DNA of 64,000 nt. It comes from Streptomyces sp. ML-6. Its GTDB lineage: Bacteria; Actinomycetota; Actinomycetes; Streptomycetales; Streptomycetaceae. Positions 1 to 64,000 of the stretch are shown piece by piece. Under the pieces are notes generated by a model, which saw nothing but the letters and a program-made list of their open reading frames with translations, searched no databases and was not told where the DNA came from. The stretch lies in the NCBI RefSeq assembly GCF_030116705.1, contig NZ_JAOTIK010000001.1, positions 558,001 to 622,000 of the forward strand, given 5' to 3'. Each line of letters starts with the position of its first letter. Within the stretch, counting starts at the first letter, position 1. Both the position numbers and the translations under genes were made by a program.

Positions 1-1079
1 GCGGCGACGGCCGGGTGCGTGCCGGGCACCGAACCGGCTGTCGCGACCAGGACCGCCGCCACCTGGATCAGGGCACCGATCACGACGAGGCGGTGGCGCG
101 GGGTCCGCTCCGGCAGGCGGCCCTGCACCCAGGAGGAGGCGGCCCAGGCCACGGCGGCGCCCGTGAAGGCCAGGCCCGTCACCACGGGGGCCACGTCCCG
201 GTCGGTGATCAGCATCAGCGGCACCAGCGCCTCCAGGGTGAAGAACACCCCCGAACTCAGGCCGCGCAGCAGCACCGTGACGGGCAGACCGCGCGCGGCG
301 CGCACGGTGCCGGACGGCAGCAGCCGGGTGGCAAACACCGCCAGCAGGGCGAGGCCCACCGCCGCGAACAGCAGGTGGCGGGTGTCCCAGCCCGACGCGC
401 CGTACTGGCCGAGGGCCGCACCCACGCTCACCGCGACCGCGACCAGCAGCGCGGGGCGGGGCGCGGCGTCCTCCGACGGTTCCGGCCCGGCCGTCCGGAA
501 CCGGCCGCGCAGCAGGGCCACCACGGCCAGGGCCGGGAGCGCGGTGAGGGCGGCCAGTCCGTAGAACACCGCCCGCCAGGACCACCATTCGGCCACCAGC
601 CCCGCCAGGGGCGGGCCGACCAGCGACGGAACGATCCAGCAGGCGCTCATCAGTGCCAGGGCGCGCGGCCGGAGCCGTTCCGGGTACGCCTGGCCGATCG
701 CCGCGTTGACCGCCACCGCGATCATTCCGCCCGCCACTCCGTCCACGAAGCGTCCGGCCGCCAGTTGCCAGACGGAGGTGCTGGCGGCCGAGACGACCAG
801 GGTGACCACGGCCAGCACCATGCCCGCCGCCAGCGGGCGGTGCGCCCCCGACCGGTCCGCCCAGTGGCCGCCCAGCACCCCGCCCAGCAGGCTCGCCGCC
901 ACGAAACATCCCGCCACCAGCGGGAAGAGCGCCACGCCGTCCAGGTCCTGGGCGGCCGTCGGCAGGGTGGGGACCACGGCCAGCGCGGCGAGTCCGGTCA
1001 GGAACATCACCGTGGCGAAGACGGCGGTGGCCGACGCGTACGGCCCGGAGAACAGCCCCTGCGGGGGTTTCGCCGTCAT
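1..1079 (-). CDS. MFS transporter, 12-TM type (partial, C-terminus outside window)
   Basis: Proton-driven inner-membrane exporter of the major facilitator superfamily; substrate not predictable. The visible 359 residues begin MTAKPPQGLFSGPYASATAVF and show alternating hydrophobic helices, the loop 2-3 signature GGHWADRSGAHRPL, and a motif-C-like glycine/proline-rich helix (IVPSLVGPPLAGL). The ATG is preferred because the nearest upstream GTG is out of frame. The frame stays open to the window edge, so the C-terminal helices are missing. A second, unrelated-looking exporter lies downstream of its start region on the same strand with about 140 bases between them, so they are probably separate transcripts. 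Family assignment is secure; role is unknown. Confidence 0.85.
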   Translation of the reverse strand, partial: MTAKPPQGLFSGPYASATAVFATVMFLTGLAALAVVPTLPTAAQDLDGVALFPLVAGCFVAASLLGGVLGGHWADRSGAHRPLAAGMVLAVVTLVVSAASTSVWQLAAGRFVDGVAGGMIAVAVNAAIGQAYPERLRPRALALMSACWIVPSLVGPPLAGLVAEWWSWRAVFYGLAALTALPALAVVALLRGRFRTAGPEPSEDAAPRPALLVAVAVSVGAALGQYGASGWDTRHLLFAAVGLALLAVFATRLLPSGTVRAARGLPVTVLLRGLSSGVFFTLEALVPLMLITDRDVAPVVTGLAFTGAAVAWAASSWVQGRLPERTPRHRLVVIGALIQVAAVLVATAGSVPGTHPAVA

Positions 1080-1222
1080 GGCCGGGGCCGTGGCCGTCGT
1101 GGACGAGTCACTCGCTGAACACTGCTGGGCATCAGTCACGGCCGCACAAGCTATGCGGCTCGCAAAGGTCTGGTCCACCGGTTTTCGGTGGGCGGACCGC
1201 CGGCGTCGGCGGCGGTCGTGTC

Positions 1223-2698
1223 TCAGCCCTCGGCGGGTGCGGGCGAGGGCTCCGGCGCGGGCCGGGAGGAGGGTGTGGCGGAGTGCCGTCGGGGCAGGAG
1301 GAACGCGAAGACCAGGGCCACCAGCGCCGCGCCCGCGCCGATCGCCATGACGGTGCGGAAGCCGTTCCGCGACGGCACGGTGAGCGGGCCGAACGAGGTG
1401 GTCATCTGGGCGAGGACCATTCCCGCCACCGCACTGGCGGCCGAGGTGCCGATGGCCCGGGTGAGGGTGTTGAAGCTGTTGGCGGCGGCCGTCTCCGAGA
1501 CGGGCACGGCGGCCATGACGAGCGCGGGCATCGCCCCGTAGGCCAGTCCGATCCCGGCCCCGATCACGGCCGAGACCAGCACCAGTTGCCAGATCGCCGA
1601 CATCAGGCCGATGCCGAGGAGGTACCCGGCGGCGACCACCGCCGCGCCGACCATCAGGGTGGTCCTCGGCCCCTGGTTCCGGGAGATGCGTGCCGACAGC
1701 GGCGCGACCGCCATCATGACCAGTCCGGATGGCCCCAGGACCAGGCCCACGGTCAGCAGCGAGGCGCCCAGGCCGTATCCGGTGGCCTCCGGCAGCTGGA
1801 TCACCTGGGGCAGCACGAGCAGCACCGCGAACATCGCGAAGCCGAAGACGGCCGAGGCGATGTTCGTCAGCAGCACCTGGCGGCGGGCGGTGGTCCGCAG
1901 GTCGACCAGCGGCTGCGCGGTCCGCAGTTCCCACCGGCCCCACAGCACCAGCACGACGGCCGAGGCGCCCATCAGGCCGAGGGTGGACGCGCTGCCCCAG
2001 CCCCAGGTGGCGCCCTTGGAGATCGCGAGCAGCAGACACACCAGGGCCACGGAGAGCCCGGCGGCACCCACCAGGTCGAACCGTCCGCCGGTGCGCACCG
2101 GCGATTCGGGCACCAGGGCCAGGACGAGGACGGTGGCCAGCGCCCCCGCGCCGGCCGACACCCAGAACAGCACGTGCCAGTCGACCCGTTCGGCGAGGAA
2201 CGCGGCGGCGGGCAGGCCCAGGGCTCCCCCGACCCCCAGCGAGGCGCCCATCAGCGCGATCGCCGATCCGAGCCGGTGGGCGGGCAGTTCGTCGCGCATG
2301 ATGCTGATGCCGAGCGGGATGACACCGGAGGCCAGGCCCTGGAGCGTACGGCCGACGACCATCGGGCCCAGTCCCCCGCCGAGCGCGGCGATCACGGAAC
2401 CGGCCACCAGCAGGCAGAGGCCGCTCAGCAGCATGCGGCGCTTGCCGTACATGTCCCCCAGCCGGCCCATGACCGGGGTGGCGACCGCCCCGGCGAGCAG
2501 CGTGGCGGTGATCGCCCAGGTCGCGTCGGAGGCGGACGCGTGCAGCAGCCGGGGCAGGTCGGGCACCAGCGGGATCACCATCGTCTGCATCAGGGAGACG
2601 ACGATGCCGGCGAGGGCGAGTACGGCGACCAGGCCGCGCCCCTCCCCCGGCGGGGTCGCGGGGGGACTGCTCCCGGCCCGGGACTGGGCACTGGACAT
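1223..2698 (-). CDS. MFS drug transporter, DHA2 (EmrB/QacA) family, 14 TM
   Basis: Predicted drug:H+ antiporter of the 14-helix DHA2 family, about 491 residues, close to the family norm. Visible features: the first helix VLALAGIVVSLMQTMVIPLV, the motif A region MGRLGDMYGKRRMLLSG between helices 2 and 3, motif C (GASLGVGGALGLPAAAFLAE) and a long series of further hydrophobic helices. GTG ATG is a double start; the ATG is chosen because GGAGG lies eight bases upstream of it, against five for the GTG. An imperfect 16-base palindrome about 40 bases upstream could be the operator of an unlinked TetR or MarR repressor. No regulator gene is adjacent. Substrate unknown. Confidence 0.9.
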   Translation of the reverse strand: MSSAQSRAGSSPPATPPGEGRGLVAVLALAGIVVSLMQTMVIPLVPDLPRLLHASASDATWAITATLLAGAVATPVMGRLGDMYGKRRMLLSGLCLLVAGSVIAALGGGLGPMVVGRTLQGLASGVIPLGISIMRDELPAHRLGSAIALMGASLGVGGALGLPAAAFLAERVDWHVLFWVSAGAGALATVLVLALVPESPVRTGGRFDLVGAAGLSVALVCLLLAISKGATWGWGSASTLGLMGASAVVLVLWGRWELRTAQPLVDLRTTARRQVLLTNIASAVFGFAMFAVLLVLPQVIQLPEATGYGLGASLLTVGLVLGPSGLVMMAVAPLSARISRNQGPRTTLMVGAAVVAAGYLLGIGLMSAIWQLVLVSAVIGAGIGLAYGAMPALVMAAVPVSETAAANSFNTLTRAIGTSAASAVAGMVLAQMTTSFGPLTVPSRNGFRTVMAIGAGAALVALVFAFLLPRRHSATPSSRPAPEPSPAPAEG

Positions 2699-2740
2699 CA
2701 CGGAGACCTCCGTCGGGGACGCGCCGACGCGAGCGGCGTC

Positions 2741-2756
2741 ACATGGCCGGACATGT
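2741..2756. promoter_or_regulatory. Imperfect palindrome upstream of the DHA2 pump
   Basis: ACATGGCCGGACATGT matches its reverse complement at 14 of 16 positions and lies about 40 bases before the pump start. Size and position fit a TetR- or MarR-type operator. No regulator is encoded next to it, so this is only a suggestion. Confidence 0.35.
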
Positions 2757-2908
2757 TTGGTTCAGTCGCTCGACGCAAGTTAGCAGTCCGTCGCGGCCGT
2801 TCACTCCGCTCTCGGCCGGAGGCGGCGGAGGTGACCCGTACGGGCAACGGCCGGTGCCCGGCCGCCCGTTGCGCCCCCGCACCGACTGTCCGTGCGGCGG
2901 TACCCGCC

Positions 2909-2950
2909 ACCGGCCCGTCACCGGTGCGAAGGCAACGGTGACGGGCCGGT
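2909..2950 (-). terminator. Strong hairpin terminator downstream of htpG
   Basis: Two 15-base arms (ACCGGCCCGTCACCG and its exact complement CGGTGACGGGCCGGT) enclose a 12-base loop, about 90 bases after the htpG stop. There is no strong U-tract, as is common for Streptomyces terminators. The rest of the roughly 340-base gap holds only the upstream region of the pump. Confidence 0.8.
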
Positions 2951-3038
2951 CGCACCGGCTCCCCGCGTCACGGCCGGGCCGGCACCCCGGTGGCCGCGGG
3001 CGGGCGGTGCCGTACGGGCCGGGGCGCGGCGGCCCTTC

Positions 3039-4979
<1,941 letters not shown>

Positions 4980-4991
4980 AACCGTGATTCC

Positions 4992-5028
4992 TTCTCAGGT
5001 CCGCTTGGTTGGGATCCGGACCTGAGAA
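4992..5028 (-). promoter_or_regulatory. Inverted repeat in the htpG leader overlapping the Shine-Dalgarno
   Basis: Perfect 12-base arms, TTCTCAGGTCCG and CGGACCTGAGAA, are separated by 13 bases. On the htpG strand the second arm ends inside the ribosome binding site (AGAAGGA) and 12 bases before the ATG. It could be a repressor operator or, if transcribed, a hairpin that hides the ribosome binding site and melts on heating. Either fits a heat-shock gene. The sequence is not a CIRCE element. Confidence 0.6.
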
Positions 5029-5156
5029 CTTTAGTTCAGCCGATGATCTCCCAGGGGCGATCCGCGGGAACCCGCGGAACCGCTCCGGTACTCAGCGGGG
5101 TGGCGGCGCGGCCGGGCGTGCGGGTGCACGGGGCCGGGGCAGCGGGTCGCGGGGGT

Positions 5157-5765
5157 TCAGTGCTCGGGGCCGAGCCGGTGGAGCGTGGCGAGCACGTCGT
5201 CGAGCCAGGCGAGCGTCATCCGCTCGTACGCGATGCCGCCGCGCAGCACGACGTGCTGGAGCTCCCGCCCCGCGTCGAGCGGACCGGTGTGGGATGAACC
5301 GGTGTCGGACGGGGCCGTCTCGGGAGAGGCAGGGTCGGGCGTACGCGGGCCCGCGAAGTCGCGTTCCTCGCCCGCGAGGTAGTGGGCGAGCCGCTCGGCG
5401 TGCACCTGCCGGTACCGCCGCACCTCGCGGATCAGCGCGGCCGGGTCGTCGAAGGCCGACCCCCGGATCTTCACGGCGAGGTCGTGCCGGACGCTCTCGG
5501 GCTCGATCGGCTCGTGCAGCCACTCCGAGAGGGCGGTCCGGCCGGGGGCGGCGACGGAGTACTCCTTCTTGTCCGGGCGGCCCTCCTGCGGCACCTCCCG
5601 GACCTCGACCCAGCCGTCGCCCTCCATGCGCTTGAGCACGCGGTAGATCTGCTGGTGGGTGGCGGTCCAGAAGTACCCGATGGACCGCTCGAACCGCCGG
5701 GACAGCTCGTAGCCGGAGCCGGGCTTCTCCAGCAGGGACACCAGGATCGCGTGTTCGATCGCCAT
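5157..5765 (-). CDS. PadR family transcriptional regulator
   Basis: Winged-helix repressor of 202 residues. The N-terminal PadR domain (MAIEHAILVSLLEKPGSGYELSRRFERSIGYFWTATHQQIYRVLKRMEGDGWVEV, here only described) contains the family's recognition helix around YELSRRF and FWTATHQQIYRVL. The C-terminal part is the Vir_regulator-type helical dimerisation domain (WLHEPIEPESVRHDLAVKIRGSAFDD; YRQVHAERLAHYL). A perfect palindrome of the PadR type lies 15 bases before its start, so it probably represses itself. It may also act elsewhere, as no obvious target is adjacent apart from the polyprenyl synthase upstream on the same strand. Ligand unknown. Confidence 0.92.
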   Translation of the reverse strand: MAIEHAILVSLLEKPGSGYELSRRFERSIGYFWTATHQQIYRVLKRMEGDGWVEVREVPQEGRPDKKEYSVAAPGRTALSEWLHEPIEPESVRHDLAVKIRGSAFDDPAALIREVRRYRQVHAERLAHYLAGEERDFAGPRTPDPASPETAPSDTGSSHTGPLDAGRELQHVVLRGGIAYERMTLAWLDDVLATLHRLGPEH

Positions 5766-5779
5766 GCCCCGATCTTTCT

Positions 5780-5795
5780 ATGCAACTCGTTGCAT
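5780..5795. promoter_or_regulatory. PadR-type operator palindrome
   Basis: ATGCAACTCGTTGCAT has perfect 7-base arms (ATGCAAC / GTTGCAT) around a 2-base centre. It resembles the ATGnAAC/GTTnCAT-like sites bound by PadR repressors. It lies 15 bases upstream of the padR-like start, which points to autorepression. Confidence 0.75.
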
Positions 5796-5860
5796 GGACA
5801 AGTCGGGCCGCCCGGGTGAGACGCGACTCACCCGGGCGACGGGACCTGCGCCTTCGCCGG

Positions 5861-6949
5861 TCACATGGCCCGCTCGACGCTCCACACCGGCAGCCGCTCG
5901 AAGAAGGCGACCGCCTCCTCGCGCCACCGGGGCCGCCAGCCGGCGGCCACCTCGGACGCCTGTTCCGCGTGGCGCCGCATGTCCGCCCGCATCCGGGCCG
6001 CCACCCCGCTGCGCTCGCCGATCTCCCGGACGGCGGCAATGGTCTCCGGCGTGCAGGCCCGGTCACCGAGCGCGGCCTCCACCACGGCCCGGTCGGCGCC
6101 GTCGGCGGCGGACAGCAGGGCGCCGACGGTGTAGCTGCGCCGGCCGTCCCGGATGTCGGTGCCGGTCGGCTTGCCCATGACGGCCGCGTCCCCGAACAGG
6201 TCCAGGTAGTCGTCGCGCATCTGCCCGCTGATCCCGACCAGCCGCGCGTAGCGGCGCAGTTCCTCCTCGAAGCGCTCCGGCCGCTCCCCCGCCGCCAGGA
6301 GCCCGAGCTGGAGGGGGGCGAGGAGGGAGTAGCGGGCGGTCTTGTAGTCGGCCACGCCGTGCAGGACGTCCTCGTCGGGGACGGTGGTGGTGAAGTCGCG
6401 TTCCAGGTCGACGATCTGGCCCACGAAGGTGTCGGCCGCCGCCCGCGTCTGCACCTCGACCATGGCCTGGCGTACCGGTACGGGCAGTTCGGCCTCCAGG
6501 AGCACCCGCAGGGAGAGGGCCAGGGCCAGGTCGCCCGCGAGCACGGTCAGCCCGATCGCCGCCTGCGGGTGCCCGGGGAACCGCTCGCGGTAGGCGTAGT
6601 AGGTGGAGGGGCCGTCCCGGCGGGTGGGGCTGTCGTCGATGAGGTCGTCGTGCACCAGGCCGTGGGTCTGCAGCAGTTCGATGCTCAGCGCGGCGGCGTC
6701 CAGCCCCTCGACCGGTTCAGGGGTCACCAGCCGGGCAGCCTCGTGGAGCAGGACCACCCGCATCCGCTTGCCGCCGCGCAGGGAGAGGTCCCGCAGCAGC
6801 CGGACGCACTCCGGCGTGAAGCGGCTGAACGACGGCGCGTCGAGCCGGGTGCCCAACGTGTCGAAGTACTCCTCGAAGAGCGCGGTGAAACGGCGCTCGT
6901 GTCCGGCGGCGCGCTTCAGTACCTCGCCGAAGCCGGCGGTGTCGGTCAT
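5861..6949 (-). CDS. Polyprenyl (geranylgeranyl/farnesyl-type) diphosphate synthase
   Basis: Head-to-tail isoprenyl diphosphate synthase of 362 residues, a cytosolic all-helical enzyme that extends allylic diphosphates with isopentenyl diphosphate. Both aspartate-rich motifs are present: LVHDDLIDDSPTRR (first, DDxxD type) and GQMRDDYLDLFGD (second). GGKRMRVVLLHEAARLV carries the usual GGKR lysine/arginine pair that binds IPP. The ATG at MTDTAGFGEVLKRAAG is chosen because sequence further upstream is proline/arginine-rich and shows no homology. Chain length cannot be read safely; actinobacterial relatives are often annotated as geranylgeranyl diphosphate synthases. There is no terpene cyclase beside it. 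It follows about 600 bases of non-coding DNA and precedes the PadR gene. Confidence 0.9.
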   Translation of the reverse strand: MTDTAGFGEVLKRAAGHERRFTALFEEYFDTLGTRLDAPSFSRFTPECVRLLRDLSLRGGKRMRVVLLHEAARLVTPEPVEGLDAAALSIELLQTHGLVHDDLIDDSPTRRDGPSTYYAYRERFPGHPQAAIGLTVLAGDLALALSLRVLLEAELPVPVRQAMVEVQTRAAADTFVGQIVDLERDFTTTVPDEDVLHGVADYKTARYSLLAPLQLGLLAAGERPERFEEELRRYARLVGISGQMRDDYLDLFGDAAVMGKPTGTDIRDGRRSYTVGALLSAADGADRAVVEAALGDRACTPETIAAVREIGERSGVAARMRADMRRHAEQASEVAAGWRPRWREEAVAFFERLPVWSVERAM

Positions 6950-7579
6950 GACGGGTGTTCTCCTGCGTGAGGGGCGGGTGACGGGCGCGCGCGGACGCGC
7001 GGGAGTGCCGTACGACGGCGCGTGCGTCGGGGACGCGATTGTCTCAGGAGGCGCACCGGGCGACGGCCGGGGACGGGGCACGGGGACGAGCGGCCGGGAG
7101 CGGGGACGAGCGGCGGGGGACGGGGCACGATCGGTCAGGAATGGAGAAGCGGCCTCGTCGCCCCCGCCCGTAGCGTGAGGCACATGGACATCGAACTCCC
7201 GCGGCACCGCACCGCCGTCGGTGGCCGCGCCGCGGTACCCGTCCGGCGTCGCGGACCGTGAGTCCCGGTTCACGAACCGGAGGCCGCCGACCGGGTGTTA
7301 CTCTGCCGCCGGCCCCGCGCCGCAGCTCCTCCGGGCACGAGGCGAACGGGCCGCCCGGCCGCGAGCACGACGCACCGGGGCCGTCGCCCGGTCCGGCCCC
7401 CGGGGCGTACCGCACGGCCGGGCCGCGGGCCCCGCCCCGGCCGGCACCACCGATCACACGGACGACCACCCGCTGCCGCGCCCGCACCGGCGCGGCGGCG
7501 GGACGCACCGCCCGGAACCGCTCGGGCCGTACGACACCCACGGGGCCGCGAGGGCGGTCCCGCGACAGATGGAGACACG
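6950..7579. repeat. Intergenic region with short tandem repeats between divergent genes
   Basis: About 630 bases between the divergent polyprenyl synthase and UvrA-like genes. Near its middle CGGGGACGAGCGGC occurs twice, 20 bases apart (7081 and 7101), flanked by two copies of GGGGACGGGGCACG (7069 and 7116). The rest shows no convincing gene. Both promoters should lie here but no clear consensus could be assigned. Confidence 0.55.
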
Positions 7580-9970
<2,391 letters not shown>

Positions 9971-10019
9971 ACCGGGACCGGCCGTCCGGAACGGGTCCGG
10001 GCGGCCGGTGCACGAGGCG

Positions 10020-10050
10020 GGGGCCGCCGTCCGGTCCGGACGGCGGCCCC
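10020..10050. terminator. Bidirectional hairpin terminator between UvrA-like and NUDIX genes
   Basis: A 13-base perfect stem (GGGGCCGCCGTCC / GGACGGCGGCCCC) with a 5-base loop lies between two converging genes, 50 bases after one stop and 5 before the other. Confidence 0.85.
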
Positions 10051-10054
10051 GGGT

Positions 10055-10534
10055 TCATCCCTGTCCGGTGGGTTCGAACCAGGTGGGTTCGTCCGCCAGC
10101 GACTTCTTGATCCGGAAGAGCGCGAACTCGTGCAATGGGGGCAGCGCGTCCACCTCGAACCAGCCCACCTCCAGCGACTCGTCGTCGTTGACCCGCGCCT
10201 GCCCGCCCGTCGCCCGGCAACGGAAGGTGACGTCCAGGTACTGGCAGCGGTCGCCGTTGGCGTACTCCACCGGTTCCAGGGCCTGGGTGAGCACCACCCG
10301 TTCCGCCACGCAGTGCACGGCGGTCTCCTCGTACACCTCGCGCTCCGCCGTCGCCGCCGGCTGTTCGCCCGGATCGCAGATGCCGCCGATGACCGACCAC
10401 TTGCCGGTGTCGGCGCGGCGGCCGAGGAGCACTCTGCCCTCGTCGTCGAAGACGACGGCGGTGACGCCCGGCAGCAGGAGCAGCTGCCGGCCCGCGGTGG
10501 CACGGATCTCACGGATGAACTCAGGAATGGCCAT
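10055..10534 (-). CDS. NUDIX hydrolase
   Basis: Cytosolic NUDIX-fold pyrophosphohydrolase of 159 residues. The NUDIX box runs from GGICDPGE through REVYEETA, matching Gx5Ex7REUxEExGU with the catalytic REVYEE intact; the last Gly is Ala. N-terminal strands LLLPGVTAVVFDDEGRVLLGRR and the segment WSVIGG are typical. Substrate (a nucleoside diphosphate derivative or dNTP) cannot be predicted. It starts 30 bases after the stop of the lnt gene on the same strand, suggesting co-transcription, and ends at a convergent terminator. Confidence 0.92.
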   Translation of the reverse strand: MAIPEFIREIRATAGRQLLLLPGVTAVVFDDEGRVLLGRRADTGKWSVIGGICDPGEQPAATAEREVYEETAVHCVAERVVLTQALEPVEYANGDRCQYLDVTFRCRATGGQARVNDDESLEVGWFEVDALPPLHEFALFRIKKSLADEPTWFEPTGQG

Positions 10535-10564
10535 GGGCCGACCCTACGCGAGCCGGAACACCGC

Positions 10565-12160
10565 TCACCTGCTGCGCCGCTGCCGCACCGCGCGGAGGGC
10601 GACCAGGCCGAGCCCGGCCGCGGCGATCAGCACGAGGACGCCCTCGGGGAGCGCGCCCATCCGGGTCGCGGGCGTCTGCGAGGACCGCAGCGGCACCTCG
10701 TCCACGAGCGCGTCCGGGGTGAACAGCTTCGTCTGCTTGACGACCTTCCCGTCCGGGCGGATGATCGCGCTGACCCCGCTGGTGACGGGGACGACCACGG
10801 ACCTGCTGTGCTCGACCGCCCGCACCCGGGACATGGCCAGCTGCTGGTGGGTCATCTCGCTGCGGCCGAAGGTGGCGTTGTTGCTGGGCACGGCGATCAG
10901 CTGTCCGCCGTGCGTGACCGTGTCGCGGACGGCGTCGTCGAACGCGGCCTCGTAGCAGGTCACGAGCCCCACCTCGGTGCCCGCCAGGTCGAAGACGCCG
11001 ACCTTCTCGCCGGGTCCGAAGTCGCGCCGCACCCGGTCCACGTCCGAGCTGAAGACCCGCGCGACGGACCGCATCGGCATGTACTCGCCGAACGGCTGGA
11101 TGTGCCGCTTGTCGTAGGTGTCGACCGGGCCGCGCCGCGGGTCCCACTCGATGAGGGTGTTGCGCAGCTTGGCGGTGTCGGACTCGGGTTCGAGCACCGC
11201 GCCGATCACAGTGGGCGCGCCGATCGCCCGCACCGCTTCGTCGATCAGGATCCGGGCGTCGGCGTTGCGGTAGGGGTCGAGGTCGGAGGAGTTCTCCGGC
11301 CACAGGACGAGGTCCGGCTGCGGGACCTTGCCCTCCTTCACCTCCTGGGCCAGCTGCTCCGTACGGCGCACGTGGTTGTCCAGGACGGCGCGGCGCTGGG
11401 CGTTGAAGTCGAGTCCGAGCCGGGGCACGTTGCCCTGGATCGCGGCGACGGTCGCGGTGCCGTCCTCGGCCGAGTCGTCGACGAGCGGCAGCGCGGCGAA
11501 GGCGGAGGCGACGGGGACGACGACGCTCACGGCCGCGGCCGCGACGGCCGTCCGGGACACCTGTCCGGTGCCGCGGCGGGCCAGGAACTGGCGCACCGCC
11601 TCGCAGAGCCCGAAGCCGCACAGCACGACCGCGAAGGAGAGCAGCGGGGTGCCGCCGACCGCCGCGAGCGGCAGGAACACGCCGTCCGCCTGCCCGAACG
11701 CGATCTTCCCCCAGGGGAAGCCGCCGAACGGCGCCCGGGCCCGGAACGCCTCGTCGAGCACCCAGACCGCGGCGGCCCACACCGGCCACCAGGACAGCCG
11801 GGAGACGGCGGCGATCCCGAGGCAGCCGACCGCGATGAACAGCGCCTCCGCCGCGGCGAGCGCCAGCCACGGCACCGGGCCGACCTCCTCGCCCGTCCAG
11901 TGCAGCAGCGGCAGCATGAAGCCCAGCCCGGCGAGCAGGCCGAGTCCGAAGCCGGCGCGGAGCCGGCGTCCGTGCAGCACCCAGCCGAGCAGGGCGAAGC
12001 CGGGCAGGACCAGCCACCACAGGGGGCGCGGGGGGAAACTCAGGTACAGCAGGGCGCCCGAGAGCACGGCGGCGGCGGGCCGCAGTACGAGGCGTGACTT
12101 CCGGGACGCGGGCGCAGGCACCGGCTGCGGGGCGTCGACTGGGGTGATGGTGGCGCTCAC
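10565..12160 (-). CDS. lnt: Apolipoprotein N-acyltransferase
   Basis: Integral membrane enzyme of 531 residues that adds the third acyl chain to lipoprotein N-termini. The N-terminal half has several membrane helices (LLYLSFPPRPLWWLVLPGFALLGW; LGLLAGLGFMLPLLHW). The C-terminal half is a nitrilase-type domain with the Glu-Lys-Cys triad: Glu in VLWPENSSD, Lys in VKEGKVPQPD, Cys in VGLVTCYEAAFDD. A final helix (VLVLIAAAGLGLVAL) anchors the C-terminus. The GTG start just before SATITPVDAPQPVP gives the family length; the upstream frame is arginine-rich and not protein-like. In many actinobacteria lnt is linked to polyprenol-mannose synthase; here a NUDIX gene follows instead. Confidence 0.94.
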   Translation of the reverse strand: MSATITPVDAPQPVPAPASRKSRLVLRPAAAVLSGALLYLSFPPRPLWWLVLPGFALLGWVLHGRRLRAGFGLGLLAGLGFMLPLLHWTGEEVGPVPWLALAAAEALFIAVGCLGIAAVSRLSWWPVWAAAVWVLDEAFRARAPFGGFPWGKIAFGQADGVFLPLAAVGGTPLLSFAVVLCGFGLCEAVRQFLARRGTGQVSRTAVAAAAVSVVVPVASAFAALPLVDDSAEDGTATVAAIQGNVPRLGLDFNAQRRAVLDNHVRRTEQLAQEVKEGKVPQPDLVLWPENSSDLDPYRNADARILIDEAVRAIGAPTVIGAVLEPESDTAKLRNTLIEWDPRRGPVDTYDKRHIQPFGEYMPMRSVARVFSSDVDRVRRDFGPGEKVGVFDLAGTEVGLVTCYEAAFDDAVRDTVTHGGQLIAVPSNNATFGRSEMTHQQLAMSRVRAVEHSRSVVVPVTSGVSAIIRPDGKVVKQTKLFTPDALVDEVPLRSSQTPATRMGALPEGVLVLIAAAGLGLVALRAVRQRRSR

Positions 12161-12306
12161 CCGGCGGAGTCTACGGTGGGCGGCTGTGGGTCCGGCAGCC
12201 CCCGCCCGCCCGGAGTGGTCCGCTCCCCCGGGCCGTTCCGGCGCTTCCCCGGGCGCCGGCACCCGCCCCGCCGGGCCCGTCCGGCGCGGGTGCGGGTCCT
12301 GGGGGT

Positions 12307-12870
12307 TCAGGCCCCGGTCGCCGCGCCGCTCGCCGACAGGTGCAGGCGTTCGCGGATGAAGCGCACGCCCGACTCCGCGTCGTCGACCGTGATCGTGAAC
12401 GTCCTGCCGTCCCCGAGGCGGAGCACCAGCCCCTCCCCCCTGCGGACGACCACGGCGGTGCCCTGCTCGGGGCGCCAGCGGTAGCCCCATCCGCCCCACT
12501 GGCGCGGGGTGACCCGGGGTACGAACTCCGCACCCACCACGTGGGTGAGCAGGATCCGGCGGCGCGGCAGGCCCATGTGGCCGCAGCGCACCTCCAGGGC
12601 GTCGCCGTCGATCCGGACGGCCACGTTCACGAAGGCAAGCGTTCCGAACAGCATGAGCAGCCCGGCGGCGACGCAGCCGACCACGGACATCAGCAGGGGA
12701 ACGATTCCCGAGGTCCAGTTCGAACTGACGGCCAGCTGGACGCCCAGCGCCAGACAGGCCGCGCCCGCGACCGCGAACACCCACTGGGCCCGGTTGGTGG
12801 CCCGGCCGGTCCAGACGTCGGGGCGGGGGTCGGGGCCGGTGTGCGGGGGTGTACGGAGGTGATCCCTCAT
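12307..12870 (-). CDS. Small membrane protein with two N-terminal helices, DUF3093/PH-like
   Basis: 187 residues. Two hydrophobic segments lie near residues 30-50 (VFAVAGAACLALGVQLAVS) and 55-85 (GIVPLLMSVVGCVAAGLLMLFG). A soluble part follows that is rich in beta strands (VAVRIDGDALEVRCG; LTHVVGAEFVPRVTPRQWGG; GEGLVLRLGDGRTFTITVDD). This layout matches small actinobacterial membrane proteins with a PH-like C-terminal fold. Function unknown. It lies upstream of lnt on the same strand with about 145 bases between. Confidence 0.75.
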   Translation of the reverse strand: MRDHLRTPPHTGPDPRPDVWTGRATNRAQWVFAVAGAACLALGVQLAVSSNWTSGIVPLLMSVVGCVAAGLLMLFGTLAFVNVAVRIDGDALEVRCGHMGLPRRRILLTHVVGAEFVPRVTPRQWGGWGYRWRPEQGTAVVVRRGEGLVLRLGDGRTFTITVDDAESGVRFIRERLHLSASGAATGA

Positions 12871-12929
12871 GTCAAGCAGCGTACTCAGGATTCCGCACGC
12901 CGGGAGGAGGAGCGACGGCCCCGAGGGGG

Positions 12930-13715
12930 TCAGCGGGCGGGGCTGACGGCTCCCAGCAGGCGCCCCTCGGCGTAGGCCAGGGCGGCTTCCGGCAGGTCGG
13001 TGGAGCGACCGCTGAGGAGCACGGTGAGACCGGTGGAGGGTTCGGCCGACGGAGCGGGTCGGGCACCGATCCGGCGCAACGCCTGGGCGGCGACCGCGTC
13101 GGCCGAGCCGTGCAGTTCGACGGGCGGCAGGCCGGGCCGGTGCACGGCGGCGCGGATGCGTTCGGCGACCAGTTCGTAGTGGGTGCAGCCCAGGACGACG
13201 GCCCGCACGTCGCGGGGGGTGAGCGCGGCGGCAGCGGCGACGGCCCGGTCGATCGCGGCCTCGTCCGCATGCTGCACGGCGTCGGCGAGACCGGGGCAGG
13301 GAACCTCGGTGACCTCGACGGACCGGGCGAATTCGCGGATGAGTCCGTGCTGGTACGGGCTGCCGGTGGTGGCGGGCGTGGCCCAGATCGCGACGGGGCC
13401 GCCGCCCGCGACGGACGGCTTGATCGCGGGAACCGTGCCGATGACCGGCAGCCCGGGTTCGAGCGCGGCGCGGAGCGCCGGCAGGGCATGGACGGAGGCC
13501 GTGTTGCAGGCGACGATCAGCGCGTCCGGCCGATGGGCGGCGGCGGCGCGGGCCACGTCGAGCGCGTGGTCGGTCACGTACTCGGCCGTACGGGGGCCCC
13601 AGGGCATGCCGTCGGGGTCGGAGGAGAGCACCAGATCCGCGTCGGGCCTCAGTCGGCGTATCGCAGCGGCCGCGGCGAGCAGGCCGATTCCGGAGTCCAT
13701 GAGCGCGATCTTCAC
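12930..13715 (-). CDS. Glutamate/aspartate racemase family protein (MurI-like)
   Basis: Cytosolic cofactor-independent amino acid racemase family, 261 residues. It begins KIALMDSGIGLLAAAAAIRR, like the MurI opening FDSGVGGL. The two catalytic cysteines are visible in VACNTAS and VVLGCTHYELVA. The motif DGMPWG corresponds to DxxxxPYG of MurI, with Trp for Tyr. The divergence from standard MurI (MDSGIG, missing second Gly) means it could be a paralogue rather than the cell-wall D-Glu supplier. The GTG start before KIALMDSG is chosen because upstream sequence is unrelated. It is divergent from the glycosyltransferase, sharing a 58-base promoter region. Confidence 0.82.
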   Translation of the reverse strand: MKIALMDSGIGLLAAAAAIRRLRPDADLVLSSDPDGMPWGPRTAEYVTDHALDVARAAAAHRPDALIVACNTASVHALPALRAALEPGLPVIGTVPAIKPSVAGGGPVAIWATPATTGSPYQHGLIREFARSVEVTEVPCPGLADAVQHADEAAIDRAVAAAAALTPRDVRAVVLGCTHYELVAERIRAAVHRPGLPPVELHGSADAVAAQALRRIGARPAPSAEPSTGLTVLLSGRSTDLPEAALAYAEGRLLGAVSPAR

Positions 13716-13773
13716 CCGGTCACCATAGTCGACCGCCCTTGCGGTTTTGTCCGGGTGGGGCAGACTGCGGCGA

Positions 13774-14946
13774 ATGAGTGCCGTTGCCTGGATCGCCGTG
13801 GGTTCGCTGACCGCGTGGATGTGGCTGCTGCTGGGCCGGGGGTTCTTCTGGCGGACCGACCAGCGGCTGCCCCGTCGGGGCGTCCCCGACCGCTGGCCGT
13901 CGGTCGCGATCGTGGTCCCCGCGCGGGACGAGGCCGACATGCTGCCGGTGAGCCTGCCGTCGTTGCTGGCGCAGGACTACCCGGGCCGGGCCGAGGTCTT
14001 CCTCGTGGACGACTGCAGCGAGGACGGCACCGGGGACGTGGCCCGCGCGCTGTCCGTGCGGTACGGGGGGCTGCCGGTGACGGTGGTGTCGCCCGGTGAG
14101 CCGGAGCCCGGCTGGACGGGCAAGCTGTGGGCCGTGCGGCACGGCATCGAGCGGGCCCGGACCCGGGAGCCGGAGTACCTGCTGCTGACGGACGCGGACA
14201 TCGCGCACGAGCCGGACAGCCTGCGGGAGCTGGTCGCCGCGGCCGTGACGGGCGACTACGACCTGGTCTCGCAGATGGCCCGGCTGCGGGTGTCGAGCGG
14301 CTGGGAGCGGCTGGTCGTGCCCGCCTTCGTGTACTTCTTTTCGCAGCTCTACCCGTTCCGGTGGGTGAACCGGGCCGGGGCGCGGACGGCCGCAGCGGCC
14401 GGTGGCTGTGTGCTGCTGCGGACCGGGGCGGCGCTGCGGGCGCAGGTTCCGGAGTCGATCCGGCAGGCGGTGATCGACGACGTGTCGCTGGCGCGGGCGG
14501 TGCGGCGCGGCGGCGGGCGGATCTGGCTGGGGCTCGCCGAGCGGGTGGACAGCGTGCGGCCGTACCCGCGGCTGGCGGATCTGTGGCGGATGGTGTCGCG
14601 GAGCGCGTACGCGCAGCTGCGGCACAGTACGGCGCTGCTCCTGGGGACGGTGCTGGGGCTCGCGCTGGTCTATCTCGCGCCGCCGGTGACGCTCGTCGCG
14701 GGGCTGCTGGGCGACGATCCGGTGGCCGCGTGGGCGGGCGGCGGCGCGTGGGCGGTGATGACCGGGACGTACCTGCCGATGCTGGCCCACTACCGGCAGT
14801 CGCCCTGGTGGGCGCCGCTGCTGCCGTTCACCGCCGCGCTGTACCTGCTGATGACGGTCGATTCGGCGGTGCGGCACCACCGGGGCCGGGGCGCGGCCTG
14901 GAAGGGGCGTACCTACGCCCGTCCCGAGGCCGCGCCCGACCGGTGA
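13774..14946 (+). CDS. Glycosyltransferase family 2, HpnB-type
   Basis: Membrane-bound inverting glycosyltransferase of 390 residues. An N-terminal anchor (WIAVGSLTAWMWLLLGRG) precedes a GT2 GT-A domain: VVPARDEADMLPVSLPSLLAQDYPG, VDDCSEDGT (UDP-binding Asp), LLTDADIAHEPDSL (DxD-like metal site) and IDDVSLARAVRRGG. Two to three C-terminal helices follow (LLLGTVLGLALVYLAPPVTLVAGLLG). The opening LLLGRGFFWRTD and overall layout match the hopene-associated glycosyltransferase HpnB. No other hopanoid gene is nearby, so the acceptor is unknown. An ATG nine codons downstream of the first possible start is preferred as it begins the anchor helix. Confidence 0.88.
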   Translation: MSAVAWIAVGSLTAWMWLLLGRGFFWRTDQRLPRRGVPDRWPSVAIVVPARDEADMLPVSLPSLLAQDYPGRAEVFLVDDCSEDGTGDVARALSVRYGGLPVTVVSPGEPEPGWTGKLWAVRHGIERARTREPEYLLLTDADIAHEPDSLRELVAAAVTGDYDLVSQMARLRVSSGWERLVVPAFVYFFSQLYPFRWVNRAGARTAAAAGGCVLLRTGAALRAQVPESIRQAVIDDVSLARAVRRGGGRIWLGLAERVDSVRPYPRLADLWRMVSRSAYAQLRHSTALLLGTVLGLALVYLAPPVTLVAGLLGDDPVAAWAGGGAWAVMTGTYLPMLAHYRQSPWWAPLLPFTAALYLLMTVDSAVRHHRGRGAAWKGRTYARPEAAPDR

Positions 14947-14997
14947 ACGCAGGGGTCATCGGCCGGGGGTCGCAGGGCCGGCCGGACCTTCGGGGGG

Positions 14998-16323
14998 TTA
15001 TTTACGGCCGGGTGTCCAGTTCATGCCCCACCCGTATGCGTAGTCGATGGTGCGCTGCGGGCTCACTCCCCGTTCGGGGACGAGGTAGCGGGCCTCGCGC
15101 TGCACCGTGAGGTCTCCTCCGTTGTTGGTGAGGAGCGCGAGGGCGCAGACGGTGGACGGGACGGTGCACTCGTCGAGCGAGAAGTCGATCGGTGCGCCGT
15201 GCTGGGGCTGGAGGGTGACGGTGGCGTGGAGGTCGGCGAAGCTCCGGGCGCCCTCGTAGATCGTGACGAAGATCAGGACGCGTCTCAGCTCACTCTTGTG
15301 GTCGAGGTTGACCGTGAGGTTCTCACCGGTGGCGACGGCGCCGGTGCGGTCGTCCCCGTCGAGATGGATGTAAGGGGGGTGCTGGAGCGCGCCGAACGCG
15401 TTCCCCAGCGCCTGGACGACTCCCTTGCGTCCGTCGGTCAGTTCGTAGAGGGCACAGAGGTCGAGGTCGAGGTCCGCGTGCTGGGCGACGGCCCGGCCGA
15501 GCTTGCTTCCCCAGCCCTTGAACTGTTTGCGCACTTCCCAGTTGAGATTCACCCGGAGCGCTCCCGAAGTGCCGCCCTGCTTGGCGAGGGAGACCGAGGG
15601 GGCGTCCTTGGTGAGGGTCACCTTGGTCAGCCGGACGGGTGCGGGGGCGGGGGGTGCGGGCGGGGTGGCCGGCGGGGTGGGCGGGAACACGGGCTGGGCC
15701 GGTGTCCGGTGGTCGGCCCGCGTGGCGCCCTGGTGCTGCTGCGGGGTCCGAGGTTGGTGATACGGCTGGGCCTGTCGGGCTTGCTGCGGCTGCTGCGGTT
15801 CGTCGACGGAGATGCCGAAGTCCGTCGCGAGCCCCTCCAGGCCGGATCCGTACCCCTGGCCGACGGCGCGGAACTTCCAGGCGCCCTGGCGCCGGTAGAG
15901 CTCGCCGAGGATGAACGCGGTTTCGACCGTCGCGTCCGTGCTGTCGAAGCGCGCGATCTCCCTGCCGTTCGAGGCGTCCGTGACGCGCACGTACAGCCCG
16001 CTCACCCGGCCGAAGGTGCCGCCGTCCGCGGAGGCGGCCAGGACCACGCGGTCGATGACCGGCTCGATGCGTGCCAGGTCGACCGCGAGGCTGTCCGTCG
16101 TCCCCGTGCCGGTGCTCCGTTTGCCCTCGTGGCGCACCGCTCCGGAGGCGTGGGAGGGCTGGTTGTAGAAGACGAAGTCGGCGTCGTCGCGCACCTTTCC
16201 CGACGGGAGGAGGAGAAGCGCGGAGCCGTCCACGTCCGGGGCCCCCGGGGAGGTGTGCCACCCCAGCTCGACCCGCACGGCCTGAGCCGTCACCGGAACA
16301 TTGGCTCCTTTAGGCATGGTCAT
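14998..16323 (-). CDS. Tandem TerD-domain protein
   Basis: Cytosolic protein of 441 residues of the tellurite-resistance/stress TerD family. The first TerD domain (residues 1-175) shows [45 protein letters not shown] and [41 protein letters not shown] Pro/Gln-rich linker (about 175-245) leads to a second TerD-like domain (about 245-441). Such proteins bind Ca2+ and occur in Streptomyces in several copies; they are linked to stress and development rather than tellurite alone. A second ATG six bases in is equally possible. It marks the left border of the biosynthetic cluster and shows no link to it. Confidence 0.93.
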
Positions 16324-16388
16324 GTTTCGCCCCCATCACGAGTCCGGCTGCCCGAAAACCTTTCCCCGACAACCTAATCCCCCGACCG

Positions 16389-16431
16389 GCGCGGGACCCA
16401 CAGGGAACCTCGAACGCGCGGGACCCACAGG
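16389..16431. repeat. 16-base direct repeat at the left edge of the cluster
   Basis: GCGCGGGACCCACAGG occurs twice (16389-16404 and 16416-16431), 27 bases apart from start to start, in the gap between the ribosomal protection gene and the TerD gene. No copy was noticed at the other edge, so it is not evidence of integration. It could be a regulatory repeat upstream of the TerD gene. Confidence 0.55.
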
Positions 16432-16464
16432 AAAAACACGCGGTACCCGCCCCGCGTCACGCCT

Positions 16465-18438
16465 TCAGCGACGGGCCAGGAAGCGCATGTACTCGACCCG
16501 GTCGAAGGGATTTCCATCGGTCCGGGCACGGCTCGGCAGGGGGACACCGGCAACTGCCTTGTCACCATCCGCGTAGGACGTCCACAACGCCATGCCGTTC
16601 GTCAGCGGCATGAGCCGACGGCGTACCGCGGCCAGCGTGCGGAGCGGGAGCCGGCCCTCGATCACCCACAGGTCGGTCGCCTCCCGGCACGCCTCGACCT
16701 CGGCCTCGTGTCTGTTCAGATGGTTGATCACCGGCCCGAAGTGCTCCTCGGGGATTTCCACCCAGAACCGGTGCATGGGCTCGTACACCTCGGTTCCGGC
16801 CTCCGCGAGCGCCTGCATCAGGACGTGGGGGGTCACGTCCCGGAAGTGCCCCGCGGCCGAGTAGGGGCGGGCCCAGAACCCGCAGTGGGTCATCGTGACC
16901 CGGATGTCGACGACCCGCCAGCCGTGACACCCCTGGGACAGTGCGGACTGCACCGTCTCTTCGACGGCGTCGTGGAACGCGGCGGGCAGGGCTCCCGATT
17001 CGACCTCGCGCCGATAGCTGAAGCCCGGGCCCGGCTCCACTCTCAGTCCGACCGTCGCCAAGAAACCGTTCCCGATGATCTCCACGGCGGAACCGCTTCC
17101 CGCGGGGCGCTCCAGGTAGACGACGTCCGGCACCTCGAACCCGGCCCTGATGCCGAAATCGTCCGCCAACGTCTGCTGGAGCACTTCCTGCTGCACATGG
17201 CCGTAGAGGTGGACGACCGCTTCCCCTCCGGGTCCCAGGTCCGCGCGGATCATCGGATCCTGCTCGGCCAGGGCGAGCAACGCCGCGCGCAGTGCCGGTG
17301 CGTTCCTGGGGTCCGTCGGCCGCACCACGACCTCGAGGCCGGGCGGCGGGAACTGACGACTCCTCGACGGGGCCGCTCCGCTCCCCAGCCGGTCTCCGAT
17401 CCGCAGCTCCGCCGGGCCTCCGACCATCGCGATGTGGCCGGCGGTGAGCCGGGGGTGTTCTTCGCCATGGGGCGCGACCACATGGAGATTCCGGACCCGG
17501 TCGCGGAAGAAGGAGCCGTCGGCCTGGTGGACGTCCACCTGCTGCCGCTCGGTGAGCGTCCCGCCGAAGCAGCGGACGAGGGCGTTCTTCTCCCCGCGCT
17601 CGTTCCGTCCGATGGCGAACACCGAGGCGGACAGCTCCGGTCCGTGCGACGGCGGCTCCAGCAGCTCCCGGAGCACCGTCCGCAGTCCGTCCATGCCCGC
17701 ACCGGTGATGGAGGAACCGAACACGACCGGCTGAACCAGGCCGGCGTTCGTCTGGGCCCGTAAGACTCCGAGCAGTTCCGTACGGTCGGGACATCTGTCG
17801 GCCACCAGCTGCTCCAGCAGCTTCTCGTCGTTCTCCGCGAGGCGTTCGGCCCACTGCCGCCGGACGTCGGCGCTGGACAGCTCCGCCGGGGCGAAGCCCG
17901 CCGCGGGTGTTCCCGGGGCGACGGGGACTCCCATCGCCAGCGGCAACAGGCCGAGTTTGCCGGAGAGTTCGTCCAGTACTTCCAGGCCCGCCGCGCCGAC
18001 ACAGTCGAGCTTGTTGACGAACACGACCACCGGGAGCCGGAGCCGTTCGACGACGCGGTACAACGCCCGGGTCTGCGGCTGCACTCCTTCGGGGGCCGAG
18101 ATCACCAGGATCACCGCGTCCACAGCCATCAGACCGCGCTCGACCTCGGCAACGAAGTCGGCGTGTCCGGGAGTGTCGACGAGGTTGAACTGGCGGTCCT
18201 TGTCCCGGAAGCACGCCACAGCCGCCCGGACGGTGATCCCCCGGGCGCGCTCGATCGCGTCCGAGTCGGTCTGTGTCGTTCCTTCGTCGACACTGCCGAT
18301 GTGCCGAATGGCACCGCACTCGAACAGCAGCCGCTCCGTCAGGCTCGTCTTTCCCGCGTCGACATGCGCGAGCACACCCAGGTTGAGCACACTGCCGATG
18401 TCGCCCCGCGTGTCGTCCCGCTCGTCAGGCCTCGTCAC
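16465..18438 (-). CDS. Ribosomal protection protein, TetM/OtrA type (likely self-resistance)
   Basis: Translational GTPase of 657 residues related to EF-G that, in its family, removes tetracycline from the 30S ribosome. GTPase motifs are complete: G1 AHVDAGKTSL (residues 24-33), G2 region RARGITV, G3 DTPGHADF, G4 NKLD. The C-terminal EF-G domain IV-like part contains MTHCGFWARPYSAAGHFRDVTPHVLMQALAEAGTEVYEP, aligned with the TetM segment ending PADFR...LEPY, and IEGRLPLRTLAAVRRRLMPLTNGMA. Length fits TetM/OtrA. The GTG start overlaps the stop of the FAD gene (GTGA), so the two are translationally coupled. Codon 226 is TTA, so expression may need the bldA leucyl-tRNA. As last gene of the unit it is the probable self-resistance determinant. 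True EF-G is about 700 residues and would sit in a ribosomal protein operon. Confidence 0.9.
   Translation of the reverse strand: MTRPDERDDTRGDIGSVLNLGVLAHVDAGKTSLTERLLFECGAIRHIGSVDEGTTQTDSDAIERARGITVRAAVACFRDKDRQFNLVDTPGHADFVAEVERGLMAVDAVILVISAPEGVQPQTRALYRVVERLRLPVVVFVNKLDCVGAAGLEVLDELSGKLGLLPLAMGVPVAPGTPAAGFAPAELSSADVRRQWAERLAENDEKLLEQLVADRCPDRTELLGVLRAQTNAGLVQPVVFGSSITGAGMDGLRTVLRELLEPPSHGPELSASVFAIGRNERGEKNALVRCFGGTLTERQQVDVHQADGSFFRDRVRNLHVVAPHGEEHPRLTAGHIAMVGGPAELRIGDRLGSGAAPSRSRQFPPPGLEVVVRPTDPRNAPALRAALLALAEQDPMIRADLGPGGEAVVHLYGHVQQEVLQQTLADDFGIRAGFEVPDVVYLERPAGSGSAVEIIGNGFLATVGLRVEPGPGFSYRREVESGALPAAFHDAVEETVQSALSQGCHGWRVVDIRVTMTHCGFWARPYSAAGHFRDVTPHVLMQALAEAGTEVYEPMHRFWVEIPEEHFGPVINHLNRHEAEVEACREATDLWVIEGRLPLRTLAAVRRRLMPLTNGMALWTSYADGDKAVAGVPLPSRARTDGNPFDRVEYMRFLARR
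17761..17763 (-). other. TTA (bldA) codon in the ribosomal protection gene
   Basis: Codon 226 (Leu, in GVLRAQTNAG) is TTA, which in Streptomyces depends on the developmentally regulated bldA tRNA. I found only two TTA codons in the cluster genes: this one and one in the activator. Confidence 0.9.
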
Positions 18439-19649
18439 ACCAACCGCCCCGACATCGATTCACCCCTGGGCCCCGTGGTGTCCGGTTCGACGCACACCAG
18501 TTCCTCGGCCGATCTCATGCCGGCCAGCACACCGAGATAAACCTGGGTGAGGGTCGCGGAGTTCCCGATTTCCTCGTGAAGGGCGAGACGGCTGTCCGTC
18601 ACCCCGAGACCTGCAGCGGTGAGCGTCGCCGCGTACGACTCCCTGAGCAGCCCGTTCCGGCGCCGCGCAAATTCGGCGAGTGCGGTGTCCACCGACCGGT
18701 CCGATCCGCACCGCCCGGCCAGCACCTGCCCCAGAAGTTCGGCCTGCAGGAACGCGTCGGTGATCCCACGGGCGGTGATGCTGTCCTTGTGATGTCCCGC
18801 ATCGCCCACCAGCGCCCACCCCTTGCCGGACGCCTCCCGGAAGAAGTTCTGCTGGTCCCCGGTGCCGGTCAGGCGCAGTACCGGCTCGGTCTGCCGCAAC
18901 CGGTCGCCGAGGTCCGGTGCGAGCGCGTCGATCATCTCCAGATGAAACGCCATGGGGTCGGTGCGCGCATGCTCGAACATGGACTGGGGGGCGAAGGTCG
19001 AGACGAGCGAGACACCGTCATGGGTCGGGATGACGCCCACGTAGGCGTCCTGGGCCTCCACCAGCCGCACCTGGTCCCCGCCGATGTGCCACCCGGAGTA
19101 GTAGACGCAGGTCCGGCGCGCGTCCTCGGTCGTCGTCCGTGCGCCGCACAGCCGGGCAAGGGCCGAACGCATGCCGTCCGCCCCCACGACGACGCGGCTC
19201 GTCTCCTGCGTCACGCCCCCCTCGGGGCCGCGCAGCAGCACACCGGACACCCGCCCGTCGCGCCGCACCACATCGACCAGTTTCGTCCGGGCCCTGAACT
19301 CGGCCCCGGCGTCCCGGGCCGCGTCGACCACGACTTGGTCGAGCACCCGGCGGCGCGGCGCGACGGCGAAGTCGATGCCCTCGTACGCGGGAAGCGGGCC
19401 GGAAACCGTCACGGGCCCGACCGTATGGGACAGACCGACCAGACGGGGGCACCCGGTCTCCAGCAGTGGGTCCAGGATCCCCCAGTCGCGCAGCCTGGCC
19501 ACACCCGGCTGATGGATGTAGAGCGTGGACATCGTGTCCGAGGGGAAACGTGCCTGATCGACCATCAGGACACGCTGCCCGGATTCGGCCAGCAGCAGGG
19601 CGGTGGCCGCACCGGCGCAGCGGGCACCGATCACTACGACGTCATACAT
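18435..19649 (-). CDS. FAD-dependent oxidoreductase / group A monooxygenase-like
   Basis: Flavoprotein of 404 residues. The N-terminal dinucleotide motif is VVVIGARCAGAATALLLAESG (GxxCxG variant of GxGxxG). The second FAD motif is GWALVGDAGHHKDSITARGITDAFLQAELL (GD motif), and VVVGADGMRSALARLCG is the DG motif of aromatic hydroxylases and geranylgeranyl-reductase-like enzymes. It may hydroxylate or oxidise the product or a carrier-bound intermediate; the substrate cannot be read. It is coupled by overlap to the ribosomal protection gene. A 144-base gap with a hairpin separates it from the thioesterase upstream, so these two genes may form their own small operon. Confidence 0.85.
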   Translation of the reverse strand: MYDVVVIGARCAGAATALLLAESGQRVLMVDQARFPSDTMSTLYIHQPGVARLRDWGILDPLLETGCPRLVGLSHTVGPVTVSGPLPAYEGIDFAVAPRRRVLDQVVVDAARDAGAEFRARTKLVDVVRRDGRVSGVLLRGPEGGVTQETSRVVVGADGMRSALARLCGARTTTEDARRTCVYYSGWHIGGDQVRLVEAQDAYVGVIPTHDGVSLVSTFAPQSMFEHARTDPMAFHLEMIDALAPDLGDRLRQTEPVLRLTGTGDQQNFFREASGKGWALVGDAGHHKDSITARGITDAFLQAELLGQVLAGRCGSDRSVDTALAEFARRRNGLLRESYAATLTAAGLGVTDSRLALHEEIGNSATLTQVYLGVLAGMRSAEELVCVEPDTTGPRGESMSGRLV

Positions 19650-19748
19650 GGGCAGTGCCGTTCTCCATCGGTTTCTCCGGCACCGTGGTCACGGCGTCCG
19701 CGGTTCGTGTTCCGTGCCGTTGGCCGGGGCCGGAACGAACGGGGGCCT

Positions 19749-19778
19749 GCCGCCGCGGTGAGGCCGGCCCGCGGCGGC
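19749..19778. terminator. GC-rich hairpin between thioesterase and FAD gene
   Basis: A 10-base perfect stem (GCCGCCGCGG / CCGCGGCGGC) with a 10-base loop lies just after the thioesterase stop. It could end the NRPS transcript or only attenuate it before the FAD and resistance genes. Confidence 0.55.
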
Positions 19779-19793
19779 CGGGAACCGCCCGCA

Positions 19794-20540
19794 TCAGTGC
19801 CATCCCGACCGGGAGGTGATGACATCGGCGACATCGTCGGTGTGGTCGAGCAACAGGTTGTGGCCACCCGCCAGCCGGTGGAGTTCGAATCCGCCTTCGG
19901 TGAACCCGGACCACGCCCCGAAGTCCCGCTCGTCGATCGCCGAGTCGGCCGCTCCGAGGATTCCCACGATGGCGGGCGTGATCACAGCGCCCTCGGCACA
20001 CCGATGGGACTCGATCGCCTCGTAGTCGGCACGCAGCGCGGGAACGAGCAGTTCGAGCAGTTCGTCGTCCTGGAGGACGAAGTCGGGCACGTACCCGTCG
20101 GCGGCGACCCGTTTCATGAACGGGCCGAGGGGATAGCGCCACACCCCGTTCCGGGGAATCCGGTCGGGAGGCTCGTGGGCGGACAGGAACAGCGCGCGCA
20201 CGTCGGCCTCCCGGAGGCGGCGCACGATCTCGAAGGCCACGATGGCCCCCGAGCAGTGTCCGTAGACGGTGATGCCACGCCCCCGGGCGTGAGCGGAGAT
20301 CGCTTCGGCGGCTTGATCCGCGATCACCTGCACGTCGCGCAGGGGTTTCTCGTGCAGTCTGGCCTCCCGCGCCGGCAGCCTCACCGCGACGGGGAGGGCG
20401 AACCGCCCGATCCGGCGGCACAGATCGCGGACGGCCGCCGCACCGGCACCGGCGTGCGGCACCGCGTAGAACACCTCGTTCCGGGCGGGCGGGGACGTGG
20501 ACATCTCCACCAGCCACGGGCTGCGCTCCATCCTGGTCAT
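19794..20540 (-). CDS. Type II thioesterase with Cys at the nucleophile position
   Basis: Free-standing alpha/beta-hydrolase thioesterase of the GrsT/RifR type, 248 residues; such enzymes unload stalled or wrong acyl groups from NRPS/PKS carrier proteins. Family features are VPHAGAGAAAVRDLCRRI (oxyanion region), VAVRLPAREARL, the nucleophile elbow VYGHCSGAIVAFE, a later Asp (GAADSAIDE) and His (LAGGHNLLLD). The elbow reads GHCSG where the family has GHSxG, so the nucleophile (Cys96) is cysteine rather than serine. The codon is TGC and unambiguous. A third thioesterase of the cluster shares this change. It overlaps the adenylation gene upstream by ATGA. Confidence 0.88.
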   Translation of the reverse strand: MTRMERSPWLVEMSTSPPARNEVFYAVPHAGAGAAAVRDLCRRIGRFALPVAVRLPAREARLHEKPLRDVQVIADQAAEAISAHARGRGITVYGHCSGAIVAFEIVRRLREADVRALFLSAHEPPDRIPRNGVWRYPLGPFMKRVAADGYVPDFVLQDDELLELLVPALRADYEAIESHRCAEGAVITPAIVGILGAADSAIDERDFGAWSGFTEGGFELHRLAGGHNLLLDHTDDVADVITSRSGWH

Positions 20541-22858
20541 GAACGTCCTTTCCGGCCTGCGACCAGTTCCGCCAGCGCGGCCCGGTCCACTTTCCCCACA
20601 GGGGTCAACGGGAACGAGGACACCTCGACGAGATCGTCGGGCACCAGGTGGCCGGGAAGCCTGCGTGCCGCGAAGTCACGCAACGCCCGCTCGCCGACGC
20701 CATCGGCGAGGTAGAACGCGGCAAGCCGTTTCCCACCCGGGCGTGGCACCGCCAGCACCACCGCGTCCCGTACACCGTCGAACCGGATCAGGACGCTCCG
20801 CACCTCCCCCAGTTCGATCCGGTGGCCGCGGATCTTGACCTGGTCGTCGAGCCGTCCGAGGAACTCGATCAGGCCGTTCCGCCACCACCTGGCCCGGTCC
20901 CCGGTCCGGTACATCCTCGCGCCCGGCTCCGGCGACCAGGGGTCGGGCAGGAACTTGGAGGCGGTCAGCGCGGGGTCCCCCGCGTAGCCCAGGGCCACGC
21001 ATTCGCCTCCGATGTAGAGGTCGCCGGGCACATCCACCGGGCACTGCGACAGTTCCTCGTCCAGGACGTAGTAGCGCGCGTTGTCCATGGGAACGCCGTA
21101 GGGCACGCTCGGCCAGGCCGGGTCGATCTCGTCGGCCAAGAAGTGGTTCGACCAGACCGTGCACTCCGTCGCCCCTCCCAGCGCCACCACGTCCGCGCCG
21201 GGAAACGCGGCCCTGACCTCGCCCGGCAGTGTCAGCGGTATCCAGTCCCCGCTCAGCAGCACCAGCCGCAGCGGGGCGCCGTCGAGGTCGTCGCGGAGCT
21301 TGAGGAACGGCGTGATCATGCCCAGCATCGCCGGGGCGGAGTTCCACATCGTGATCCGCTCCCCGGCCAGGAGGTCGAGGAGCACATCCGGTTCGCGCAG
21401 CTCCGCGTCGCCCGCCACCCGTACGTAGCCACCGGCGGCGAGGGTGCCGAACACATCGAACACGGACAGGTCGAAACAGAACGAGGAGACCGCGAGCACC
21501 CGGTCATGGGGCCCGACCCCGTACACGCGCCGCAACCACGTCATGAGGTTCACCAGGGGGCGGTGCTGCACCGTGACGCCCTTGGGTGCTCCCGTGGAGC
21601 CGGAGGTGAAGATGACATAGGCGACCGAGTCCGGTGACGGCGGGGTTCTCGGGGGCCGTGCCGGTTGGGCGTCGATGTCCGCTCCCGACCAGAACGTCCG
21701 CGTCCGGGCCGGGGATTCGGGGTCGTCCACGGTGAGTTCGACATCGAAGCGGTGGCGCAGCGCGCCCCTCAGCACCTCTGCGTCCCTGTTGTGCACGGCC
21801 ACCCGGGACACCGCCGGAAGCACCTCGGCGATGTTCCGGAAAGCGGTGCGCGGCAGCGCCAGGCCCGCGTGGTCCTCCTCGTCGGGATCGATCAGGTCGC
21901 CCAGCACCATCCGGCCGCCCGGCAGCAGCAGCCCGGCTGCCTGCTCCAGGACGCTGTAGAGGTACTCGACGTCGGGAAAGAACTGGACGACGCTCGACAG
22001 CACCACGGTGTCGAACCGGCCGCTCACCAACTCACCGACCCGGTGGGCCGGGCCGACGACACCTTCCAGCCACGGGCGGTCCTCGCCGTGGCGGGCCAGC
22101 ACTCTTCCCACCGATGCCGGGGAGATGTCCATGGCGACATATCTGCCGACGGCTCCGGACAGCTCGTCCACGAGCTCGCCGGAGCCGCAGCCGATCTCCA
22201 GGACCGACGGGCGCCCGGGGGCACCGGCGCAGACCAGTCGTGCCACGTGCTGCCGGTACGCCTCCAGGTCGGAGAGTTCGTAAGCGACCGTGCCGCGGGT
22301 GTTGAACCCGGCGGCACGGAGGCGGTCCGGGTCCTCCGCTATGTAGTCGAACAGATCGACCAGCGGCGGTTCGTCGATCGCGGCCCCGGCCGTGTACTCA
22401 CCGGGCATTCCCGGGCAGACCACGCCGCGGACCGAGGCCACGGTGGCGGCAAGGCGCTGTGCGGCCCGTTGCTGTCCTGGTCCCGAGACCATGCACATGA
22501 CGTCGAGTTCGCTCAGCAGCCGCTCCGCCCGTATTCGCGGCCATTGGGGGTCGATCGGCACATAAGCCGCCCCCGTCTTCAGGACGGCGACCAGGGCGAC
22601 CACCGCCCAGACGTCACGTCCGCTGTACAGCGCCACGTACTGCCCGGGGCCGGCCCCGACGGAGGACAGCAGTGTGGCCAGGCGGTCGGACGCGGTGTCG
22701 AGTTCGCGGTACGTGAGCGTCCGCCCGTGGGCGTCGCCGGCCGCCGGGGCACCGGGGTTCCGGTCGACTGCCGCACGGATCAGGTCGGGGACGGTGACAT
22801 GGTCGGGGAACGGCGCGAAGGTCTCGTTCCATTTCGGGTCCGGGCGCATCATCGACAC
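20537..22858 (-). CDS. Interrupted NRPS adenylation domain A-MT-A, predicted to activate Cys
   Basis: Stand-alone adenylation enzyme of 773 residues with an embedded methyltransferase and no carrier domain. The A domain starts normally (LTYRELDTASDRLA, YVPIDPQWP), breaks after motif a2 near residue 150, holds a class I SAM methyltransferase (VLEIGCGSGE about 219-228; VVLSSVVQFFPDVEYL), then resumes at a3 (YVIFTSGSTGAPKG, about 414-427), GECVALGYAG, YRTGD and LTPVGKVDR. My manual specificity code is D-L-F-N-L-S-L-V-W-K, close to the cysteine code DLYNLSLIWK. Interrupted A domains are known from kutzneride and thiocoraline pathways; a2-a3 insertions have been linked to side-chain methylation, so S-methyl-Cys is possible. 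GTG or the ATG six bases on can start it; both overlap the carrier gene, its likely partner. Confidence 0.87.
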   Translation of the reverse strand: MSMMRPDPKWNETFAPFPDHVTVPDLIRAAVDRNPGAPAAGDAHGRTLTYRELDTASDRLATLLSSVGAGPGQYVALYSGRDVWAVVALVAVLKTGAAYVPIDPQWPRIRAERLLSELDVMCMVSGPGQQRAAQRLAATVASVRGVVCPGMPGEYTAGAAIDEPPLVDLFDYIAEDPDRLRAAGFNTRGTVAYELSDLEAYRQHVARLVCAGAPGRPSVLEIGCGSGELVDELSGAVGRYVAMDISPASVGRVLARHGEDRPWLEGVVGPAHRVGELVSGRFDTVVLSSVVQFFPDVEYLYSVLEQAAGLLLPGGRMVLGDLIDPDEEDHAGLALPRTAFRNIAEVLPAVSRVAVHNRDAEVLRGALRHRFDVELTVDDPESPARTRTFWSGADIDAQPARPPRTPPSPDSVAYVIFTSGSTGAPKGVTVQHRPLVNLMTWLRRVYGVGPHDRVLAVSSFCFDLSVFDVFGTLAAGGYVRVAGDAELREPDVLLDLLAGERITMWNSAPAMLGMITPFLKLRDDLDGAPLRLVLLSGDWIPLTLPGEVRAAFPGADVVALGGATECTVWSNHFLADEIDPAWPSVPYGVPMDNARYYVLDEELSQCPVDVPGDLYIGGECVALGYAGDPALTASKFLPDPWSPEPGARMYRTGDRARWWRNGLIEFLGRLDDQVKIRGHRIELGEVRSVLIRFDGVRDAVVLAVPRPGGKRLAAFYLADGVGERALRDFAARRLPGHLVPDDLVEVSSFPLTPVGKVDRAALAELVAGRKGRS

Positions 22859-23112
22859 CTGCTCCCCGCCTGTTCCGCGACAGCCCGCGCGATGCCGTGG
22901 ACGGTGGGAGTGGCGAAGAACAGACGCAGGGGCAGGCGAACCCCCACCTGCTTCGACAGGTCGGCCATGACCTTCGCCACCAGGAAGGAGTTGCCGCCGA
23001 CGGCGAAGAAGTCGGAGTCGGGGTCGAAGTCCGAGTGTTCGAGGACTGTCTCCCAGGCGGAGTGCACCATCGACGTCAGTTCACCGGTGTCCGGTTCCAC
23101 TTGCTCGGTCAT
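22849..23112 (-). CDS. Free-standing peptidyl carrier protein (T domain)
   Basis: 87-residue carrier protein. The phosphopantetheine site is in FFAVGGNSFLVAKVMADL (GGNS, Ser modified), and SKQVGVRLPLRLFFATPTVHGIARAV completes the four-helix fold. The ATG overlaps the stop of the methyltransferase gene (TGATG) and its own stop lies inside the first codons of the A-MT-A gene. The tight packing suggests it is the carrier loaded by that enzyme and acted on by the free methyltransferase. Confidence 0.9.
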   Translation of the reverse strand: MTEQVEPDTGELTSMVHSAWETVLEHSDFDPDSDFFAVGGNSFLVAKVMADLSKQVGVRLPLRLFFATPTVHGIARAVAEQAGSRCR

Positions 23113-24485
23113 CAGCGGTCCCCTTCCTGTGCGGTCCTGCCGAGGTTTCGCGGGGCGAGCCGGATCGGGAGGCGTACGCCACCGGCGACGGACTCCAACT
23201 TCTCTGCCTCCGGCCCGAGATGGGTCCTCAGGGCGTCCAGCAAGGTCCATGTCCGGCCGGGTGGCAGTGACAGCTGCCTCGGCTCCTGCGAACCCTCCCC
23301 GCCGGGAAGGGAGAGCCCGAAGTGACCGTCCTGGGCGTCCGCCGGGCCGGCCCACACCTCCAGCGCGGCGGAGCCGATCCCCGGTTCGCACCCCACCCGG
23401 ACCTTCCATCCGCGGCGGGCGCCCAGGTCCCACAGCGCCTCCGGGTCGACGGAGTCGCCACCCGGTCCGGCCAGCCGGGAGTTGCTCAGGCCCCGCCACA
23501 CCGCGGGGCCTCCTCCCGCGTCCATGTGCCGGGCGACCGCTTTGGCCGGTGGGCCGCTGCCGCCCGGCTCCGACGGACCCGGCACGGGCGGCCGGCAGCC
23601 CAGGTGGAGAACTGCGTCGAAGCGGAAGACCGACATCTCGTTGTGGTAACGGCCCCTCCTGGGCGCGGCCTCGACGGCCGTCACCGCGTCGAACGTGTTC
23701 GCCAGGGACCTCACGTGGTCCGGTGACAGGCTCAACTCGAAGTCCCGTCGCTGGTGCCGTTCGAGGTCGAAGTCCGCCTTCGTCTCCCCCGAACGCCGCC
23801 GGTAGTAGGAGGGCATCAAAGTGGCGTCGCGCAGGTCTCCGAGGAAGATGTGTCCCCCGGGAGCCATCAGCCCGATCGCTGCGGAAAGCACCTCCTCCAG
23901 GTACTCGGTGCTCGGGAAGTACTGGGCCACCGAGTTCAGGACGACCGTGTCGTAACCGGGTCCGTCCGAAGCCGGGAGCTCCTCGTGCGCGGCACCGTGG
24001 TGGACGCGCACCCGCGTCCGTGACCCGCGCCGCTCCCCCAGGGACCGCAGCACCTCGACCGAAGCGAGCGCGAGATCGGTGGCGACGTACTCGTCGAGGT
24101 CCGCACCGGCCAGCAGCTCGTCCATGACCAGGCCGGTCCCCGCGCCGATCTCCAGCACTCTGCGCGGTCGGAGCGCCTTGACACGACCGACCGTCGCCAG
24201 CACCCATTCCCGCATCTGCTCCGCCGGTACCGGCTCGCCGGTGAGGCCGTCGACCCAGCCGACGAGCTGCGGGGCGCCGCAGTCGCCTCCCCGGTCGGCC
24301 CCCGAGTCGTAGAGGTCCTCGAAGAGATACGACCACCCTTCCACCGTCTCGGTCACGGATATCTCCGGGACCACCTCGATCCGCACCTCCGGTCCCGGCA
24401 CCACCCGTGCCGACGCCACCTGGGGGTGGGAGGCGAGGAGACGGGCCCAGAACTCCGGGCCGTCGCCCGGCCCGTCGGCGGTCAT
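23112..24485 (-). CDS. Free-standing NRPS-type SAM methyltransferase
   Basis: 457-residue class I methyltransferase of the kind normally buried in NRPS adenylation domains. The core has VGWVDGLTGEPVPAEQMREWV, the SAM motif VLEIGAGTGLVMDELL (about 110-125), YVATDLALASVEVL and VVLNSVAQYFPSTEYLEEVL. Then come NEMSVFRFDAVLHLG and WRGLSNSRL, which resemble the RYDVVLHVG and PNARL segments that follow N-methyltransferase insertions at a8-a9. It therefore looks like an N-methyltransferase domain released from an A domain, ending in a degenerate 150-residue tail. The neighbouring A-MT-A protein carries a related but different MT. Backbone N-methylation of a carrier-bound residue is the best guess. 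The start overlaps the stop of the upstream NRPS. Confidence 0.85.
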   Translation of the reverse strand: MTADGPGDGPEFWARLLASHPQVASARVVPGPEVRIEVVPEISVTETVEGWSYLFEDLYDSGADRGGDCGAPQLVGWVDGLTGEPVPAEQMREWVLATVGRVKALRPRRVLEIGAGTGLVMDELLAGADLDEYVATDLALASVEVLRSLGERRGSRTRVRVHHGAAHEELPASDGPGYDTVVLNSVAQYFPSTEYLEEVLSAAIGLMAPGGHIFLGDLRDATLMPSYYRRRSGETKADFDLERHQRRDFELSLSPDHVRSLANTFDAVTAVEAAPRRGRYHNEMSVFRFDAVLHLGCRPPVPGPSEPGGSGPPAKAVARHMDAGGGPAVWRGLSNSRLAGPGGDSVDPEALWDLGARRGWKVRVGCEPGIGSAALEVWAGPADAQDGHFGLSLPGGEGSQEPRQLSLPPGRTWTLLDALRTHLGPEAEKLESVAGGVRLPIRLAPRNLGRTAQEGDR

Positions 24486-27400
24486 CACGCCATCTCCGAT
24501 GCCGGGCGGCCTTCGGCGGCCAGCCGCTCGAAATACCCGCGCATGGCCGCGAGAAGCTCTCTGATGCGGCTCTCGGGGTACCGGTCGGTGCTGTAGGTGA
24601 TGGAGTACCGGAGCTCCTCGCCCGTCACCATCGCGCCGATCTCCAGCTCGTGCGGGCGAGGCATGCGCGGAGCACGGTCGTGTTCGGGGAATCCCGCGAA
24701 CCTCAGGGCGGTTCCCGGGCGCTCGCCGGAGGTGACCGCACCGAGATATGTCACACCCACGCGATTGCGGCTCAACGGCAGCTCCCGGGTCATGAACGTG
24801 AGGAGTCCGTGTCCCAGTCCGCCCCCGGGCACGCTTCGCAGAACGGAACCCACCGCTTCCAGCCCCCGTCTCGGCACGGGATCCGGAGCCGGCAGCGTCA
24901 CGGGGAACAACGCGGCGAACCAGCCGACCGTCCGGGACAGGTCGATCGATTCGGCGATGTCCTCGCGGCCGTGGGTCTCGAAGTCGACCAGCAGGGGTTC
25001 CCCGTCGGTCAGCGGCCGCAGCCCGGCCGCGGCTCCGGCGAGCACGATCTCGGTGAGTGTCGCCCCGGTCGCCGCGGTGACGTCGAAGCGCAGACAACGC
25101 GTGGTGGCCTCGTCCAGGGAGTCGGCCAGGGTCGTCTGCGAGGCGACGTCGTTCCTGCCGTCGGGGCGGTCGACCCGTACTCGGCTCGACGCCGACTCCA
25201 TGACCTTCCGCCAGTAACCGGCGTCGGACCGTGTCTCTTCCGAGACGGCGACTTCCTCCAGTGCCATGCCCCAGTCCCGGTAGGACGAGTGCTGTGGAAG
25301 GAGCTCGATCTCCTGTTGCCGGGCCAACTGCTCGCAGGCGGTGGAGATGTCGTCGGCGACGATGCCCATGGAAGCCGGTTCCATGATGAGGTGGTGGGCC
25401 GCGATCAGCAGTTTTCGGTGTCCTCCGGGCAGGGTGAACAGCGCGCAGGACACCAGCGGCCCGTCAACCAGACCGATCGAGGACTGGCAGGTCTTCACCG
25501 CACGGTCGAAGGCCGACTCCGACCGTTGCGGTGTCATCCTGGAGAAGTCGAAGACCCGCATGACGCCAGTCGGTGGTGCCGCGTCGTAGGACTGTGCCCA
25601 CTCGCCCGTGGACGAGCGGTGGAACCGCAGCCGGAAGGCGTCGTGGTGGGCGAGTGCCGTGTCGATCGCGGTACTCAGATGCGCCTCGTCCACGTCGGGG
25701 GCGACATCGAACAGGTTGCTGTAGTTGTAGTGCCCCGCTTCCGGTGCGGGCCCTGTCAGGAACCATGACTGGATGGGCAGCAGCGGGGCCCTGCCCATCA
25801 CGCGGGCAGCCGTGAAATCCGTCCGTGCCGCGCCGCTCCGGCCGGGTCCGCCGGGCGTTTGCGCGACCAGCAGTGCCGCGAGGTCGGTCACGGTCTGTGC
25901 CACGAACATGTGCCGGGGCCGCATGGAGTAGCCGGCCCGCCGCGCGGCGGCCACCACGCGCAGACCTACCAGGGAGTCCCCGCCGATGTCGAAGAAGTTC
26001 TCGTCCGCATCCAGCGACGGGATTCCGAGCGTCTCCTTCCAGATGTCGAGCAGTACGGTCTTGGCCTGCTCCAGCTCCTCCGGGGGCGCGACGGCCGCAG
26101 GCGCCGCCTGCACCGTGTCCGCGCGCCGGGGCCGGGCCGGAGCCTGCCGGACGGCGCAGCTCAGCTCGACCTCGTCGACCGGTCGTGCGGGGTCATCGGC
26201 CAGCGCCCGGAGAATCGCCGTCAGATCGGCGGCGAACGCCTCGCCCCACGACTGTTCCCACAGGTCGGCGGAGAAGTCCACGACACAGGCCAGGCGGTCC
26301 CCCTCTTCGTGGAACGACGTGGCGATGTCCAGGGCACTGCCCTCGGCACCCGAGTCGACGGTGCGGACCTCGATGCCTTCCGGCTCGAACTCAGGTCCCT
26401 GCGGTTGCAGCGTCACCGCGTGCTGGAAGAGTGGGTGGTGGGACAGGCTCCGGGCAGGTGTCGCCACCTCGACCACCCGCTCGAACGGCAGCCGGTCGTG
26501 CCGGTAGACGTCCAGAGCGCGTCGGCGTACCCGGGCGATCAACTCGACGAAGGTGATGCCCGGCTCGTAGTCCGACCGGTACACCAACTCGTTCACCAGT
26601 GTGCCGATCATGGGGTGCGTCACCGGGTCGTGGCGGCCCGACGTGGCGCCTCCCACACAGAAGTCGGTCTGTCCGCCCAGGCGTCCCAGCAGGACCTGGT
26701 AGGCGGCCAGGAGCAACATGTAGACGGTTGCCCGCTGCTGTCGCGAGCACCGGCCGAGGCGGGTGGTCGACTCGGCGTCCAGATAGGTCCACACGCGGTT
26801 GCACTTGCCGCTGAGGGCCGTCGGCCGTGGCCGGTCGGTGGGAAGCCGGAGGTTCGGGGGCACCGGCGTCAGGGTCCGTTTCCAGAACTCCTCCTGCGCC
26901 CCCGAGGCCGCGGTGGGCTCCCTTCGCGCCTCGATCTCGGCATACTCGCCGTACTGCACGGCGAGCGGCTCGACGGGATCGACCGGTTCGCCCCGGTGCC
27001 GGCGGTATCCCCGGTCGAGTTCCCCCAGCAGTACCCCGCACGACCACCCGTCGAAGATGATGTGGTGGAAACCCAGTAGCAGCAGGTGGTCCTCGTCGCC
27101 GCGGCGCACCAGGAGACCGCGGGCGAGGCCGGTCCCGAAGTCGAACGGGGCGTTCGTCTCCCGCTCGACGGCCTCGCGCTCCCGACGCGAACGCTCGGGC
27201 TCCGGGCAGTCGCCGAGGTCGAGCCATCGCAGCTCGAAGCCCGTGTCCCCGACGATCTGGACGGGTCGCTGTCCACGGACCTCGATGGTCGAGCGGAGGA
27301 TGTCGTGCCGGTTCACCACATCGGCCAACGAGCCCCGGAGCGCCGTGACATCGAGTGGCCCCCGGAGATTCAGGTGCACGGGGAAGAGGTACATGCCCGC

Positions 27401-27520
27401 GTCCGTGTCCAACTGGTGCAGGAAGAACAGGCGCTCCTGGGCACGGGTCAGCGGATGGACGCGCTCCGCCGCAGGTTCGGGTTTTCGCATGCGTAGGTCC
27501 TCAGAGTCGCGGGCGGACAT
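24485..27520 (-). CDS. NRPS protein C-T-E-like (condensation, carrier, degenerate epimerisation domain)
   Basis: 1011 residues with no adenylation domain. Residues 20-455 are a condensation domain with intact HHxxxDG (HHIIFDG, 152-158). A carrier domain follows with FFDIGGDSL (Ser516). Residues about 575-1005 resemble an epimerisation domain: LPIQSWF (580-587), FETHGRE (847-853) in place of EGHGRE, RTVGWFAALFPV (863-874). Its HHxxxDG reads HHLIMEP (709-715), losing Asp-Gly. The catalytic His and Glu positions remain, so activity is uncertain. The amino acid on its carrier must be loaded in trans. The start ATG follows AGGAG by seven bases, upstream of MRKPEPAAERVHPLT. It is followed without gap by the free methyltransferase. 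Confidence 0.88.
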   Translation of the reverse strand: MSARDSEDLRMRKPEPAAERVHPLTRAQERLFFLHQLDTDAGMYLFPVHLNLRGPLDVTALRGSLADVVNRHDILRSTIEVRGQRPVQIVGDTGFELRWLDLGDCPEPERSRREREAVERETNAPFDFGTGLARGLLVRRGDEDHLLLLGFHHIIFDGWSCGVLLGELDRGYRRHRGEPVDPVEPLAVQYGEYAEIEARREPTAASGAQEEFWKRTLTPVPPNLRLPTDRPRPTALSGKCNRVWTYLDAESTTRLGRCSRQQRATVYMLLLAAYQVLLGRLGGQTDFCVGGATSGRHDPVTHPMIGTLVNELVYRSDYEPGITFVELIARVRRRALDVYRHDRLPFERVVEVATPARSLSHHPLFQHAVTLQPQGPEFEPEGIEVRTVDSGAEGSALDIATSFHEEGDRLACVVDFSADLWEQSWGEAFAADLTAILRALADDPARPVDEVELSCAVRQAPARPRRADTVQAAPAAVAPPEELEQAKTVLLDIWKETLGIPSLDADENFFDIGGDSLVGLRVVAAARRAGYSMRPRHMFVAQTVTDLAALLVAQTPGGPGRSGAARTDFTAARVMGRAPLLPIQSWFLTGPAPEAGHYNYSNLFDVAPDVDEAHLSTAIDTALAHHDAFRLRFHRSSTGEWAQSYDAAPPTGVMRVFDFSRMTPQRSESAFDRAVKTCQSSIGLVDGPLVSCALFTLPGGHRKLLIAAHHLIMEPASMGIVADDISTACEQLARQQEIELLPQHSSYRDWGMALEEVAVSEETRSDAGYWRKVMESASSRVRVDRPDGRNDVASQTTLADSLDEATTRCLRFDVTAATGATLTEIVLAGAAAGLRPLTDGEPLLVDFETHGREDIAESIDLSRTVGWFAALFPVTLPAPDPVPRRGLEAVGSVLRSVPGGGLGHGLLTFMTRELPLSRNRVGVTYLGAVTSGERPGTALRFAGFPEHDRAPRMPRPHELEIGAMVTGEELRYSITYSTDRYPESRIRELLAAMRGYFERLAAEGRPASEMA

Positions 27521-27578
27521 CGTTGCTCCTGCCGTCCGGCAGAGCCGGGCATCCGGCGCCCGAGCGAGTACGAAACGA

Positions 27579-29774
27579 TCATGTGGTGGCCGTCGGACCG
27601 GGTGTCCCACCGGTCGCTTGCGGGGCCGTCGGTGCTTCGGTGGCCCCCGTCGCGGGGGCGGCCGCGGCGTCGACAACGGCGGCGAGTTCCGTGAAGTCCT
27701 CCGCCCCGAGGAGGTCGGCCACGTCGACCTTCCAAGCGTGTTCGCGCAACAGCTCGGTCTGGATCTGCATGGCCGACAGCGAGGTGCCGCCCAAGCCGAT
27801 GAAGGAGTCGGCCGCGGTCACGTCCTCGTATCCCAGGGCCCGGCCCACCACCGCCAGCAGCGCGGTCAGGGTGTCGTCCGCGGGGCCGGACGGAAGCGGC
27901 CGGCCGACGGGGGCGCCGAACCAGAACGAGTCCTCGTCGAACGGGTACAGCGGGAGGCCGACGAGAACGGGGGGCGGGCCGGTTTCGAACAGGTCGTGCC
28001 ATCGCACCTCCTTGCCGGTCACGTACGCGTACGCCAGGGCCTCTTCCGGGGAGTCGGGGTCGCCGCACGGCCCTTCTGCGACCCGGACACCGGGCAGCTC
28101 CGCCCACGCACGGTTGTCCGTACCGGCCAGGGTCCGGCAGGTGCGGGCGAACTCCGCGCGGTCGCGGGCGAGGATCGCGACACGGTGTCGGTGGTGCTCA
28201 CGTCCGTTCCACAGGCTGAAGGCGAGGTCGCGGGAGTGGCCGGCACCGGTGTGACCGCCGTGGGCGGCCATCAGCGCGCGCAGGGAAGCCCGCGTACGCG
28301 CCGAGACGGGATACACCAGCACACCGGAGTCGCGGCCCGGCGTCTCCGCGACGGATTCGGTCTCCTGGCGCGGCGCTTCCTCCAGCACCACATGGACGTT
28401 GGTGCCGTTGAACCCGAAGCAGCTCACTCCGGCGCGCAACGGTTCCCGGGACCGGGCACCGGTACGCAGGTTCCACCGCGTGGTCGGCACGAAGACGGGT
28501 GAGTCGAGGAAGTCGATGTGCCCGTTGGGTTCCTGGAGGTTGACTGTCGGGGGAACGGATCCGTGCTCCAGTACCAGCATGGTCTTCACCAGGGCGGAGA
28601 GTCCGGCAACGCCGTCGACCAGATGTCCGATGTTGCCCTTGACCGACCCGATGGCGATGAACTGACGTCGCCCGGTGTGACGTCGCACCGCGTCCGTGAT
28701 GCCACGGATCTCGATCGGGTCGCCCAGGGCGGTGCCCGTACCGTGCGTCTCCAGGTACGACAGGGCTTCGGGGCTCACGCCCGCACGCCGCCACGCGTCC
28801 AGGAGCAGTTCCGTGTGCGCCTTCGGGTTCGGCGCGGTCATCATCGCCGACGCACCGTCGTTGTTGACGGCCGAGCCTCGGATGACCGCCCGGACCCGGT
28901 CCCCGTCCCGCACGGCGTGTTCCAGTGGTTTCAGCAGAACGGCCACGGCGCCTTCGCCGCGGCCGATGCCCGTTCCATGGTGGTCGAACGGGCGACAGCG
29001 GTGGTCGTCGGACGTGATCCCGGCCGCGTCCATGAGCCGGCCCTCCGACGCGAGCGGCAGCGAGAAGATGTTGACGCCACCGACCAGTGCCGTGTCGCAG
29101 TCGCCGTTGCGCAGGCCGAGGCAGGCTTCGTGCAGCACGAGGAGGGACGAGGCGCAGGTCGCGCTGGAGACGAACGCCGGGCCCCGCAGGTCGAACAGGA
29201 AGGACAGCCGCGACGCGGCGAACGAGGGGAGGATGCCCGGCACCGCCGACGGCGTGATCTCCATCAGGTCGCTGGAGTAGTCGCCCAGGGCGGCGGAGAC
29301 ATACACCCCCGTACGGGTTCCGCGGATGCGTCCGGCCCGTCCCGCGTCCTCCAGGCAGTGGTAGGCGACCTGGAGAAAACGGCGCTGCTGCGGGTCCATG
29401 AGGCGGGCGTCGGCCGGGGTGACGCCGAAGAGCTCCGCGTCGAACCGGTCGATGTCGTCCAGCCATGCGGCGTGGAGGAAGGAGGGTTCCGTGTCCGTGC
29501 CGGTGAGCACCGGCTCGCACAGCTCGCGGCGCCGGGCGGGGGCGGGCTCCACCCGGTCCTCACCCGCTACCAGGACGTCCCAGAACCGTTCGTAGGTCGC
29601 GGCGCCGGGCAACTGGGCGGCCACACCGATGACCGCGACATCACCGGAGGGCCGGGGTTCCGGTTGTTTCTCCGCGCCGGCGGACCCGACCGCGTCCAGG
29701 AGTTCCTGCGCGGTCCGGCGATCGATGTGCCCCCGGGCGAGGAGCCCCATGACGGAGGTCATGAGATCGGTCAT
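27579..29774 (-). CDS. PKS protein KS-ACP without AT
   Basis: 731-residue polyketide synthase module lacking acyltransferase and reductive domains. KS active-site residues are present: Cys207 in SATCASSLL (usual TACSSS), His344 in LETHGTGTALGD and His384 in VKGNIGHL, so condensation should work. A post-KS linker leads to an ACP with FIGLGGTSLSAM (Ser665). The first 30 residues (LLARGHIDRRTAQELLDAV) match a short helical motif repeated at other protein ends in the cluster, perhaps a docking element. Malonyl would come from the free AT of unit B. ATG after GGAGG overlaps the thioesterase stop (ATGA). Confidence 0.9.
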   Translation of the reverse strand: MTDLMTSVMGLLARGHIDRRTAQELLDAVGSAGAEKQPEPRPSGDVAVIGVAAQLPGAATYERFWDVLVAGEDRVEPAPARRRELCEPVLTGTDTEPSFLHAAWLDDIDRFDAELFGVTPADARLMDPQQRRFLQVAYHCLEDAGRAGRIRGTRTGVYVSAALGDYSSDLMEITPSAVPGILPSFAASRLSFLFDLRGPAFVSSATCASSLLVLHEACLGLRNGDCDTALVGGVNIFSLPLASEGRLMDAAGITSDDHRCRPFDHHGTGIGRGEGAVAVLLKPLEHAVRDGDRVRAVIRGSAVNNDGASAMMTAPNPKAHTELLLDAWRRAGVSPEALSYLETHGTGTALGDPIEIRGITDAVRRHTGRRQFIAIGSVKGNIGHLVDGVAGLSALVKTMLVLEHGSVPPTVNLQEPNGHIDFLDSPVFVPTTRWNLRTGARSREPLRAGVSCFGFNGTNVHVVLEEAPRQETESVAETPGRDSGVLVYPVSARTRASLRALMAAHGGHTGAGHSRDLAFSLWNGREHHRHRVAILARDRAEFARTCRTLAGTDNRAWAELPGVRVAEGPCGDPDSPEEALAYAYVTGKEVRWHDLFETGPPPVLVGLPLYPFDEDSFWFGAPVGRPLPSGPADDTLTALLAVVGRALGYEDVTAADSFIGLGGTSLSAMQIQTELLREHAWKVDVADLLGAEDFTELAAVVDAAAAPATGATEAPTAPQATGGTPGPTATT

Positions 29775-30589
29775 GTCAGTGCCTCCTGGTGCGACGGGGA
29801 GGGTTCGCCACGCAGTCGGGTCTCCGCGATGTGCCGCAGGGTGGCGCGGGCCTCGGTCCTTTCGGTCAGATAGAAGTGCCCGCCCGGGAACACCCGTTCG
29901 CGCACGGGGTGCGCGAGCGCCTCGGCCCACTCCTCCGGCTCGTCCGGCTCGGCGGAAGTGTCCTCCCGCCCGTTCCAGAGTTCGTAGTCCGCCTCGGGAA
30001 CAGGAAGCGTCGCCTCCAGACGGTAGGAGTCCATGAGCAGCATGTCGTCGCCGAACGTCCTGATCACGCCCGCGAGCAGTTCCGGATCGTCGAGGACCGC
30101 CGCCGGGGTTCCGCCGTAACCGGTCAGGTGTGACAACAGAGTCTCCCGGGATCGTCGCAGCGGCGGTGCGGGAAGGGCGGCAGCCGCCGCAGCGGCCCTG
30201 CGGGGCGAGGGGGCGCTGGACACGATCACTTTCCTCACGTGGTCGCGCCGGCCCCGCGGCAGGCTCCGGAGCACGGAGTCGCACAGCAGGCCGCCGAGGC
30301 TGTGCCCGAAGAAGATCGTGGGGCGGTCCAGCAGCGGTTCCACCTGCCGGGCGACCGCACGGCGTGCCTCGTCGAAGGTGGCGAACGGCGCATCGCCGTC
30401 GCGGGCTCCCCGCCCCGGCAGGTCGATCAGTACCGACTCGGCCCCGTCGGGGAGCTCCGACGCGAGCGGCAGCAACGAGATGCCCGAGCCCCCGGCGTGC
30501 GCGAAGAAGAACACACGAAGTCCCGGCTCGCGCGCGGAGCCGGCCGTGAGGTACCCGTTGCGCATTTCGACCCGCAGGTTCGAACTCAC
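29771..30589 (-). CDS. Type II thioesterase (canonical Ser)
   Basis: 272-residue alpha/beta-hydrolase thioesterase, first gene of unit A. Motifs: FFFAHAGGSGISLLPL, IDLPGRGARDGD, nucleophile elbow IFFGHSLGGLLCDS (Ser97), HAGG-type oxyanion region and the catalytic His in VFPGGHFYLTE. It is the ordinary editing type and contrasts with the two other thioesterases here that carry Cys at this position. The GTG start lies seven bases after AAGGAGC; upstream in-frame sequence is arginine-rich leader DNA. Confidence 0.9.
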   Translation of the reverse strand: MSSNLRVEMRNGYLTAGSAREPGLRVFFFAHAGGSGISLLPLASELPDGAESVLIDLPGRGARDGDAPFATFDEARRAVARQVEPLLDRPTIFFGHSLGGLLCDSVLRSLPRGRRDHVRKVIVSSAPSPRRAAAAAAALPAPPLRRSRETLLSHLTGYGGTPAAVLDDPELLAGVIRTFGDDMLLMDSYRLEATLPVPEADYELWNGREDTSAEPDEPEEWAEALAHPVRERVFPGGHFYLTERTEARATLRHIAETRLRGEPSPSHQEALT

Positions 30590-31733
30590 CGAGATAGCTC
30601 CTTGTCCCTCTGGGCGCCTTCTTGAACGGTCGGTTCGCTCCACCGCATCGTGCCCGTGACAGGCGTGCGACCACCCCGGCCCGTATCAGACGGCCGGGTG
30701 ACGGAATTCTGGGCGGAAGTGGACGGCTATGAGCTGGGAATCGAATAGGAATGAATGCATGTGCGCGGCGCGGGTTGCCCCCTCAGAGGCTTTGCCCGAC
30801 TCCGCTGCCGCTTTTCCATCGTGCGAGAAACATGAAGATTCTCCCTGACACCTCGTCCTGTCCGGGCGGCAGTGCCCCTGACATCGGTCGCCCCCCGGAT
30901 GGATGCTTCAACGTCTACCTCACCGACATCAGCAGCCGCAAGCAACTCGCGTTATCGATAACGCCGTTCGGGTCGCCCATATGGCCCATGACCAGGCCTG
31001 GTGCGGCGGCCCGTCCGGTCCGGAACATTTCGGTCGGCGGAGCAGCGATCGGACACGAACGGCCGTATGCACCCACCGCTTCTCGCCATGATCGTGCACG
31101 CTTCCGTAACACCGTTATCCACCCTCGGACTTGAGGAAACATTCCTGTCGGATTTATCTTACGGACCACTGGATTCCGGGCCCTGTTCCGGCGCCCCCAC
31201 TCGCACGACGAGCGGTCCGCACCCCAGGCCCGCGGTCGATCGGAGCCCTGCACAATGCCTGGTCACAGCTTTACCGAGGGGCTCCCGCGACGCCACGCAG
31301 GCATCGGCGGGGCCGGGGCCGAACCCCTCTCGGGCGACCGCCCCCTTTTGGCCACCGCCATGCCTGCCGTAGGGTGCGGCGAACAGCAGTTGCGTCAAGC
31401 CATTCCGTGATCCCTGGAGTTCGTGAGAAATTACGGTGACGGACCCGGCGTGCATACTTCCGGACAGAACGGGAAGAAACGGGGGCGGGCAGCAGGAAAG
31501 TTCCGGGAAAGCGACAAAGGGCACAGCAGCGGCCGGTTCTTCACCCTTCCGTCTCCCGTTTCGTGGCGTGCGCCGCATGGCAACTCCTCAAGGGCCCGAC
31601 AAGGTTCCGGCCTCTTGGCTCCCTTTCACACACACCGCCTGCACGGGAGTGGAAGCTCCGCTTCCTCGGTTTCAAAAATTGACTCACTATTGAATTGACC
31701 ATGCTCATAAGTAATTCAAGGGGTGAGGGTACC
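30590..31733. promoter_or_regulatory. 1.1-kb divergent intergenic region between unit A and the activator
   Basis: The longest non-coding stretch of the cluster and visibly less GC-rich than the genes. It must hold the promoters of unit A (minus) and of the StrR-type activator (plus). Short open frames exist in it but have no ribosome binding site or recognisable product. A perfect 16-base palindrome lies at 30949. TTGACT at 31679 and TTGACC at 31696 precede the activator, but no clear -10 hexamer could be paired with them. No StrR/NovG-type box was found here. Confidence 0.6.
30949..30964. promoter_or_regulatory. Perfect 16-base palindrome, possible operator
   Basis: GCGTTATCGATAACGC is fully self-complementary and AT-rich against its surroundings, in the divergent promoter region. 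It resembles a dimer-binding operator. No cluster-encoded regulator of a suitable family was seen, so a chromosomal regulator would be needed. Confidence 0.5.
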
Positions 31734-32834
31734 GTGAGCAAGGAAGTCGATCCCGAAGGAATCGGGAACGATGGTTCGGAATACTTGATCAGGCTCCGGG
31801 ACAAGGGCCTTCGGGAAGCGCCCGTGGTGCTCGTGGCCGTCGACCGGTTGTCCGTCACCTCCACGCCGCGCTCCGGCGGTGAGGATGCGGAATACGTGTA
31901 TCAACTCGCTGAAGCCGAAGCGCAGTTGCCGCCAATCCTCGTGCACCGACCGACCATGTCCGTGATCGACGGCGCCCACCGGCTCCGTGCGGCCCGGGTG
32001 AGGGGTCATGGGGTCATCGCGGTTCGGTTCTTCGACGGAAGCGAGCAGGACGCCGCTCTCCTCGCCGTCGCCCTCAATGTGGCCCAGGGCCGCCCGCTCT
32101 CCCTGGCGGAACGGACCGCGGCCGCCGAGCGCACGTTCCTTTCGCACCCCCACTGGTCGGACCGGGCGGTCGCGGCGGTGGTGGGGCTGTCGCGGTCCAA
32201 GGTGGCCCAGGTCCGGCGGGACACGGCCGAAGGGGGAGACTCGGCCTGCTTCCGGGTCGGCCGCGACGGGCGCATCCGGCCCCTCAACGCCGCTCGCGGC
32301 CGCGAACTGGCCAGCGAACTCATCAGGATGAATCCGGATGCCTCCTTGCGTCAGATAGCGAAACGGGCGGGAATCGCTCCGGCGACCGTGGCCGACGTAC
32401 GGTCCCGGATGAGGCGCGGCGAGGATCCCGTCCCGCCCAAACTCCGCCCCCTGATGGCGGAGAACGGCACGACGCAGTCGCAGCCGGCCCAACAGTTCGA
32501 CCGGCTCCCGGCCGAACGGAGAAACCGGGCGGCCCAGCAGGGCGGCCTCCCGGGCGAAACCCGAAGCGCCCCGTCCTCCGCCGTGTTGAAGAAGATCGTC
32601 CACTCCCTGTATCGCGATCCGTCGCTCCGTTTCAGCGAATCGGGCCGCAGCATGCTCCGGCTCTTCGAGATGTGCGGGCTGATCGCGGAGGACCGGAGCT
32701 GGCTCACCGCCCATGCACCCGCCCACTGCCGGGAGTTGATCACCCACCTCGCGGACGGATACGCCGAGGCATGGCGACAGCTCGCCGAGGAACTCCGCCG
32801 GGAGGACAACGCCCAGGAATTACAAATGTCATGA
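31734..32834 (+). CDS. StrR/NovG-family pathway-specific activator (ParB-like)
   Basis: 366-residue DNA-binding regulator of the StrR family, whose members activate antibiotic operons. The ParB-like N-terminal part has LPPILVHRPTMSVIDGAHRLRAARVRGHGVIAVRF and ALNVAQGRPLSLAERTAAAERTF. A helix-turn-helix lies at WSDRAVAAVVGLSRSKVAQVRRD and a second HTH-like segment at SLRQIAKRAGIAPATVADVRSR. The GTG start follows AAGGGGTGAGGG; an upstream ATG in frame has no ribosome binding site. The fourth codon from the end is TTA, so translation should depend on bldA. It stands alone, divergent from unit A and convergent with unit B. Its probable target is the box at 44591. Confidence 0.9.
   Translation: MSKEVDPEGIGNDGSEYLIRLRDKGLREAPVVLVAVDRLSVTSTPRSGGEDAEYVYQLAEAEAQLPPILVHRPTMSVIDGAHRLRAARVRGHGVIAVRFFDGSEQDAALLAVALNVAQGRPLSLAERTAAAERTFLSHPHWSDRAVAAVVGLSRSKVAQVRRDTAEGGDSACFRVGRDGRIRPLNAARGRELASELIRMNPDASLRQIAKRAGIAPATVADVRSRMRRGEDPVPPKLRPLMAENGTTQSQPAQQFDRLPAERRNRAAQQGGLPGETRSAPSSAVLKKIVHSLYRDPSLRFSESGRSMLRLFEMCGLIAEDRSWLTAHAPAHCRELITHLADGYAEAWRQLAEELRREDNAQELQMS
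32820..32822 (+). other. TTA (bldA) codon in the activator gene
   Basis: Codon 363 of 366 (Leu in QELQMS) is TTA. Late TTA codons in pathway activators are a common way for Streptomyces to tie antibiotic production to development. Confidence 0.9.
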
Positions 32835-32845
32835 CCTCGTCATTC

Positions 32846-32881
32846 GGTGGTGCGGTGCCGCGCTCGCCCGGCCGCACCACC
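32846..32881. terminator. Hairpin terminator between activator and unit B
   Basis: Perfect 10-base arms GGTGGTGCGG and CCGCACCACC enclose a 16-base loop, 12 bases after the activator stop, in a 249-base gap between converging genes. Confidence 0.75.
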
Positions 32882-33083
32882 CGTACCGATGGCGGGGCCG
32901 CCCGCGCGAACCGAGGGCCGTCCCGTCGTGCCCGGCAGTCCCGTGCCCGGCTTCGGACGTGGTACGTCACCGGACGAAGGGACGTCCGCGTCCGGGGGTG
33001 TCCGGATGCCCCGGCGACGCGGCGAGGTGCCGGTGCATCCGCGCGCCCGCCGGGGACGACGGAACGGTCCTGGGCCTCCGCAC

Positions 33084-34193
33084 TCATCCAGCCGCCCCCA
33101 GTACGAGCCGCAGACCGGCGAGGCGCAGGTACGTCGAGTTCTCGTGCCGGGCGAGCCGTGCCTCCTCCGAAGCGGCGTGGGGGAAGCGGGTGCAGAAGCG
33201 TCTCAGGAGCACGACGGCCTCCGTGCGGGCCAGCGCGGCCCCGAGGCAGTAGTGGGCCCCGTGGCCGAAGGCATGCGTGTACCGGCTGCCGAGCGCCGGG
33301 GCGTGCGGCTCGCCGATGACGTCGCGGCCGTTGAGTGACAGGAGGACGAGACCGCCCGCCGGCACCCGCTCCCCCTGGATCTCCAGATCGCTGTCAGCGA
33401 CGCGCGCCACATGGCTGAGGGGAGGGTGCGTGCGCAGGACCTGCTCGGTGATGGCGTGTGCCGCCGAGTCGCCCTCGGCCCGGACGGAGGCGGCCGCCCC
33501 GGGAACCGTGACCACATGATGCAGCACGCTGCCGAGCAGCGACGCCGTCGTCTCCAGTCCGCCGAAGAGCATCATCGACGCGGTCGCCAGTCGGTACTTC
33601 TCGTCGCCCAGGTGGTCCCAGATGCCGCCCGGTCGCTCCCGGTCGGCCCCCGCGGCGGCGAGCCGGTCACACATCTCGCCCAGGGCCCGTCGGGCTTCCT
33701 CGGCGGCGTCCTGGCGGTAGACGCCGTCGAGAAAGGCGGAGATGGCTCGCGTCCAGCGGTAGAGCATCGCCACATCGACCTCGGGCAGCGTCAGCAACCG
33801 CCCCATCACCCGTGCCGGAACGACGTCGGAGACGAGCGCCACGGCGTCCCGCTCCTCCGCGGCCTCCAGCTGGTCGAGTGCGTCGTCGACGATTCGTTCC
33901 ACCTCCGGCTCCAGTGCGCGCACTCGGGCCGGGGACAGCGCGGGGCCGATCTGTTTGCGCAGCTCGGCATGGTCCGTGCCGTCGAGCTGGACGAGCCAGC
34001 GCGTCAGGATCTCCTCCAGAGAACCGTTCCGCGCCCTCGCCGCCTCGCTCATGTAGAGGTCGAGACAGCGGGCGAGACTCGCCGAGGACAGCCTCCGCTC
34101 GCAGAGCGCCGCTCGTACGGCATCCGGATCGGCCACCACCCAGCAGCCGAGCTCGCCGTAGTGGACGACTTCCCCGTCCCCTAGACCAGGCAT
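33084..34193 (-). CDS. Cytochrome P450 with altered ExxR motif
   Basis: Soluble bacterial class P450 of 369 residues, last gene of unit B. The heme loop HAFGHGAHYCLGAALAR has the Cys ligand, and the I-helix reads MLFGGLETTASLL with the Thr pair. The K-helix reads ITEQVLRTHPP: aligned with the usual EELLR..PP, the ExxR Glu is Gln (QVLR). A Glu is present one position earlier. The lid loops and SRYTHAFGHG are otherwise normal, so the enzyme probably folds and may hydroxylate the peptide or a carrier-bound residue. At 369 residues it is slightly short. The ATG lies inside the end of the AT gene (13-base overlap). Confidence 0.9.
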   Translation of the reverse strand: MPGLGDGEVVHYGELGCWVVADPDAVRAALCERRLSSASLARCLDLYMSEAARARNGSLEEILTRWLVQLDGTDHAELRKQIGPALSPARVRALEPEVERIVDDALDQLEAAEERDAVALVSDVVPARVMGRLLTLPEVDVAMLYRWTRAISAFLDGVYRQDAAEEARRALGEMCDRLAAAGADRERPGGIWDHLGDEKYRLATASMMLFGGLETTASLLGSVLHHVVTVPGAAASVRAEGDSAAHAITEQVLRTHPPLSHVARVADSDLEIQGERVPAGGLVLLSLNGRDVIGEPHAPALGSRYTHAFGHGAHYCLGAALARTEAVVLLRRFCTRFPHAASEEARLARHENSTYLRLAGLRLVLGAAG

Positions 34194-35479
34194 GCCATGA
34201 CCTCGTCCCCGACTCCGGCAGCCACGGCCAGGTCGCCGACCAGTTCGCGGCGCAGTTCCTCCTCGATGCCCTTGGCCTCCAGCAGCGCCATGACACGCCG
34301 TGCGGCCCCGGTCAGGACGTCGGTCCCGGCTCCGTCCGCGGCTCCGGCGGCTCGCGCCCGCACCATGGCGAGTGTCCTGCGCAGCTCCTCGTAGGGTTCG
34401 CGGACGCCGTTCTCGAACTCCTCCTCCGTGGCCAGGTGCGGGAACGGGGTGCCGATGGCCAGGCGAAGACAGCCGGTGAGAAAGTTCTCCGCGGTCCCCC
34501 TGTTCACCGGGACGTTCGCCGGGCGCCGTCGTGCGGAGGCGAGGAATCGGCTCGCCGCGGTGACGGTTCCCGGATCGCCGCAGGACAGCACCGTGAGCCC
34601 GGGCGCCATCGTCCGGGTGAGGTCGCGGAGCACGGTCTTGGGCCCCAGCTCCACGACGATCCGGGCACCGTGTCCGAGCAGCCCCCGGACGGCCGCGGGC
34701 CAGGAGACGCATTCGGTCAGTTGCCGCACCAGCCGCTCGGCCGCCTCGGAGCCGCCGCGGTAGGACACTCCGTCGGTCGAGGAGACGACGGGAACGACGC
34801 AGTCGCCGGGCTCCGCCGCCCGGACGGCCTCGGCGTAGGGGGCGGCGACCGCCTCCATGAGCGGGCTGTGGGGTGCGACACTCACCGGCAGCCCGCGCAC
34901 GACGCCGCCCATGTCCTGCAACCGTGCCGACACGGCCTCCAGAGCCGGTCGATGGCCGCTGATCACGGTCTGCTCGTCGGAGTTCACGTTCGCCGTGGCC
35001 ACCACATGGCCGGGGCGGGAAACCCGCGCACAGGCGCGTCCCACCTCGTCCGGCCCGAGCCCGAACACCACCCGCATGCCACCGCTCGGGGATTCGGCCA
35101 TGAGCCGTGCCCGTCGTTGCACGAGGGTGACGGCCCGTTCCAGGTCCAGCGCCTGCGCACACACCAACGCGGAGATCTCGCCGAGGCTGTGCCCGGCCAG
35201 GGCCACGACTTCCCCGAAGCCCTGCGACTCGTCCCGAAGCACATGCCAGGAGGCGACGCTGTGGACCAGGATCGCGGGCTGGACGACAGTGGTGTCGGAC
35301 AGCTCGCCGTGGTCGTCGCGTGACGCGGCCAGCAGGTCGTAGCCCAGGATTCCGGAAGCCCGCTCGTACACCTCCCGTGCCGCCGGAAACACCTGGGCGA
35401 GTTCCTGGCCCATCCCTGGGAGCTGGGAGCCCTGGCCGGGGAACACCAGCGCCGTGCGCGGAGCGGATTCTGCGGTCAC
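34181..35479 (-). CDS. Free-standing malonyl-type acyltransferase (trans-AT)
   Basis: 432-residue acyltransferase that should load malonyl groups on the AT-less PKS proteins. Catalytic motifs: LVFPGQGSQLPGMG, GHSLGE (Ser98), VQRRARLM with the Arg that binds the malonyl carboxylate, and VSVAPHSPLM with the active-site His in a FabD-like context. These features favour malonyl- over methylmalonyl-CoA. After the AT fold (about 290 residues) comes a 140-residue C-terminal extension (LTGCLRLAIGTPFPHL; EPYEELRRTLAMVRAR). It is helical, with no assignable function. Its GTG overlaps the stop of the PKS gene. Confidence 0.9.
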   Translation of the reverse strand: MTAESAPRTALVFPGQGSQLPGMGQELAQVFPAAREVYERASGILGYDLLAASRDDHGELSDTTVVQPAILVHSVASWHVLRDESQGFGEVVALAGHSLGEISALVCAQALDLERAVTLVQRRARLMAESPSGGMRVVFGLGPDEVGRACARVSRPGHVVATANVNSDEQTVISGHRPALEAVSARLQDMGGVVRGLPVSVAPHSPLMEAVAAPYAEAVRAAEPGDCVVPVVSSTDGVSYRGGSEAAERLVRQLTECVSWPAAVRGLLGHGARIVVELGPKTVLRDLTRTMAPGLTVLSCGDPGTVTAASRFLASARRRPANVPVNRGTAENFLTGCLRLAIGTPFPHLATEEEFENGVREPYEELRRTLAMVRARAAGAADGAGTDVLTGAARRVMALLEAKGIEEELRRELVGDLAVAAGVGDEVMACLV

Positions 35480-38400
35480 GATCCGGTCTTCCTTCCGTCC
35501 AGCAGCCGGGCGGCGGCATCCGGGGCGAGAGTTCCGTTCTCCACCGCTTCCAGGATCGCGTCCATCGAGTCCGGTTCCGGTGCTCCGCCCGGGGAGGGTG
35601 TTTCCAATTGGGCTGTCAGATAGTCGAGTTGGGCGCCCAGGGTGGGGTTTCCGTAGAGTTCCGCGACGTCGAATTCGAGGCCTGGGAGTTCCTGGTGGAT
35701 CAAATGGACGAACCGCAGTGCGCTCAGGGACGTACCGCCCGAGGCGAAGAAGCCGGCCGTCTCGTCCGGGGCCGCCGTTCCCAGGGTCTTTCGCCACACC
35801 GTGTCGAGCCCCTGGCGGATCCGCCCGGCGTCCGGGCCCGCCCCTCCGACCGGCTCTCCGCCGTCGGGCGATGCCGGCATGCCCCTGCTCCGGCGGAACG
35901 CGGCCCGTGCCTCCTCCCGGACGCCGGGTCCGAACGGAATGCGCAGTACCGGCTGAAGGTAGCCGACCTCCGCCAGGTCGAGACGGGCGACCATGTCCAG
36001 TTGGTGCCCGTTCCGGAAGAAGCGGTCCAGCGCCCCGCGGAACTCGGTGAAGTCGATGGGGGGAATCGGGCTCCTGCTGTCGAACTCACCGCTCTCGTCC
36101 AGCACGAGTGTGAGGTTGAGCGTGTGAGTGGGGACACCCTCGTCGGAGAACCACGGCCCCACCGCGTCCAGGTACTGGTTGACGGCGCAGCACTCCCCGG
36201 CGCCCTTCGTGCCGGACAGGGAGGAGATGGAGGAGACCAACACCAGGAAGTCGGGGGCGTCGAGCCGCAACTCCTGCTGCAACAGCCATGCCCCACGTAC
36301 CCGGTTGTCGATCCCGGCCCGGAATCGGCCGAGGTCCAGGTCCTCGATCCACAGGTGGAAGAGCTCCTTGGTGAGCATGAACGCCCCGTGCACCGGTCCG
36401 TGCTCCTCGCGGATGCGGTGGAACACGGACCGCACCGCCCCGGGGTCCGTGAGATCACACAGGAGTGACACCACACGGGCGCCACCGGCCTCCATCCGGG
36501 CGATCCATTCCTGCTGATAGGTACGCTTCGGAGCGCTTTCGGTTCCGCCGTCCCCGGCCCGGTCCCCCGGCACCCCGTTCCTGGACAGCAGCACGATCGT
36601 GCCGGCCCCTCGCTCGCTGAGGTAGTGGCCGATCTGCATCCCCAGGTAACCGGTGCCCCCGGCGAGAACGTACGTGCCACCGGGCCGGACGGGGATCTCC
36701 CGGCCCTTCTCGTCCCGCTGGCGCTCCACCACCTTGGTGTAACGCCTGCCGTCGCGATAGGCAACGAGCGGAAGGGCGGTTCCGGCCGTGGCGGCGAGTT
36801 CGCCGATGATGTCCCGGGCGACCTCGTCCGGTGTGCCGGTCAGGTCGTGATCGATGGCGATGTCGGTGACCGCAGGGAATTCCTGCGAGAAGACCCGGGT
36901 GAAACCGAAGGCCGTCACCCGGGCGGGGACCGCTTCCTCCGCCGGGATCACCCGCTCGGTCCGGCTGCTGACCACCGCGAGCCTGAGCGGGCCGGGCACC
37001 TTTCGCCGGATGAGGCTCTGCGCCAGGTGGAAGAGGGAGTGCACGCCCTCGTTCTGGGCCCGGTCGAGCCCTTCCGGACTCTTCATGGCGTCATCCACCG
37101 GCGCACAGGTCACGGCGTGCACGATCCCGCCGAGCGCTCCGAGACGTTCGGCGCCGAGTCCGTCCCACAGCGCGTCCAGGGCCTCGGGCGTGAGTTCCGG
37201 GATCGTGCGGTCGGCCTGCGGCTCCTCGTCCGGACGGCCGCCGACACGGACGAGTTCGGGCCGCAGCCCCAGCGCTCGCATTCTCTCCGCCAGGAGGAAC
37301 AGGGCCCGCTGGCCGGGGCGGGCGAACAGGACCCAGGTCGAGCCGGTGCCGAGGGATTCCTCGTCGGTCTCCACGTGCGGCTGCTCGACCCAGTCGATGT
37401 CGAAGAAGAGATCGTCGACATCCCGCCGAACGTTTCCCTCTCCGCCCGGCCAGATCCTCTGGTCGGTGTACGGGGTGGTGGGCATCGTCAGGGTCTGCGC
37501 CCGTGGAATGCACTGGATCGGTGCGGGTTCGTCGTCCCCGGCGATGAAGGAGGCGACCAGGTCCCGGACCTCTTCGCCGACCGTCGGCCCGAAGCGTTCC
37601 AGGCCCGCCAGTCCGGCTTCCCTGGCCCGCTCGTCGTCGGCGATGAAGACGCCTTGTTCGAGGAGGGCGTCAGGCACTCGTTCGAAAGCACGCACCTGAA
37701 GCAACTGCCCCAGTTTATCGGCCAGTTCCTGGGTGGACTTCGCGATGACACCGATGCGTGCGGTGCCGTGGGCACGACGTGCGCCCAGGGTGTGGGCGAT
37801 GTCCGCGAGGTCCGCGCCGGGCCGGGATTCGAGCCAGGCCGCGACAGCGTCGGCGAGCTCCCACACCGCCCGACGCGATCCGGCCGACAGCAGCACCGGC
37901 AGTGCGCCCCGGTCCTCGTCCTCCGGGCGCGGGGCCGCGCGGGCGGGTGCCTCCTCCAGGACGACGTGCACATTGGTGCCGCTGATACCGAAAGAGCTGA
38001 CCCCGGCGCGGCGGGGCCCGCCGTCGGCGGGCCCGGGCCAGCGCGCGCCGTGCGCGCTCACGACGAAGGGTGTCCGGTCGAACCCGATCACGGGGTTGGG
38101 TTCTTCGAGCCGGGCCAGCCCCGGGAACTCACCGTGCTCGAGGCACAGGACCGCCTGCATCAGCCCCGCGAGGCCGGCCGCGTCACCGAGATGGCCGAGG
38201 TTGGACTTGATGGAGCCGAGACGGCAGAAACCCACGCCCTGCGTGTCCTCCCGGAACGCACGGGTCAGCGCGTCGACCTCGACCACATCGCCCAGTTTGG
38301 TGCCGGTGCCGTGTGCCTCCACGTATCCGATCTGGTCGGCCCTCGCCCCCGCCTCACGCAGGGCGCTGCGGATGACCGCGGCCTGGGCCTCGGGGTTGGG

Positions 38401-39366
38401 CGCCTGCATGCCGTTGGACGCCCCGTCGCTGTTCATGGCGGCACCGGTGACAACGCCGCGGACGGGGTCGCGGTCGTCGACCGCGTCGTCGAGACGTCTC
38501 AGCACCACCGCGACGACGCCCTCGCCGTAGACGATGCCGTCCGCCGAGGCGTCGAAGGCGGCACAACGGTTGCGCGGGCTCTGTATGACGTAATCGGGCG
38601 CGTCGGTCCAGTAGGGAAAGAGCTTCAGGCTCACCCCGGCGACGACCGCGCGATCGCACTCGCCGCGTTCCAGGGCCCTCTTGGCCAGGTGCAGGGCGCT
38701 GAGCGACGACGAGCAGGTGGTGTTGACGGTCAGCACGGGCCCGCGGAAGTCGTCCAGGTACGCCAGGTGGTAGGCGAGGTTGGCCGGGATGTTGCTGATG
38801 AAGGAACGCTCGTCGGGGGCATCGTACAGCCGCAGGTACTCCATCGGGGGCTCCGGTGTGTAGCCGACGAACACGCCGGTGCGGGAGCCGCGCAATGCGC
38901 CGACGGGTGTCCCGGCCGCCTCCAGTGCCTCGTGCGCCACCTGGAGGAACAGCCGCTCGGCGGGCCCGAGGAATTCGGCTTCGAAGGCTCCGAGTCCGAA
39001 GGCCCCGGGGTCGAACTGCTCGATGTCCTCCAGCCACGACCCCCACGAACGGGGGTCGTCCTGCGGGGCGGATCGCGCGGCCGCGTACTCGCGGGCGACG
39101 TTCGCGTCGATGCCGCCCACCAGGTCGAAGCGCCGGGCCGGAAAGGGGCGTACCGCGTCGTACCGGGCCTTCAGCTGCCGCCAGAGCTCATCCGGTGTGC
39201 GGGCGCCCGGCAGGCGGCAGGCCATCGCCGTCAACGCGACGGGGGTGGCCGCACCGGCCCGGTGGGCGGCTCGTAGCAACGGCGCGGCGTCCTCCGCCCC
39301 CAAGCGCCCCGATGCCACCAACGACACGATCTGTTCGGCGAGCCGGGAGTCGCTCCCCATGGTCAC
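35476..39366 (-). CDS. PKS protein KS-KR-ACP without AT; KR lacks catalytic Tyr and Lys
   Basis: 1296-residue polyketide synthase. KS residues 40-470 have VNTTCSSSL (Cys218), EAHGTGTKLGD (His352) and SNLGHLGDAAG (His392). Residues about 560-880 form a KR structural half, followed by a KR with NADPH motif GGTGYLGMQIG near 900 and a serine region LVSSISSLSG. The expected YxxxN is CxxxN (GECCAVNQYLDAV, Cys near 1058) and the upstream Lys is Arg (NRVRGAW), so ketoreduction is probably lost. The ACP has FFASGGTSLSALRF (Ser near 1210). Both ends carry the helical motif seen elsewhere in the cluster (IVSLVASGRLGAEDAAPLL; ILEAVENGTLAPDAAARLL). It overlaps the MFS gene upstream and the AT downstream. 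Confidence 0.9.
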   Translation of the reverse strand: MTMGSDSRLAEQIVSLVASGRLGAEDAAPLLRAAHRAGAATPVALTAMACRLPGARTPDELWRQLKARYDAVRPFPARRFDLVGGIDANVAREYAAARSAPQDDPRSWGSWLEDIEQFDPGAFGLGAFEAEFLGPAERLFLQVAHEALEAAGTPVGALRGSRTGVFVGYTPEPPMEYLRLYDAPDERSFISNIPANLAYHLAYLDDFRGPVLTVNTTCSSSLSALHLAKRALERGECDRAVVAGVSLKLFPYWTDAPDYVIQSPRNRCAAFDASADGIVYGEGVVAVVLRRLDDAVDDRDPVRGVVTGAAMNSDGASNGMQAPNPEAQAAVIRSALREAGARADQIGYVEAHGTGTKLGDVVEVDALTRAFREDTQGVGFCRLGSIKSNLGHLGDAAGLAGLMQAVLCLEHGEFPGLARLEEPNPVIGFDRTPFVVSAHGARWPGPADGGPRRAGVSSFGISGTNVHVVLEEAPARAAPRPEDEDRGALPVLLSAGSRRAVWELADAVAAWLESRPGADLADIAHTLGARRAHGTARIGVIAKSTQELADKLGQLLQVRAFERVPDALLEQGVFIADDERAREAGLAGLERFGPTVGEEVRDLVASFIAGDDEPAPIQCIPRAQTLTMPTTPYTDQRIWPGGEGNVRRDVDDLFFDIDWVEQPHVETDEESLGTGSTWVLFARPGQRALFLLAERMRALGLRPELVRVGGRPDEEPQADRTIPELTPEALDALWDGLGAERLGALGGIVHAVTCAPVDDAMKSPEGLDRAQNEGVHSLFHLAQSLIRRKVPGPLRLAVVSSRTERVIPAEEAVPARVTAFGFTRVFSQEFPAVTDIAIDHDLTGTPDEVARDIIGELAATAGTALPLVAYRDGRRYTKVVERQRDEKGREIPVRPGGTYVLAGGTGYLGMQIGHYLSERGAGTIVLLSRNGVPGDRAGDGGTESAPKRTYQQEWIARMEAGGARVVSLLCDLTDPGAVRSVFHRIREEHGPVHGAFMLTKELFHLWIEDLDLGRFRAGIDNRVRGAWLLQQELRLDAPDFLVLVSSISSLSGTKGAGECCAVNQYLDAVGPWFSDEGVPTHTLNLTLVLDESGEFDSRSPIPPIDFTEFRGALDRFFRNGHQLDMVARLDLAEVGYLQPVLRIPFGPGVREEARAAFRRSRGMPASPDGGEPVGGAGPDAGRIRQGLDTVWRKTLGTAAPDETAGFFASGGTSLSALRFVHLIHQELPGLEFDVAELYGNPTLGAQLDYLTAQLETPSPGGAPEPDSMDAILEAVENGTLAPDAAARLLDGRKTGS

Positions 39367-40718
39367 TGCTCCACCTCCGAGGCTGTCTTGTCATCCGGTG
39401 CGGGGCCCGGCCCCGGGACCGTGCTGTCGCCCGGTGCGGAATCGACCGGGGTGGGCTCCGCGGCGCGGCGGGACATGGCGTACGCCAATAGCGCCGCAGC
39501 GGGCGCGAGTACGGCCGCGGCCGTCGCGAGGGCCGCGCGCAGCGAGACGGCGGAGCCGACGTATCCGATGGCCGGACCGCCGGTGAACTGGCCCGTCGAG
39601 TCGAACAGGTCCTTGGCCGAGAGCATGGTCGCCCTTGCCCGTGCTTCGGTCCGTTCGACCAGCCAGGCGTTGAGCAGTGGAGCGTACGCGGGCCGGAGGG
39701 CGGTGGCCGCCCAGTACGCGGCGAGCGCGAGGAAGAACTCGCCCGCGAACGCGAAGGCGAAGGTGGTGCCCATCAGCAGCACGACGAGGAAGCCGAGCAT
39801 CCGGAGGGTGCTGCGGGATTCCGTGGTCTCGCCGACGAACTTGGTCACCACCTGGGTGGCGCCGAGCCCGAGGAGTGTCGCGCCGAAGGACATCACGCTG
39901 AACCACGCCACGGAGTTGAGCCCGATGAAGTCCGGGAAGGGGTAGCTCTCCAGGAAGTGCGCGCCCCAGAGCCGGTCCAGGCTCTCGTGCCACATGCCGA
40001 TCAGCATCACCACGACGAGGACGATCAGCACCCCGCGTCCGGAGCGAATGAGGGCGAACACGGCGCGGATGCTGTCCGTGGCGTCCCGCACCAGTCTCCG
40101 CGACGAGGCCGCGGCCTTGTCACCGTCACCGGAACCGGCCCGGCGCTCCTGGGGCTTCTCCGGCATGGTCAGGAAGAGCAGCACGGCGATGAGGACGAGC
40201 GCCACCCCCGCGTAGATCAGCGGCAGTTCATGGCCGATGGTGGCGATGCCGGCACTCACCACGGTGCCCAGCAGTGTGCCGACCAACCCCGCCTGCGAAC
40301 CCCGCAGGAAGACACGGGTCAGGCCTTCCTCGCCCACTTCGTCCGCGATCCAGGCTTCCTGCGCCCCGGTGACGAGTGCGAAGCCCAACGCACCCACCAC
40401 CTGTGCGGCGGCGATCCCCATGAAGAAGGGCAGCATCCCCTCCATGACGAACGAACCGCCCAGCACGGCACAGCCGATGACGATGCTGAGCCGGCGGCTC
40501 ACCGCGTCCGCCAGTACCCCCGTGGGCAGTTGGAGAATGAAGTACGCGGTCTCCAGCACGGTGCCGAGGAGCACCAGGTCGAGCGGGCTGAGATGGGCGT
40601 CTTCGACCCGGTAGACGAAGATGGTCGCGTAGACCGTGCCCAGGCAGACGCCGATCCCGAACTCCATGAGGAGATAAAGGCGATAAGCCCCAAACCTTGA
40701 ACGGAGTTGGGCAAGCAA
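39363..40718 (-). CDS. MFS exporter of the cluster (TTG start)
   Basis: 451-residue membrane transporter. About 12 helices are visible, including FGIGVCLGTVYATIFVYRVED, LETAYFILQLPTGVLADAVSRRLSIVIG (motif A-like GVLADAVSRR) and VVGALGFALVTGAQEAWIADEVGEEG. This DxxxRR/GAxEAWxxDE pattern marks a distinct MFS subgroup. The start is TTG, chosen because a strong GGGGAGG lies seven bases upstream and MLAQLRSRFGAYRLYLLMEF follows. It lies between two megasynthase genes and overlaps the PKS start by ATGA, so it is part of unit B and the likely product exporter. Confidence 0.88.
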   Translation of the reverse strand: MLAQLRSRFGAYRLYLLMEFGIGVCLGTVYATIFVYRVEDAHLSPLDLVLLGTVLETAYFILQLPTGVLADAVSRRLSIVIGCAVLGGSFVMEGMLPFFMGIAAAQVVGALGFALVTGAQEAWIADEVGEEGLTRVFLRGSQAGLVGTLLGTVVSAGIATIGHELPLIYAGVALVLIAVLLFLTMPEKPQERRAGSGDGDKAAASSRRLVRDATDSIRAVFALIRSGRGVLIVLVVVMLIGMWHESLDRLWGAHFLESYPFPDFIGLNSVAWFSVMSFGATLLGLGATQVVTKFVGETTESRSTLRMLGFLVVLLMGTTFAFAFAGEFFLALAAYWAATALRPAYAPLLNAWLVERTEARARATMLSAKDLFDSTGQFTGGPAIGYVGSAVSLRAALATAAAVLAPAAALLAYAMSRRAAEPTPVDSAPGDSTVPGPGPAPDDKTASEVEQ

Positions 40719-40869
40719 CGGGTTCCTCCCCTGTGGGTGTCATGCGTCGTCGGATTTCACCTGTGGCCGACCGGTGCGGCGAACGGATCCCGCCGGGTGG
40801 CCCCGGACGCCGTGTCCCGCGGACGGGCAGGGGCGGTCCGGGCCATCGCCACCGTGCCGAGGGGTCCGC

Positions 40870-43800
40870 TCACGGTCGGTCCCCCAGGTTCTCACGAAGC
40901 AGCCGCATCGCCGCCCGTATGTCCAACTCACCCCGCTCCAAAGCCTTCAGCACCTCGAGTTCACCGGTCGGCGAGCTCCGGTCCGCAGGTCCTTCCGACG
41001 GCGGGCGCGATGCACGCAGCGACTCGCAGAAGGCCGTGATCGTCGGGTGCGCGAAGAGCTGCGCGATCGGGAACTCGTGTTCCGGAAGCAACTCACCCAT
41101 GCGTGCGTGCAGGGTCATGGCGAGGATCGAGTTCCCGCCCTGGTCGAAGAAGCTGCGGTCGGGGCTGACCGGACGCTCCAGCACCTCGCTCCACAGGTCG
41201 GTCAGCCGGGCGGCCAGGTCGTCCCCGGCACGGACCGGTGTGTCGGCCCGCACCGGTCCGCTCCCGATCGCCCGGCCGCGCATCAGGACACGGTCCAGCT
41301 TTCCGCCGTCCCCGCGCGGCAGGGCATGCTCGACGACGATCCGGCCGGGTACGGCGTACTCCGGCAGCATCCGCAGGAGCCTTTCCCGCACGGTCCGTTC
41401 ATCGATCCCGCTCCCGCCCACGAACGCCACGAGTTCGGGCTGCAGTGCCCGGTCGGCCAGGAACGCGAATGCCTCCTCGACGCCCGGAAGCCGGAGCAGA
41501 CAGTCCTCGACCTCACCGAGTTCGACCCGGTGTCCACGTATCTTCGTCAAACCGTCCCGACGGCCGTGGAACTCCAGCCGGCCCCCGTCCCCGAAGCGCA
41601 CGAGGTCTCCGGTGCGGAAACTGCGCACCCCCTGGGCCGTTGTGAACCGGTCGGCCGCACAAAGGCCCTCCTCGGTGAGGTAGCCCAGTCCTACCTGCGC
41701 GCCGGTGATGACCAGTTCGCCCACCGCGCCGTAGGGCAGTGGGCGTCCCCGCGCATCGAGGACGGCGATGCCGGTGCCGGGCAGCGGCCGGCCGATCGGG
41801 CAGAGCCCCGAGCGCGAGTCCAGTCCGGGACGGCACTCCTGGACGAGGGATTCGACGGTGCCTTCCGAGAGTCCGTATCCGTTGTACAGCGTGGCGCCCT
41901 CCCACAGCAGCGCGACCGTTTCCTCCGCCTCGTGCACGCGGAAGGTGTCGGCTCCCACGATGAGTGTGGTGAGTTCGGCGGGGGGTGTGCGTGACCGGGC
42001 CAGCCGTCGCACCAGGGCGGCCACCACGACGGGGGTGGACTCCAGGAGGGTGATCCGCCACCGGCGTACCAGTTCCTCCACCTGCTCCAGGTCCACACGT
42101 GCCTCGTCCGGGCAGATCACCAGCGTTCCCCCGGTGGCCAGCGTCTTGAGCACATCGCCGAGGAAGACGTCCGAGGTCCAGCTGCCGAACTGGAGGATCC
42201 GCTGCCCGGTACCGGCCAGACCGTAACGGGTCAGCCATGCGTCGATGACGGGCTGGAGTCCTCCTGCGGAGAGCACGGCGAGTCTGGGCGTTCCCGTACT
42301 GCCGGAGGTGGGCACGTAGTAAGCGACCGCGTCGGGCGGCATGGTGTGGGCCGTGAGCCGCCGTACGTGCTCGGGGTCCGGCGCCCGCCCGGGGGCCGTC
42401 GGTCCGTCCGTGTCCGCGAGTGCGACGACGGCTCGGGGACGCAGACTGCGCAGCACTCGTTCTCGTCGCTCGGCGGGCCACGACGGATCCACCGGGCACC
42501 AGGCGGCCCCCAGCGACCAGACGGCGCACATGGCCACGACCGCGCCGATGCCGCGTCCGCCGACCAGGGCGACCGCGTCGCCGGGGCCCACGCCGTGTTC
42601 GGTGACGAGCCGGTCCGCCAGGGCGGCGGCGCGTCGGCGCAGCTCGGCGTAGGTGAGCGTGCCCGTCCCGTGTGCCACGGCGATGCGGTCCGGCTCCGCT
42701 GCTTCCAGCAGCCGGCCCGGGCACCAGGGCCGGGGAGGGGCAGCCGTACCGGAGAGGCCGTGCGACAGGTCGAGCGGGGTGACCAGCCCGGCCGTCGGGT
42801 CGACCTCTTCGAGACGGGCCAGCCAGTGTTCGAGGTCACGGACCAGTGCTTCGACAGCCGTCCGCCCGTAGAGTTCTGCGTCCCAGGCGAGTTCGATCTT
42901 CACGCCGTCCGCTTCCAGGTCCACTGTCAGGCTCAGCTCGTCGGCGCTGGAGCCCAGTGCGAGCACCGGCCTCATCGGGGCCGCGGCGGCCCCGGCGGCA
43001 CGGCGGAAGTTCTGGAAAACCAGTGTGGAGGTGAACAGCCGGGTCATGCCCGGCAGCCCTGTCGCCTCGACCACCTCGGAGTACGGCAGGTGGGCATGCT
43101 CGGTGACGGTGACGGTCCTCTCCTGCACGCGCGCGCAGTCCGCGGCGAAGTCGTCGGACAGTTCGAGACGCAGGGGCAGTGTGTTGAGCAGGAAACCACT
43201 GGCTTCGCCGATGCCGGGCAGCGCGGCTGCCGGGCGGTTGTTGACGGTGAGCCCGATGCTCACGTCGGGATGTTCCTGGTACTGGCGCAGGATGTGCATC
43301 CACAGCGTGGTGAAGACCGCGGCCCTGGTGAGTCCGTTGCGTCTCGCGAACCGTGACAGTCCCCGTGCGGCATCGCGGGAGAGCTCCTTCTCGCAGCTCC
43401 GGGGATCGGGGTGATCGTCGGCGCCCGGGCTTTCCCGCCGCTTCGTGAACGGCAGTTCGGGAGCGGGTTCCGCACCACGCATCTGCTCCGCCCAGAACTT
43501 CCTGCACTTCTCCAGCACGCCGGCCGTCTCCAGCCAGGACAAGTAGCCCGCTCCGGAGGCCCGCTCCGTCAGCGGTTCGCCGGGGGCGGCGAGGCGACGG
43601 TGGAAATCTCCCATGCACTGCTCCATGGACCAGCCGTCCATGAGGGCGTGGTGACTGATCACCACCAGTGCCGGGTCACCGGTGTGCGCGTCTCCCGGGA
43701 CTCCCGGCACGTAGTGGGCGCGCAGGGGTTCCTGGAGGAACCGGCCCCGCAGTTCCGCCGAACGTGCGCGGCACCACAGGGCGAAGTCGGCCCCTCGGCC

Positions 43801-44334
43801 GGGCTCCCCGGGGGGCACCTCCCGCAAGGCCGGCCCCTCCGGCTCGATCACCTGGAAGGGCCCCGAGCCGTCGAGGTAAATGCGCGTCCGCAGCGCGGGG
43901 TTGGCCCGCACGGTCTCCTGCCAAGCGGCCCGTGCCTCCTCCGGTCCTGCCCACTCGGGCAGTGCATAGGCAAGAACCAGCCAGTACGCCTCACTGTCCG
44001 GCCGGCGCAGTGCCTCCACAGCCATGACCGATTGCAACGGAGTGAGCCCCAGCCGTGCAGGGACCCGGCCTTCGGGCCCGACAGGGCTCCGGCCGAGGGC
44101 GGTTGAGCTGTCCGGTGTCGTCTCTTCCTCTACCCGCCCGGCCTGTCCGGCAGGCGTCGCCCCGAGATAGAAGTCGAGCAGTGAGATCGTCAGGCCGTCT
44201 TCCGCCAGCCTGTTCACCACGCGCAACGCGGCAACGGAATCCCCGCCCACTTCGAAGAAGTTGGAATCCGGGGAGATCCCCTCGTTCCTCAGAACCTCTT
44301 TCCAGGTGCGGAGTACTCGATTCTCGATGCTCAC
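40870..44334 (-). CDS. NRPS protein T-C-A-T; A domain code resembles Orn/Dab
   Basis: 1154 residues. T1 has FFEVGGDSVAALRVV (Ser33). The condensation domain (about 95-520) has intact SHHALMDGWSM. In the adenylation domain (about 540-1035) a3 is YYVPTSGSTGTPRL (Arg for the usual Lys), a5 is LYNGYGLSEG, a7 FRTGDLVRF, a8 KIRGHRVELGE and a10 GGKLDR. The final T has FFDQGGNSILAMTL. My manual code is D-V-G-E-I-G-G-V-E-K, near DVGEIGSIDK (Orn) and DVGEISAIDK (Dab); Glu278 and Glu331 suggest a basic side chain. It ends in the helical motif VLKALERGELDIRAAMRLL. The GTG before SIENRVLRTWKEV starts the T fold. First gene of unit B. Confidence 0.88.
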   Translation of the reverse strand: MSIENRVLRTWKEVLRNEGISPDSNFFEVGGDSVAALRVVNRLAEDGLTISLLDFYLGATPAGQAGRVEEETTPDSSTALGRSPVGPEGRVPARLGLTPLQSVMAVEALRRPDSEAYWLVLAYALPEWAGPEEARAAWQETVRANPALRTRIYLDGSGPFQVIEPEGPALREVPPGEPGRGADFALWCRARSAELRGRFLQEPLRAHYVPGVPGDAHTGDPALVVISHHALMDGWSMEQCMGDFHRRLAAPGEPLTERASGAGYLSWLETAGVLEKCRKFWAEQMRGAEPAPELPFTKRRESPGADDHPDPRSCEKELSRDAARGLSRFARRNGLTRAAVFTTLWMHILRQYQEHPDVSIGLTVNNRPAAALPGIGEASGFLLNTLPLRLELSDDFAADCARVQERTVTVTEHAHLPYSEVVEATGLPGMTRLFTSTLVFQNFRRAAGAAAAPMRPVLALGSSADELSLTVDLEADGVKIELAWDAELYGRTAVEALVRDLEHWLARLEEVDPTAGLVTPLDLSHGLSGTAAPPRPWCPGRLLEAAEPDRIAVAHGTGTLTYAELRRRAAALADRLVTEHGVGPGDAVALVGGRGIGAVVAMCAVWSLGAAWCPVDPSWPAERRERVLRSLRPRAVVALADTDGPTAPGRAPDPEHVRRLTAHTMPPDAVAYYVPTSGSTGTPRLAVLSAGGLQPVIDAWLTRYGLAGTGQRILQFGSWTSDVFLGDVLKTLATGGTLVICPDEARVDLEQVEELVRRWRITLLESTPVVVAALVRRLARSRTPPAELTTLIVGADTFRVHEAEETVALLWEGATLYNGYGLSEGTVESLVQECRPGLDSRSGLCPIGRPLPGTGIAVLDARGRPLPYGAVGELVITGAQVGLGYLTEEGLCAADRFTTAQGVRSFRTGDLVRFGDGGRLEFHGRRDGLTKIRGHRVELGEVEDCLLRLPGVEEAFAFLADRALQPELVAFVGGSGIDERTVRERLLRMLPEYAVPGRIVVEHALPRGDGGKLDRVLMRGRAIGSGPVRADTPVRAGDDLAARLTDLWSEVLERPVSPDRSFFDQGGNSILAMTLHARMGELLPEHEFPIAQLFAHPTITAFCESLRASRPPSEGPADRSSPTGELEVLKALERGELDIRAAMRLLRENLGDRP

Positions 44335-44727
44335 GTCATACCCCGCATCCTCTTGCCCCACTTCGGCTCGGCAACAGAGCTCCAAGGTCACGCACTCCGC
44401 CCATGGTGCCAACGAACGCGCGCCACGACTTGAACACTGTTCGATCGGGCGGTCGTTCAGCTCATGCCCTTCCGGTGGGGACCGGTGCGCTCTCCGCACC
44501 CCCATGGCGACGGCCGGTCATCCGCCGTGCGGCCGGCGACGGACCGGACACGACCGTCCCGCGCCCGGCCGGGCCAGTGCGTCCGGTGCCGTTCAAGTGC
44601 CCGTGTCGTCCAGTTGAACAGGTGTGTCTCGCCCGGGCCGGCAGCTCGTAGTCTGACGGAACGGTGATGTTGGACGCACTCCCGCGGTTCGGTCGACCCG
44701 GGAACCGGAAAGCCAGGGGGAATCGCA
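44335..44727. promoter_or_regulatory. Divergent promoter region of units B and C
   Basis: 393 bases between two divergent biosynthetic operons. It holds the StrR/NovG-like box described separately. A small palindrome GAACACTGTTC lies near 44433. No other gene was seen. Clear -35/-10 pairs could not be assigned. Confidence 0.6.
44591..44619. promoter_or_regulatory. StrR/NovG-type activator binding site
   Basis: GTTCAAGTG, 11 bases, CAGTTGAAC. The published NovG/StrR consensus is GTTCRACTG-N11-CRGTYGAAC; this site matches all but one base, including the exact spacing. It lies 109 bases before the unit C start and 257 before unit B, so one site could activate both. The cluster's own StrR-type regulator is the natural ligand. 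Confidence 0.85.
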
Positions 44728-45492
44728 GTGAACGCTACCGGCGCCTCGGGCAGCGCCTGGTTCAACAGCGGCACACCGAAGGGGGCACGGCTCTACGTCA
44801 TTCCACAGGCGGGCGGCGGTGCCGCTCCGGTCACCGCCCTGCGGCGTGCCCTGGAGCCCCGCCTCGCCACCGTCGCGGTGCGCCTTCCCTTCCGTGAATC
44901 CCGTCTGGCCGATCCCCTTCCCGGTTCCCTGCACTCGCTCGCGGACACGTTGGCCGAAGAGATCTCGGCCCATTCCGGGGAGGAGAGCTTCCTGGTTCTG
45001 GGGCACTGTTCAGGGGCCCTGCTGGCCTATGAGACAGCGGCCCGGCTCACCGGTCACCAGGGGCTGGGCGGGCTCGTGGTCTCCGCCCAGGTGGCGCCCG
45101 AGCGCTTCGCGCCGGTGCGGACCCACACCATGTCCCCCGACGAGTTCCATGCCTACGTCGAGCAGCACCACCTGGTTCCCCCGGAAGTCCTCGCCACCCC
45201 TCCGTTGTGGGAGATGCTGAGGCCCACCCTCCGGGCCGACCTCCAGCTGTACGAGGCCTACCGGCCGTCGGACCACGTGCTCGATGTGCCGGTCCTCGTG
45301 GTGCACGGCCGTCAGGACGACCGTTTCCCCCCTTCGGCGGCGGCTGCGTGGGGCTCCCGCACCCGGAACGGTTTCCACCACGTCGTGCTCGAACGGGACC
45401 ACGACTACCTCAGCTCGGGCCCCGGGGAACTCGCCGACGCCCTGTTGGATTCGCTGCCCCGCTTCGGTCCCCCTTTCCTGTCCTCCTCCTGA
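44728..45492 (+). CDS. Type II thioesterase with Cys at the nucleophile position
   Basis: 254-residue alpha/beta-hydrolase, first gene of unit C. Motifs: YVIPQAGGGAAPVTALRRAL, VAVRLPFRESRL, elbow FLVLGHCSGALLAYE, Asp in VVHGRQDDRFPP and His in LERDHDYLSSGP. The elbow has Cys94 (TGT) in place of Ser, as in the thioesterase of unit A. The two resemble each other more than the Ser-type enzyme of this cluster, so they may share a special role such as tolerance of an unusual acyl group. Start GTG follows AGGGGGAA. It precedes the A-T-C gene by 22 bases. Confidence 0.9.
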   Translation: MNATGASGSAWFNSGTPKGARLYVIPQAGGGAAPVTALRRALEPRLATVAVRLPFRESRLADPLPGSLHSLADTLAEEISAHSGEESFLVLGHCSGALLAYETAARLTGHQGLGGLVVSAQVAPERFAPVRTHTMSPDEFHAYVEQHHLVPPEVLATPPLWEMLRPTLRADLQLYEAYRPSDHVLDVPVLVVHGRQDDRFPPSAAAAWGSRTRNGFHHVVLERDHDYLSSGPGELADALLDSLPRFGPPFLSSS

Positions 45493-45514
45493 TCCGGAGC
45501 AGCAAGGAGATCGA

Positions 45515-48500
45515 GTGCCTTCGTCCTCAAGACTCTCTTCGGTAGCGGCCGGCCCACCGGACCGCACCTCCCCCGGTCCGCACACCGGTACGGTGCACGG
45601 GATGTTCGCGCGGCAGGCGGTCCTGCGCCCGGACGCCCCGGCCGTCCGCTCCACGGAAGGGGAGCAACTGACCTACGCCGAGCTGCACCACCGGGCGTGC
45701 GGGCTCGCCTCGCGTCTGCGGGCCGCCGGCGTGGGCCCGGAGCAGTACGTCGTCGTCCGCATGCGACGCGATCCCGCCTTGGTCGCGACCCTCCTCGGCA
45801 TCATGCAGACGGGAGCCGCCTACATCGCCGTGGACTGGAACTGGCCACCTGCACGGGTGCAGCACATCATCGACACCGCCGGGGCCCATCTGCTGACCGG
45901 GCCGGGAGAGGAGTCCCTCTTCCCGCTGCTGCCGGCCGCGGGCCGGAGCCGGCTGGCACCGGACTTCTCCTCGTCCGGCACAGACACGGACTCCCTGCCC
46001 GAGGTCGCAGGTACCGCGCCCTGCACCGTCTTCTTCACTTCGGGAAGCACGGGCGAGCCCAAGGGCTCGGTGACCGCACATCGAGCGATCGTGCACCGCT
46101 TCGCCGATGTCCCCTACGCGGACTTCGGGCCCGGCCGGGTGATTCTTCAGGCGGCGCCCGTCTGCTGGGACGCCATGACGCTCGAACTGTGGTCGGTGCT
46201 CATGAACGGCGGAACCTCGCTGCTGCTGGACCAGGACCGCGTCGTCACACCCCAGTTGCTGCGCGAGCTCGTCAGGACCGACGGCCTGGACACGCTCTGG
46301 CTCACCGCCGCCCTGTTCAACGCCGTCGTCGACGACGATCCCGGGTGCTTCTCCGGCATGCGGCAAGTGCTCACCGGCGGCGAGAAGCTTTCCCCACCGC
46401 ACATTCGCCGATTCCGGGAGGTGAACCCCGAGCCCAGGCTCGTCAACGGATACGGCCCCGTGGAGACCGCTGTCTTCGCCACCACACGGGACATCGCGGA
46501 CGACGACGCCGAGCGGTACGGTCAGATCCCGCTCGGCACGCCTCTGCCGCACACGTCGGTCCACGTGCTCACCCCGCAGGGCGTCCCCAGTCCCCCCGGG
46601 GAGCCGGGCGAGATCTGCATCGGCGGGGCGGGAACCTCCCTCGGATACCTGGGGCGGCCCGAGCTGACGCGCACGCACTTCGTCACACTGGCTTCGGGAG
46701 AACGGGTCTACCGCTCCGGAGACGTCGGCCGGTGGCATCGTGACGGTGTCCTCCTCTACGGGGGGCGCCAGGACCGGCAGGTGAAGATCCGCGGACAGCG
46801 TGTGGAGCCGGAGGAACTGGAACACTGCCTCGAAGGCATGGAGCGACTGCGGCGCGCGATCGTCACCGTCATCCGCGACCCGGGCGGGACGCCGACAGGT
46901 CTGGCGGCCCACTGCCTGGCCCCGGACGGCGTCTCCGTCGACGACGTGCACGCCGTCTGCGCGCGTGAACTGCCCCCTTACATGTGGCCGCGCCAGATCC
47001 TCTTCCATGACGCCTTCCCGCTGACCGGCACCGGCAAAGCGGATGTGCGGGCCCTTGAGCGCATGACCACCGCCGCGCGGGCCCGCCCGGTGCCGGCGGC
47101 GGCGGACGAGGGTTCCTGCGAGGGCCCGGTGGCGGCGTGTCTGGCCGAGGCTCGGGAGCTGCTGGGCTGCGAACTCGCTCCGGACGACGACCTCGTCGCG
47201 CTCGGCGCAGATTCCATTCTCACCATGCGCCTGGTCAGCCGGCTGGCCAGGCGGCACATGTTGCGTATTCCGTTCCGCGCCGTCCAGGAGTGCCGGACTC
47301 CGCGGGCGATGGCGGCACGGGCCGAGCCGGTCGCCGCGGTGGTTCCGGCCGATGCGCACACCACCGAAGTCACCGACAGCCGTCTGGACCTCTGGCTGCG
47401 CGAGCAGTTCAGTCCCGGGGATCCGGCCCAGCTCATCGTGTCCGCATTCGAGACCCGTCCCGAGGTGGACCGCCGGGCACTGCGCACGGCACTCGACTCC
47501 CTCACGGCACGTCACCCGGCTCTGCGGACCGGCTATCGCTTCCGTGGCTCCCGCCTGCACACGGAGCCGCTGTCCGAGGCGGACATCCCGCTCAGGACCA
47601 CACCCGCCGCTCCGGGAAGCGCGGACGGCGCGAACCGGTGTCCCCCCGAGTGGCTCGCGCCGTTCGACCTGGCGCACGACGCACCGGCGCGCTGCTTCGT
47701 CACACCGGTCCCCGGCGGATCGAAGGTGACGCTGGTCATCCATCACATCGCCTACGACGGCTGGTCCGAGCACGTCTTCCTCTCCGAGATCGGTGCCGCC
47801 TACGACGCGGCCCGCAACGGGGCCGGGGCCCCCTCCGCGACGGTGCGCACCGGCCACCGGCCGCCGCCGTCGGAGGCGGAACGCGAACGGGCACGCGCCC
47901 ACTGGCGTCGTCGCCTCGACGGGACCAGGCCGCTCGCCCTGCCTCCGGGCGACCCCGCGGCCGGACACCGGCTCGAGGAACAACGTCTGGAGGCATCGGT
48001 CACCGACGTCCAGCGGCTCCGGGAGATGACCGGTCGGGACCCGCACCTGGCCGCCCTGACCTGGTACGGCCTGGCCCTCCATCGGTTCACCGGCAGCGAC
48101 CGCTTCACCATCGGGTCGTACTTCGCGGGACGCGAGGATGCCGACGAGAACGCGATCGGCTACTTCGTCCGGCCGGTGCCCGTGACGCTCGACTTCCGGG
48201 GGAACCCGTCGCCCGGCGTGGTCGCCGCCGGGGCCCAACGGCACTGGGCGGATGCCATTGCCCAGCCCCCACTCGCTCTCGACGGCCTCTCGGATCTCGC
48301 GCCGCGCCCTCCGCGCTACGGGCTGCCCCCCGTCTTCCAGGCCGCCCTGGCCTTCCAGAACACACCGGAGAGCAGACTCCTCCTGGCCGGGCACGAAGTG
48401 CGGAGGATCGATGTTCCGCAGCCCGCGGCACCGATGCCGTTGGCGTTGCAGATCTGGCCGCGGCCGGACGGAAGCTGGGACGTACGTCTGCAGTGCGACC

Positions 48501-48577
48501 CGACGCTCGTCGGCCGTTCGGTGCTGCCCGACCTCGCCGACCGCCTCATCGACGAACTCCGCGCATCCCAACCATGA
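45515..48577 (+). CDS. NRPS protein A-T-C
   Basis: 1020 residues. The A domain (about 30-520) has a2 YIAVDWNWPP, a3 VFFTSGSTGEPKGS, a4 VCWDAMTLELW, a5 NGYGPVETA, a7 YRSGDVGRW, a8 QVKIRGQRVEPEE and a10 TGTGKAD. The T domain has ALGADSILTM (Ser near 566). The C-terminal condensation domain (about 625-1015) has intact HHIAYDG near 743. The manual code D-A-L-L-L-G-G-V-F-K is closest to branched hydrophobic codes such as Val (DALWIGGTFK); this is low-confidence. The C domain at the C-terminus implies it passes its aminoacyl or peptidyl group to a carrier on another protein. GTG start after AAGGAGA. Confidence 0.88.
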   Translation: MPSSSRLSSVAAGPPDRTSPGPHTGTVHGMFARQAVLRPDAPAVRSTEGEQLTYAELHHRACGLASRLRAAGVGPEQYVVVRMRRDPALVATLLGIMQTGAAYIAVDWNWPPARVQHIIDTAGAHLLTGPGEESLFPLLPAAGRSRLAPDFSSSGTDTDSLPEVAGTAPCTVFFTSGSTGEPKGSVTAHRAIVHRFADVPYADFGPGRVILQAAPVCWDAMTLELWSVLMNGGTSLLLDQDRVVTPQLLRELVRTDGLDTLWLTAALFNAVVDDDPGCFSGMRQVLTGGEKLSPPHIRRFREVNPEPRLVNGYGPVETAVFATTRDIADDDAERYGQIPLGTPLPHTSVHVLTPQGVPSPPGEPGEICIGGAGTSLGYLGRPELTRTHFVTLASGERVYRSGDVGRWHRDGVLLYGGRQDRQVKIRGQRVEPEELEHCLEGMERLRRAIVTVIRDPGGTPTGLAAHCLAPDGVSVDDVHAVCARELPPYMWPRQILFHDAFPLTGTGKADVRALERMTTAARARPVPAAADEGSCEGPVAACLAEARELLGCELAPDDDLVALGADSILTMRLVSRLARRHMLRIPFRAVQECRTPRAMAARAEPVAAVVPADAHTTEVTDSRLDLWLREQFSPGDPAQLIVSAFETRPEVDRRALRTALDSLTARHPALRTGYRFRGSRLHTEPLSEADIPLRTTPAAPGSADGANRCPPEWLAPFDLAHDAPARCFVTPVPGGSKVTLVIHHIAYDGWSEHVFLSEIGAAYDAARNGAGAPSATVRTGHRPPPSEAERERARAHWRRRLDGTRPLALPPGDPAAGHRLEEQRLEASVTDVQRLREMTGRDPHLAALTWYGLALHRFTGSDRFTIGSYFAGREDADENAIGYFVRPVPVTLDFRGNPSPGVVAAGAQRHWADAIAQPPLALDGLSDLAPRPPRYGLPPVFQAALAFQNTPESRLLLAGHEVRRIDVPQPAAPMPLALQIWPRPDGSWDVRLQCDPTLVGRSVLPDLADRLIDELRASQP

Positions 48578-48602
48578 ACCTCACCTGCCGGAAAGGGAAC
48601 TC

Positions 48603-50468
48603 ATGGCCAGCGACTCCCCCGCCGCAGCACATCGGCTCGACACCCTCCTGACCGCACGACTGCTCGAAGATCCCGGCCGTCCCGCGCTCGTCGACGGCGA
48701 CCGGACGCTGAGTGCGGGCAGCCTCCACACCCGGGCGGCTGCGGTCGCTCATGCCCTGCGCAGAGCGGGGGTGCGCCCCGGCGACCGGGTGGCCGTACGC
48801 ATGGAGCGGTCGGCGGAGTCCGTCATCGCCCTGCTCGCCGTGGTTCTTTCCGGCGGAGCGCATGTGGCCATCGACGTCAACGATCCCGTGGAACGGGTCG
48901 CGTACATGCTGGAGGACTGCCGGCCCCGGGTGGTGCTGACCGGGGAAGCCCATGCCGACGGGCTGGGCGACGTCCGCGGCACGCGGGTGCTCACCATCGA
49001 AGAGGCCGAGCGGGAAGACCCGGCCCGTTCCGGTCCTCCGCTCCGGCCCGTCGGGGATCTCACCGACGAGCCGGCGGTCGCGATCTACACCTCCGGTTCC
49101 ACGGGGCGCCCGAAGGCCTCGCTGATCAGTCACCGTGCCCTCACGAGGCGGCTGGCCTCCCTCCAGGGAACCCATCCCCTGGGCCCGGACGACCGGATGA
49201 TCCATCACACGGCCTACAGCTTCGACATGTTCCTCATCGAGGTGTACTGGCCGCTGCTGAACGGGTGCACCGTGGTGCTCGCCGAATCCGGTCGCCGGCG
49301 TGACGGCGAGTACCTGGCGGAGCTGATCCGGCGCCACTCCGTCACCACGCTCTACTGCGTGGTGTCACTGCTGGAGATCTTCCTGGAGGCCCAGCCGCCG
49401 GAACGGCGTTTCCCCACCCTGCGCCAGGTCCTCACCGGCGGTGAACCGCTGAGCCCCGAGCTCGTCCGCGAGTTCCACGGGCGGTGCGCGGCGACGCTCA
49501 CCAACCTCTACGGTCCGAGCGAGTGCACCATCTACTGCACTGCCTGGCTGTGCCCCCGGGATCCCGACCCCGACACGGTACTCATCGGGCAGGCCGTGGA
49601 GGAGACCCCGCTGTGGATCCTCGACGAGCAGGGCAGACCGGTGCCCGAGGGGGAACCGGGCGAGCTGTACATCGGCGGCACCGGGCTGGCCCTCGGATAC
49701 CTCAACCGGCCCGAACTGACGGAGGAACGCTTCCTGCCCGACCACCTCGGTGGTTCGGGAGGCCGCCTCTACCGCTCGGGGGACCTGGTCCGCTCCGTCC
49801 CCGGAAGGGGGCTGGAGTTCCTCGGCCGGGTCGATGAGCAGGTGAAGGTCAGGGGATACCGGATCGAACTCGGCGAGATCGAGGTGACGGCACGGCGTTC
49901 TCCCCTGGTCCGGCATGCCGCCGTCGTCGCGCGGGGGACGGGAAACGCGTCGCAGCTCGTGGCCTTCGTGGTCCCCCGGGAAGACTCCGTGGAGGATCCT
50001 GCGGAGTTCACCCGCCGGTTGCGCGAGGAAATGGGTGCCACGCTTCCCGCCTACATGGTGCCGACGGCCATCTCGCTGGTCGAAGGGCTGCCCCTGACGA
50101 AGAACGGCAAGCTGGACCGTCAGGAGCTGCTGGAACGGGCCGGGTCCGTGACGCCCGCCACCACCGCGCGCAGCGAACCGCCCGTCGGCGCCCTGGAGGC
50201 CACGGTCGCGCGGATCTGGTCCGATGTGCTCGAGGTACCCGCGATCGGGCGGACCGACGACTTCTTCGACGTCGGCGGCACATCGCTCAAGGTGATTCAG
50301 GTGGCACGGGGGTTGCGGGACGAAATCGGGGTGGACGTACCCGTACAGCTGATCTTCCAGCAGCCGACGCTGGACGGTTTCTCCGCGCTGCTGCGGGAAC
50401 ACCTCGGTTCGGCCGGCGCGGGAAACGACTTCGCGGCGGCCCCCGCGGGAACGAACGAGCAGCCGTGA
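48603..50468 (+). CDS. NRPS protein A-T
   Basis: 621-residue loading-type protein. Motifs: a2 HVAIDVNDP, a3 IYTSGSTGRPKAS, a4 YSFDMFLIEVYWPLLNG, a5 NLYGPSECT, a7 YRSGDLVRS, a8 QVKVRGYRIELGE, a10 KNGKLDRQ. The carrier has FFDVGGTSLKVIQVARGL (Ser near 560). The manual code D-M-I-C-L-G-L-I-Y-K keeps Asp235, so an alpha-amino group is expected, but the rest matches no code I know. It has no acidic residue for a basic side chain. The next gene overlaps its stop (GTGA), tying it to the aminomutase. It may start the chain or feed a C domain in trans. Confidence 0.88.
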   Translation: MASDSPAAAHRLDTLLTARLLEDPGRPALVDGDRTLSAGSLHTRAAAVAHALRRAGVRPGDRVAVRMERSAESVIALLAVVLSGGAHVAIDVNDPVERVAYMLEDCRPRVVLTGEAHADGLGDVRGTRVLTIEEAEREDPARSGPPLRPVGDLTDEPAVAIYTSGSTGRPKASLISHRALTRRLASLQGTHPLGPDDRMIHHTAYSFDMFLIEVYWPLLNGCTVVLAESGRRRDGEYLAELIRRHSVTTLYCVVSLLEIFLEAQPPERRFPTLRQVLTGGEPLSPELVREFHGRCAATLTNLYGPSECTIYCTAWLCPRDPDPDTVLIGQAVEETPLWILDEQGRPVPEGEPGELYIGGTGLALGYLNRPELTEERFLPDHLGGSGGRLYRSGDLVRSVPGRGLEFLGRVDEQVKVRGYRIELGEIEVTARRSPLVRHAAVVARGTGNASQLVAFVVPREDSVEDPAEFTRRLREEMGATLPAYMVPTAISLVEGLPLTKNGKLDRQELLERAGSVTPATTARSEPPVGALEATVARIWSDVLEVPAIGRTDDFFDVGGTSLKVIQVARGLRDEIGVDVPVQLIFQQPTLDGFSALLREHLGSAGAGNDFAAAPAGTNEQP

Positions 50469-51844
50469 ACCGGCGCATCGCGCAGCCGTACACATACCGC
50501 GGCACGCCCTTGGTGGAACCGGACTGGCGCCGGTTCCCCGGTTGGGGCAAGGTGACCCGGGCCGAATGGGAATCGCCGAACTGGCAGCGCAGGAACAGCG
50601 TGCGCAATCCCCGGCAGCTCCGCTCGGTGCTGGGTGACACCGTGGACGACTCGTTCTACACGGATCTCGACCGCGACCGTCTCCAGCGAGCCACGATGTC
50701 TCTGCTGCTCACACCCCAGATGCTGAACACCATGGCCGCGCGCGTCCCCGCCACGGGCCCCGGGAGTCTCACCGACGCCTTCTACGAAGATCCGGTCCGG
50801 CGTTACATGCTCCCCGTCTTCTCGGACCGCCGCGCGGACTGGCCCTCCCATCCCAGGGCCCGGCGCGACTCGCTGCACGAGCAGGAGATGTGGGCCGTCG
50901 AGGGGCTGACCCACCGGTACCCGACGAAGGTCCTGGCGGAGCTCCTCTCCACCTGCCCGCAGTACTGCGGGCACTGCACGCGGATGGACCTGGTGGGAGC
51001 CTCCACGCCCCAGGTGGACAAGCGCAGGTTCCGGACGGGGTCGCGTCCGCGTATGGAGACCATGCTCGGCTACCTGCGGCAGCACCCCGAGGTGCGGGAT
51101 GTCGTGGTGTCCGGCGGGGATGTCGCCAATATCGCCTGGCCACGGCTGGAGTGGTTCGTCGAACAGCTCATCGCGATCCCCGGCATCAGGGACATCCGGC
51201 TCGCTTCCAAGGCGTTGGTGGGTCTCCCCCAGTACTGGCTGAGCGGTGAAGTGCTGTCCGGGCTGGAGCGGCTCGCCAAGATCGCGGCCGGCCGCGGTGT
51301 GCAGATCGCGCTGCACACCCACGCCAACGCGGCCGCCTCGGTCACACCGCTCGTGGCGCAGGCAGCACGCGCCGTACTGGCTACGGGAATTCGGGACGTG
51401 CGCAATCAAGGGGTTCTGATGCGCGGCGTCAACGGGACCGCCGAGGAGGTCCTGGACCTCTGCTTCGCGTTGCTGGACGAGGCCGGCATCATGCCCTACT
51501 ACTTCTACCAGTGCGACATGGTTCCCTGCAGCGAGCACTGGAGGATGGCTCTCTGGGAAGCCCGCGACGTGCAGGACCGCATCATGGGATACCTGCCCGG
51601 ATTCGCCACGCCCCGAATCGTGTGTGACGTTCCGTACGTCGGAAAGCGTTGGGTGCACCAGGCGATCGGTTACGACCGTGTCAGCGGGATTTCCCACTGG
51701 GCGATGAACCACCACATAGCCGTGGAGGGGGGTTGCGCCTTCCCGAAGGAGGAACTCCACGAGTTCTACGATCCGATCCACACGCTGCCGACGGAAGGGC
51801 AGCTGTGGTGGGAGAAGCACGACGACGCGGTCCACACAAGTTGA
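50465..51844 (+). CDS. Lysine 2,3-aminomutase-family radical SAM enzyme
   Basis: 459-residue radical SAM and PLP-type aminomutase. The cluster motif is CPQYCGHC (Cys164, 168, 171; CxxxCxxC). The SAM-binding VVVSGGDVANI follows, then VGLPQYWLSGEVLSGLERLA and IALHTHANAAASVTP. The two Asp residues that hold the lysine epsilon-amine in lysine 2,3-aminomutase appear conserved: Asp351 in FYQCDM and Asp388 in IVCDVPY. This favours lysine (or a similar basic amino acid) over glutamate. The usual PGGGGK segment is changed to PYVGKR, so PLP or substrate contacts differ. Expected product is beta-lysine or a relative. It overlaps the A-T stop and precedes the ArgG-like gene. Confidence 0.87.
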   Translation: MNRRIAQPYTYRGTPLVEPDWRRFPGWGKVTRAEWESPNWQRRNSVRNPRQLRSVLGDTVDDSFYTDLDRDRLQRATMSLLLTPQMLNTMAARVPATGPGSLTDAFYEDPVRRYMLPVFSDRRADWPSHPRARRDSLHEQEMWAVEGLTHRYPTKVLAELLSTCPQYCGHCTRMDLVGASTPQVDKRRFRTGSRPRMETMLGYLRQHPEVRDVVVSGGDVANIAWPRLEWFVEQLIAIPGIRDIRLASKALVGLPQYWLSGEVLSGLERLAKIAAGRGVQIALHTHANAAASVTPLVAQAARAVLATGIRDVRNQGVLMRGVNGTAEEVLDLCFALLDEAGIMPYYFYQCDMVPCSEHWRMALWEARDVQDRIMGYLPGFATPRIVCDVPYVGKRWVHQAIGYDRVSGISHWAMNHHIAVEGGCAFPKEELHEFYDPIHTLPTEGQLWWEKHDDAVHTS

Positions 51845-51865
51845 GATACCGGAGGCGACGCACCC

Positions 51866-53083
51866 ATGGTCAACCAGGCGAGAATACGCTCCTTCCGTGA
51901 CCTGGGCACGGAAACCGAGGCGCTGGACTTCCCGGTGGTCACACTCTTCAGCGGGGGCCTGGACAGCTCGTACCTGCTGTACCGCCTGCATGCGATCGGT
52001 TCTCCGGAGGTGCACGCCGTCAGTGTGGACATCGGCGACGAGGAGACCACCGACGAGAAGCAGCGGATCGCCGACCGATTCGGCGTCAAACTGCACATCG
52101 TCGACGGCCGGGACCAGTTCGCCGAAGAATACCTGAGACCGGCCATAGCCGCTCAGTCCGTCTATCTCGGCACGCACCCGATCAGCTCGTCGCTCAGCCG
52201 GCCCCTGATCGCAAGGATAGCCATGAAGGTGGCCGAGGAGATCGGAGCCCGCACGCTGCTCCATACGGCCAATCGATCGCAGAACACGCTTCGTCGGCTC
52301 AACGGCGCGCTCGGCCTGCTCGGATTCCCGGGAAATTTCGGAAGTCCCTACGAGCTCGAACCCGTGGACCGGGACCGCAAGATCGAGGAACTGGACCGTG
52401 CTGGGCTTCATGGTCTGTCCGGAAGATCGGTGAGCATCGACTCGAATCTGTGGTGCCGGGAGTTCGAGTCCGGCAGTCTCGACGACCCGGAGCACCACCC
52501 CGTGCCGGAGGACCTCTACCGCTGGACCCGTTCCGGACGGCCCGCCCCGTCCCCCGAGACCGTCCGCATCGGGTTCAGGGCCGGCACCCCCACCGAGGTC
52601 AACGGTCGCGAACTTCCGCTGGCGGAACTGATAACCCGGCTGAACCACCTCGTGGGAGCGCACGGAATCGGCCGCTTCAGCGGACTGGAGCATCTCGCGC
52701 AGGGCGAAAAGGTGCTCGAAATACGTGAGATGCCGGCCGCTTTCCTGCTGATGCGCACCGCGCGCCATCTGGAAACAGCCGTCCTGGAGGCCGAGACCAT
52801 CCGGGAAAAGATGCACATGGAGCAGATCTGGACCCGCGAAGCGCTGGAAGGGCGCTGGTTCGGCGAGCTGCGCCGGGCCGGCCAGAGTTTCATCGAGAGC
52901 TGCGCCGCGCGGGTCACCGGGGAAGTCACCTGGAGGCTGTCCTCCGGAACCGCCGAGACCTGTGGAATCCTGGCCGAGTCCCCGCGTTACATCAGGAGCC
53001 GGGAGGCCTGGGAGCGCAGCTGCGTGGAATCCGAGGTCGACGGTCACCGGAGCCCGTCGGGGCCGGTCCCGATCGTCCACTGA
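51866..53083 (+). CDS. Argininosuccinate synthase-like enzyme (ArgG paralogue)
   Basis: 405-residue PP-loop ligase. ArgG family features: P-loop LFSGGLDSS (27-35), LSRPLIARIAMKVAEEIGA, SIDSNLWCREFESGSLDDP (canonical SIDxNLxGRxxExGxLEDP), EDLYRWT, VRIGFRAGTPTEVNG, LNHLVGAHGIGRF and SFIESCAARVTGEVTWRL. The ArgG loop that binds aspartate, HGxTGKGND, is HTANRSQNT (133-141), losing the Thr and Asp. It should activate a ureido, carboxyl or similar oxygen by adenylation and join a nucleophile that may not be aspartate. It is last in unit C. No ArgH-like lyase is in the window. Start ATG after GGAGG. Confidence 0.88.
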   Translation: MVNQARIRSFRDLGTETEALDFPVVTLFSGGLDSSYLLYRLHAIGSPEVHAVSVDIGDEETTDEKQRIADRFGVKLHIVDGRDQFAEEYLRPAIAAQSVYLGTHPISSSLSRPLIARIAMKVAEEIGARTLLHTANRSQNTLRRLNGALGLLGFPGNFGSPYELEPVDRDRKIEELDRAGLHGLSGRSVSIDSNLWCREFESGSLDDPEHHPVPEDLYRWTRSGRPAPSPETVRIGFRAGTPTEVNGRELPLAELITRLNHLVGAHGIGRFSGLEHLAQGEKVLEIREMPAAFLLMRTARHLETAVLEAETIREKMHMEQIWTREALEGRWFGELRRAGQSFIESCAARVTGEVTWRLSSGTAETCGILAESPRYIRSREAWERSCVESEVDGHRSPSGPVPIVH

Positions 53084-53589
53084 CCCCGACGCGTACGGCC
53101 CGGCCCGGAACCCGCACTCGGGCACCCCGGAAGGACGGCACCCACCCCGGCCGACCACCGGGCCGGGCTCAACCGCACGAAAAGCCGGACCGGTCCACGT
53201 GCGCGCCGGTCGCCGCCGGCCGTTCGTACATCGCGGCACCCACGAAGGGCGCGCACCGGCACCCCGGGCTCCCGGCGGACCCCTCCAAGGACGCGCTTCG
53301 GTCAAGTCCTTGTCGCCCGCCCGTCGTCGGCGAGCTCCTGATAGCCATAAGGTTTCGGACACCCGGAGTCGAAATACCCTCCGGCTCCGGAGAGCGCCAT
53401 GCGGATGTCGCCCTTTGCAGTCCGTCCGTAACTTCTCGTCAACCATGCGGACCACCCTCGAAAAGGCCCCGTTACTAACAGGACCTTTATCAATGTTCCA
53501 GCAGGTCAGGCGGCCAGAACCGACATAAAACGGATACCCCCGAGATGAGGTCTCCCCAACCAGCACATCGTGGGCTTAACTTAGGTGCC
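53084..53589. other. Intergenic region at the right edge of the cluster
   Basis: About 500 bases without a convincing gene. A short hairpin (CTCCGG/CCGGAG) lies near 53388. The last 150 bases are less GC-rich and probably contain the promoter of the DUF6643-like gene. No strong terminator was found directly after the ArgG-like gene. Confidence 0.5.
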
Positions 53590-54072
53590 ATGACCTCCCC
53601 TCGCTCCACCTTCGGCGGTGGCTACTACGCCACCTCGTCGTTCCCCGAAACTCCGATCTACGACTCCCTGGTCGCGGAGCGGGGTACCCCTCAGATCGCT
53701 CCGATCCGAGTGCCTGCCGCCTATGACACCGGCAATGGTTATCTGCCGGCCCTCCCGGCGGCCCTGCCGGCTCTTCCCGCGGCACCCTCCCAGCCCGGTC
53801 CGTCGTACGGCTACCCGCAGCCGGCGGCCCAGCAGGGTTACGCGCCGATGCAGCCCGCCCAGCTGCAACACGCCCCGGCGCCGTACATCCCGCAGCAGCC
53901 CGCCGCGCCCCGCGGCGGCTACCAGCCGCCCCCGTCGCCGCAACAGCAGTACCAGCGGCCCGCACCGGGCACCGGGTACGAGGCGATGCGTCCGGCGGCG
54001 CCGCGCCCCGCCCCGGCCCCCTCGCCCCACGAGGACCCGTACAACCGCCCGTACCAGGGCCGGGGGTACTGA
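53590..54072 (+). CDS. Pro/Gln/Tyr-rich small protein, DUF6643-like
   Basis: 160 residues. The N-terminus MTSPRSTFGGGYYATSSFP and the segment PIYDSLVAERGTPQIAPIRVP match a conserved Streptomyces protein of unknown function (DUF6643). The rest is a low-complexity stretch of Pro, Gln, Ala and Tyr that is probably disordered. No signal peptide or helix is seen. It belongs to the conserved chromosome and marks the right border of the cluster. Confidence 0.75.
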   Translation: MTSPRSTFGGGYYATSSFPETPIYDSLVAERGTPQIAPIRVPAAYDTGNGYLPALPAALPALPAAPSQPGPSYGYPQPAAQQGYAPMQPAQLQHAPAPYIPQQPAAPRGGYQPPPSPQQQYQRPAPGTGYEAMRPAAPRPAPAPSPHEDPYNRPYQGRGY

Positions 54073-54685
54073 GCCGGCGGTCGCGCACGAACGCACGGGG
54101 TCGTCGTCGAGCCATGGGGACTCGACGGCGGCCCCGAGGTTCCGGCGGCGGACGGTCCGTCAGCCCGGCCCGTCGCGCGGGAACCCGCGAGGCGACCCCC
54201 GCACCGACCGGGTGAAGTCGCTCGCTCCTCGGCCTTCGGCGCCCGGAGCGGGCCGTACCGGGTCACGGCCTCCTCACACGGCGTCAGGTTCGGTTCGAAG
54301 GTGGAGTTCCGGACCGGTCCCGACGGCCGCGCCGCGCCGCACCCCATGGACGCCCGACCGCCCGCGCCCACGCGGTGCGGGCCGGTCCCGGGATGGCCCT
54401 GCTCACCGCCGGACCCGTCGAGGGCGGTCGCCGACTGGCTGTCCGGTCCATGACACCCAGGCGGTACGCCCGGATCGACCGGGCCCGGGCCGAGGCCGGT
54501 CCGGACCGGGGCAGGACCGGGACCCGCAGCTGATCACCTCCTGATCCGGACAACTCCCGCCCGCCGCGCGCGCTACGGTGGACCGGCCCGCCCGCTTTCC
54601 CGGCGGGGGCGCCCGGGGTCCGCCGTTGCCGGAAGACCGGTGGTCCGGGCATCACGCACGCACGAGGTGGGGGCACAACAGCGCC
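54073..54685. other. Intergenic region before the beta-helix/AAA+ gene
   Basis: About 610 bases with no convincing gene. It contains the perfect palindrome CCGGTCCGGACCGG (54496-54509), too compact for a normal hairpin loop. The region after 54560 should hold the promoter of the next gene. Confidence 0.45.
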
Positions 54686-57124
54686 ATGGCACAGGGCACG
54701 GTCCAGGTGACGCACACCGGCACATCGCGGTGGCGGCGCCGCACAGGCGAATACGCCTCCCTCACCGCAGCCCTGGAGGCCGCGGCGGACGGCGACGTCC
54801 TCACCGTCGCACCGGGCACGTACCGGGAGAACCTGGTCCTGCACCGCGCGGTGACCCTGCGGGGCCCGGAGGGTTCCGTCGGTTCCGTGCGGATCGCCCC
54901 GGTCGACGGCGTGCCGCTGACCGTCCGCGCCTCCGCCGTCGTCTCGGACCTGCACGTGGAGGGCCAGGACTCGACCGTCCCGGCGCTGCTCGTCGAGGAC
55001 GGCGCGCCGGAGATCGCGGATCTGCGGATCGTCACCCGTTCCGCCGCCGGGATCGAGGTGCGCGGTGCGGCCCGGCCGACCGTGCGCCGCTGCACCGTCG
55101 ACAACCCGGCCGGGGTCGGCATCGCCGTGCTCGACGGCTCGGGCGGGGTGTTCGAGGAGTGCGAGGTCGTCTCCGCCGGGCAGGCCGGGGTCTCGGTGCG
55201 CGACGGCGCGCACCCCCGCCTGGAGCGCTGCCGGGTCCATCACGCCTCGGGCGCGGGGCTGAGCGTCACCGGGGAGGGCAGCGGTCTGGAGGGGGTCGGC
55301 TGCGAGGTGTACGAGGTCAAGGGCAGCGGTGTCCAGGTGACCGCCCGGGCCGCCGCCCACCTCGGCGAGTGCACGGTGCACCGGACTTCGGCGGACGGCA
55401 TCACGCTCGACACCGACGCCGTGCTGACGCTCGCCGACTGCGACATCCACGACATCCCGGAGAACGCGGTGGACCTGCGTTCCCGTTCGGTGCTCACCCT
55501 GACCCGTTCCACGGTGCGCCGGTTCGGCCGCAACGGCCTCTCCGTCTGGGACCCGGGCACCCGGGTCGACGCCAACCAGTGCGAGATCCACGACAGCACG
55601 GGCGACTACCCCGCGGTCTGGGTGAGCGACGGGGCGACCGTGGTGCTGGACTCCTGCCGGGTCCACGACGTGCCGGACGCCCTGTTCGTGCTCGACCGGG
55701 GCTCGCGTGCCGACGTCGTGGACAGCGACCTGTCCCAGGTGCGCAACACCGCGGTGTCGGTGAGCGACGGGGCGACCGCGCAGCTCGACGACTGCCGGAT
55801 CCGCGAGGCGTCCACCGGCGCGTGGTTCCGCGACCACGGCAGCGGCGGCACGCTGAACAACTGCACCGTCGACGCGGTGCAGACCGGGGTGATCGTCACC
55901 AAGGGCGCCGACCCGACGATCGAACGCTGTACGGTCACCTCGACCGCCGAGGCCGGTTTCTACGTCTCCGCCGAGGGCCGGGGCACGTTCCGCCAGTGCC
56001 GGGTCACCGGCAGCGACGGCTACGGCTTCCACGTGATGGACGGCTGCCGCACGACGCTGACCCGCTGCCGTACCGAGCGGTGCTCGCGCGGGGGTTACGA
56101 GTTCGCCGAGGGCGGCGCGCACGGCGACGGCCAGGGCGCCGGTCCGGTGGTCGAGGACTGCACGAGCGACGAGAGCGCGCTGCGCTCCCCCGCACCGCCC
56201 CCGGCCCCCACCGTGCTGACGGCGACCCAGTCGGCCCCCGGGCTGCTCGGCGGGGTGCCCGGACAGCGCGCCGTGGAGCCCGCCCCGGCCGAGCCGCCCG
56301 CCGCCGAACCTGCCCGTACGGCGGACGCGGTTCTCGGCGAACTGGACTCACTGGTGGGCCTGGACAGCGTCAAGCGGGAGGTGCGCGCCCTCACCGACAT
56401 GATCGAGGTCGGCCGCCGGCGCCGGGAGGCCGGGCTCAAGGCCGCGTCGGTCCGGCGCCATCTCGTCTTCACCGGCTCCCCCGGCACCGGCAAGACCACC
56501 GTGGCACGGCTGTACGGGGAGATCCTCGCCTCGCTCGGGGTGCTGGAGCGGGGCCATCTGATCGAGGTGTCCCGCGTCGACCTGGTGGGTGAGCACATCG
56601 GTTCGACCGCCATCCGCACGCAGGAGGCGTTCGACCGGGCGCGCGGCGGGGTGCTGTTCGTCGACGAGGCGTACGCCCTGTCGCCCGAGGACTCCGGCCG
56701 GGACTTCGGCCGGGAGGCGATCGACACGCTCGTGAAGCTGATGGAGGACCACCGGGACGCGGTGGTCGTCATCGTCGCCGGGTACACCCACGAGATGGAG
56801 CGGTTCCTCACCGTCAACCCCGGTGTGGCGTCCCGTTTCTCACGGACCATCACCTTCAGCGACTACGAACCGGCCGAACTGTTGCGGATCGTGGAGCAGC
56901 AGTCCGAGGAGCACGAGTACAGTCTGGCGCCCGGGACCGGGGAGGCGTTGCTGAAGTACTTCACGGAGCTGCCCAAGGGGCCCGCGTTCGGCAACGGCCG
57001 CACCGCGCGCCAGACCTTCGAGTCGATGGTGGAGCGGCACGCGGGCCGGGTCGCCCAGCTCGCCGAGCCGAGCACGGACGACCTCAGCCTGCTCTACCCG
57101 GAGGACCTGCCCGAACTCCCCTGA
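54686..57124 (+). CDS. Right-handed beta-helix / AAA+ ATPase fusion (CbbX/SpoVK-like)
   Basis: 812 residues. Residues about 20-500 are a long series of 20-25 residue coils (VEGQDSTVPALLVEDGAPEI; GAARPTVRRCTVDNPAGVGI), typical of a right-handed parallel beta-helix with carbohydrate-binding-type repeats. After a Pro/Ala linker, residues about 525-812 form a CbxX/CfqX-type AAA+ domain: LVGLDSVKREVRAL, Walker A TGSPGTGKTTVA, Walker B GVLFVDEAYAL, sensor region VIVAGYTHEM, and FGNGRTARQTFE. No signal peptide is seen. Related fusions occur in Streptomyces, some near type VII secretion, but no such genes are in this window. The ATG start removes an unlike proline-rich upstream stretch. The 3' end overlaps the convergent gene by 31 bases. 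Confidence 0.9.
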   Translation: MAQGTVQVTHTGTSRWRRRTGEYASLTAALEAAADGDVLTVAPGTYRENLVLHRAVTLRGPEGSVGSVRIAPVDGVPLTVRASAVVSDLHVEGQDSTVPALLVEDGAPEIADLRIVTRSAAGIEVRGAARPTVRRCTVDNPAGVGIAVLDGSGGVFEECEVVSAGQAGVSVRDGAHPRLERCRVHHASGAGLSVTGEGSGLEGVGCEVYEVKGSGVQVTARAAAHLGECTVHRTSADGITLDTDAVLTLADCDIHDIPENAVDLRSRSVLTLTRSTVRRFGRNGLSVWDPGTRVDANQCEIHDSTGDYPAVWVSDGATVVLDSCRVHDVPDALFVLDRGSRADVVDSDLSQVRNTAVSVSDGATAQLDDCRIREASTGAWFRDHGSGGTLNNCTVDAVQTGVIVTKGADPTIERCTVTSTAEAGFYVSAEGRGTFRQCRVTGSDGYGFHVMDGCRTTLTRCRTERCSRGGYEFAEGGAHGDGQGAGPVVEDCTSDESALRSPAPPPAPTVLTATQSAPGLLGGVPGQRAVEPAPAEPPAAEPARTADAVLGELDSLVGLDSVKREVRALTDMIEVGRRRREAGLKAASVRRHLVFTGSPGTGKTTVARLYGEILASLGVLERGHLIEVSRVDLVGEHIGSTAIRTQEAFDRARGGVLFVDEAYALSPEDSGRDFGREAIDTLVKLMEDHRDAVVVIVAGYTHEMERFLTVNPGVASRFSRTITFSDYEPAELLRIVEQQSEEHEYSLAPGTGEALLKYFTELPKGPAFGNGRTARQTFESMVERHAGRVAQLAEPSTDDLSLLYPEDLPELP

Positions 57125-59472
57125 GCACGGGGGGATCCGGTGTCGCCCGCCCCGTCGGCCTGGTGGGGCAGGACCGGGGCCAGCCGGTCCAGCAGCGCGG
57201 CCCGTTCCTGGGCGAAGACCGGGTCGGCCTGGTAGTCGGAGTGGCCCAGCACGGCTTCGGGCAGCGGGTGTTCCCGGGTCCGCCCGTAGACCAGGGGGTC
57301 CTTCAGCGGTCCCCGGTCCACCTCGGGCCCCGGCCCCTGGTCGAGGCGGACCCGGCCGCCAATCGGGTCGGTGGCCCGCCACAGGTTGCGCCAGCAGTGC
57401 ACGGACCGGTGCAGCGCCCCCAGCGGTACGGGGCCGAAGTAGGCCGGGAACCAACGCCCGTACAGTCGCTCGATCGGCGAGCCGTAGGTGAGCAGGGCGA
57501 CCCGGCCGCGGGTGCCGGCGGGCAGTTGCCAGACCGCGGACGCGGCGAGGACGCTGCCCTGGGAGTGCCCGGAGATGACGAGCCTGCCCCGGGTGAGCGC
57601 GGTCCAGCCGGACATCCGTGACGCCAGGTCGGGGACGGCCCGTTCGGCGTAGCAGGGGGGTGCGAAGGGGTGGGCGGCGCGCGGCCAGAAGGTGCCGACG
57701 TCCCAGAGGATGCCGATGGTGCGCCGGGCGGAGGCGTCGCGGTAGGCGCGCCGGCCCCAGGTGACGAAGAGTATGAAGCCGAGGCCGACCATCCAGGAGC
57801 CGGTCGACTGGGCGGCCTGTGCGAGGGATTCGACGAAGGGGCCGCTGCCCTTCATCGCGAGCCCCGGCACCTCTCCGCTCACCCACGCCCCGGCGACCGC
57901 CCCCGCGCCGAGCAGCAGGGTGGCCGCGCAGACCGGGCCGAGGATCCAGGGCGCGGAGTCGGTGAGGGCGGCCGTGGCCCGGATGCGGGCGATCTGCCGG
58001 GTCCGGGCGGGGTCCGGCCGCTCCTGCTCGTACTCCTGGTCGATCACGGGTTGCAGGGCGCGGGCGGCGAGCCAGGTCCGTACGAGCAGCAGGAGGGCGG
58101 GGACGGCCAGCAGCAGCAGGAGGACGGGGATGACGGACGCCTGCCAGCTGAGCAGCACCGGCGGTCCCTCGATGACGGAGCTCCTGCCCATGCCGGGGGT
58201 GCCGGGGCCGTCGAGCCAGTCGGCGACGCGCTGGGAGACCCCGCCGCTCATGACGCCGCCGAGGGCGCAGGCGAGCATCGCGACCACGGGTCCGCCGAGT
58301 CCGTGCATGACGGTGCGGGGTTCGGGGGTGCGGCGGTACAGGCTCAGGGCCACCGCGGCGAGCACGACGACGAGTGCCCCCTGCCCGAGGGCGATGGCGC
58401 TGAAGGCGAAGTCGCCGGGCAGGGTGCCGGAGGAGGTCCAGTCGGGGCGGGACCAGGAGGCGTACCCCACGGCGAGGAGCAGCAGGGCCAGGGCCGCGCC
58501 GGGCAGGTAGGCGATGAGGGCGCGGTCGAGCCGGTTGTCGAGGCGCCGTTCGCTGCGGCCGCGGCGGCAGACCACCCAGAGGACGACGAGGGCGCCCGCG
58601 GCCAGCGCCGCCTCGATCAGGCGGCCGACGAGGTCCGGCACCGGTCCGGGGACCGCGCGGTCGTGGCGTGCGGCGGCCCCCGCGACCGACGCGGCGACCG
58701 TCAGGAACCCGGCGGCGGTGTGGGCGGCGCGCAGCCGGGCGACCAGGCGGCGGCCGTACCAGAATCCGGGGCGGCCGAGGGCGGGACGGCCGCCGGGTTC
58801 GGCGACCGGTTCGGTGAGGGCGTCGTCCTCGGGCTCCGACCCGGCCAGGGGGCGCTGGGACTCGTACGCGCTCCAGGTCCGGTTGGACAGGAACCAGAGC
58901 AGCACGACCAGGGCGGTGGGCACCAGGGCGGCGAGGGCGAGCCGACGGCCCGGCTGGGACCACCAGCCGCCCTGGGCCGTGGACAGGAAGCCGAGCCAGG
59001 AGCGCTGGTTCGAGCACTCCGGGACGCCCGCGCACTGCCAGGCCACCAGGTCGAGCGCGACCTCGCAGACCGCCGCGGTCAGCAGGACCGTGAGGCTGAG
59101 CGCGAGGAGCCGGACCAGGACGCCGTACAGGCGCACCGCGCGGGTGCGGCTCCTGGCGGTCGGGCGCATCCAGTGGGCGAGGTTGACCACCATGAACGGC
59201 AGGAGCAGCAGCCACAGGGCGCGGGAGCCGTTCCCGGAGGTCAGGTTGGACCAGCAGTAGGCCTCGGCGATGGGCCGGTCCCGGTAGCGCTCGGGGTGCT
59301 GTTCGGCTTCCCTGTCGTCGGCGCGCCGGTAGATGGCGGCGGTCGCGTCGCCGGTGATCCTGACCGTGGACGGGTCGTCGAGCATCTCCTGGGGGGTGGC
59401 GCCGCCCACGCCGTGGACCAGCAGTTCCAGCGCGGGCCCGGGGCTCTGTGGGGCCGGGGTGGCAGGTGGCAC
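57094..59472 (-). CDS. Large membrane protein with alpha/beta-hydrolase motif
   Basis: 792 residues. The N-terminus carries the hydrolase-like LELLVHGVGGATPQEML. It is followed by about ten hydrophobic helices (ALWLLLLPFMVVNLAHW; VPALLLLVRTWLAARAL). The soluble C-terminal part has LVISGHSQGSVLAASAVW, a GxSxG nucleophile elbow. This suggests a membrane-anchored serine hydrolase whose catalytic fold is split around the helices. Substrate unknown. The GTG before PPATPAPQSPGPALELLVHG is preferred; an upstream frame is Pro/Arg-rich. It is convergent with, and overlaps, the beta-helix gene. Confidence 0.82.
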   Translation of the reverse strand: MPPATPAPQSPGPALELLVHGVGGATPQEMLDDPSTVRITGDATAAIYRRADDREAEQHPERYRDRPIAEAYCWSNLTSGNGSRALWLLLLPFMVVNLAHWMRPTARSRTRAVRLYGVLVRLLALSLTVLLTAAVCEVALDLVAWQCAGVPECSNQRSWLGFLSTAQGGWWSQPGRRLALAALVPTALVVLLWFLSNRTWSAYESQRPLAGSEPEDDALTEPVAEPGGRPALGRPGFWYGRRLVARLRAAHTAAGFLTVAASVAGAAARHDRAVPGPVPDLVGRLIEAALAAGALVVLWVVCRRGRSERRLDNRLDRALIAYLPGAALALLLLAVGYASWSRPDWTSSGTLPGDFAFSAIALGQGALVVVLAAVALSLYRRTPEPRTVMHGLGGPVVAMLACALGGVMSGGVSQRVADWLDGPGTPGMGRSSVIEGPPVLLSWQASVIPVLLLLLAVPALLLLVRTWLAARALQPVIDQEYEQERPDPARTRQIARIRATAALTDSAPWILGPVCAATLLLGAGAVAGAWVSGEVPGLAMKGSGPFVESLAQAAQSTGSWMVGLGFILFVTWGRRAYRDASARRTIGILWDVGTFWPRAAHPFAPPCYAERAVPDLASRMSGWTALTRGRLVISGHSQGSVLAASAVWQLPAGTRGRVALLTYGSPIERLYGRWFPAYFGPVPLGALHRSVHCWRNLWRATDPIGGRVRLDQGPGPEVDRGPLKDPLVYGRTREHPLPEAVLGHSDYQADPVFAQERAALLDRLAPVLPHQADGAGDTGSPRAQGSSGRSSG

Positions 59473-59660
59473 TGAAGGGGCTCGCTCTCTTGGTCGTGGG
59501 GGGAAGTGCTGATGCGGTGTCACCAGAATCGGGGAAGAGGGGTGGTGTCCGCAGCCCCTCCGCCGAATCTCCCCGGTGCGGCGGCCGGCCACACCGCGTG
59601 GCAGGATGACCCCGTTCGCAGGGACTGCCGCACGGCCGGAGGAAAGGACGGGACCCCGCG

Positions 59661-60497
59661 TTGAGCGAGAATCAGCATCTGCTCGCGGAGCAGCGGCGCG
59701 CCCTGATCCTCGACGAGGTGCGCAGGCGCGGCGGGGTCCGGGTCAACGAGCTGACCCGGCGGCTGAACGTCTCCGACATGACCGTGCGCCGGGACCTGGA
59801 CGTGTTGTCCCGGATGGGGGTCGTGGAGAAGGTGCACGGCGGGGCCGTCCCGGTGGCCGGGGCCAGTACGCACGAACCCGGTTTCGAGGCCAAGTCGGCG
59901 CTGGAGCTGACCGCCAAGGAGGACATCGCGCGGGCGGCGGCGGCCATGGCGGCGCCCGGCAGCGCGATCGCGCTCTCCGGCGGCACGACGACGTACGCGC
60001 TCGCCCAACGACTGCTGGACGTACCGGATCTGACGGTGGTGACCAACTCGGTCCGGGTCTCCGACGCGTTCCACTCCGCCCAGCGGGCGGGGGCCGCGTC
60101 CGGGGCGCGGGACGGGGCGGCGACGGTGGTGCTCACCGGCGGGGTGCGGACCCCGTCGGACTCGCTGGTCGGTCCGGTGGCCGACCGGGCGATCGACTCC
60201 CTCCACTTCGACGTGCTGTTCCTCGGGGTGCACGGGATCTCGGTGGAGGCCGGGCTCTCCACGCCGAATCTGGCGGAGGCCGAGACGAACCGCCGGTTCG
60301 TGCAGTCGGCGCGGCGCGTGGTGGTGGTCGCGGATCACACCAAGTGGGGCACCGTGGGCCTGAGTTCGTTCGCGTCGCTGGAGCAGGTCGACACGTTCGT
60401 GACGGACGACGGACTGTCGGCCGCGGTCCGTGCGGAGATCGAGGAACACCTGCCGGGCCTGGTGGTGGCGGGGCGGGGCGCGGAGAGCGAATCCTGA
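59661..60497 (+). CDS. DeoR/GlpR family transcriptional regulator
   Basis: 278 residues. The N-terminal winged HTH has RRALILDEVRRRGGVRVNELTRRLNVSDMTVRRDLDVL and the DeoR hinge VVEKVHGGAVP. The C-terminal sensor (DeoRC) domain has AAPGSAIALSGGTTTYALAQRL, VVTNSVRVSD, VLFLGVHGISVEAGLSTPNLAEAETNRRFV and VVVVADHTKWG. It should respond to a sugar phosphate or similar. The TTG start follows GGAAAGG at some distance and gives the usual family N-terminus. No adjacent sugar gene is seen. Confidence 0.92.
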   Translation: MSENQHLLAEQRRALILDEVRRRGGVRVNELTRRLNVSDMTVRRDLDVLSRMGVVEKVHGGAVPVAGASTHEPGFEAKSALELTAKEDIARAAAAMAAPGSAIALSGGTTTYALAQRLLDVPDLTVVTNSVRVSDAFHSAQRAGAASGARDGAATVVLTGGVRTPSDSLVGPVADRAIDSLHFDVLFLGVHGISVEAGLSTPNLAEAETNRRFVQSARRVVVVADHTKWGTVGLSSFASLEQVDTFVTDDGLSAAVRAEIEEHLPGLVVAGRGAESES

Positions 60498-60597
60498 GCC
60501 GACGGACCACCGGTGGATTCCGTTTGTCCTCTCCCGAAGGGGCGGCCGGGTGGTGCGGGCCGGGCGGTATTTGTCGGACACACCCTAGGATCGTGGG

Positions 60598-61050
60598 GTG
60601 GCAGTCTTCCGGATCGAGCGATTCAGTTCCTTGACCGCGGCCGAGTCCTGGCGCCGCGTCACGGACTGGGAGCGGCATGCCGCGCAGGTTCCGCTGACCA
60701 GGATCACCGTGCCCACGGGGCTGCCCACCTCGGTCGGGACGGTCTTCGTGGCGCGCACGGGGGTGGGTCCGCTGGGGTTCGACGACCCGATGGAGGTGGT
60801 GCGGTGGACCCCGCCCGCCGCCGGGCGCGCGGGGCTGTGCAGGCTGGAGAAGCGCGGCCGGCTGATCCGGGGCCGGGCCTCGATCGATGTGTATCCGACC
60901 GGTTCCGGATCGCATGTGGTGTGGGTGGAGGAACTGACCGTCCGGCTGCTGCCGCGGTGGGGTGATCCGCTGATCGCCGGGGCGGGCCGCCGGGTCTTCG
61001 GCCGGGTGCTCGACAGCATGCTGGAGCCCGTGGTCCGGCGACGGCCGTAG
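60598..61050 (+). CDS. SRPBCC (START-like) family protein
   Basis: 150 residues with the lipid- or ligand-binding SRPBCC fold: FRIERFSSLTAAESWRRVTDWERHAAQVPLTRI, a glycine-rich turn (TVPTGLPTSVGTVFVAR), VVRWTPPAA and a long C-terminal helix (GRRVFGRVLDSMLEP). No catalytic assignment is possible. The GTG follows TAGGAT by only a few bases, so the transcript may be leaderless. It precedes the SDR-type gene on the same strand. Confidence 0.82.
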   Translation: MAVFRIERFSSLTAAESWRRVTDWERHAAQVPLTRITVPTGLPTSVGTVFVARTGVGPLGFDDPMEVVRWTPPAAGRAGLCRLEKRGRLIRGRASIDVYPTGSGSHVVWVEELTVRLLPRWGDPLIAGAGRRVFGRVLDSMLEPVVRRRP

Positions 61051-61145
61051 CGCCTTTCGGCCGGATCGTGCCGGGCGGGTGGCCGGGTGCCGCCGTTCGG
61101 GGGCCTGCGCCCGCCCGGCGCGGTGATCGGTGCGAGACTCGGCAG

Positions 61146-62693
61146 GTGGGCGATTCCTCCGGTGACACGCGGCTGCGCTGTCTGGTGACCGGTGCCTCCG
61201 GGTACATCGGCGGCAGGCTGGTGCCCGCGCTGCTCGACGCCGGTCATCGGGTGCGCGCGCTGGCCAGGACCCCGCGCAAGCTGCGGGACCATCCGTGGGC
61301 GGACCGGGTCGAGGTGGTCGGGGGCGATGTGGGGGACGCCGCGTCGGTGCGGGCGGCGATGGCGGGCGTGGACGTGGCGTACTACCTGGTGCACGCGCTC
61401 GGGTCCGGGCCCGGGTTCGAGGAGAGGGACCGGGAGGCGGCCCGGATCTTCGGCGAGCAGGCGCGGGCGGCGGGGGTCGGCCGGATCGTCTACCTCGGCG
61501 GGCTCACCCCGGCCGGGGTGCCCGAGCGGGAGCTGTCGCCGCATCTGCGGTCGCGGACCGAGGTGGGGCGGATCCTGCTGGATTCCGGGGTGCCGACGGC
61601 CGTGCTGCGGGCCGCGGTCGTCATCGGGTCGGGCTCGGCCTCGTTCGAGATCCTGCGCCACCTCACCGAACGGCTGCCGCTGATGATCACCCCGAGCTGG
61701 GTGCGCACCTCGATCCAGCCGATCGCGGTGCGGGACGTCGTGCGTTACCTCGTCGGCTGTGCCACCCTGCCCGCCGAGGTGAACCGTACGTTCGACATCG
61801 GCGGGCCGGACGTCATGACGTACCGGGACATGATGCGGCGCTACGCCCGGGTCGCCGGGCTGCCGCGGCGGCTGATCCTGCCCGTCCCGGTGCTCACGCC
61901 GGGGCTCTCCGGTCTGTGGATCGGGCTGGTGACCCCGGTGCCGCCCGCCATCGCCCGCCCGCTGGCGGAGTCGTTGCGCCACGAGGTGGTCTGCCGGGAG
62001 CACGACATCACCCGGTACGTACCCGATCCGCCGGACGGCGTCATCGGTTTCGACCGGGCGCTGCGGCTGGCCCTCCAGCGGGTCAAGGAGGCCCGGGTGG
62101 ACACCCGCTGGTCGTCCGCGGCGGTGACGGGCGCGCCCAGCGACCCGCTGCCCACCGACCCCGACTGGGCCGGCGGGAGCCTCTACCGCGACGAGCGGGA
62201 GCTGACGGTGCCGGTGGCGCCGGAGGCGCTCTGGCGGGTGATCGAGGGCATCGGCGGTGAGAACGGCTGGTACTCCTTCCCGCTCGCCTGGGCCGTGCGG
62301 GGGTGGCTGGACCGGCTCGTCGGGGGTGTCGGGCTGCGGCGCGGGCGGCGGGACGCGCAGCGGCTGCGGGTCGGGGACTCGCTGGACTTCTGGCGCGTGG
62401 AGGAGATCGTGCCGGGCGAGCTGCTGCGGCTGCGCGCGGAGATGCGGCTGCCGGGTCCGGCCTGGCTGGACCTCTCGGTGGGCCGGGACGACCGGGGGCG
62501 GACGGTGTACCGGCAGCGGGCCCTGTTCCATCCGCGCGGGCTGCTGGGCCACGCCTACTGGTGGAGCGTGTGGCCGTTCCACGCGGTGGTGTTCGGCGGC
62601 ATGGCCCGCAACATCACCGCGGCGGCCCGGAGCGTCCCGCGCGACACTCCGCCCGGTCCTCCGGCCGGCCACCGGGCGCACGAAGACATCTGA
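61146..62693 (+). CDS. NAD(P)-binding SDR-type protein with C-terminal DUF2867/SRPBCC-like domain
   Basis: 515 residues. The N-terminal atypical SDR has the Rossmann motif LVTGASGYIGGRLVPALLDAG, DRVEVVGGDVGD, AYYLVHAL and VYLGGLTP, a fold related to complex I NDUFA9-like proteins. Residues about 355-515 form a DUF2867-like domain (GSLYRDERELTVPVAPEALWRVIEGIGGENGWY; DFWRVEEIVPGELLRLRAEMRLPGPAWL). Such fusions are common in actinobacteria and of unknown function. The GTG start at the Rossmann strand is chosen although the ribosome binding site is poor. Confidence 0.88.
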   Translation: MGDSSGDTRLRCLVTGASGYIGGRLVPALLDAGHRVRALARTPRKLRDHPWADRVEVVGGDVGDAASVRAAMAGVDVAYYLVHALGSGPGFEERDREAARIFGEQARAAGVGRIVYLGGLTPAGVPERELSPHLRSRTEVGRILLDSGVPTAVLRAAVVIGSGSASFEILRHLTERLPLMITPSWVRTSIQPIAVRDVVRYLVGCATLPAEVNRTFDIGGPDVMTYRDMMRRYARVAGLPRRLILPVPVLTPGLSGLWIGLVTPVPPAIARPLAESLRHEVVCREHDITRYVPDPPDGVIGFDRALRLALQRVKEARVDTRWSSAAVTGAPSDPLPTDPDWAGGSLYRDERELTVPVAPEALWRVIEGIGGENGWYSFPLAWAVRGWLDRLVGGVGLRRGRRDAQRLRVGDSLDFWRVEEIVPGELLRLRAEMRLPGPAWLDLSVGRDDRGRTVYRQRALFHPRGLLGHAYWWSVWPFHAVVFGGMARNITAAARSVPRDTPPGPPAGHRAHEDI

Positions 62694-62754
62694 CGGTACG
62701 CCAGCTATGGTGTGCGCGGTCCGTCCGCCGCCGATCGCACGGGAGGTGCGTTCC

Positions 62755-63234
62755 GTGTCACGCCGACTCCGTTCCGTGGGGCTCGACTTCATCGATTCCG
62801 CCCCGCTGCGGCTGGTCTTCGCCGCGGAGGTGTCCGCCCCGGCCGACGCCGTCTACCGCGCGCTCGCCGAGGACGTGCCGGGCTGGCCCGCCTGGTTCAC
62901 GGCGGTGACGGCGGCCCGGCCGACCGAGGGCGGCGCGGGCCGCGAGATCCGGCTCAAGGGGGGCGGGGCGCTCCGCGAGACGATCGTGGCGGCGGAGCCC
63001 GGCGAGCGGTACGCCTACCGGGTCGACGAGGCCAACGCCCCCGGAGTGCGTGCCCTGTTGGAGGAGTGGCGGCTCACCCCGGCCGGGACGGGGACCCGGG
63101 TGCGGTGGACGTTCGCCGCCGACGGTGCCGCGCCCTTCCGGGTGGCCCTGCGGCTGGGCCGGCCGGGGCTGGGCCGGGCCTTCCGGACCGCGGTGCGCAA
63201 TCTCGACCGGCGGCTGGCCGACCCGGCGGCCTGA
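62755..63234 (+). CDS. SRPBCC family protein
   Basis: 159 residues with an SRPBCC/polyketide-cyclase-like fold: FAAEVSAPADAVYRALAEDVPGWPAWFTAVTAARP, REIRLKGGGALRETIVAAEPGERYAYRVDE, GVRALLEEWRLTPAGTGTRVRWTF. No signal peptide or enzyme motif. The GTG is supported by GGGAGG eight bases upstream. It lies 61 bases after the SDR-type gene and may be co-transcribed with it. Confidence 0.85.
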   Translation: MSRRLRSVGLDFIDSAPLRLVFAAEVSAPADAVYRALAEDVPGWPAWFTAVTAARPTEGGAGREIRLKGGGALRETIVAAEPGERYAYRVDEANAPGVRALLEEWRLTPAGTGTRVRWTFAADGAAPFRVALRLGRPGLGRAFRTAVRNLDRRLADPAA

Positions 63235-63277
63235 ACTCCTCGGCGTCCCCGGCCGGATGTGGTTCTCGGACCACGCC

Positions 63278-64000
63278 CTAGCAGGGCCATTTCCCGTCCG
63301 TGAGGAAGGACTCGATGGTCGCCGCGTACGGGGCGATGTCCAGGCCCTGCTCGGCGAGCCAGCTGTCGGAGTAGTACTTGTCGAGGTAGCGGTCGCCGGG
63401 GTCGCAGATCAGCGTGACGACGCTGCCCGTGCTGCCCTGTCCGACCATTTCGGCGACCAGTTTGAACGCGCTCCACAGCCCGGTCCCGGTGGAGCCGCCC
63501 GCCTTGCGGCCGATGGCCTTCTCCAGGGCGCGCACGGCCGCGACGCTGGCCGCGTCCGGCACCTTCATCATCCGGTCGACGGCCCCGGGCACGAAGCTCG
63601 GCTCCATCCGGGGCCGGCCGATGCCCTCGATCCGGGAGCCGCAGTCGCTGGTGGCCAGGGGGTCGTGCCGGGTCCAGCCGTCGAAGAAACAGGAGTTCTC
63701 CGGGTCGGGCACGCAGATCCGGGTGTCGAACTGCATGTAGTGCACGTAGCGGGCGATGGTCGCCGAGGTGCCGCCGGTTCCCGCCGTGGCGACGATCCAC
63801 GTCGGCTCCGGGTAGCGTTCCAGCTTCAGCTGCTGGTAGATCGACTCGGCGATGTTGTTGTTGCCGCGCCAGTCGGTGGCCCGCTCGGCGTAGGTGAACT
63901 GGTCCATGTAGTGCCCGCCGGTCTCCTCGGCGAGCGCGGCGGACTCCTCGTACATCTTCCGCGAGTCGTCCACGAAGTGGCAGCGCCCTCCGTGGAATTC
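63278..64000 (-). CDS. PLP-dependent cysteine synthase/desulfhydrase family protein (partial, N-terminus outside window)
   Basis: The visible 240 residues are the C-terminal two thirds of a fold type II PLP enzyme. The phosphate-binding loop is [16 protein letters not shown]. Upstream are [31 protein letters not shown], and near the end [13 protein letters not shown] and [19 protein letters not shown]. This pattern fits the actinobacterial Cds1-type L-cysteine desulfhydrase/cysteine synthase-like family. The Schiff-base Lys and the start lie beyond the window edge. It is convergent with the SRPBCC gene, 43 bases apart. Confidence 0.85.

Follow-up and report, generated by a model that had tools for sequence, protein, structure and literature searches.

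One enzyme at the locus analysed here is related to nitrile synthetases, of which ArtA, presumably a fungal enzyme of auranthine biosynthesis, is the reference, as described in the text of one paper (PMC13060819) and in PDB titles. The paper gives Q146, S197 and D199 as the residues in contact with the amide, and presents auranthine as the sole peptide with a nitrile. NRPS pathways were, however, already known to yield nitriles, since, according to the accessible part of PMC7966384, cystobactamids contain beta-cyanoalanine and a homologous domain occurs in albicidin biosynthesis. For methylation within adenylation domains, the accessible part of PMC11355689 describes TioN and MarQ, both interrupted between motifs a2 and a3, as S-methylating, and two thalassospiramide proteins with a2-a3 insertions as N-methylating, so that an insertion at this place need not mean S-methylation.

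The window, i.e., the whole stretch of 64,000 nucleotides that was analysed, contains a 20-gene cluster of 36.6 kb at 16465-53083, as annotated with Pfam and NCBIfam models and refined starts. A twin with 20 of the 20 genes in identical order and orientation, at 64-79% amino-acid identity, lies in a second genome (G504, apparently Streptomyces sp. NBC_00433). The original prediction of a hybrid NRPS/PKS cluster with unusual protein cuts holds: the C-T-E, T-C-A-T, A-T-C, A-T, KS-ACP and KS-KR-ACP proteins and the free domains were all found where it had placed them, as was every other part it named. With only a little more confidence than doubt, we read the genes as a complete trans-AT PKS/NRPS cluster for an undescribed ribosome-targeting antibiotic; the predicted molecule is a peptide-polyketide that contains beta-lysine and dimethyl-Cys as well as a nitrile. 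The features are:

16465..18438, minus strand: TetM/OtrA-like translational GTPase, presumed ribosomal protection and self-resistance (NCBIfam)
18435..19649, minus: FAD-dependent oxidoreductase, monooxygenase or geranylgeranyl-reductase-like (Pfam FAD_binding_3)
19794..20540, minus: TE2, type II thioesterase, Cys replacing the nucleophile Ser, GHCSG (Pfam Thioesterase)
20537..22858, minus: A(M)A, adenylation domain that stands alone and is split by an inserted methyltransferase, layout as in TioN/MarQ, code DLFNLSLVWK (Pfam)
22849..23097, minus: free peptidyl carrier protein (Pfam PP-binding, 50 bits; 75% to twin)
23112..24485, minus: free methyltransferase like the N-methylating domain inserted in TioS (5wmm_A; 64% to twin)
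24485..27520, minus: C-T-E NRPS protein without A domain (Condensation in two stretches, PP-binding)
27579..29774, minus: KS-ACP PKS protein without AT or KR (ketoacyl-synt, PP-binding; KS Cys conserved)
29771..30643, minus: TE1 thioesterase, Ser nucleophile, GHSLG (Pfam Thioesterase)
31695..32834, plus: ParB/HTH-type (StrR-like) regulator (HTH_23, parB_part; 64% to twin)
33084..34193, minus: cytochrome P450 with heme Cys (Pfam p450; HYCLG in window and twin)
34181..35479, minus: free (trans) acyltransferase, FabD-like (Acyl_transf_1; fabD 231 bits, below the cut-off of 261; GHSLGE in both copies)
35476..39366, minus: KS-KR-ACP PKS protein with C-terminal docking-like helix (domain profile, alignment)
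39363..40718, minus: MFS exporter, TetA(P)/Tet(40) type (244 bits with the TetA(P) model, whose cut-off is 750)
40870..44505, minus: T-C-A-T NRPS protein, A code DVGEIGGVEK, basic-residue type (code by eye)
44591..44619, no strand: palindrome GTTCAA-N17-TTGAAC in the divergent promoter between T-C-A-T and TE3
44728..45492, plus: TE3, type II thioesterase, Cys nucleophile, GHCSG (domain profile)
45515..48577, plus: A-T-C NRPS protein, A code DALLLGGVFK (code by eye)
48603..50468, plus: A-T NRPS protein, A code DMIYLGLIYK (code by eye)
50465..51844, plus: KamA-type lysine 2,3-aminomutase homolog (LAM), predicted beta-lysine supply (TIGR00238, AblA, 2a5h)
51866..53083, plus: argG-related protein, predicted to act as a nitrile synthetase on an amide (NF038212, 9lei/9leh matches)

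Boundaries, resistance genes and distribution

The 36.6 kb are a sharply bounded insertion between genes that are adjacent in relatives. The flanking genes lie less than 400 bp apart in 14 of the 24 same-genus relatives sampled and 37.2 kb apart here, and homology to the empty sites ends at 16395 or earlier and restarts at 53509-53549, which makes the predicted limits of 16465 and 53083 almost exact. The 20 cluster genes have a GC3 of 0.858, versus 0.921 for 16 gene calls outside (Mann-Whitney p = 2.3e-5), and four window flank genes (TerD, GT2, DUF6643 and AAA) have no match at E 1e-8 in 60 kb of G504. We read the cluster as complete and probably acquired horizontally. A small open reading frame at 32740-33087 (minus strand) was discarded as a gene, having neither a Pfam match nor a match in G504.

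A ribosomal-protection-type gene had been expected within the cluster, and the GTPase at its left end is of this kind, scoring 617 bits with the Otr(A) model (cut-off 900) and 572 bits with tet_protect (cut-off 775); its ortholog in the twin is 73% identical. Because this GTPase and a TetA(P)-like pump are both in the cluster, a target in the 30S A site is suggested. The two genes could instead be resistance cargo against the tetracyclines of others, uninformative about the target of the product; a TetA(P)-type pump in the same cluster fits this explanation, as does the fact that GTPase homologs are common in actinomycetes among the matches listed. We think it unlikely, however, since both genes overlap a biosynthetic gene by 4 bp and keep their positions in the twin, and since no second full-length GTPase of this kind turned up in the genome (two other matches span only residues ~10-176) and the GTPase comes from a small separate group. 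Specifically, it groups with a few relatives at 62-82% identity, apart from proteins named Otr(A) at ~47-49%, among 120 matches listed, a list that is incomplete in that the NBC_00433 and JNUCC 64 GTPases are missing and the gene is not shown in every sister assembly. Of 394 class-level genomes sampled, the only one with close relatives is the source genome itself.

With 20 genes keeping order and orientation in the uncharacterised twin, the gene content is more than chance, and the implied uniqueness of the cluster has to be given up: it is not confined to the source genome. Close LAM and argG-like proteins also occur, apparently together, in three more assemblies (JNUCC 64, NPDC056405 and a 39,405-bp contig). 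In overlapping samples of 392, 296 and 199 genomes, none besides the source (G000) and G504 has a LAM above 70% identity, and a scan of genome contigs gave at least 80 LAM loci at 62-70%. As the original prediction had supposed, a search of literature texts revealed no characterised pathway that has these genes in this arrangement. The source strain might nonetheless be merely a new producer of an antibiotic whose cluster is already published or in MIBiG, given that the comparison rested on literature texts, without MIBiG, antiSMASH-DB and most subscription-journal papers. We judge this distinctly unlikely: among the matches listed, relatives of the cluster proteins bear only generic names, and two recent ribosome-targeting antibiotics that were considered, saskemycin (PMC12637814) and the E-site depsipeptide MKM (PMC13372681), have other clusters according to the accessible parts of their papers.

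The argG-related protein and the lysine aminomutase

The enzyme previously called ArgG-like is present, but not as ArgG proper. It scores 557 bits with NF038212 (argG_rel, cut-off 425) and 198.6 bits with TIGR00032 (argG), below the cut-off of 268, and its best solved relatives are 9lei and 9leh, deposited as 'nitrile synthetase', at 338 bits (9lei across 381 residues) versus 148 for the best ArgG. The ArgG motif GxGNDQxRF has become RSQNTLRRLN, whereas the true ArgG of the source genome keeps GKGNDQVRF. The positions of ArtA Q146, S197 and D199 align to Q, S and D in the window protein and in 120 of its 120 best homologs. A homolog search gave 1014 matches, which may include true ArgG. Of the three ArtA residues only the Gln separates the nitrile side from ArgG: the genome's own ArgG has Gly there and shares the Ser and Asp. 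The enzyme probably forms a nitrile group. Among 394 genomes sampled from the taxonomic family, 30 have a member of the argG_rel family, and the signature SQN[ST]LRR, searched as a regular expression, is missing from 2 of 29 argG_rel loci (L118 and L120). If our reading is right, this signature, standing where ArgG has GxGNDQxRF, tells probable nitrile makers from ArgG proper and opens a large family to direct tests.

The aminomutase scores 166 bits with TIGR00238 and 154 bits with the lysine model AblA, both below cut-off (525 for the AblA equivalog), and 126 bits with the arginine 2,3-aminomutase model. Its radical-SAM motif CxxxCxxC is present as CPQYCGHC. The single PDB match at E 0.001 is 2a5h, and the equivalents of D293 and D330, which we take to be the lysine-binding aspartates of 2a5h, are both kept. 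The protein shares 65% identity with a LAM encoded next to vioC/vioD on a plasmid, in a cluster of streptothricin-like type; the A domains there reach no more than 28-35% identity with those of the window, too distant as references for a beta-lysine code, and comparison with them gave no beta-lysine match for the window A domains.

These two enzymes could also be read as making a guanidine product of blasticidin type, with the ArgG-like enzyme coupling a ureido or amide group to an amine such as aspartate (giving an amidine or guanidine) and the aminomutase acting on arginine. The superfamily, the PP-loop SGGLDS and the Ser and Asp contacts are indeed common to ArgG, and the arginine model does recognise the LAM. 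We consider this very doubtful, because the ArgG motif is lost, the Gln of ArtA recurs in 120 of the 120 best homologs, the lysine model outscores the arginine model with both aspartates retained, and no argininosuccinate lyase was identified among the 20 cluster genes by Pfam and NCBIfam.

Assembly line and regulation

In A(M)A the AMP-binding domain is split around a methyltransferase at residues 220-318, inserted between a2 and a3, with A halves (22-124 and 396/408-767) that align to LgrA. All A codes were read by eye in GrsA numbering; on this reading, the A(M)A code is Cys-like. The best PDB match of the free methyltransferase is 5wmm_A, presumably TioS, at 114 bits over residues 41-408, with the next best at 24 bits. 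Together, the interrupted A domain and the TioS-like free methyltransferase probably yield N,S-dimethylcysteine.

Neither KS module carries an AT and a free AT is present, the arrangement of a trans-AT PKS. The predicted KS-KR-ACP domains are there, but they do not imply a hydroxyl: relative to EryKR1 the catalytic Tyr is Cys and the Lys is Arg, identically in the twin, so the KR is probably dead, and because both copies lack these residues both PKS modules should leave ketones. In C-T-E the C motif is HHIIFDG, and the E region has HHLIMEP and FETHGRE in the window, HHLIMEP being common to the twin; the usual E-domain motif is HHxxxD, and here it reads HHxxxEP. The GHCSG of TE2 also recurs in the twin, and the nearest PDB thioesterases are 6vap and RifR. 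A halogenase role for the FAD enzyme was rejected, since PDB halogenase matches are weak and the halogenase motif WxWxIP is absent from its sequence. T-C-A-T and KS-KR-ACP end in, and KS-KR-ACP and KS-ACP begin with, similar short docking-like helices (PF22746 match below cut-off), which suggests the order T-C-A-T to KS-KR-ACP to KS-ACP. The lost KR residues and degenerate E motif could be signs that the cluster is decaying or silent and yields no functional product. This is barely credible, as none of the 20 genes in the window has a broken reading frame and the twin, at 64-79% identity, shares the KR and HHLIMEP changes, which therefore seem to be settled traits of a pathway that is being maintained.

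The predicted StrR-type activator exists as a ParB/HTH-type regulator gene, with a TTA codon at position 376, but the StrR label itself rests on weak domain matches (HTH_23 at 25.6 bits, barely above the cut-off of 24.6; parB_part at 17.9 bits, far below cut-off) and a conserved palindrome. No second exact copy of this palindrome occurs in the genome of 9.1 Mb, and G504 likewise has just one, in the same intergenic region. With up to two mismatches the window has 4 matches against 0.25 expected, the others (20812, 43161 and 63439) lying outside cluster promoters. The classic StrR consensus has GTTCGAC arms; it gave one match, at 41520 inside the T-C-A-T gene, and the conserved intergenic palindrome is preferred.

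Proposed pathway and comparison with known systems

In the pathway we propose, KamA would convert lysine to beta-lysine, and the A-T-C, A-T and T-C-A-T proteins would assemble a short basic peptide, to which KS-(dead KR)-ACP and KS-ACP, served by the free AT, would add two malonate units to give a 1,3-dicarbonyl chain. A(M)A would activate and S-methylate cysteine on the free carrier, the free methyltransferase would N-methylate it, and C-T-E would add it. The argG-related enzyme, using ATP, may dehydrate a primary amide (an Asn/Gln side chain or a terminal amide) to the nitrile; the P450 and FAD enzymes would oxidise, and the Cys-nucleophile thioesterases would proofread or release. The product would bind the 30S A-site region, from which the GTPase would displace it, and the MFS protein would export it. 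The ParB/HTH regulator, acting at the palindrome, may switch the divergent operons.

If this is right, one pathway joins an ArgG-derived nitrile synthetase, a lysine aminomutase, split cysteine dimethylation and a ribosomal-protection gene, and because they share a pathway the chemistry and target of the antibiotic are predictable. A bolder reading, which we consider somewhat less likely than not, is that the product founds a class of its own among inhibitors of the ribosomal A site (with beta-lysine and N,S-dimethylcysteine, and with a nitrile that comes from a free synthetase of ArgG descent) and that the whole bacterial argG_rel family forms nitriles in many different pathways. If true, a family annotated as argininosuccinate synthase-related consists of overlooked nitrile-forming enzymes.

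With the presumably fungal nitrile synthetase ArtA the window protein has in common the ArgG-derived fold, the SGGLDS PP-loop and the Q/S/D contacts, and, provided that 9lei is ArtA, the 338 bits over 381 residues; unlike ArtA, it is bacterial and sits inside an NRPS/PKS cluster. The AMDH domain of cystobactamid and albicidin biosynthesis (PMC7966384, accessible part) likewise has an ATP motif and makes a nitrile from an amide during NRPS biosynthesis, but, compared by description, it is an in-cis NRPS domain with SGGKD, unlike the free ArgG-type enzyme here. Thiocoraline TioN/TioS and maremycin MarQ have the same A-M-A split between a2 and a3, a Cys-like code and the TioS-type M domain, whereas here the N-methyltransferase is a separate protein and the carrier is free. 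The streptothricin-type cluster on the S. globosus plasmid (L084), source of the 65% identical LAM, has dissociated NRPS proteins too, but neither a PKS nor an argG-related gene is annotated in its 31 kb. OtrA and Tet(M) share EF-G domains I and IV and the C-terminal domain with the GTPase, Otr(A) being its best curated model, although the GTPase falls below the curated cut-offs and, unlike the OtrA/Tet(M) setting, the 20 cluster genes include no tetracycline-type aromatic PKS. The nearest system overall is the twin, which differs from the window cluster in its flanks and in amino-acid identity and has the same palindrome and the same changes in the KR, the thioesterases and the E region.

A cluster inserted at a site empty in relatives

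Genes were called by codon GC and then annotated with Pfam and NCBIfam profile searches. The window corresponds to C1:558001-622000 of the source genome, a high-GC actinomycete chromosome of 9.13 Mb in 5 contigs, and 20 of its genes, from 16465 to 53083, form four transcription blocks in which six pairs of adjacent genes overlap by 4 bp:

30643 to 16465, minus strand: TE1, KS-ACP, C-T-E, MT, T, A(M)A (a stand-alone adenylation protein interrupted by a methyltransferase), TE2, FAD enzyme, ribosomal-protection-like GTPase
31695-32834, plus strand: regulator
44505 to 33084, minus strand: T-C-A-T, MFS, KS-KR-ACP, AT, P450
44728 to 53083, plus strand: TE3, A-T-C, A-T, LAM (lysine 2,3-aminomutase homolog), argG-like

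The hybrid NRPS/PKS cluster of the original prediction is real: all 20 of its genes recur in the same order, at 64-79% identity, in a second genome (G504, taken as Streptomyces sp. NBC_00433). It is an orphan cluster, seemingly intact and of a known kind, that combines its parts in a new way; several of these parts are corrected below. The original prediction recognised no pathway with this combination, in agreement with our literature search, in which no cluster with this gene set was found, but novelty is provisional because the search left most subscription journals outside its coverage and did not include MIBiG.

The genes flanking the cluster in the window (TerD, GT2, DUF6643 and AAA) have no match in 60 kb of G504 around the twin. 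We surveyed the insertion site in 41 genomes including the source genome, 24 others from the same genus and 16 more distant, reading the gaps by eye. TerD and DUF6643 are divergently adjacent, 134-381 bp apart, in 14 of the 24 congeners, and lie 0.9-2.1 kb apart on one contig in three more (G005, G002, G021); in one (G017) they are on separate contigs, and in six (G004, G006, G008, G010, G012, G015) TerD had no match at threshold. Neither gene was found in any of the 16 more distant genomes. In the window, 37,221 bp separate the two genes. On the left, nucleotide homology to seven retrieved sites ends at 16335-16395; on the right, it restarts at 53509 or 53549. GC3 is 0.858 for the 20 cluster genes compared with 0.921 for the 16 gene calls outside. 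The cluster is a unit, and relatives have an empty site where it is inserted. Outside it, at 54578-57124, Pfam identifies a right-handed beta-helix fused to AAA and AAA_lid_6 domains.

Resistance, regulation and the polyketide part

The GTPase scores best against the NCBIfam model Otr(A) (617 bits, cut-off 900) and then tet_protect (572 bits, cut-off 775), below the cut-off in both cases. No second full-length copy was found in the source genome, where two other matches cover only about residues 10-176. Among 120 listed relatives, eight are 62-79% identical over nearly their full length and one is an 82% fragment (55% coverage); the remainder are at most 54% identical, with proteins named Otr(A) at about 47-49%. 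This list is incomplete, since it leaves out the NBC_00433 GTPase, part of the twin cluster, and also that of JNUCC 64. Two of the eight close relatives come from Streptosporangium (P0246 and P0247, 67-68%), and another is encoded on a 119,541-bp NPDC056405 contig together with LAM and argG-like proteins. With a gene of this type in the cluster, the product is predicted to target the ribosome.

An exact match to the palindrome GTTCAA-N17-TTGAAC occurs once in the source genome, at 44591-44619, and once in G504, in the equivalent intergenic region; we infer that the palindrome is bound by the regulator. TTA codons occur in the GTPase (16465-18438, codon 226), the regulator (codon 376) and two flank genes (7295-9970, codon 2; 53545-54072, codon 13), so that bldA dependence of these genes is possible.

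The active Cys is intact in both KS domains, and the AT is free and FabD-like. The KR keeps its GGTGxLG nucleotide motif, but since the catalytic Tyr column holds Cys and the Lys column Arg, in window and twin alike, reduction is not expected. TE1 has the motif GHSLG, while TE2 and TE3 have GHCSG in both the window and G504. Thioesterases with a Cys nucleophile are known to release products as lactones or lactams, so TE2 or TE3 may have a cyclising role.

Beta-lysine and methylated cysteine as candidate building blocks

The LAM is KamA-type, with 166 bits for TIGR00238 and 154 bits for AblA, both under cut-off. At E 0.001 it has a single PDB relative, 2a5h (lysine 2,3-aminomutase), and Asp is kept at both positions aligned to D293 and D330, which we take to hold the lysine epsilon-amine. 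The LAM of an S. globosus plasmid cluster (L084, with annotated vioC and vioD), which appears streptothricin-like from its gene content, is 65% identical to it, and that of a Streptomyces sp. SAT1 plasmid cluster (L083), which presumably resembles negamycin biosynthesis, is 64% identical. At 7027-20974 the latter groups the LAM with SidA-type monooxygenase, PGM1-like peptide ligase and class I tRNA-ligase-like genes. Among the matches listed, LAMs of 62-70% identity are widespread in actinobacteria, so the gene family is ordinary. A second LAM gene of the source genome lies on another contig (C2:831612-832937, 64% identical).

All A-domain codes were read by eye, using GrsA numbering. T-C-A-T has the basic-type code DVGEIGGVEK, the ornithine code being DVGEIGSIDK; A-T-C has DALLLGGVFK and A-T has DMIYLGLIYK. 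None of the three is assigned to beta-lysine with confidence, and T-C-A-T is the most likely to take it, by charge. The A(M)A code, DLFNLSLVWK in the window and DLFDLSLVWK in G504, is close to what we take to be the cysteine code, DLYNLSLIWK.

In A(M)A the methyltransferase (220-318) splits the N-terminal side of the A domain (22-124 and 396-767), an a2-a3 insertion like that of TioN and MarQ. These S-methylate according to PMC11355689, whose table also places two N-methylating thalassospiramide proteins in that class. The free MT matches 5wmm, which we take to be TioS, with 114 bits over residues 41-408 (next best 24). The free carrier directly before A(M)A recurs in two plasmid clusters (L168, 17645-20325; L174, 14663-17301), where the A(M)A is about 51% identical to that of the window. 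Taken together, the A(M)A layout, the cysteine-like code, the 5wmm-like MT and the adjacent carrier suggest that N,S-dimethylcysteine is supplied in trans to C-T-E.

The argG-like enzyme and a predicted nitrile

The argG-like protein passes NF038212 argG_rel (557 bits, cut-off 425) and fails TIGR00032 argG (199 bits, cut-off 268). In the PDB it matches 9lei and 9leh best (338 bits), two entries deposited under the name nitrile synthetase, with ArgG next (148). According to PMC13060819, ArtA and NitB catalyse only the ATP-dependent amide-to-nitrile step, which cites work on an argininosuccinate synthetase-like nitrile synthetase, and the ArtA crystal structure is solved, with amide contacts Q146, S197 and D199 taken from docking and mutation. 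9lei is probably ArtA, as an offset of 29 residues places these three positions on Q, S and D of its chain. Aligned to 9lei, the window protein carries Q, S and D at the equivalent positions, as do all of the best 120 homologs out of 1014 matches, the full 1014 perhaps including true ArgG. In the ArgG of the source genome these residues are G, S and D, and the motif GKGNDQVRF is present; the Gln is therefore the one residue that discriminates. Across 29 argG_rel loci (L108-L136), the signature HTAxxxQNxLRRxN is present in 27 (exceptions L118 and L120) and the ArgG motif in none. Given the below-cut-off score, the PDB relatives, the Gln and this missing motif, the enzyme, labelled ArgG-like in the original prediction, should not be called ArgG; by its closest solved relative, it would make a nitrile.

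Elsewhere, argG_rel genes neighbour a 2OG-Fe dioxygenase of PF10014 type, frequently together with an EamA/DMT exporter (L157, 8779-12026; L170, 9023-11937; L171, 9989-11971), and by protein clustering also at L158, L159 and L141. These arrangements come from genomes of the Streptomyces family and from plasmids of Rhizobium and Bradyrhizobium. Of 20 argG_rel loci retrieved, 4 contain the dioxygenase relative, one of them analysed with Pfam, and the pair may form a minimal route to a hydroxylated cyano-amino acid. Other neighbours are aconitase and isocitrate dehydrogenase-like genes (L150), a GCS2 glutamate-cysteine ligase (L153), an ATP-grasp protein (L155), and A-domain and glycosyltransferase genes (L147). 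Enzymes of this type may serve many different pathways.

Nitriles in NRPS products are already known: the AMDH domain of cystobactamid biosynthesis dehydrates carrier-bound Asn to beta-cyanoalanine, and albicidin biosynthesis has an AMDH homolog (PMC7966384). A free ArgG-type enzyme in a PKS/NRPS pathway would be new.
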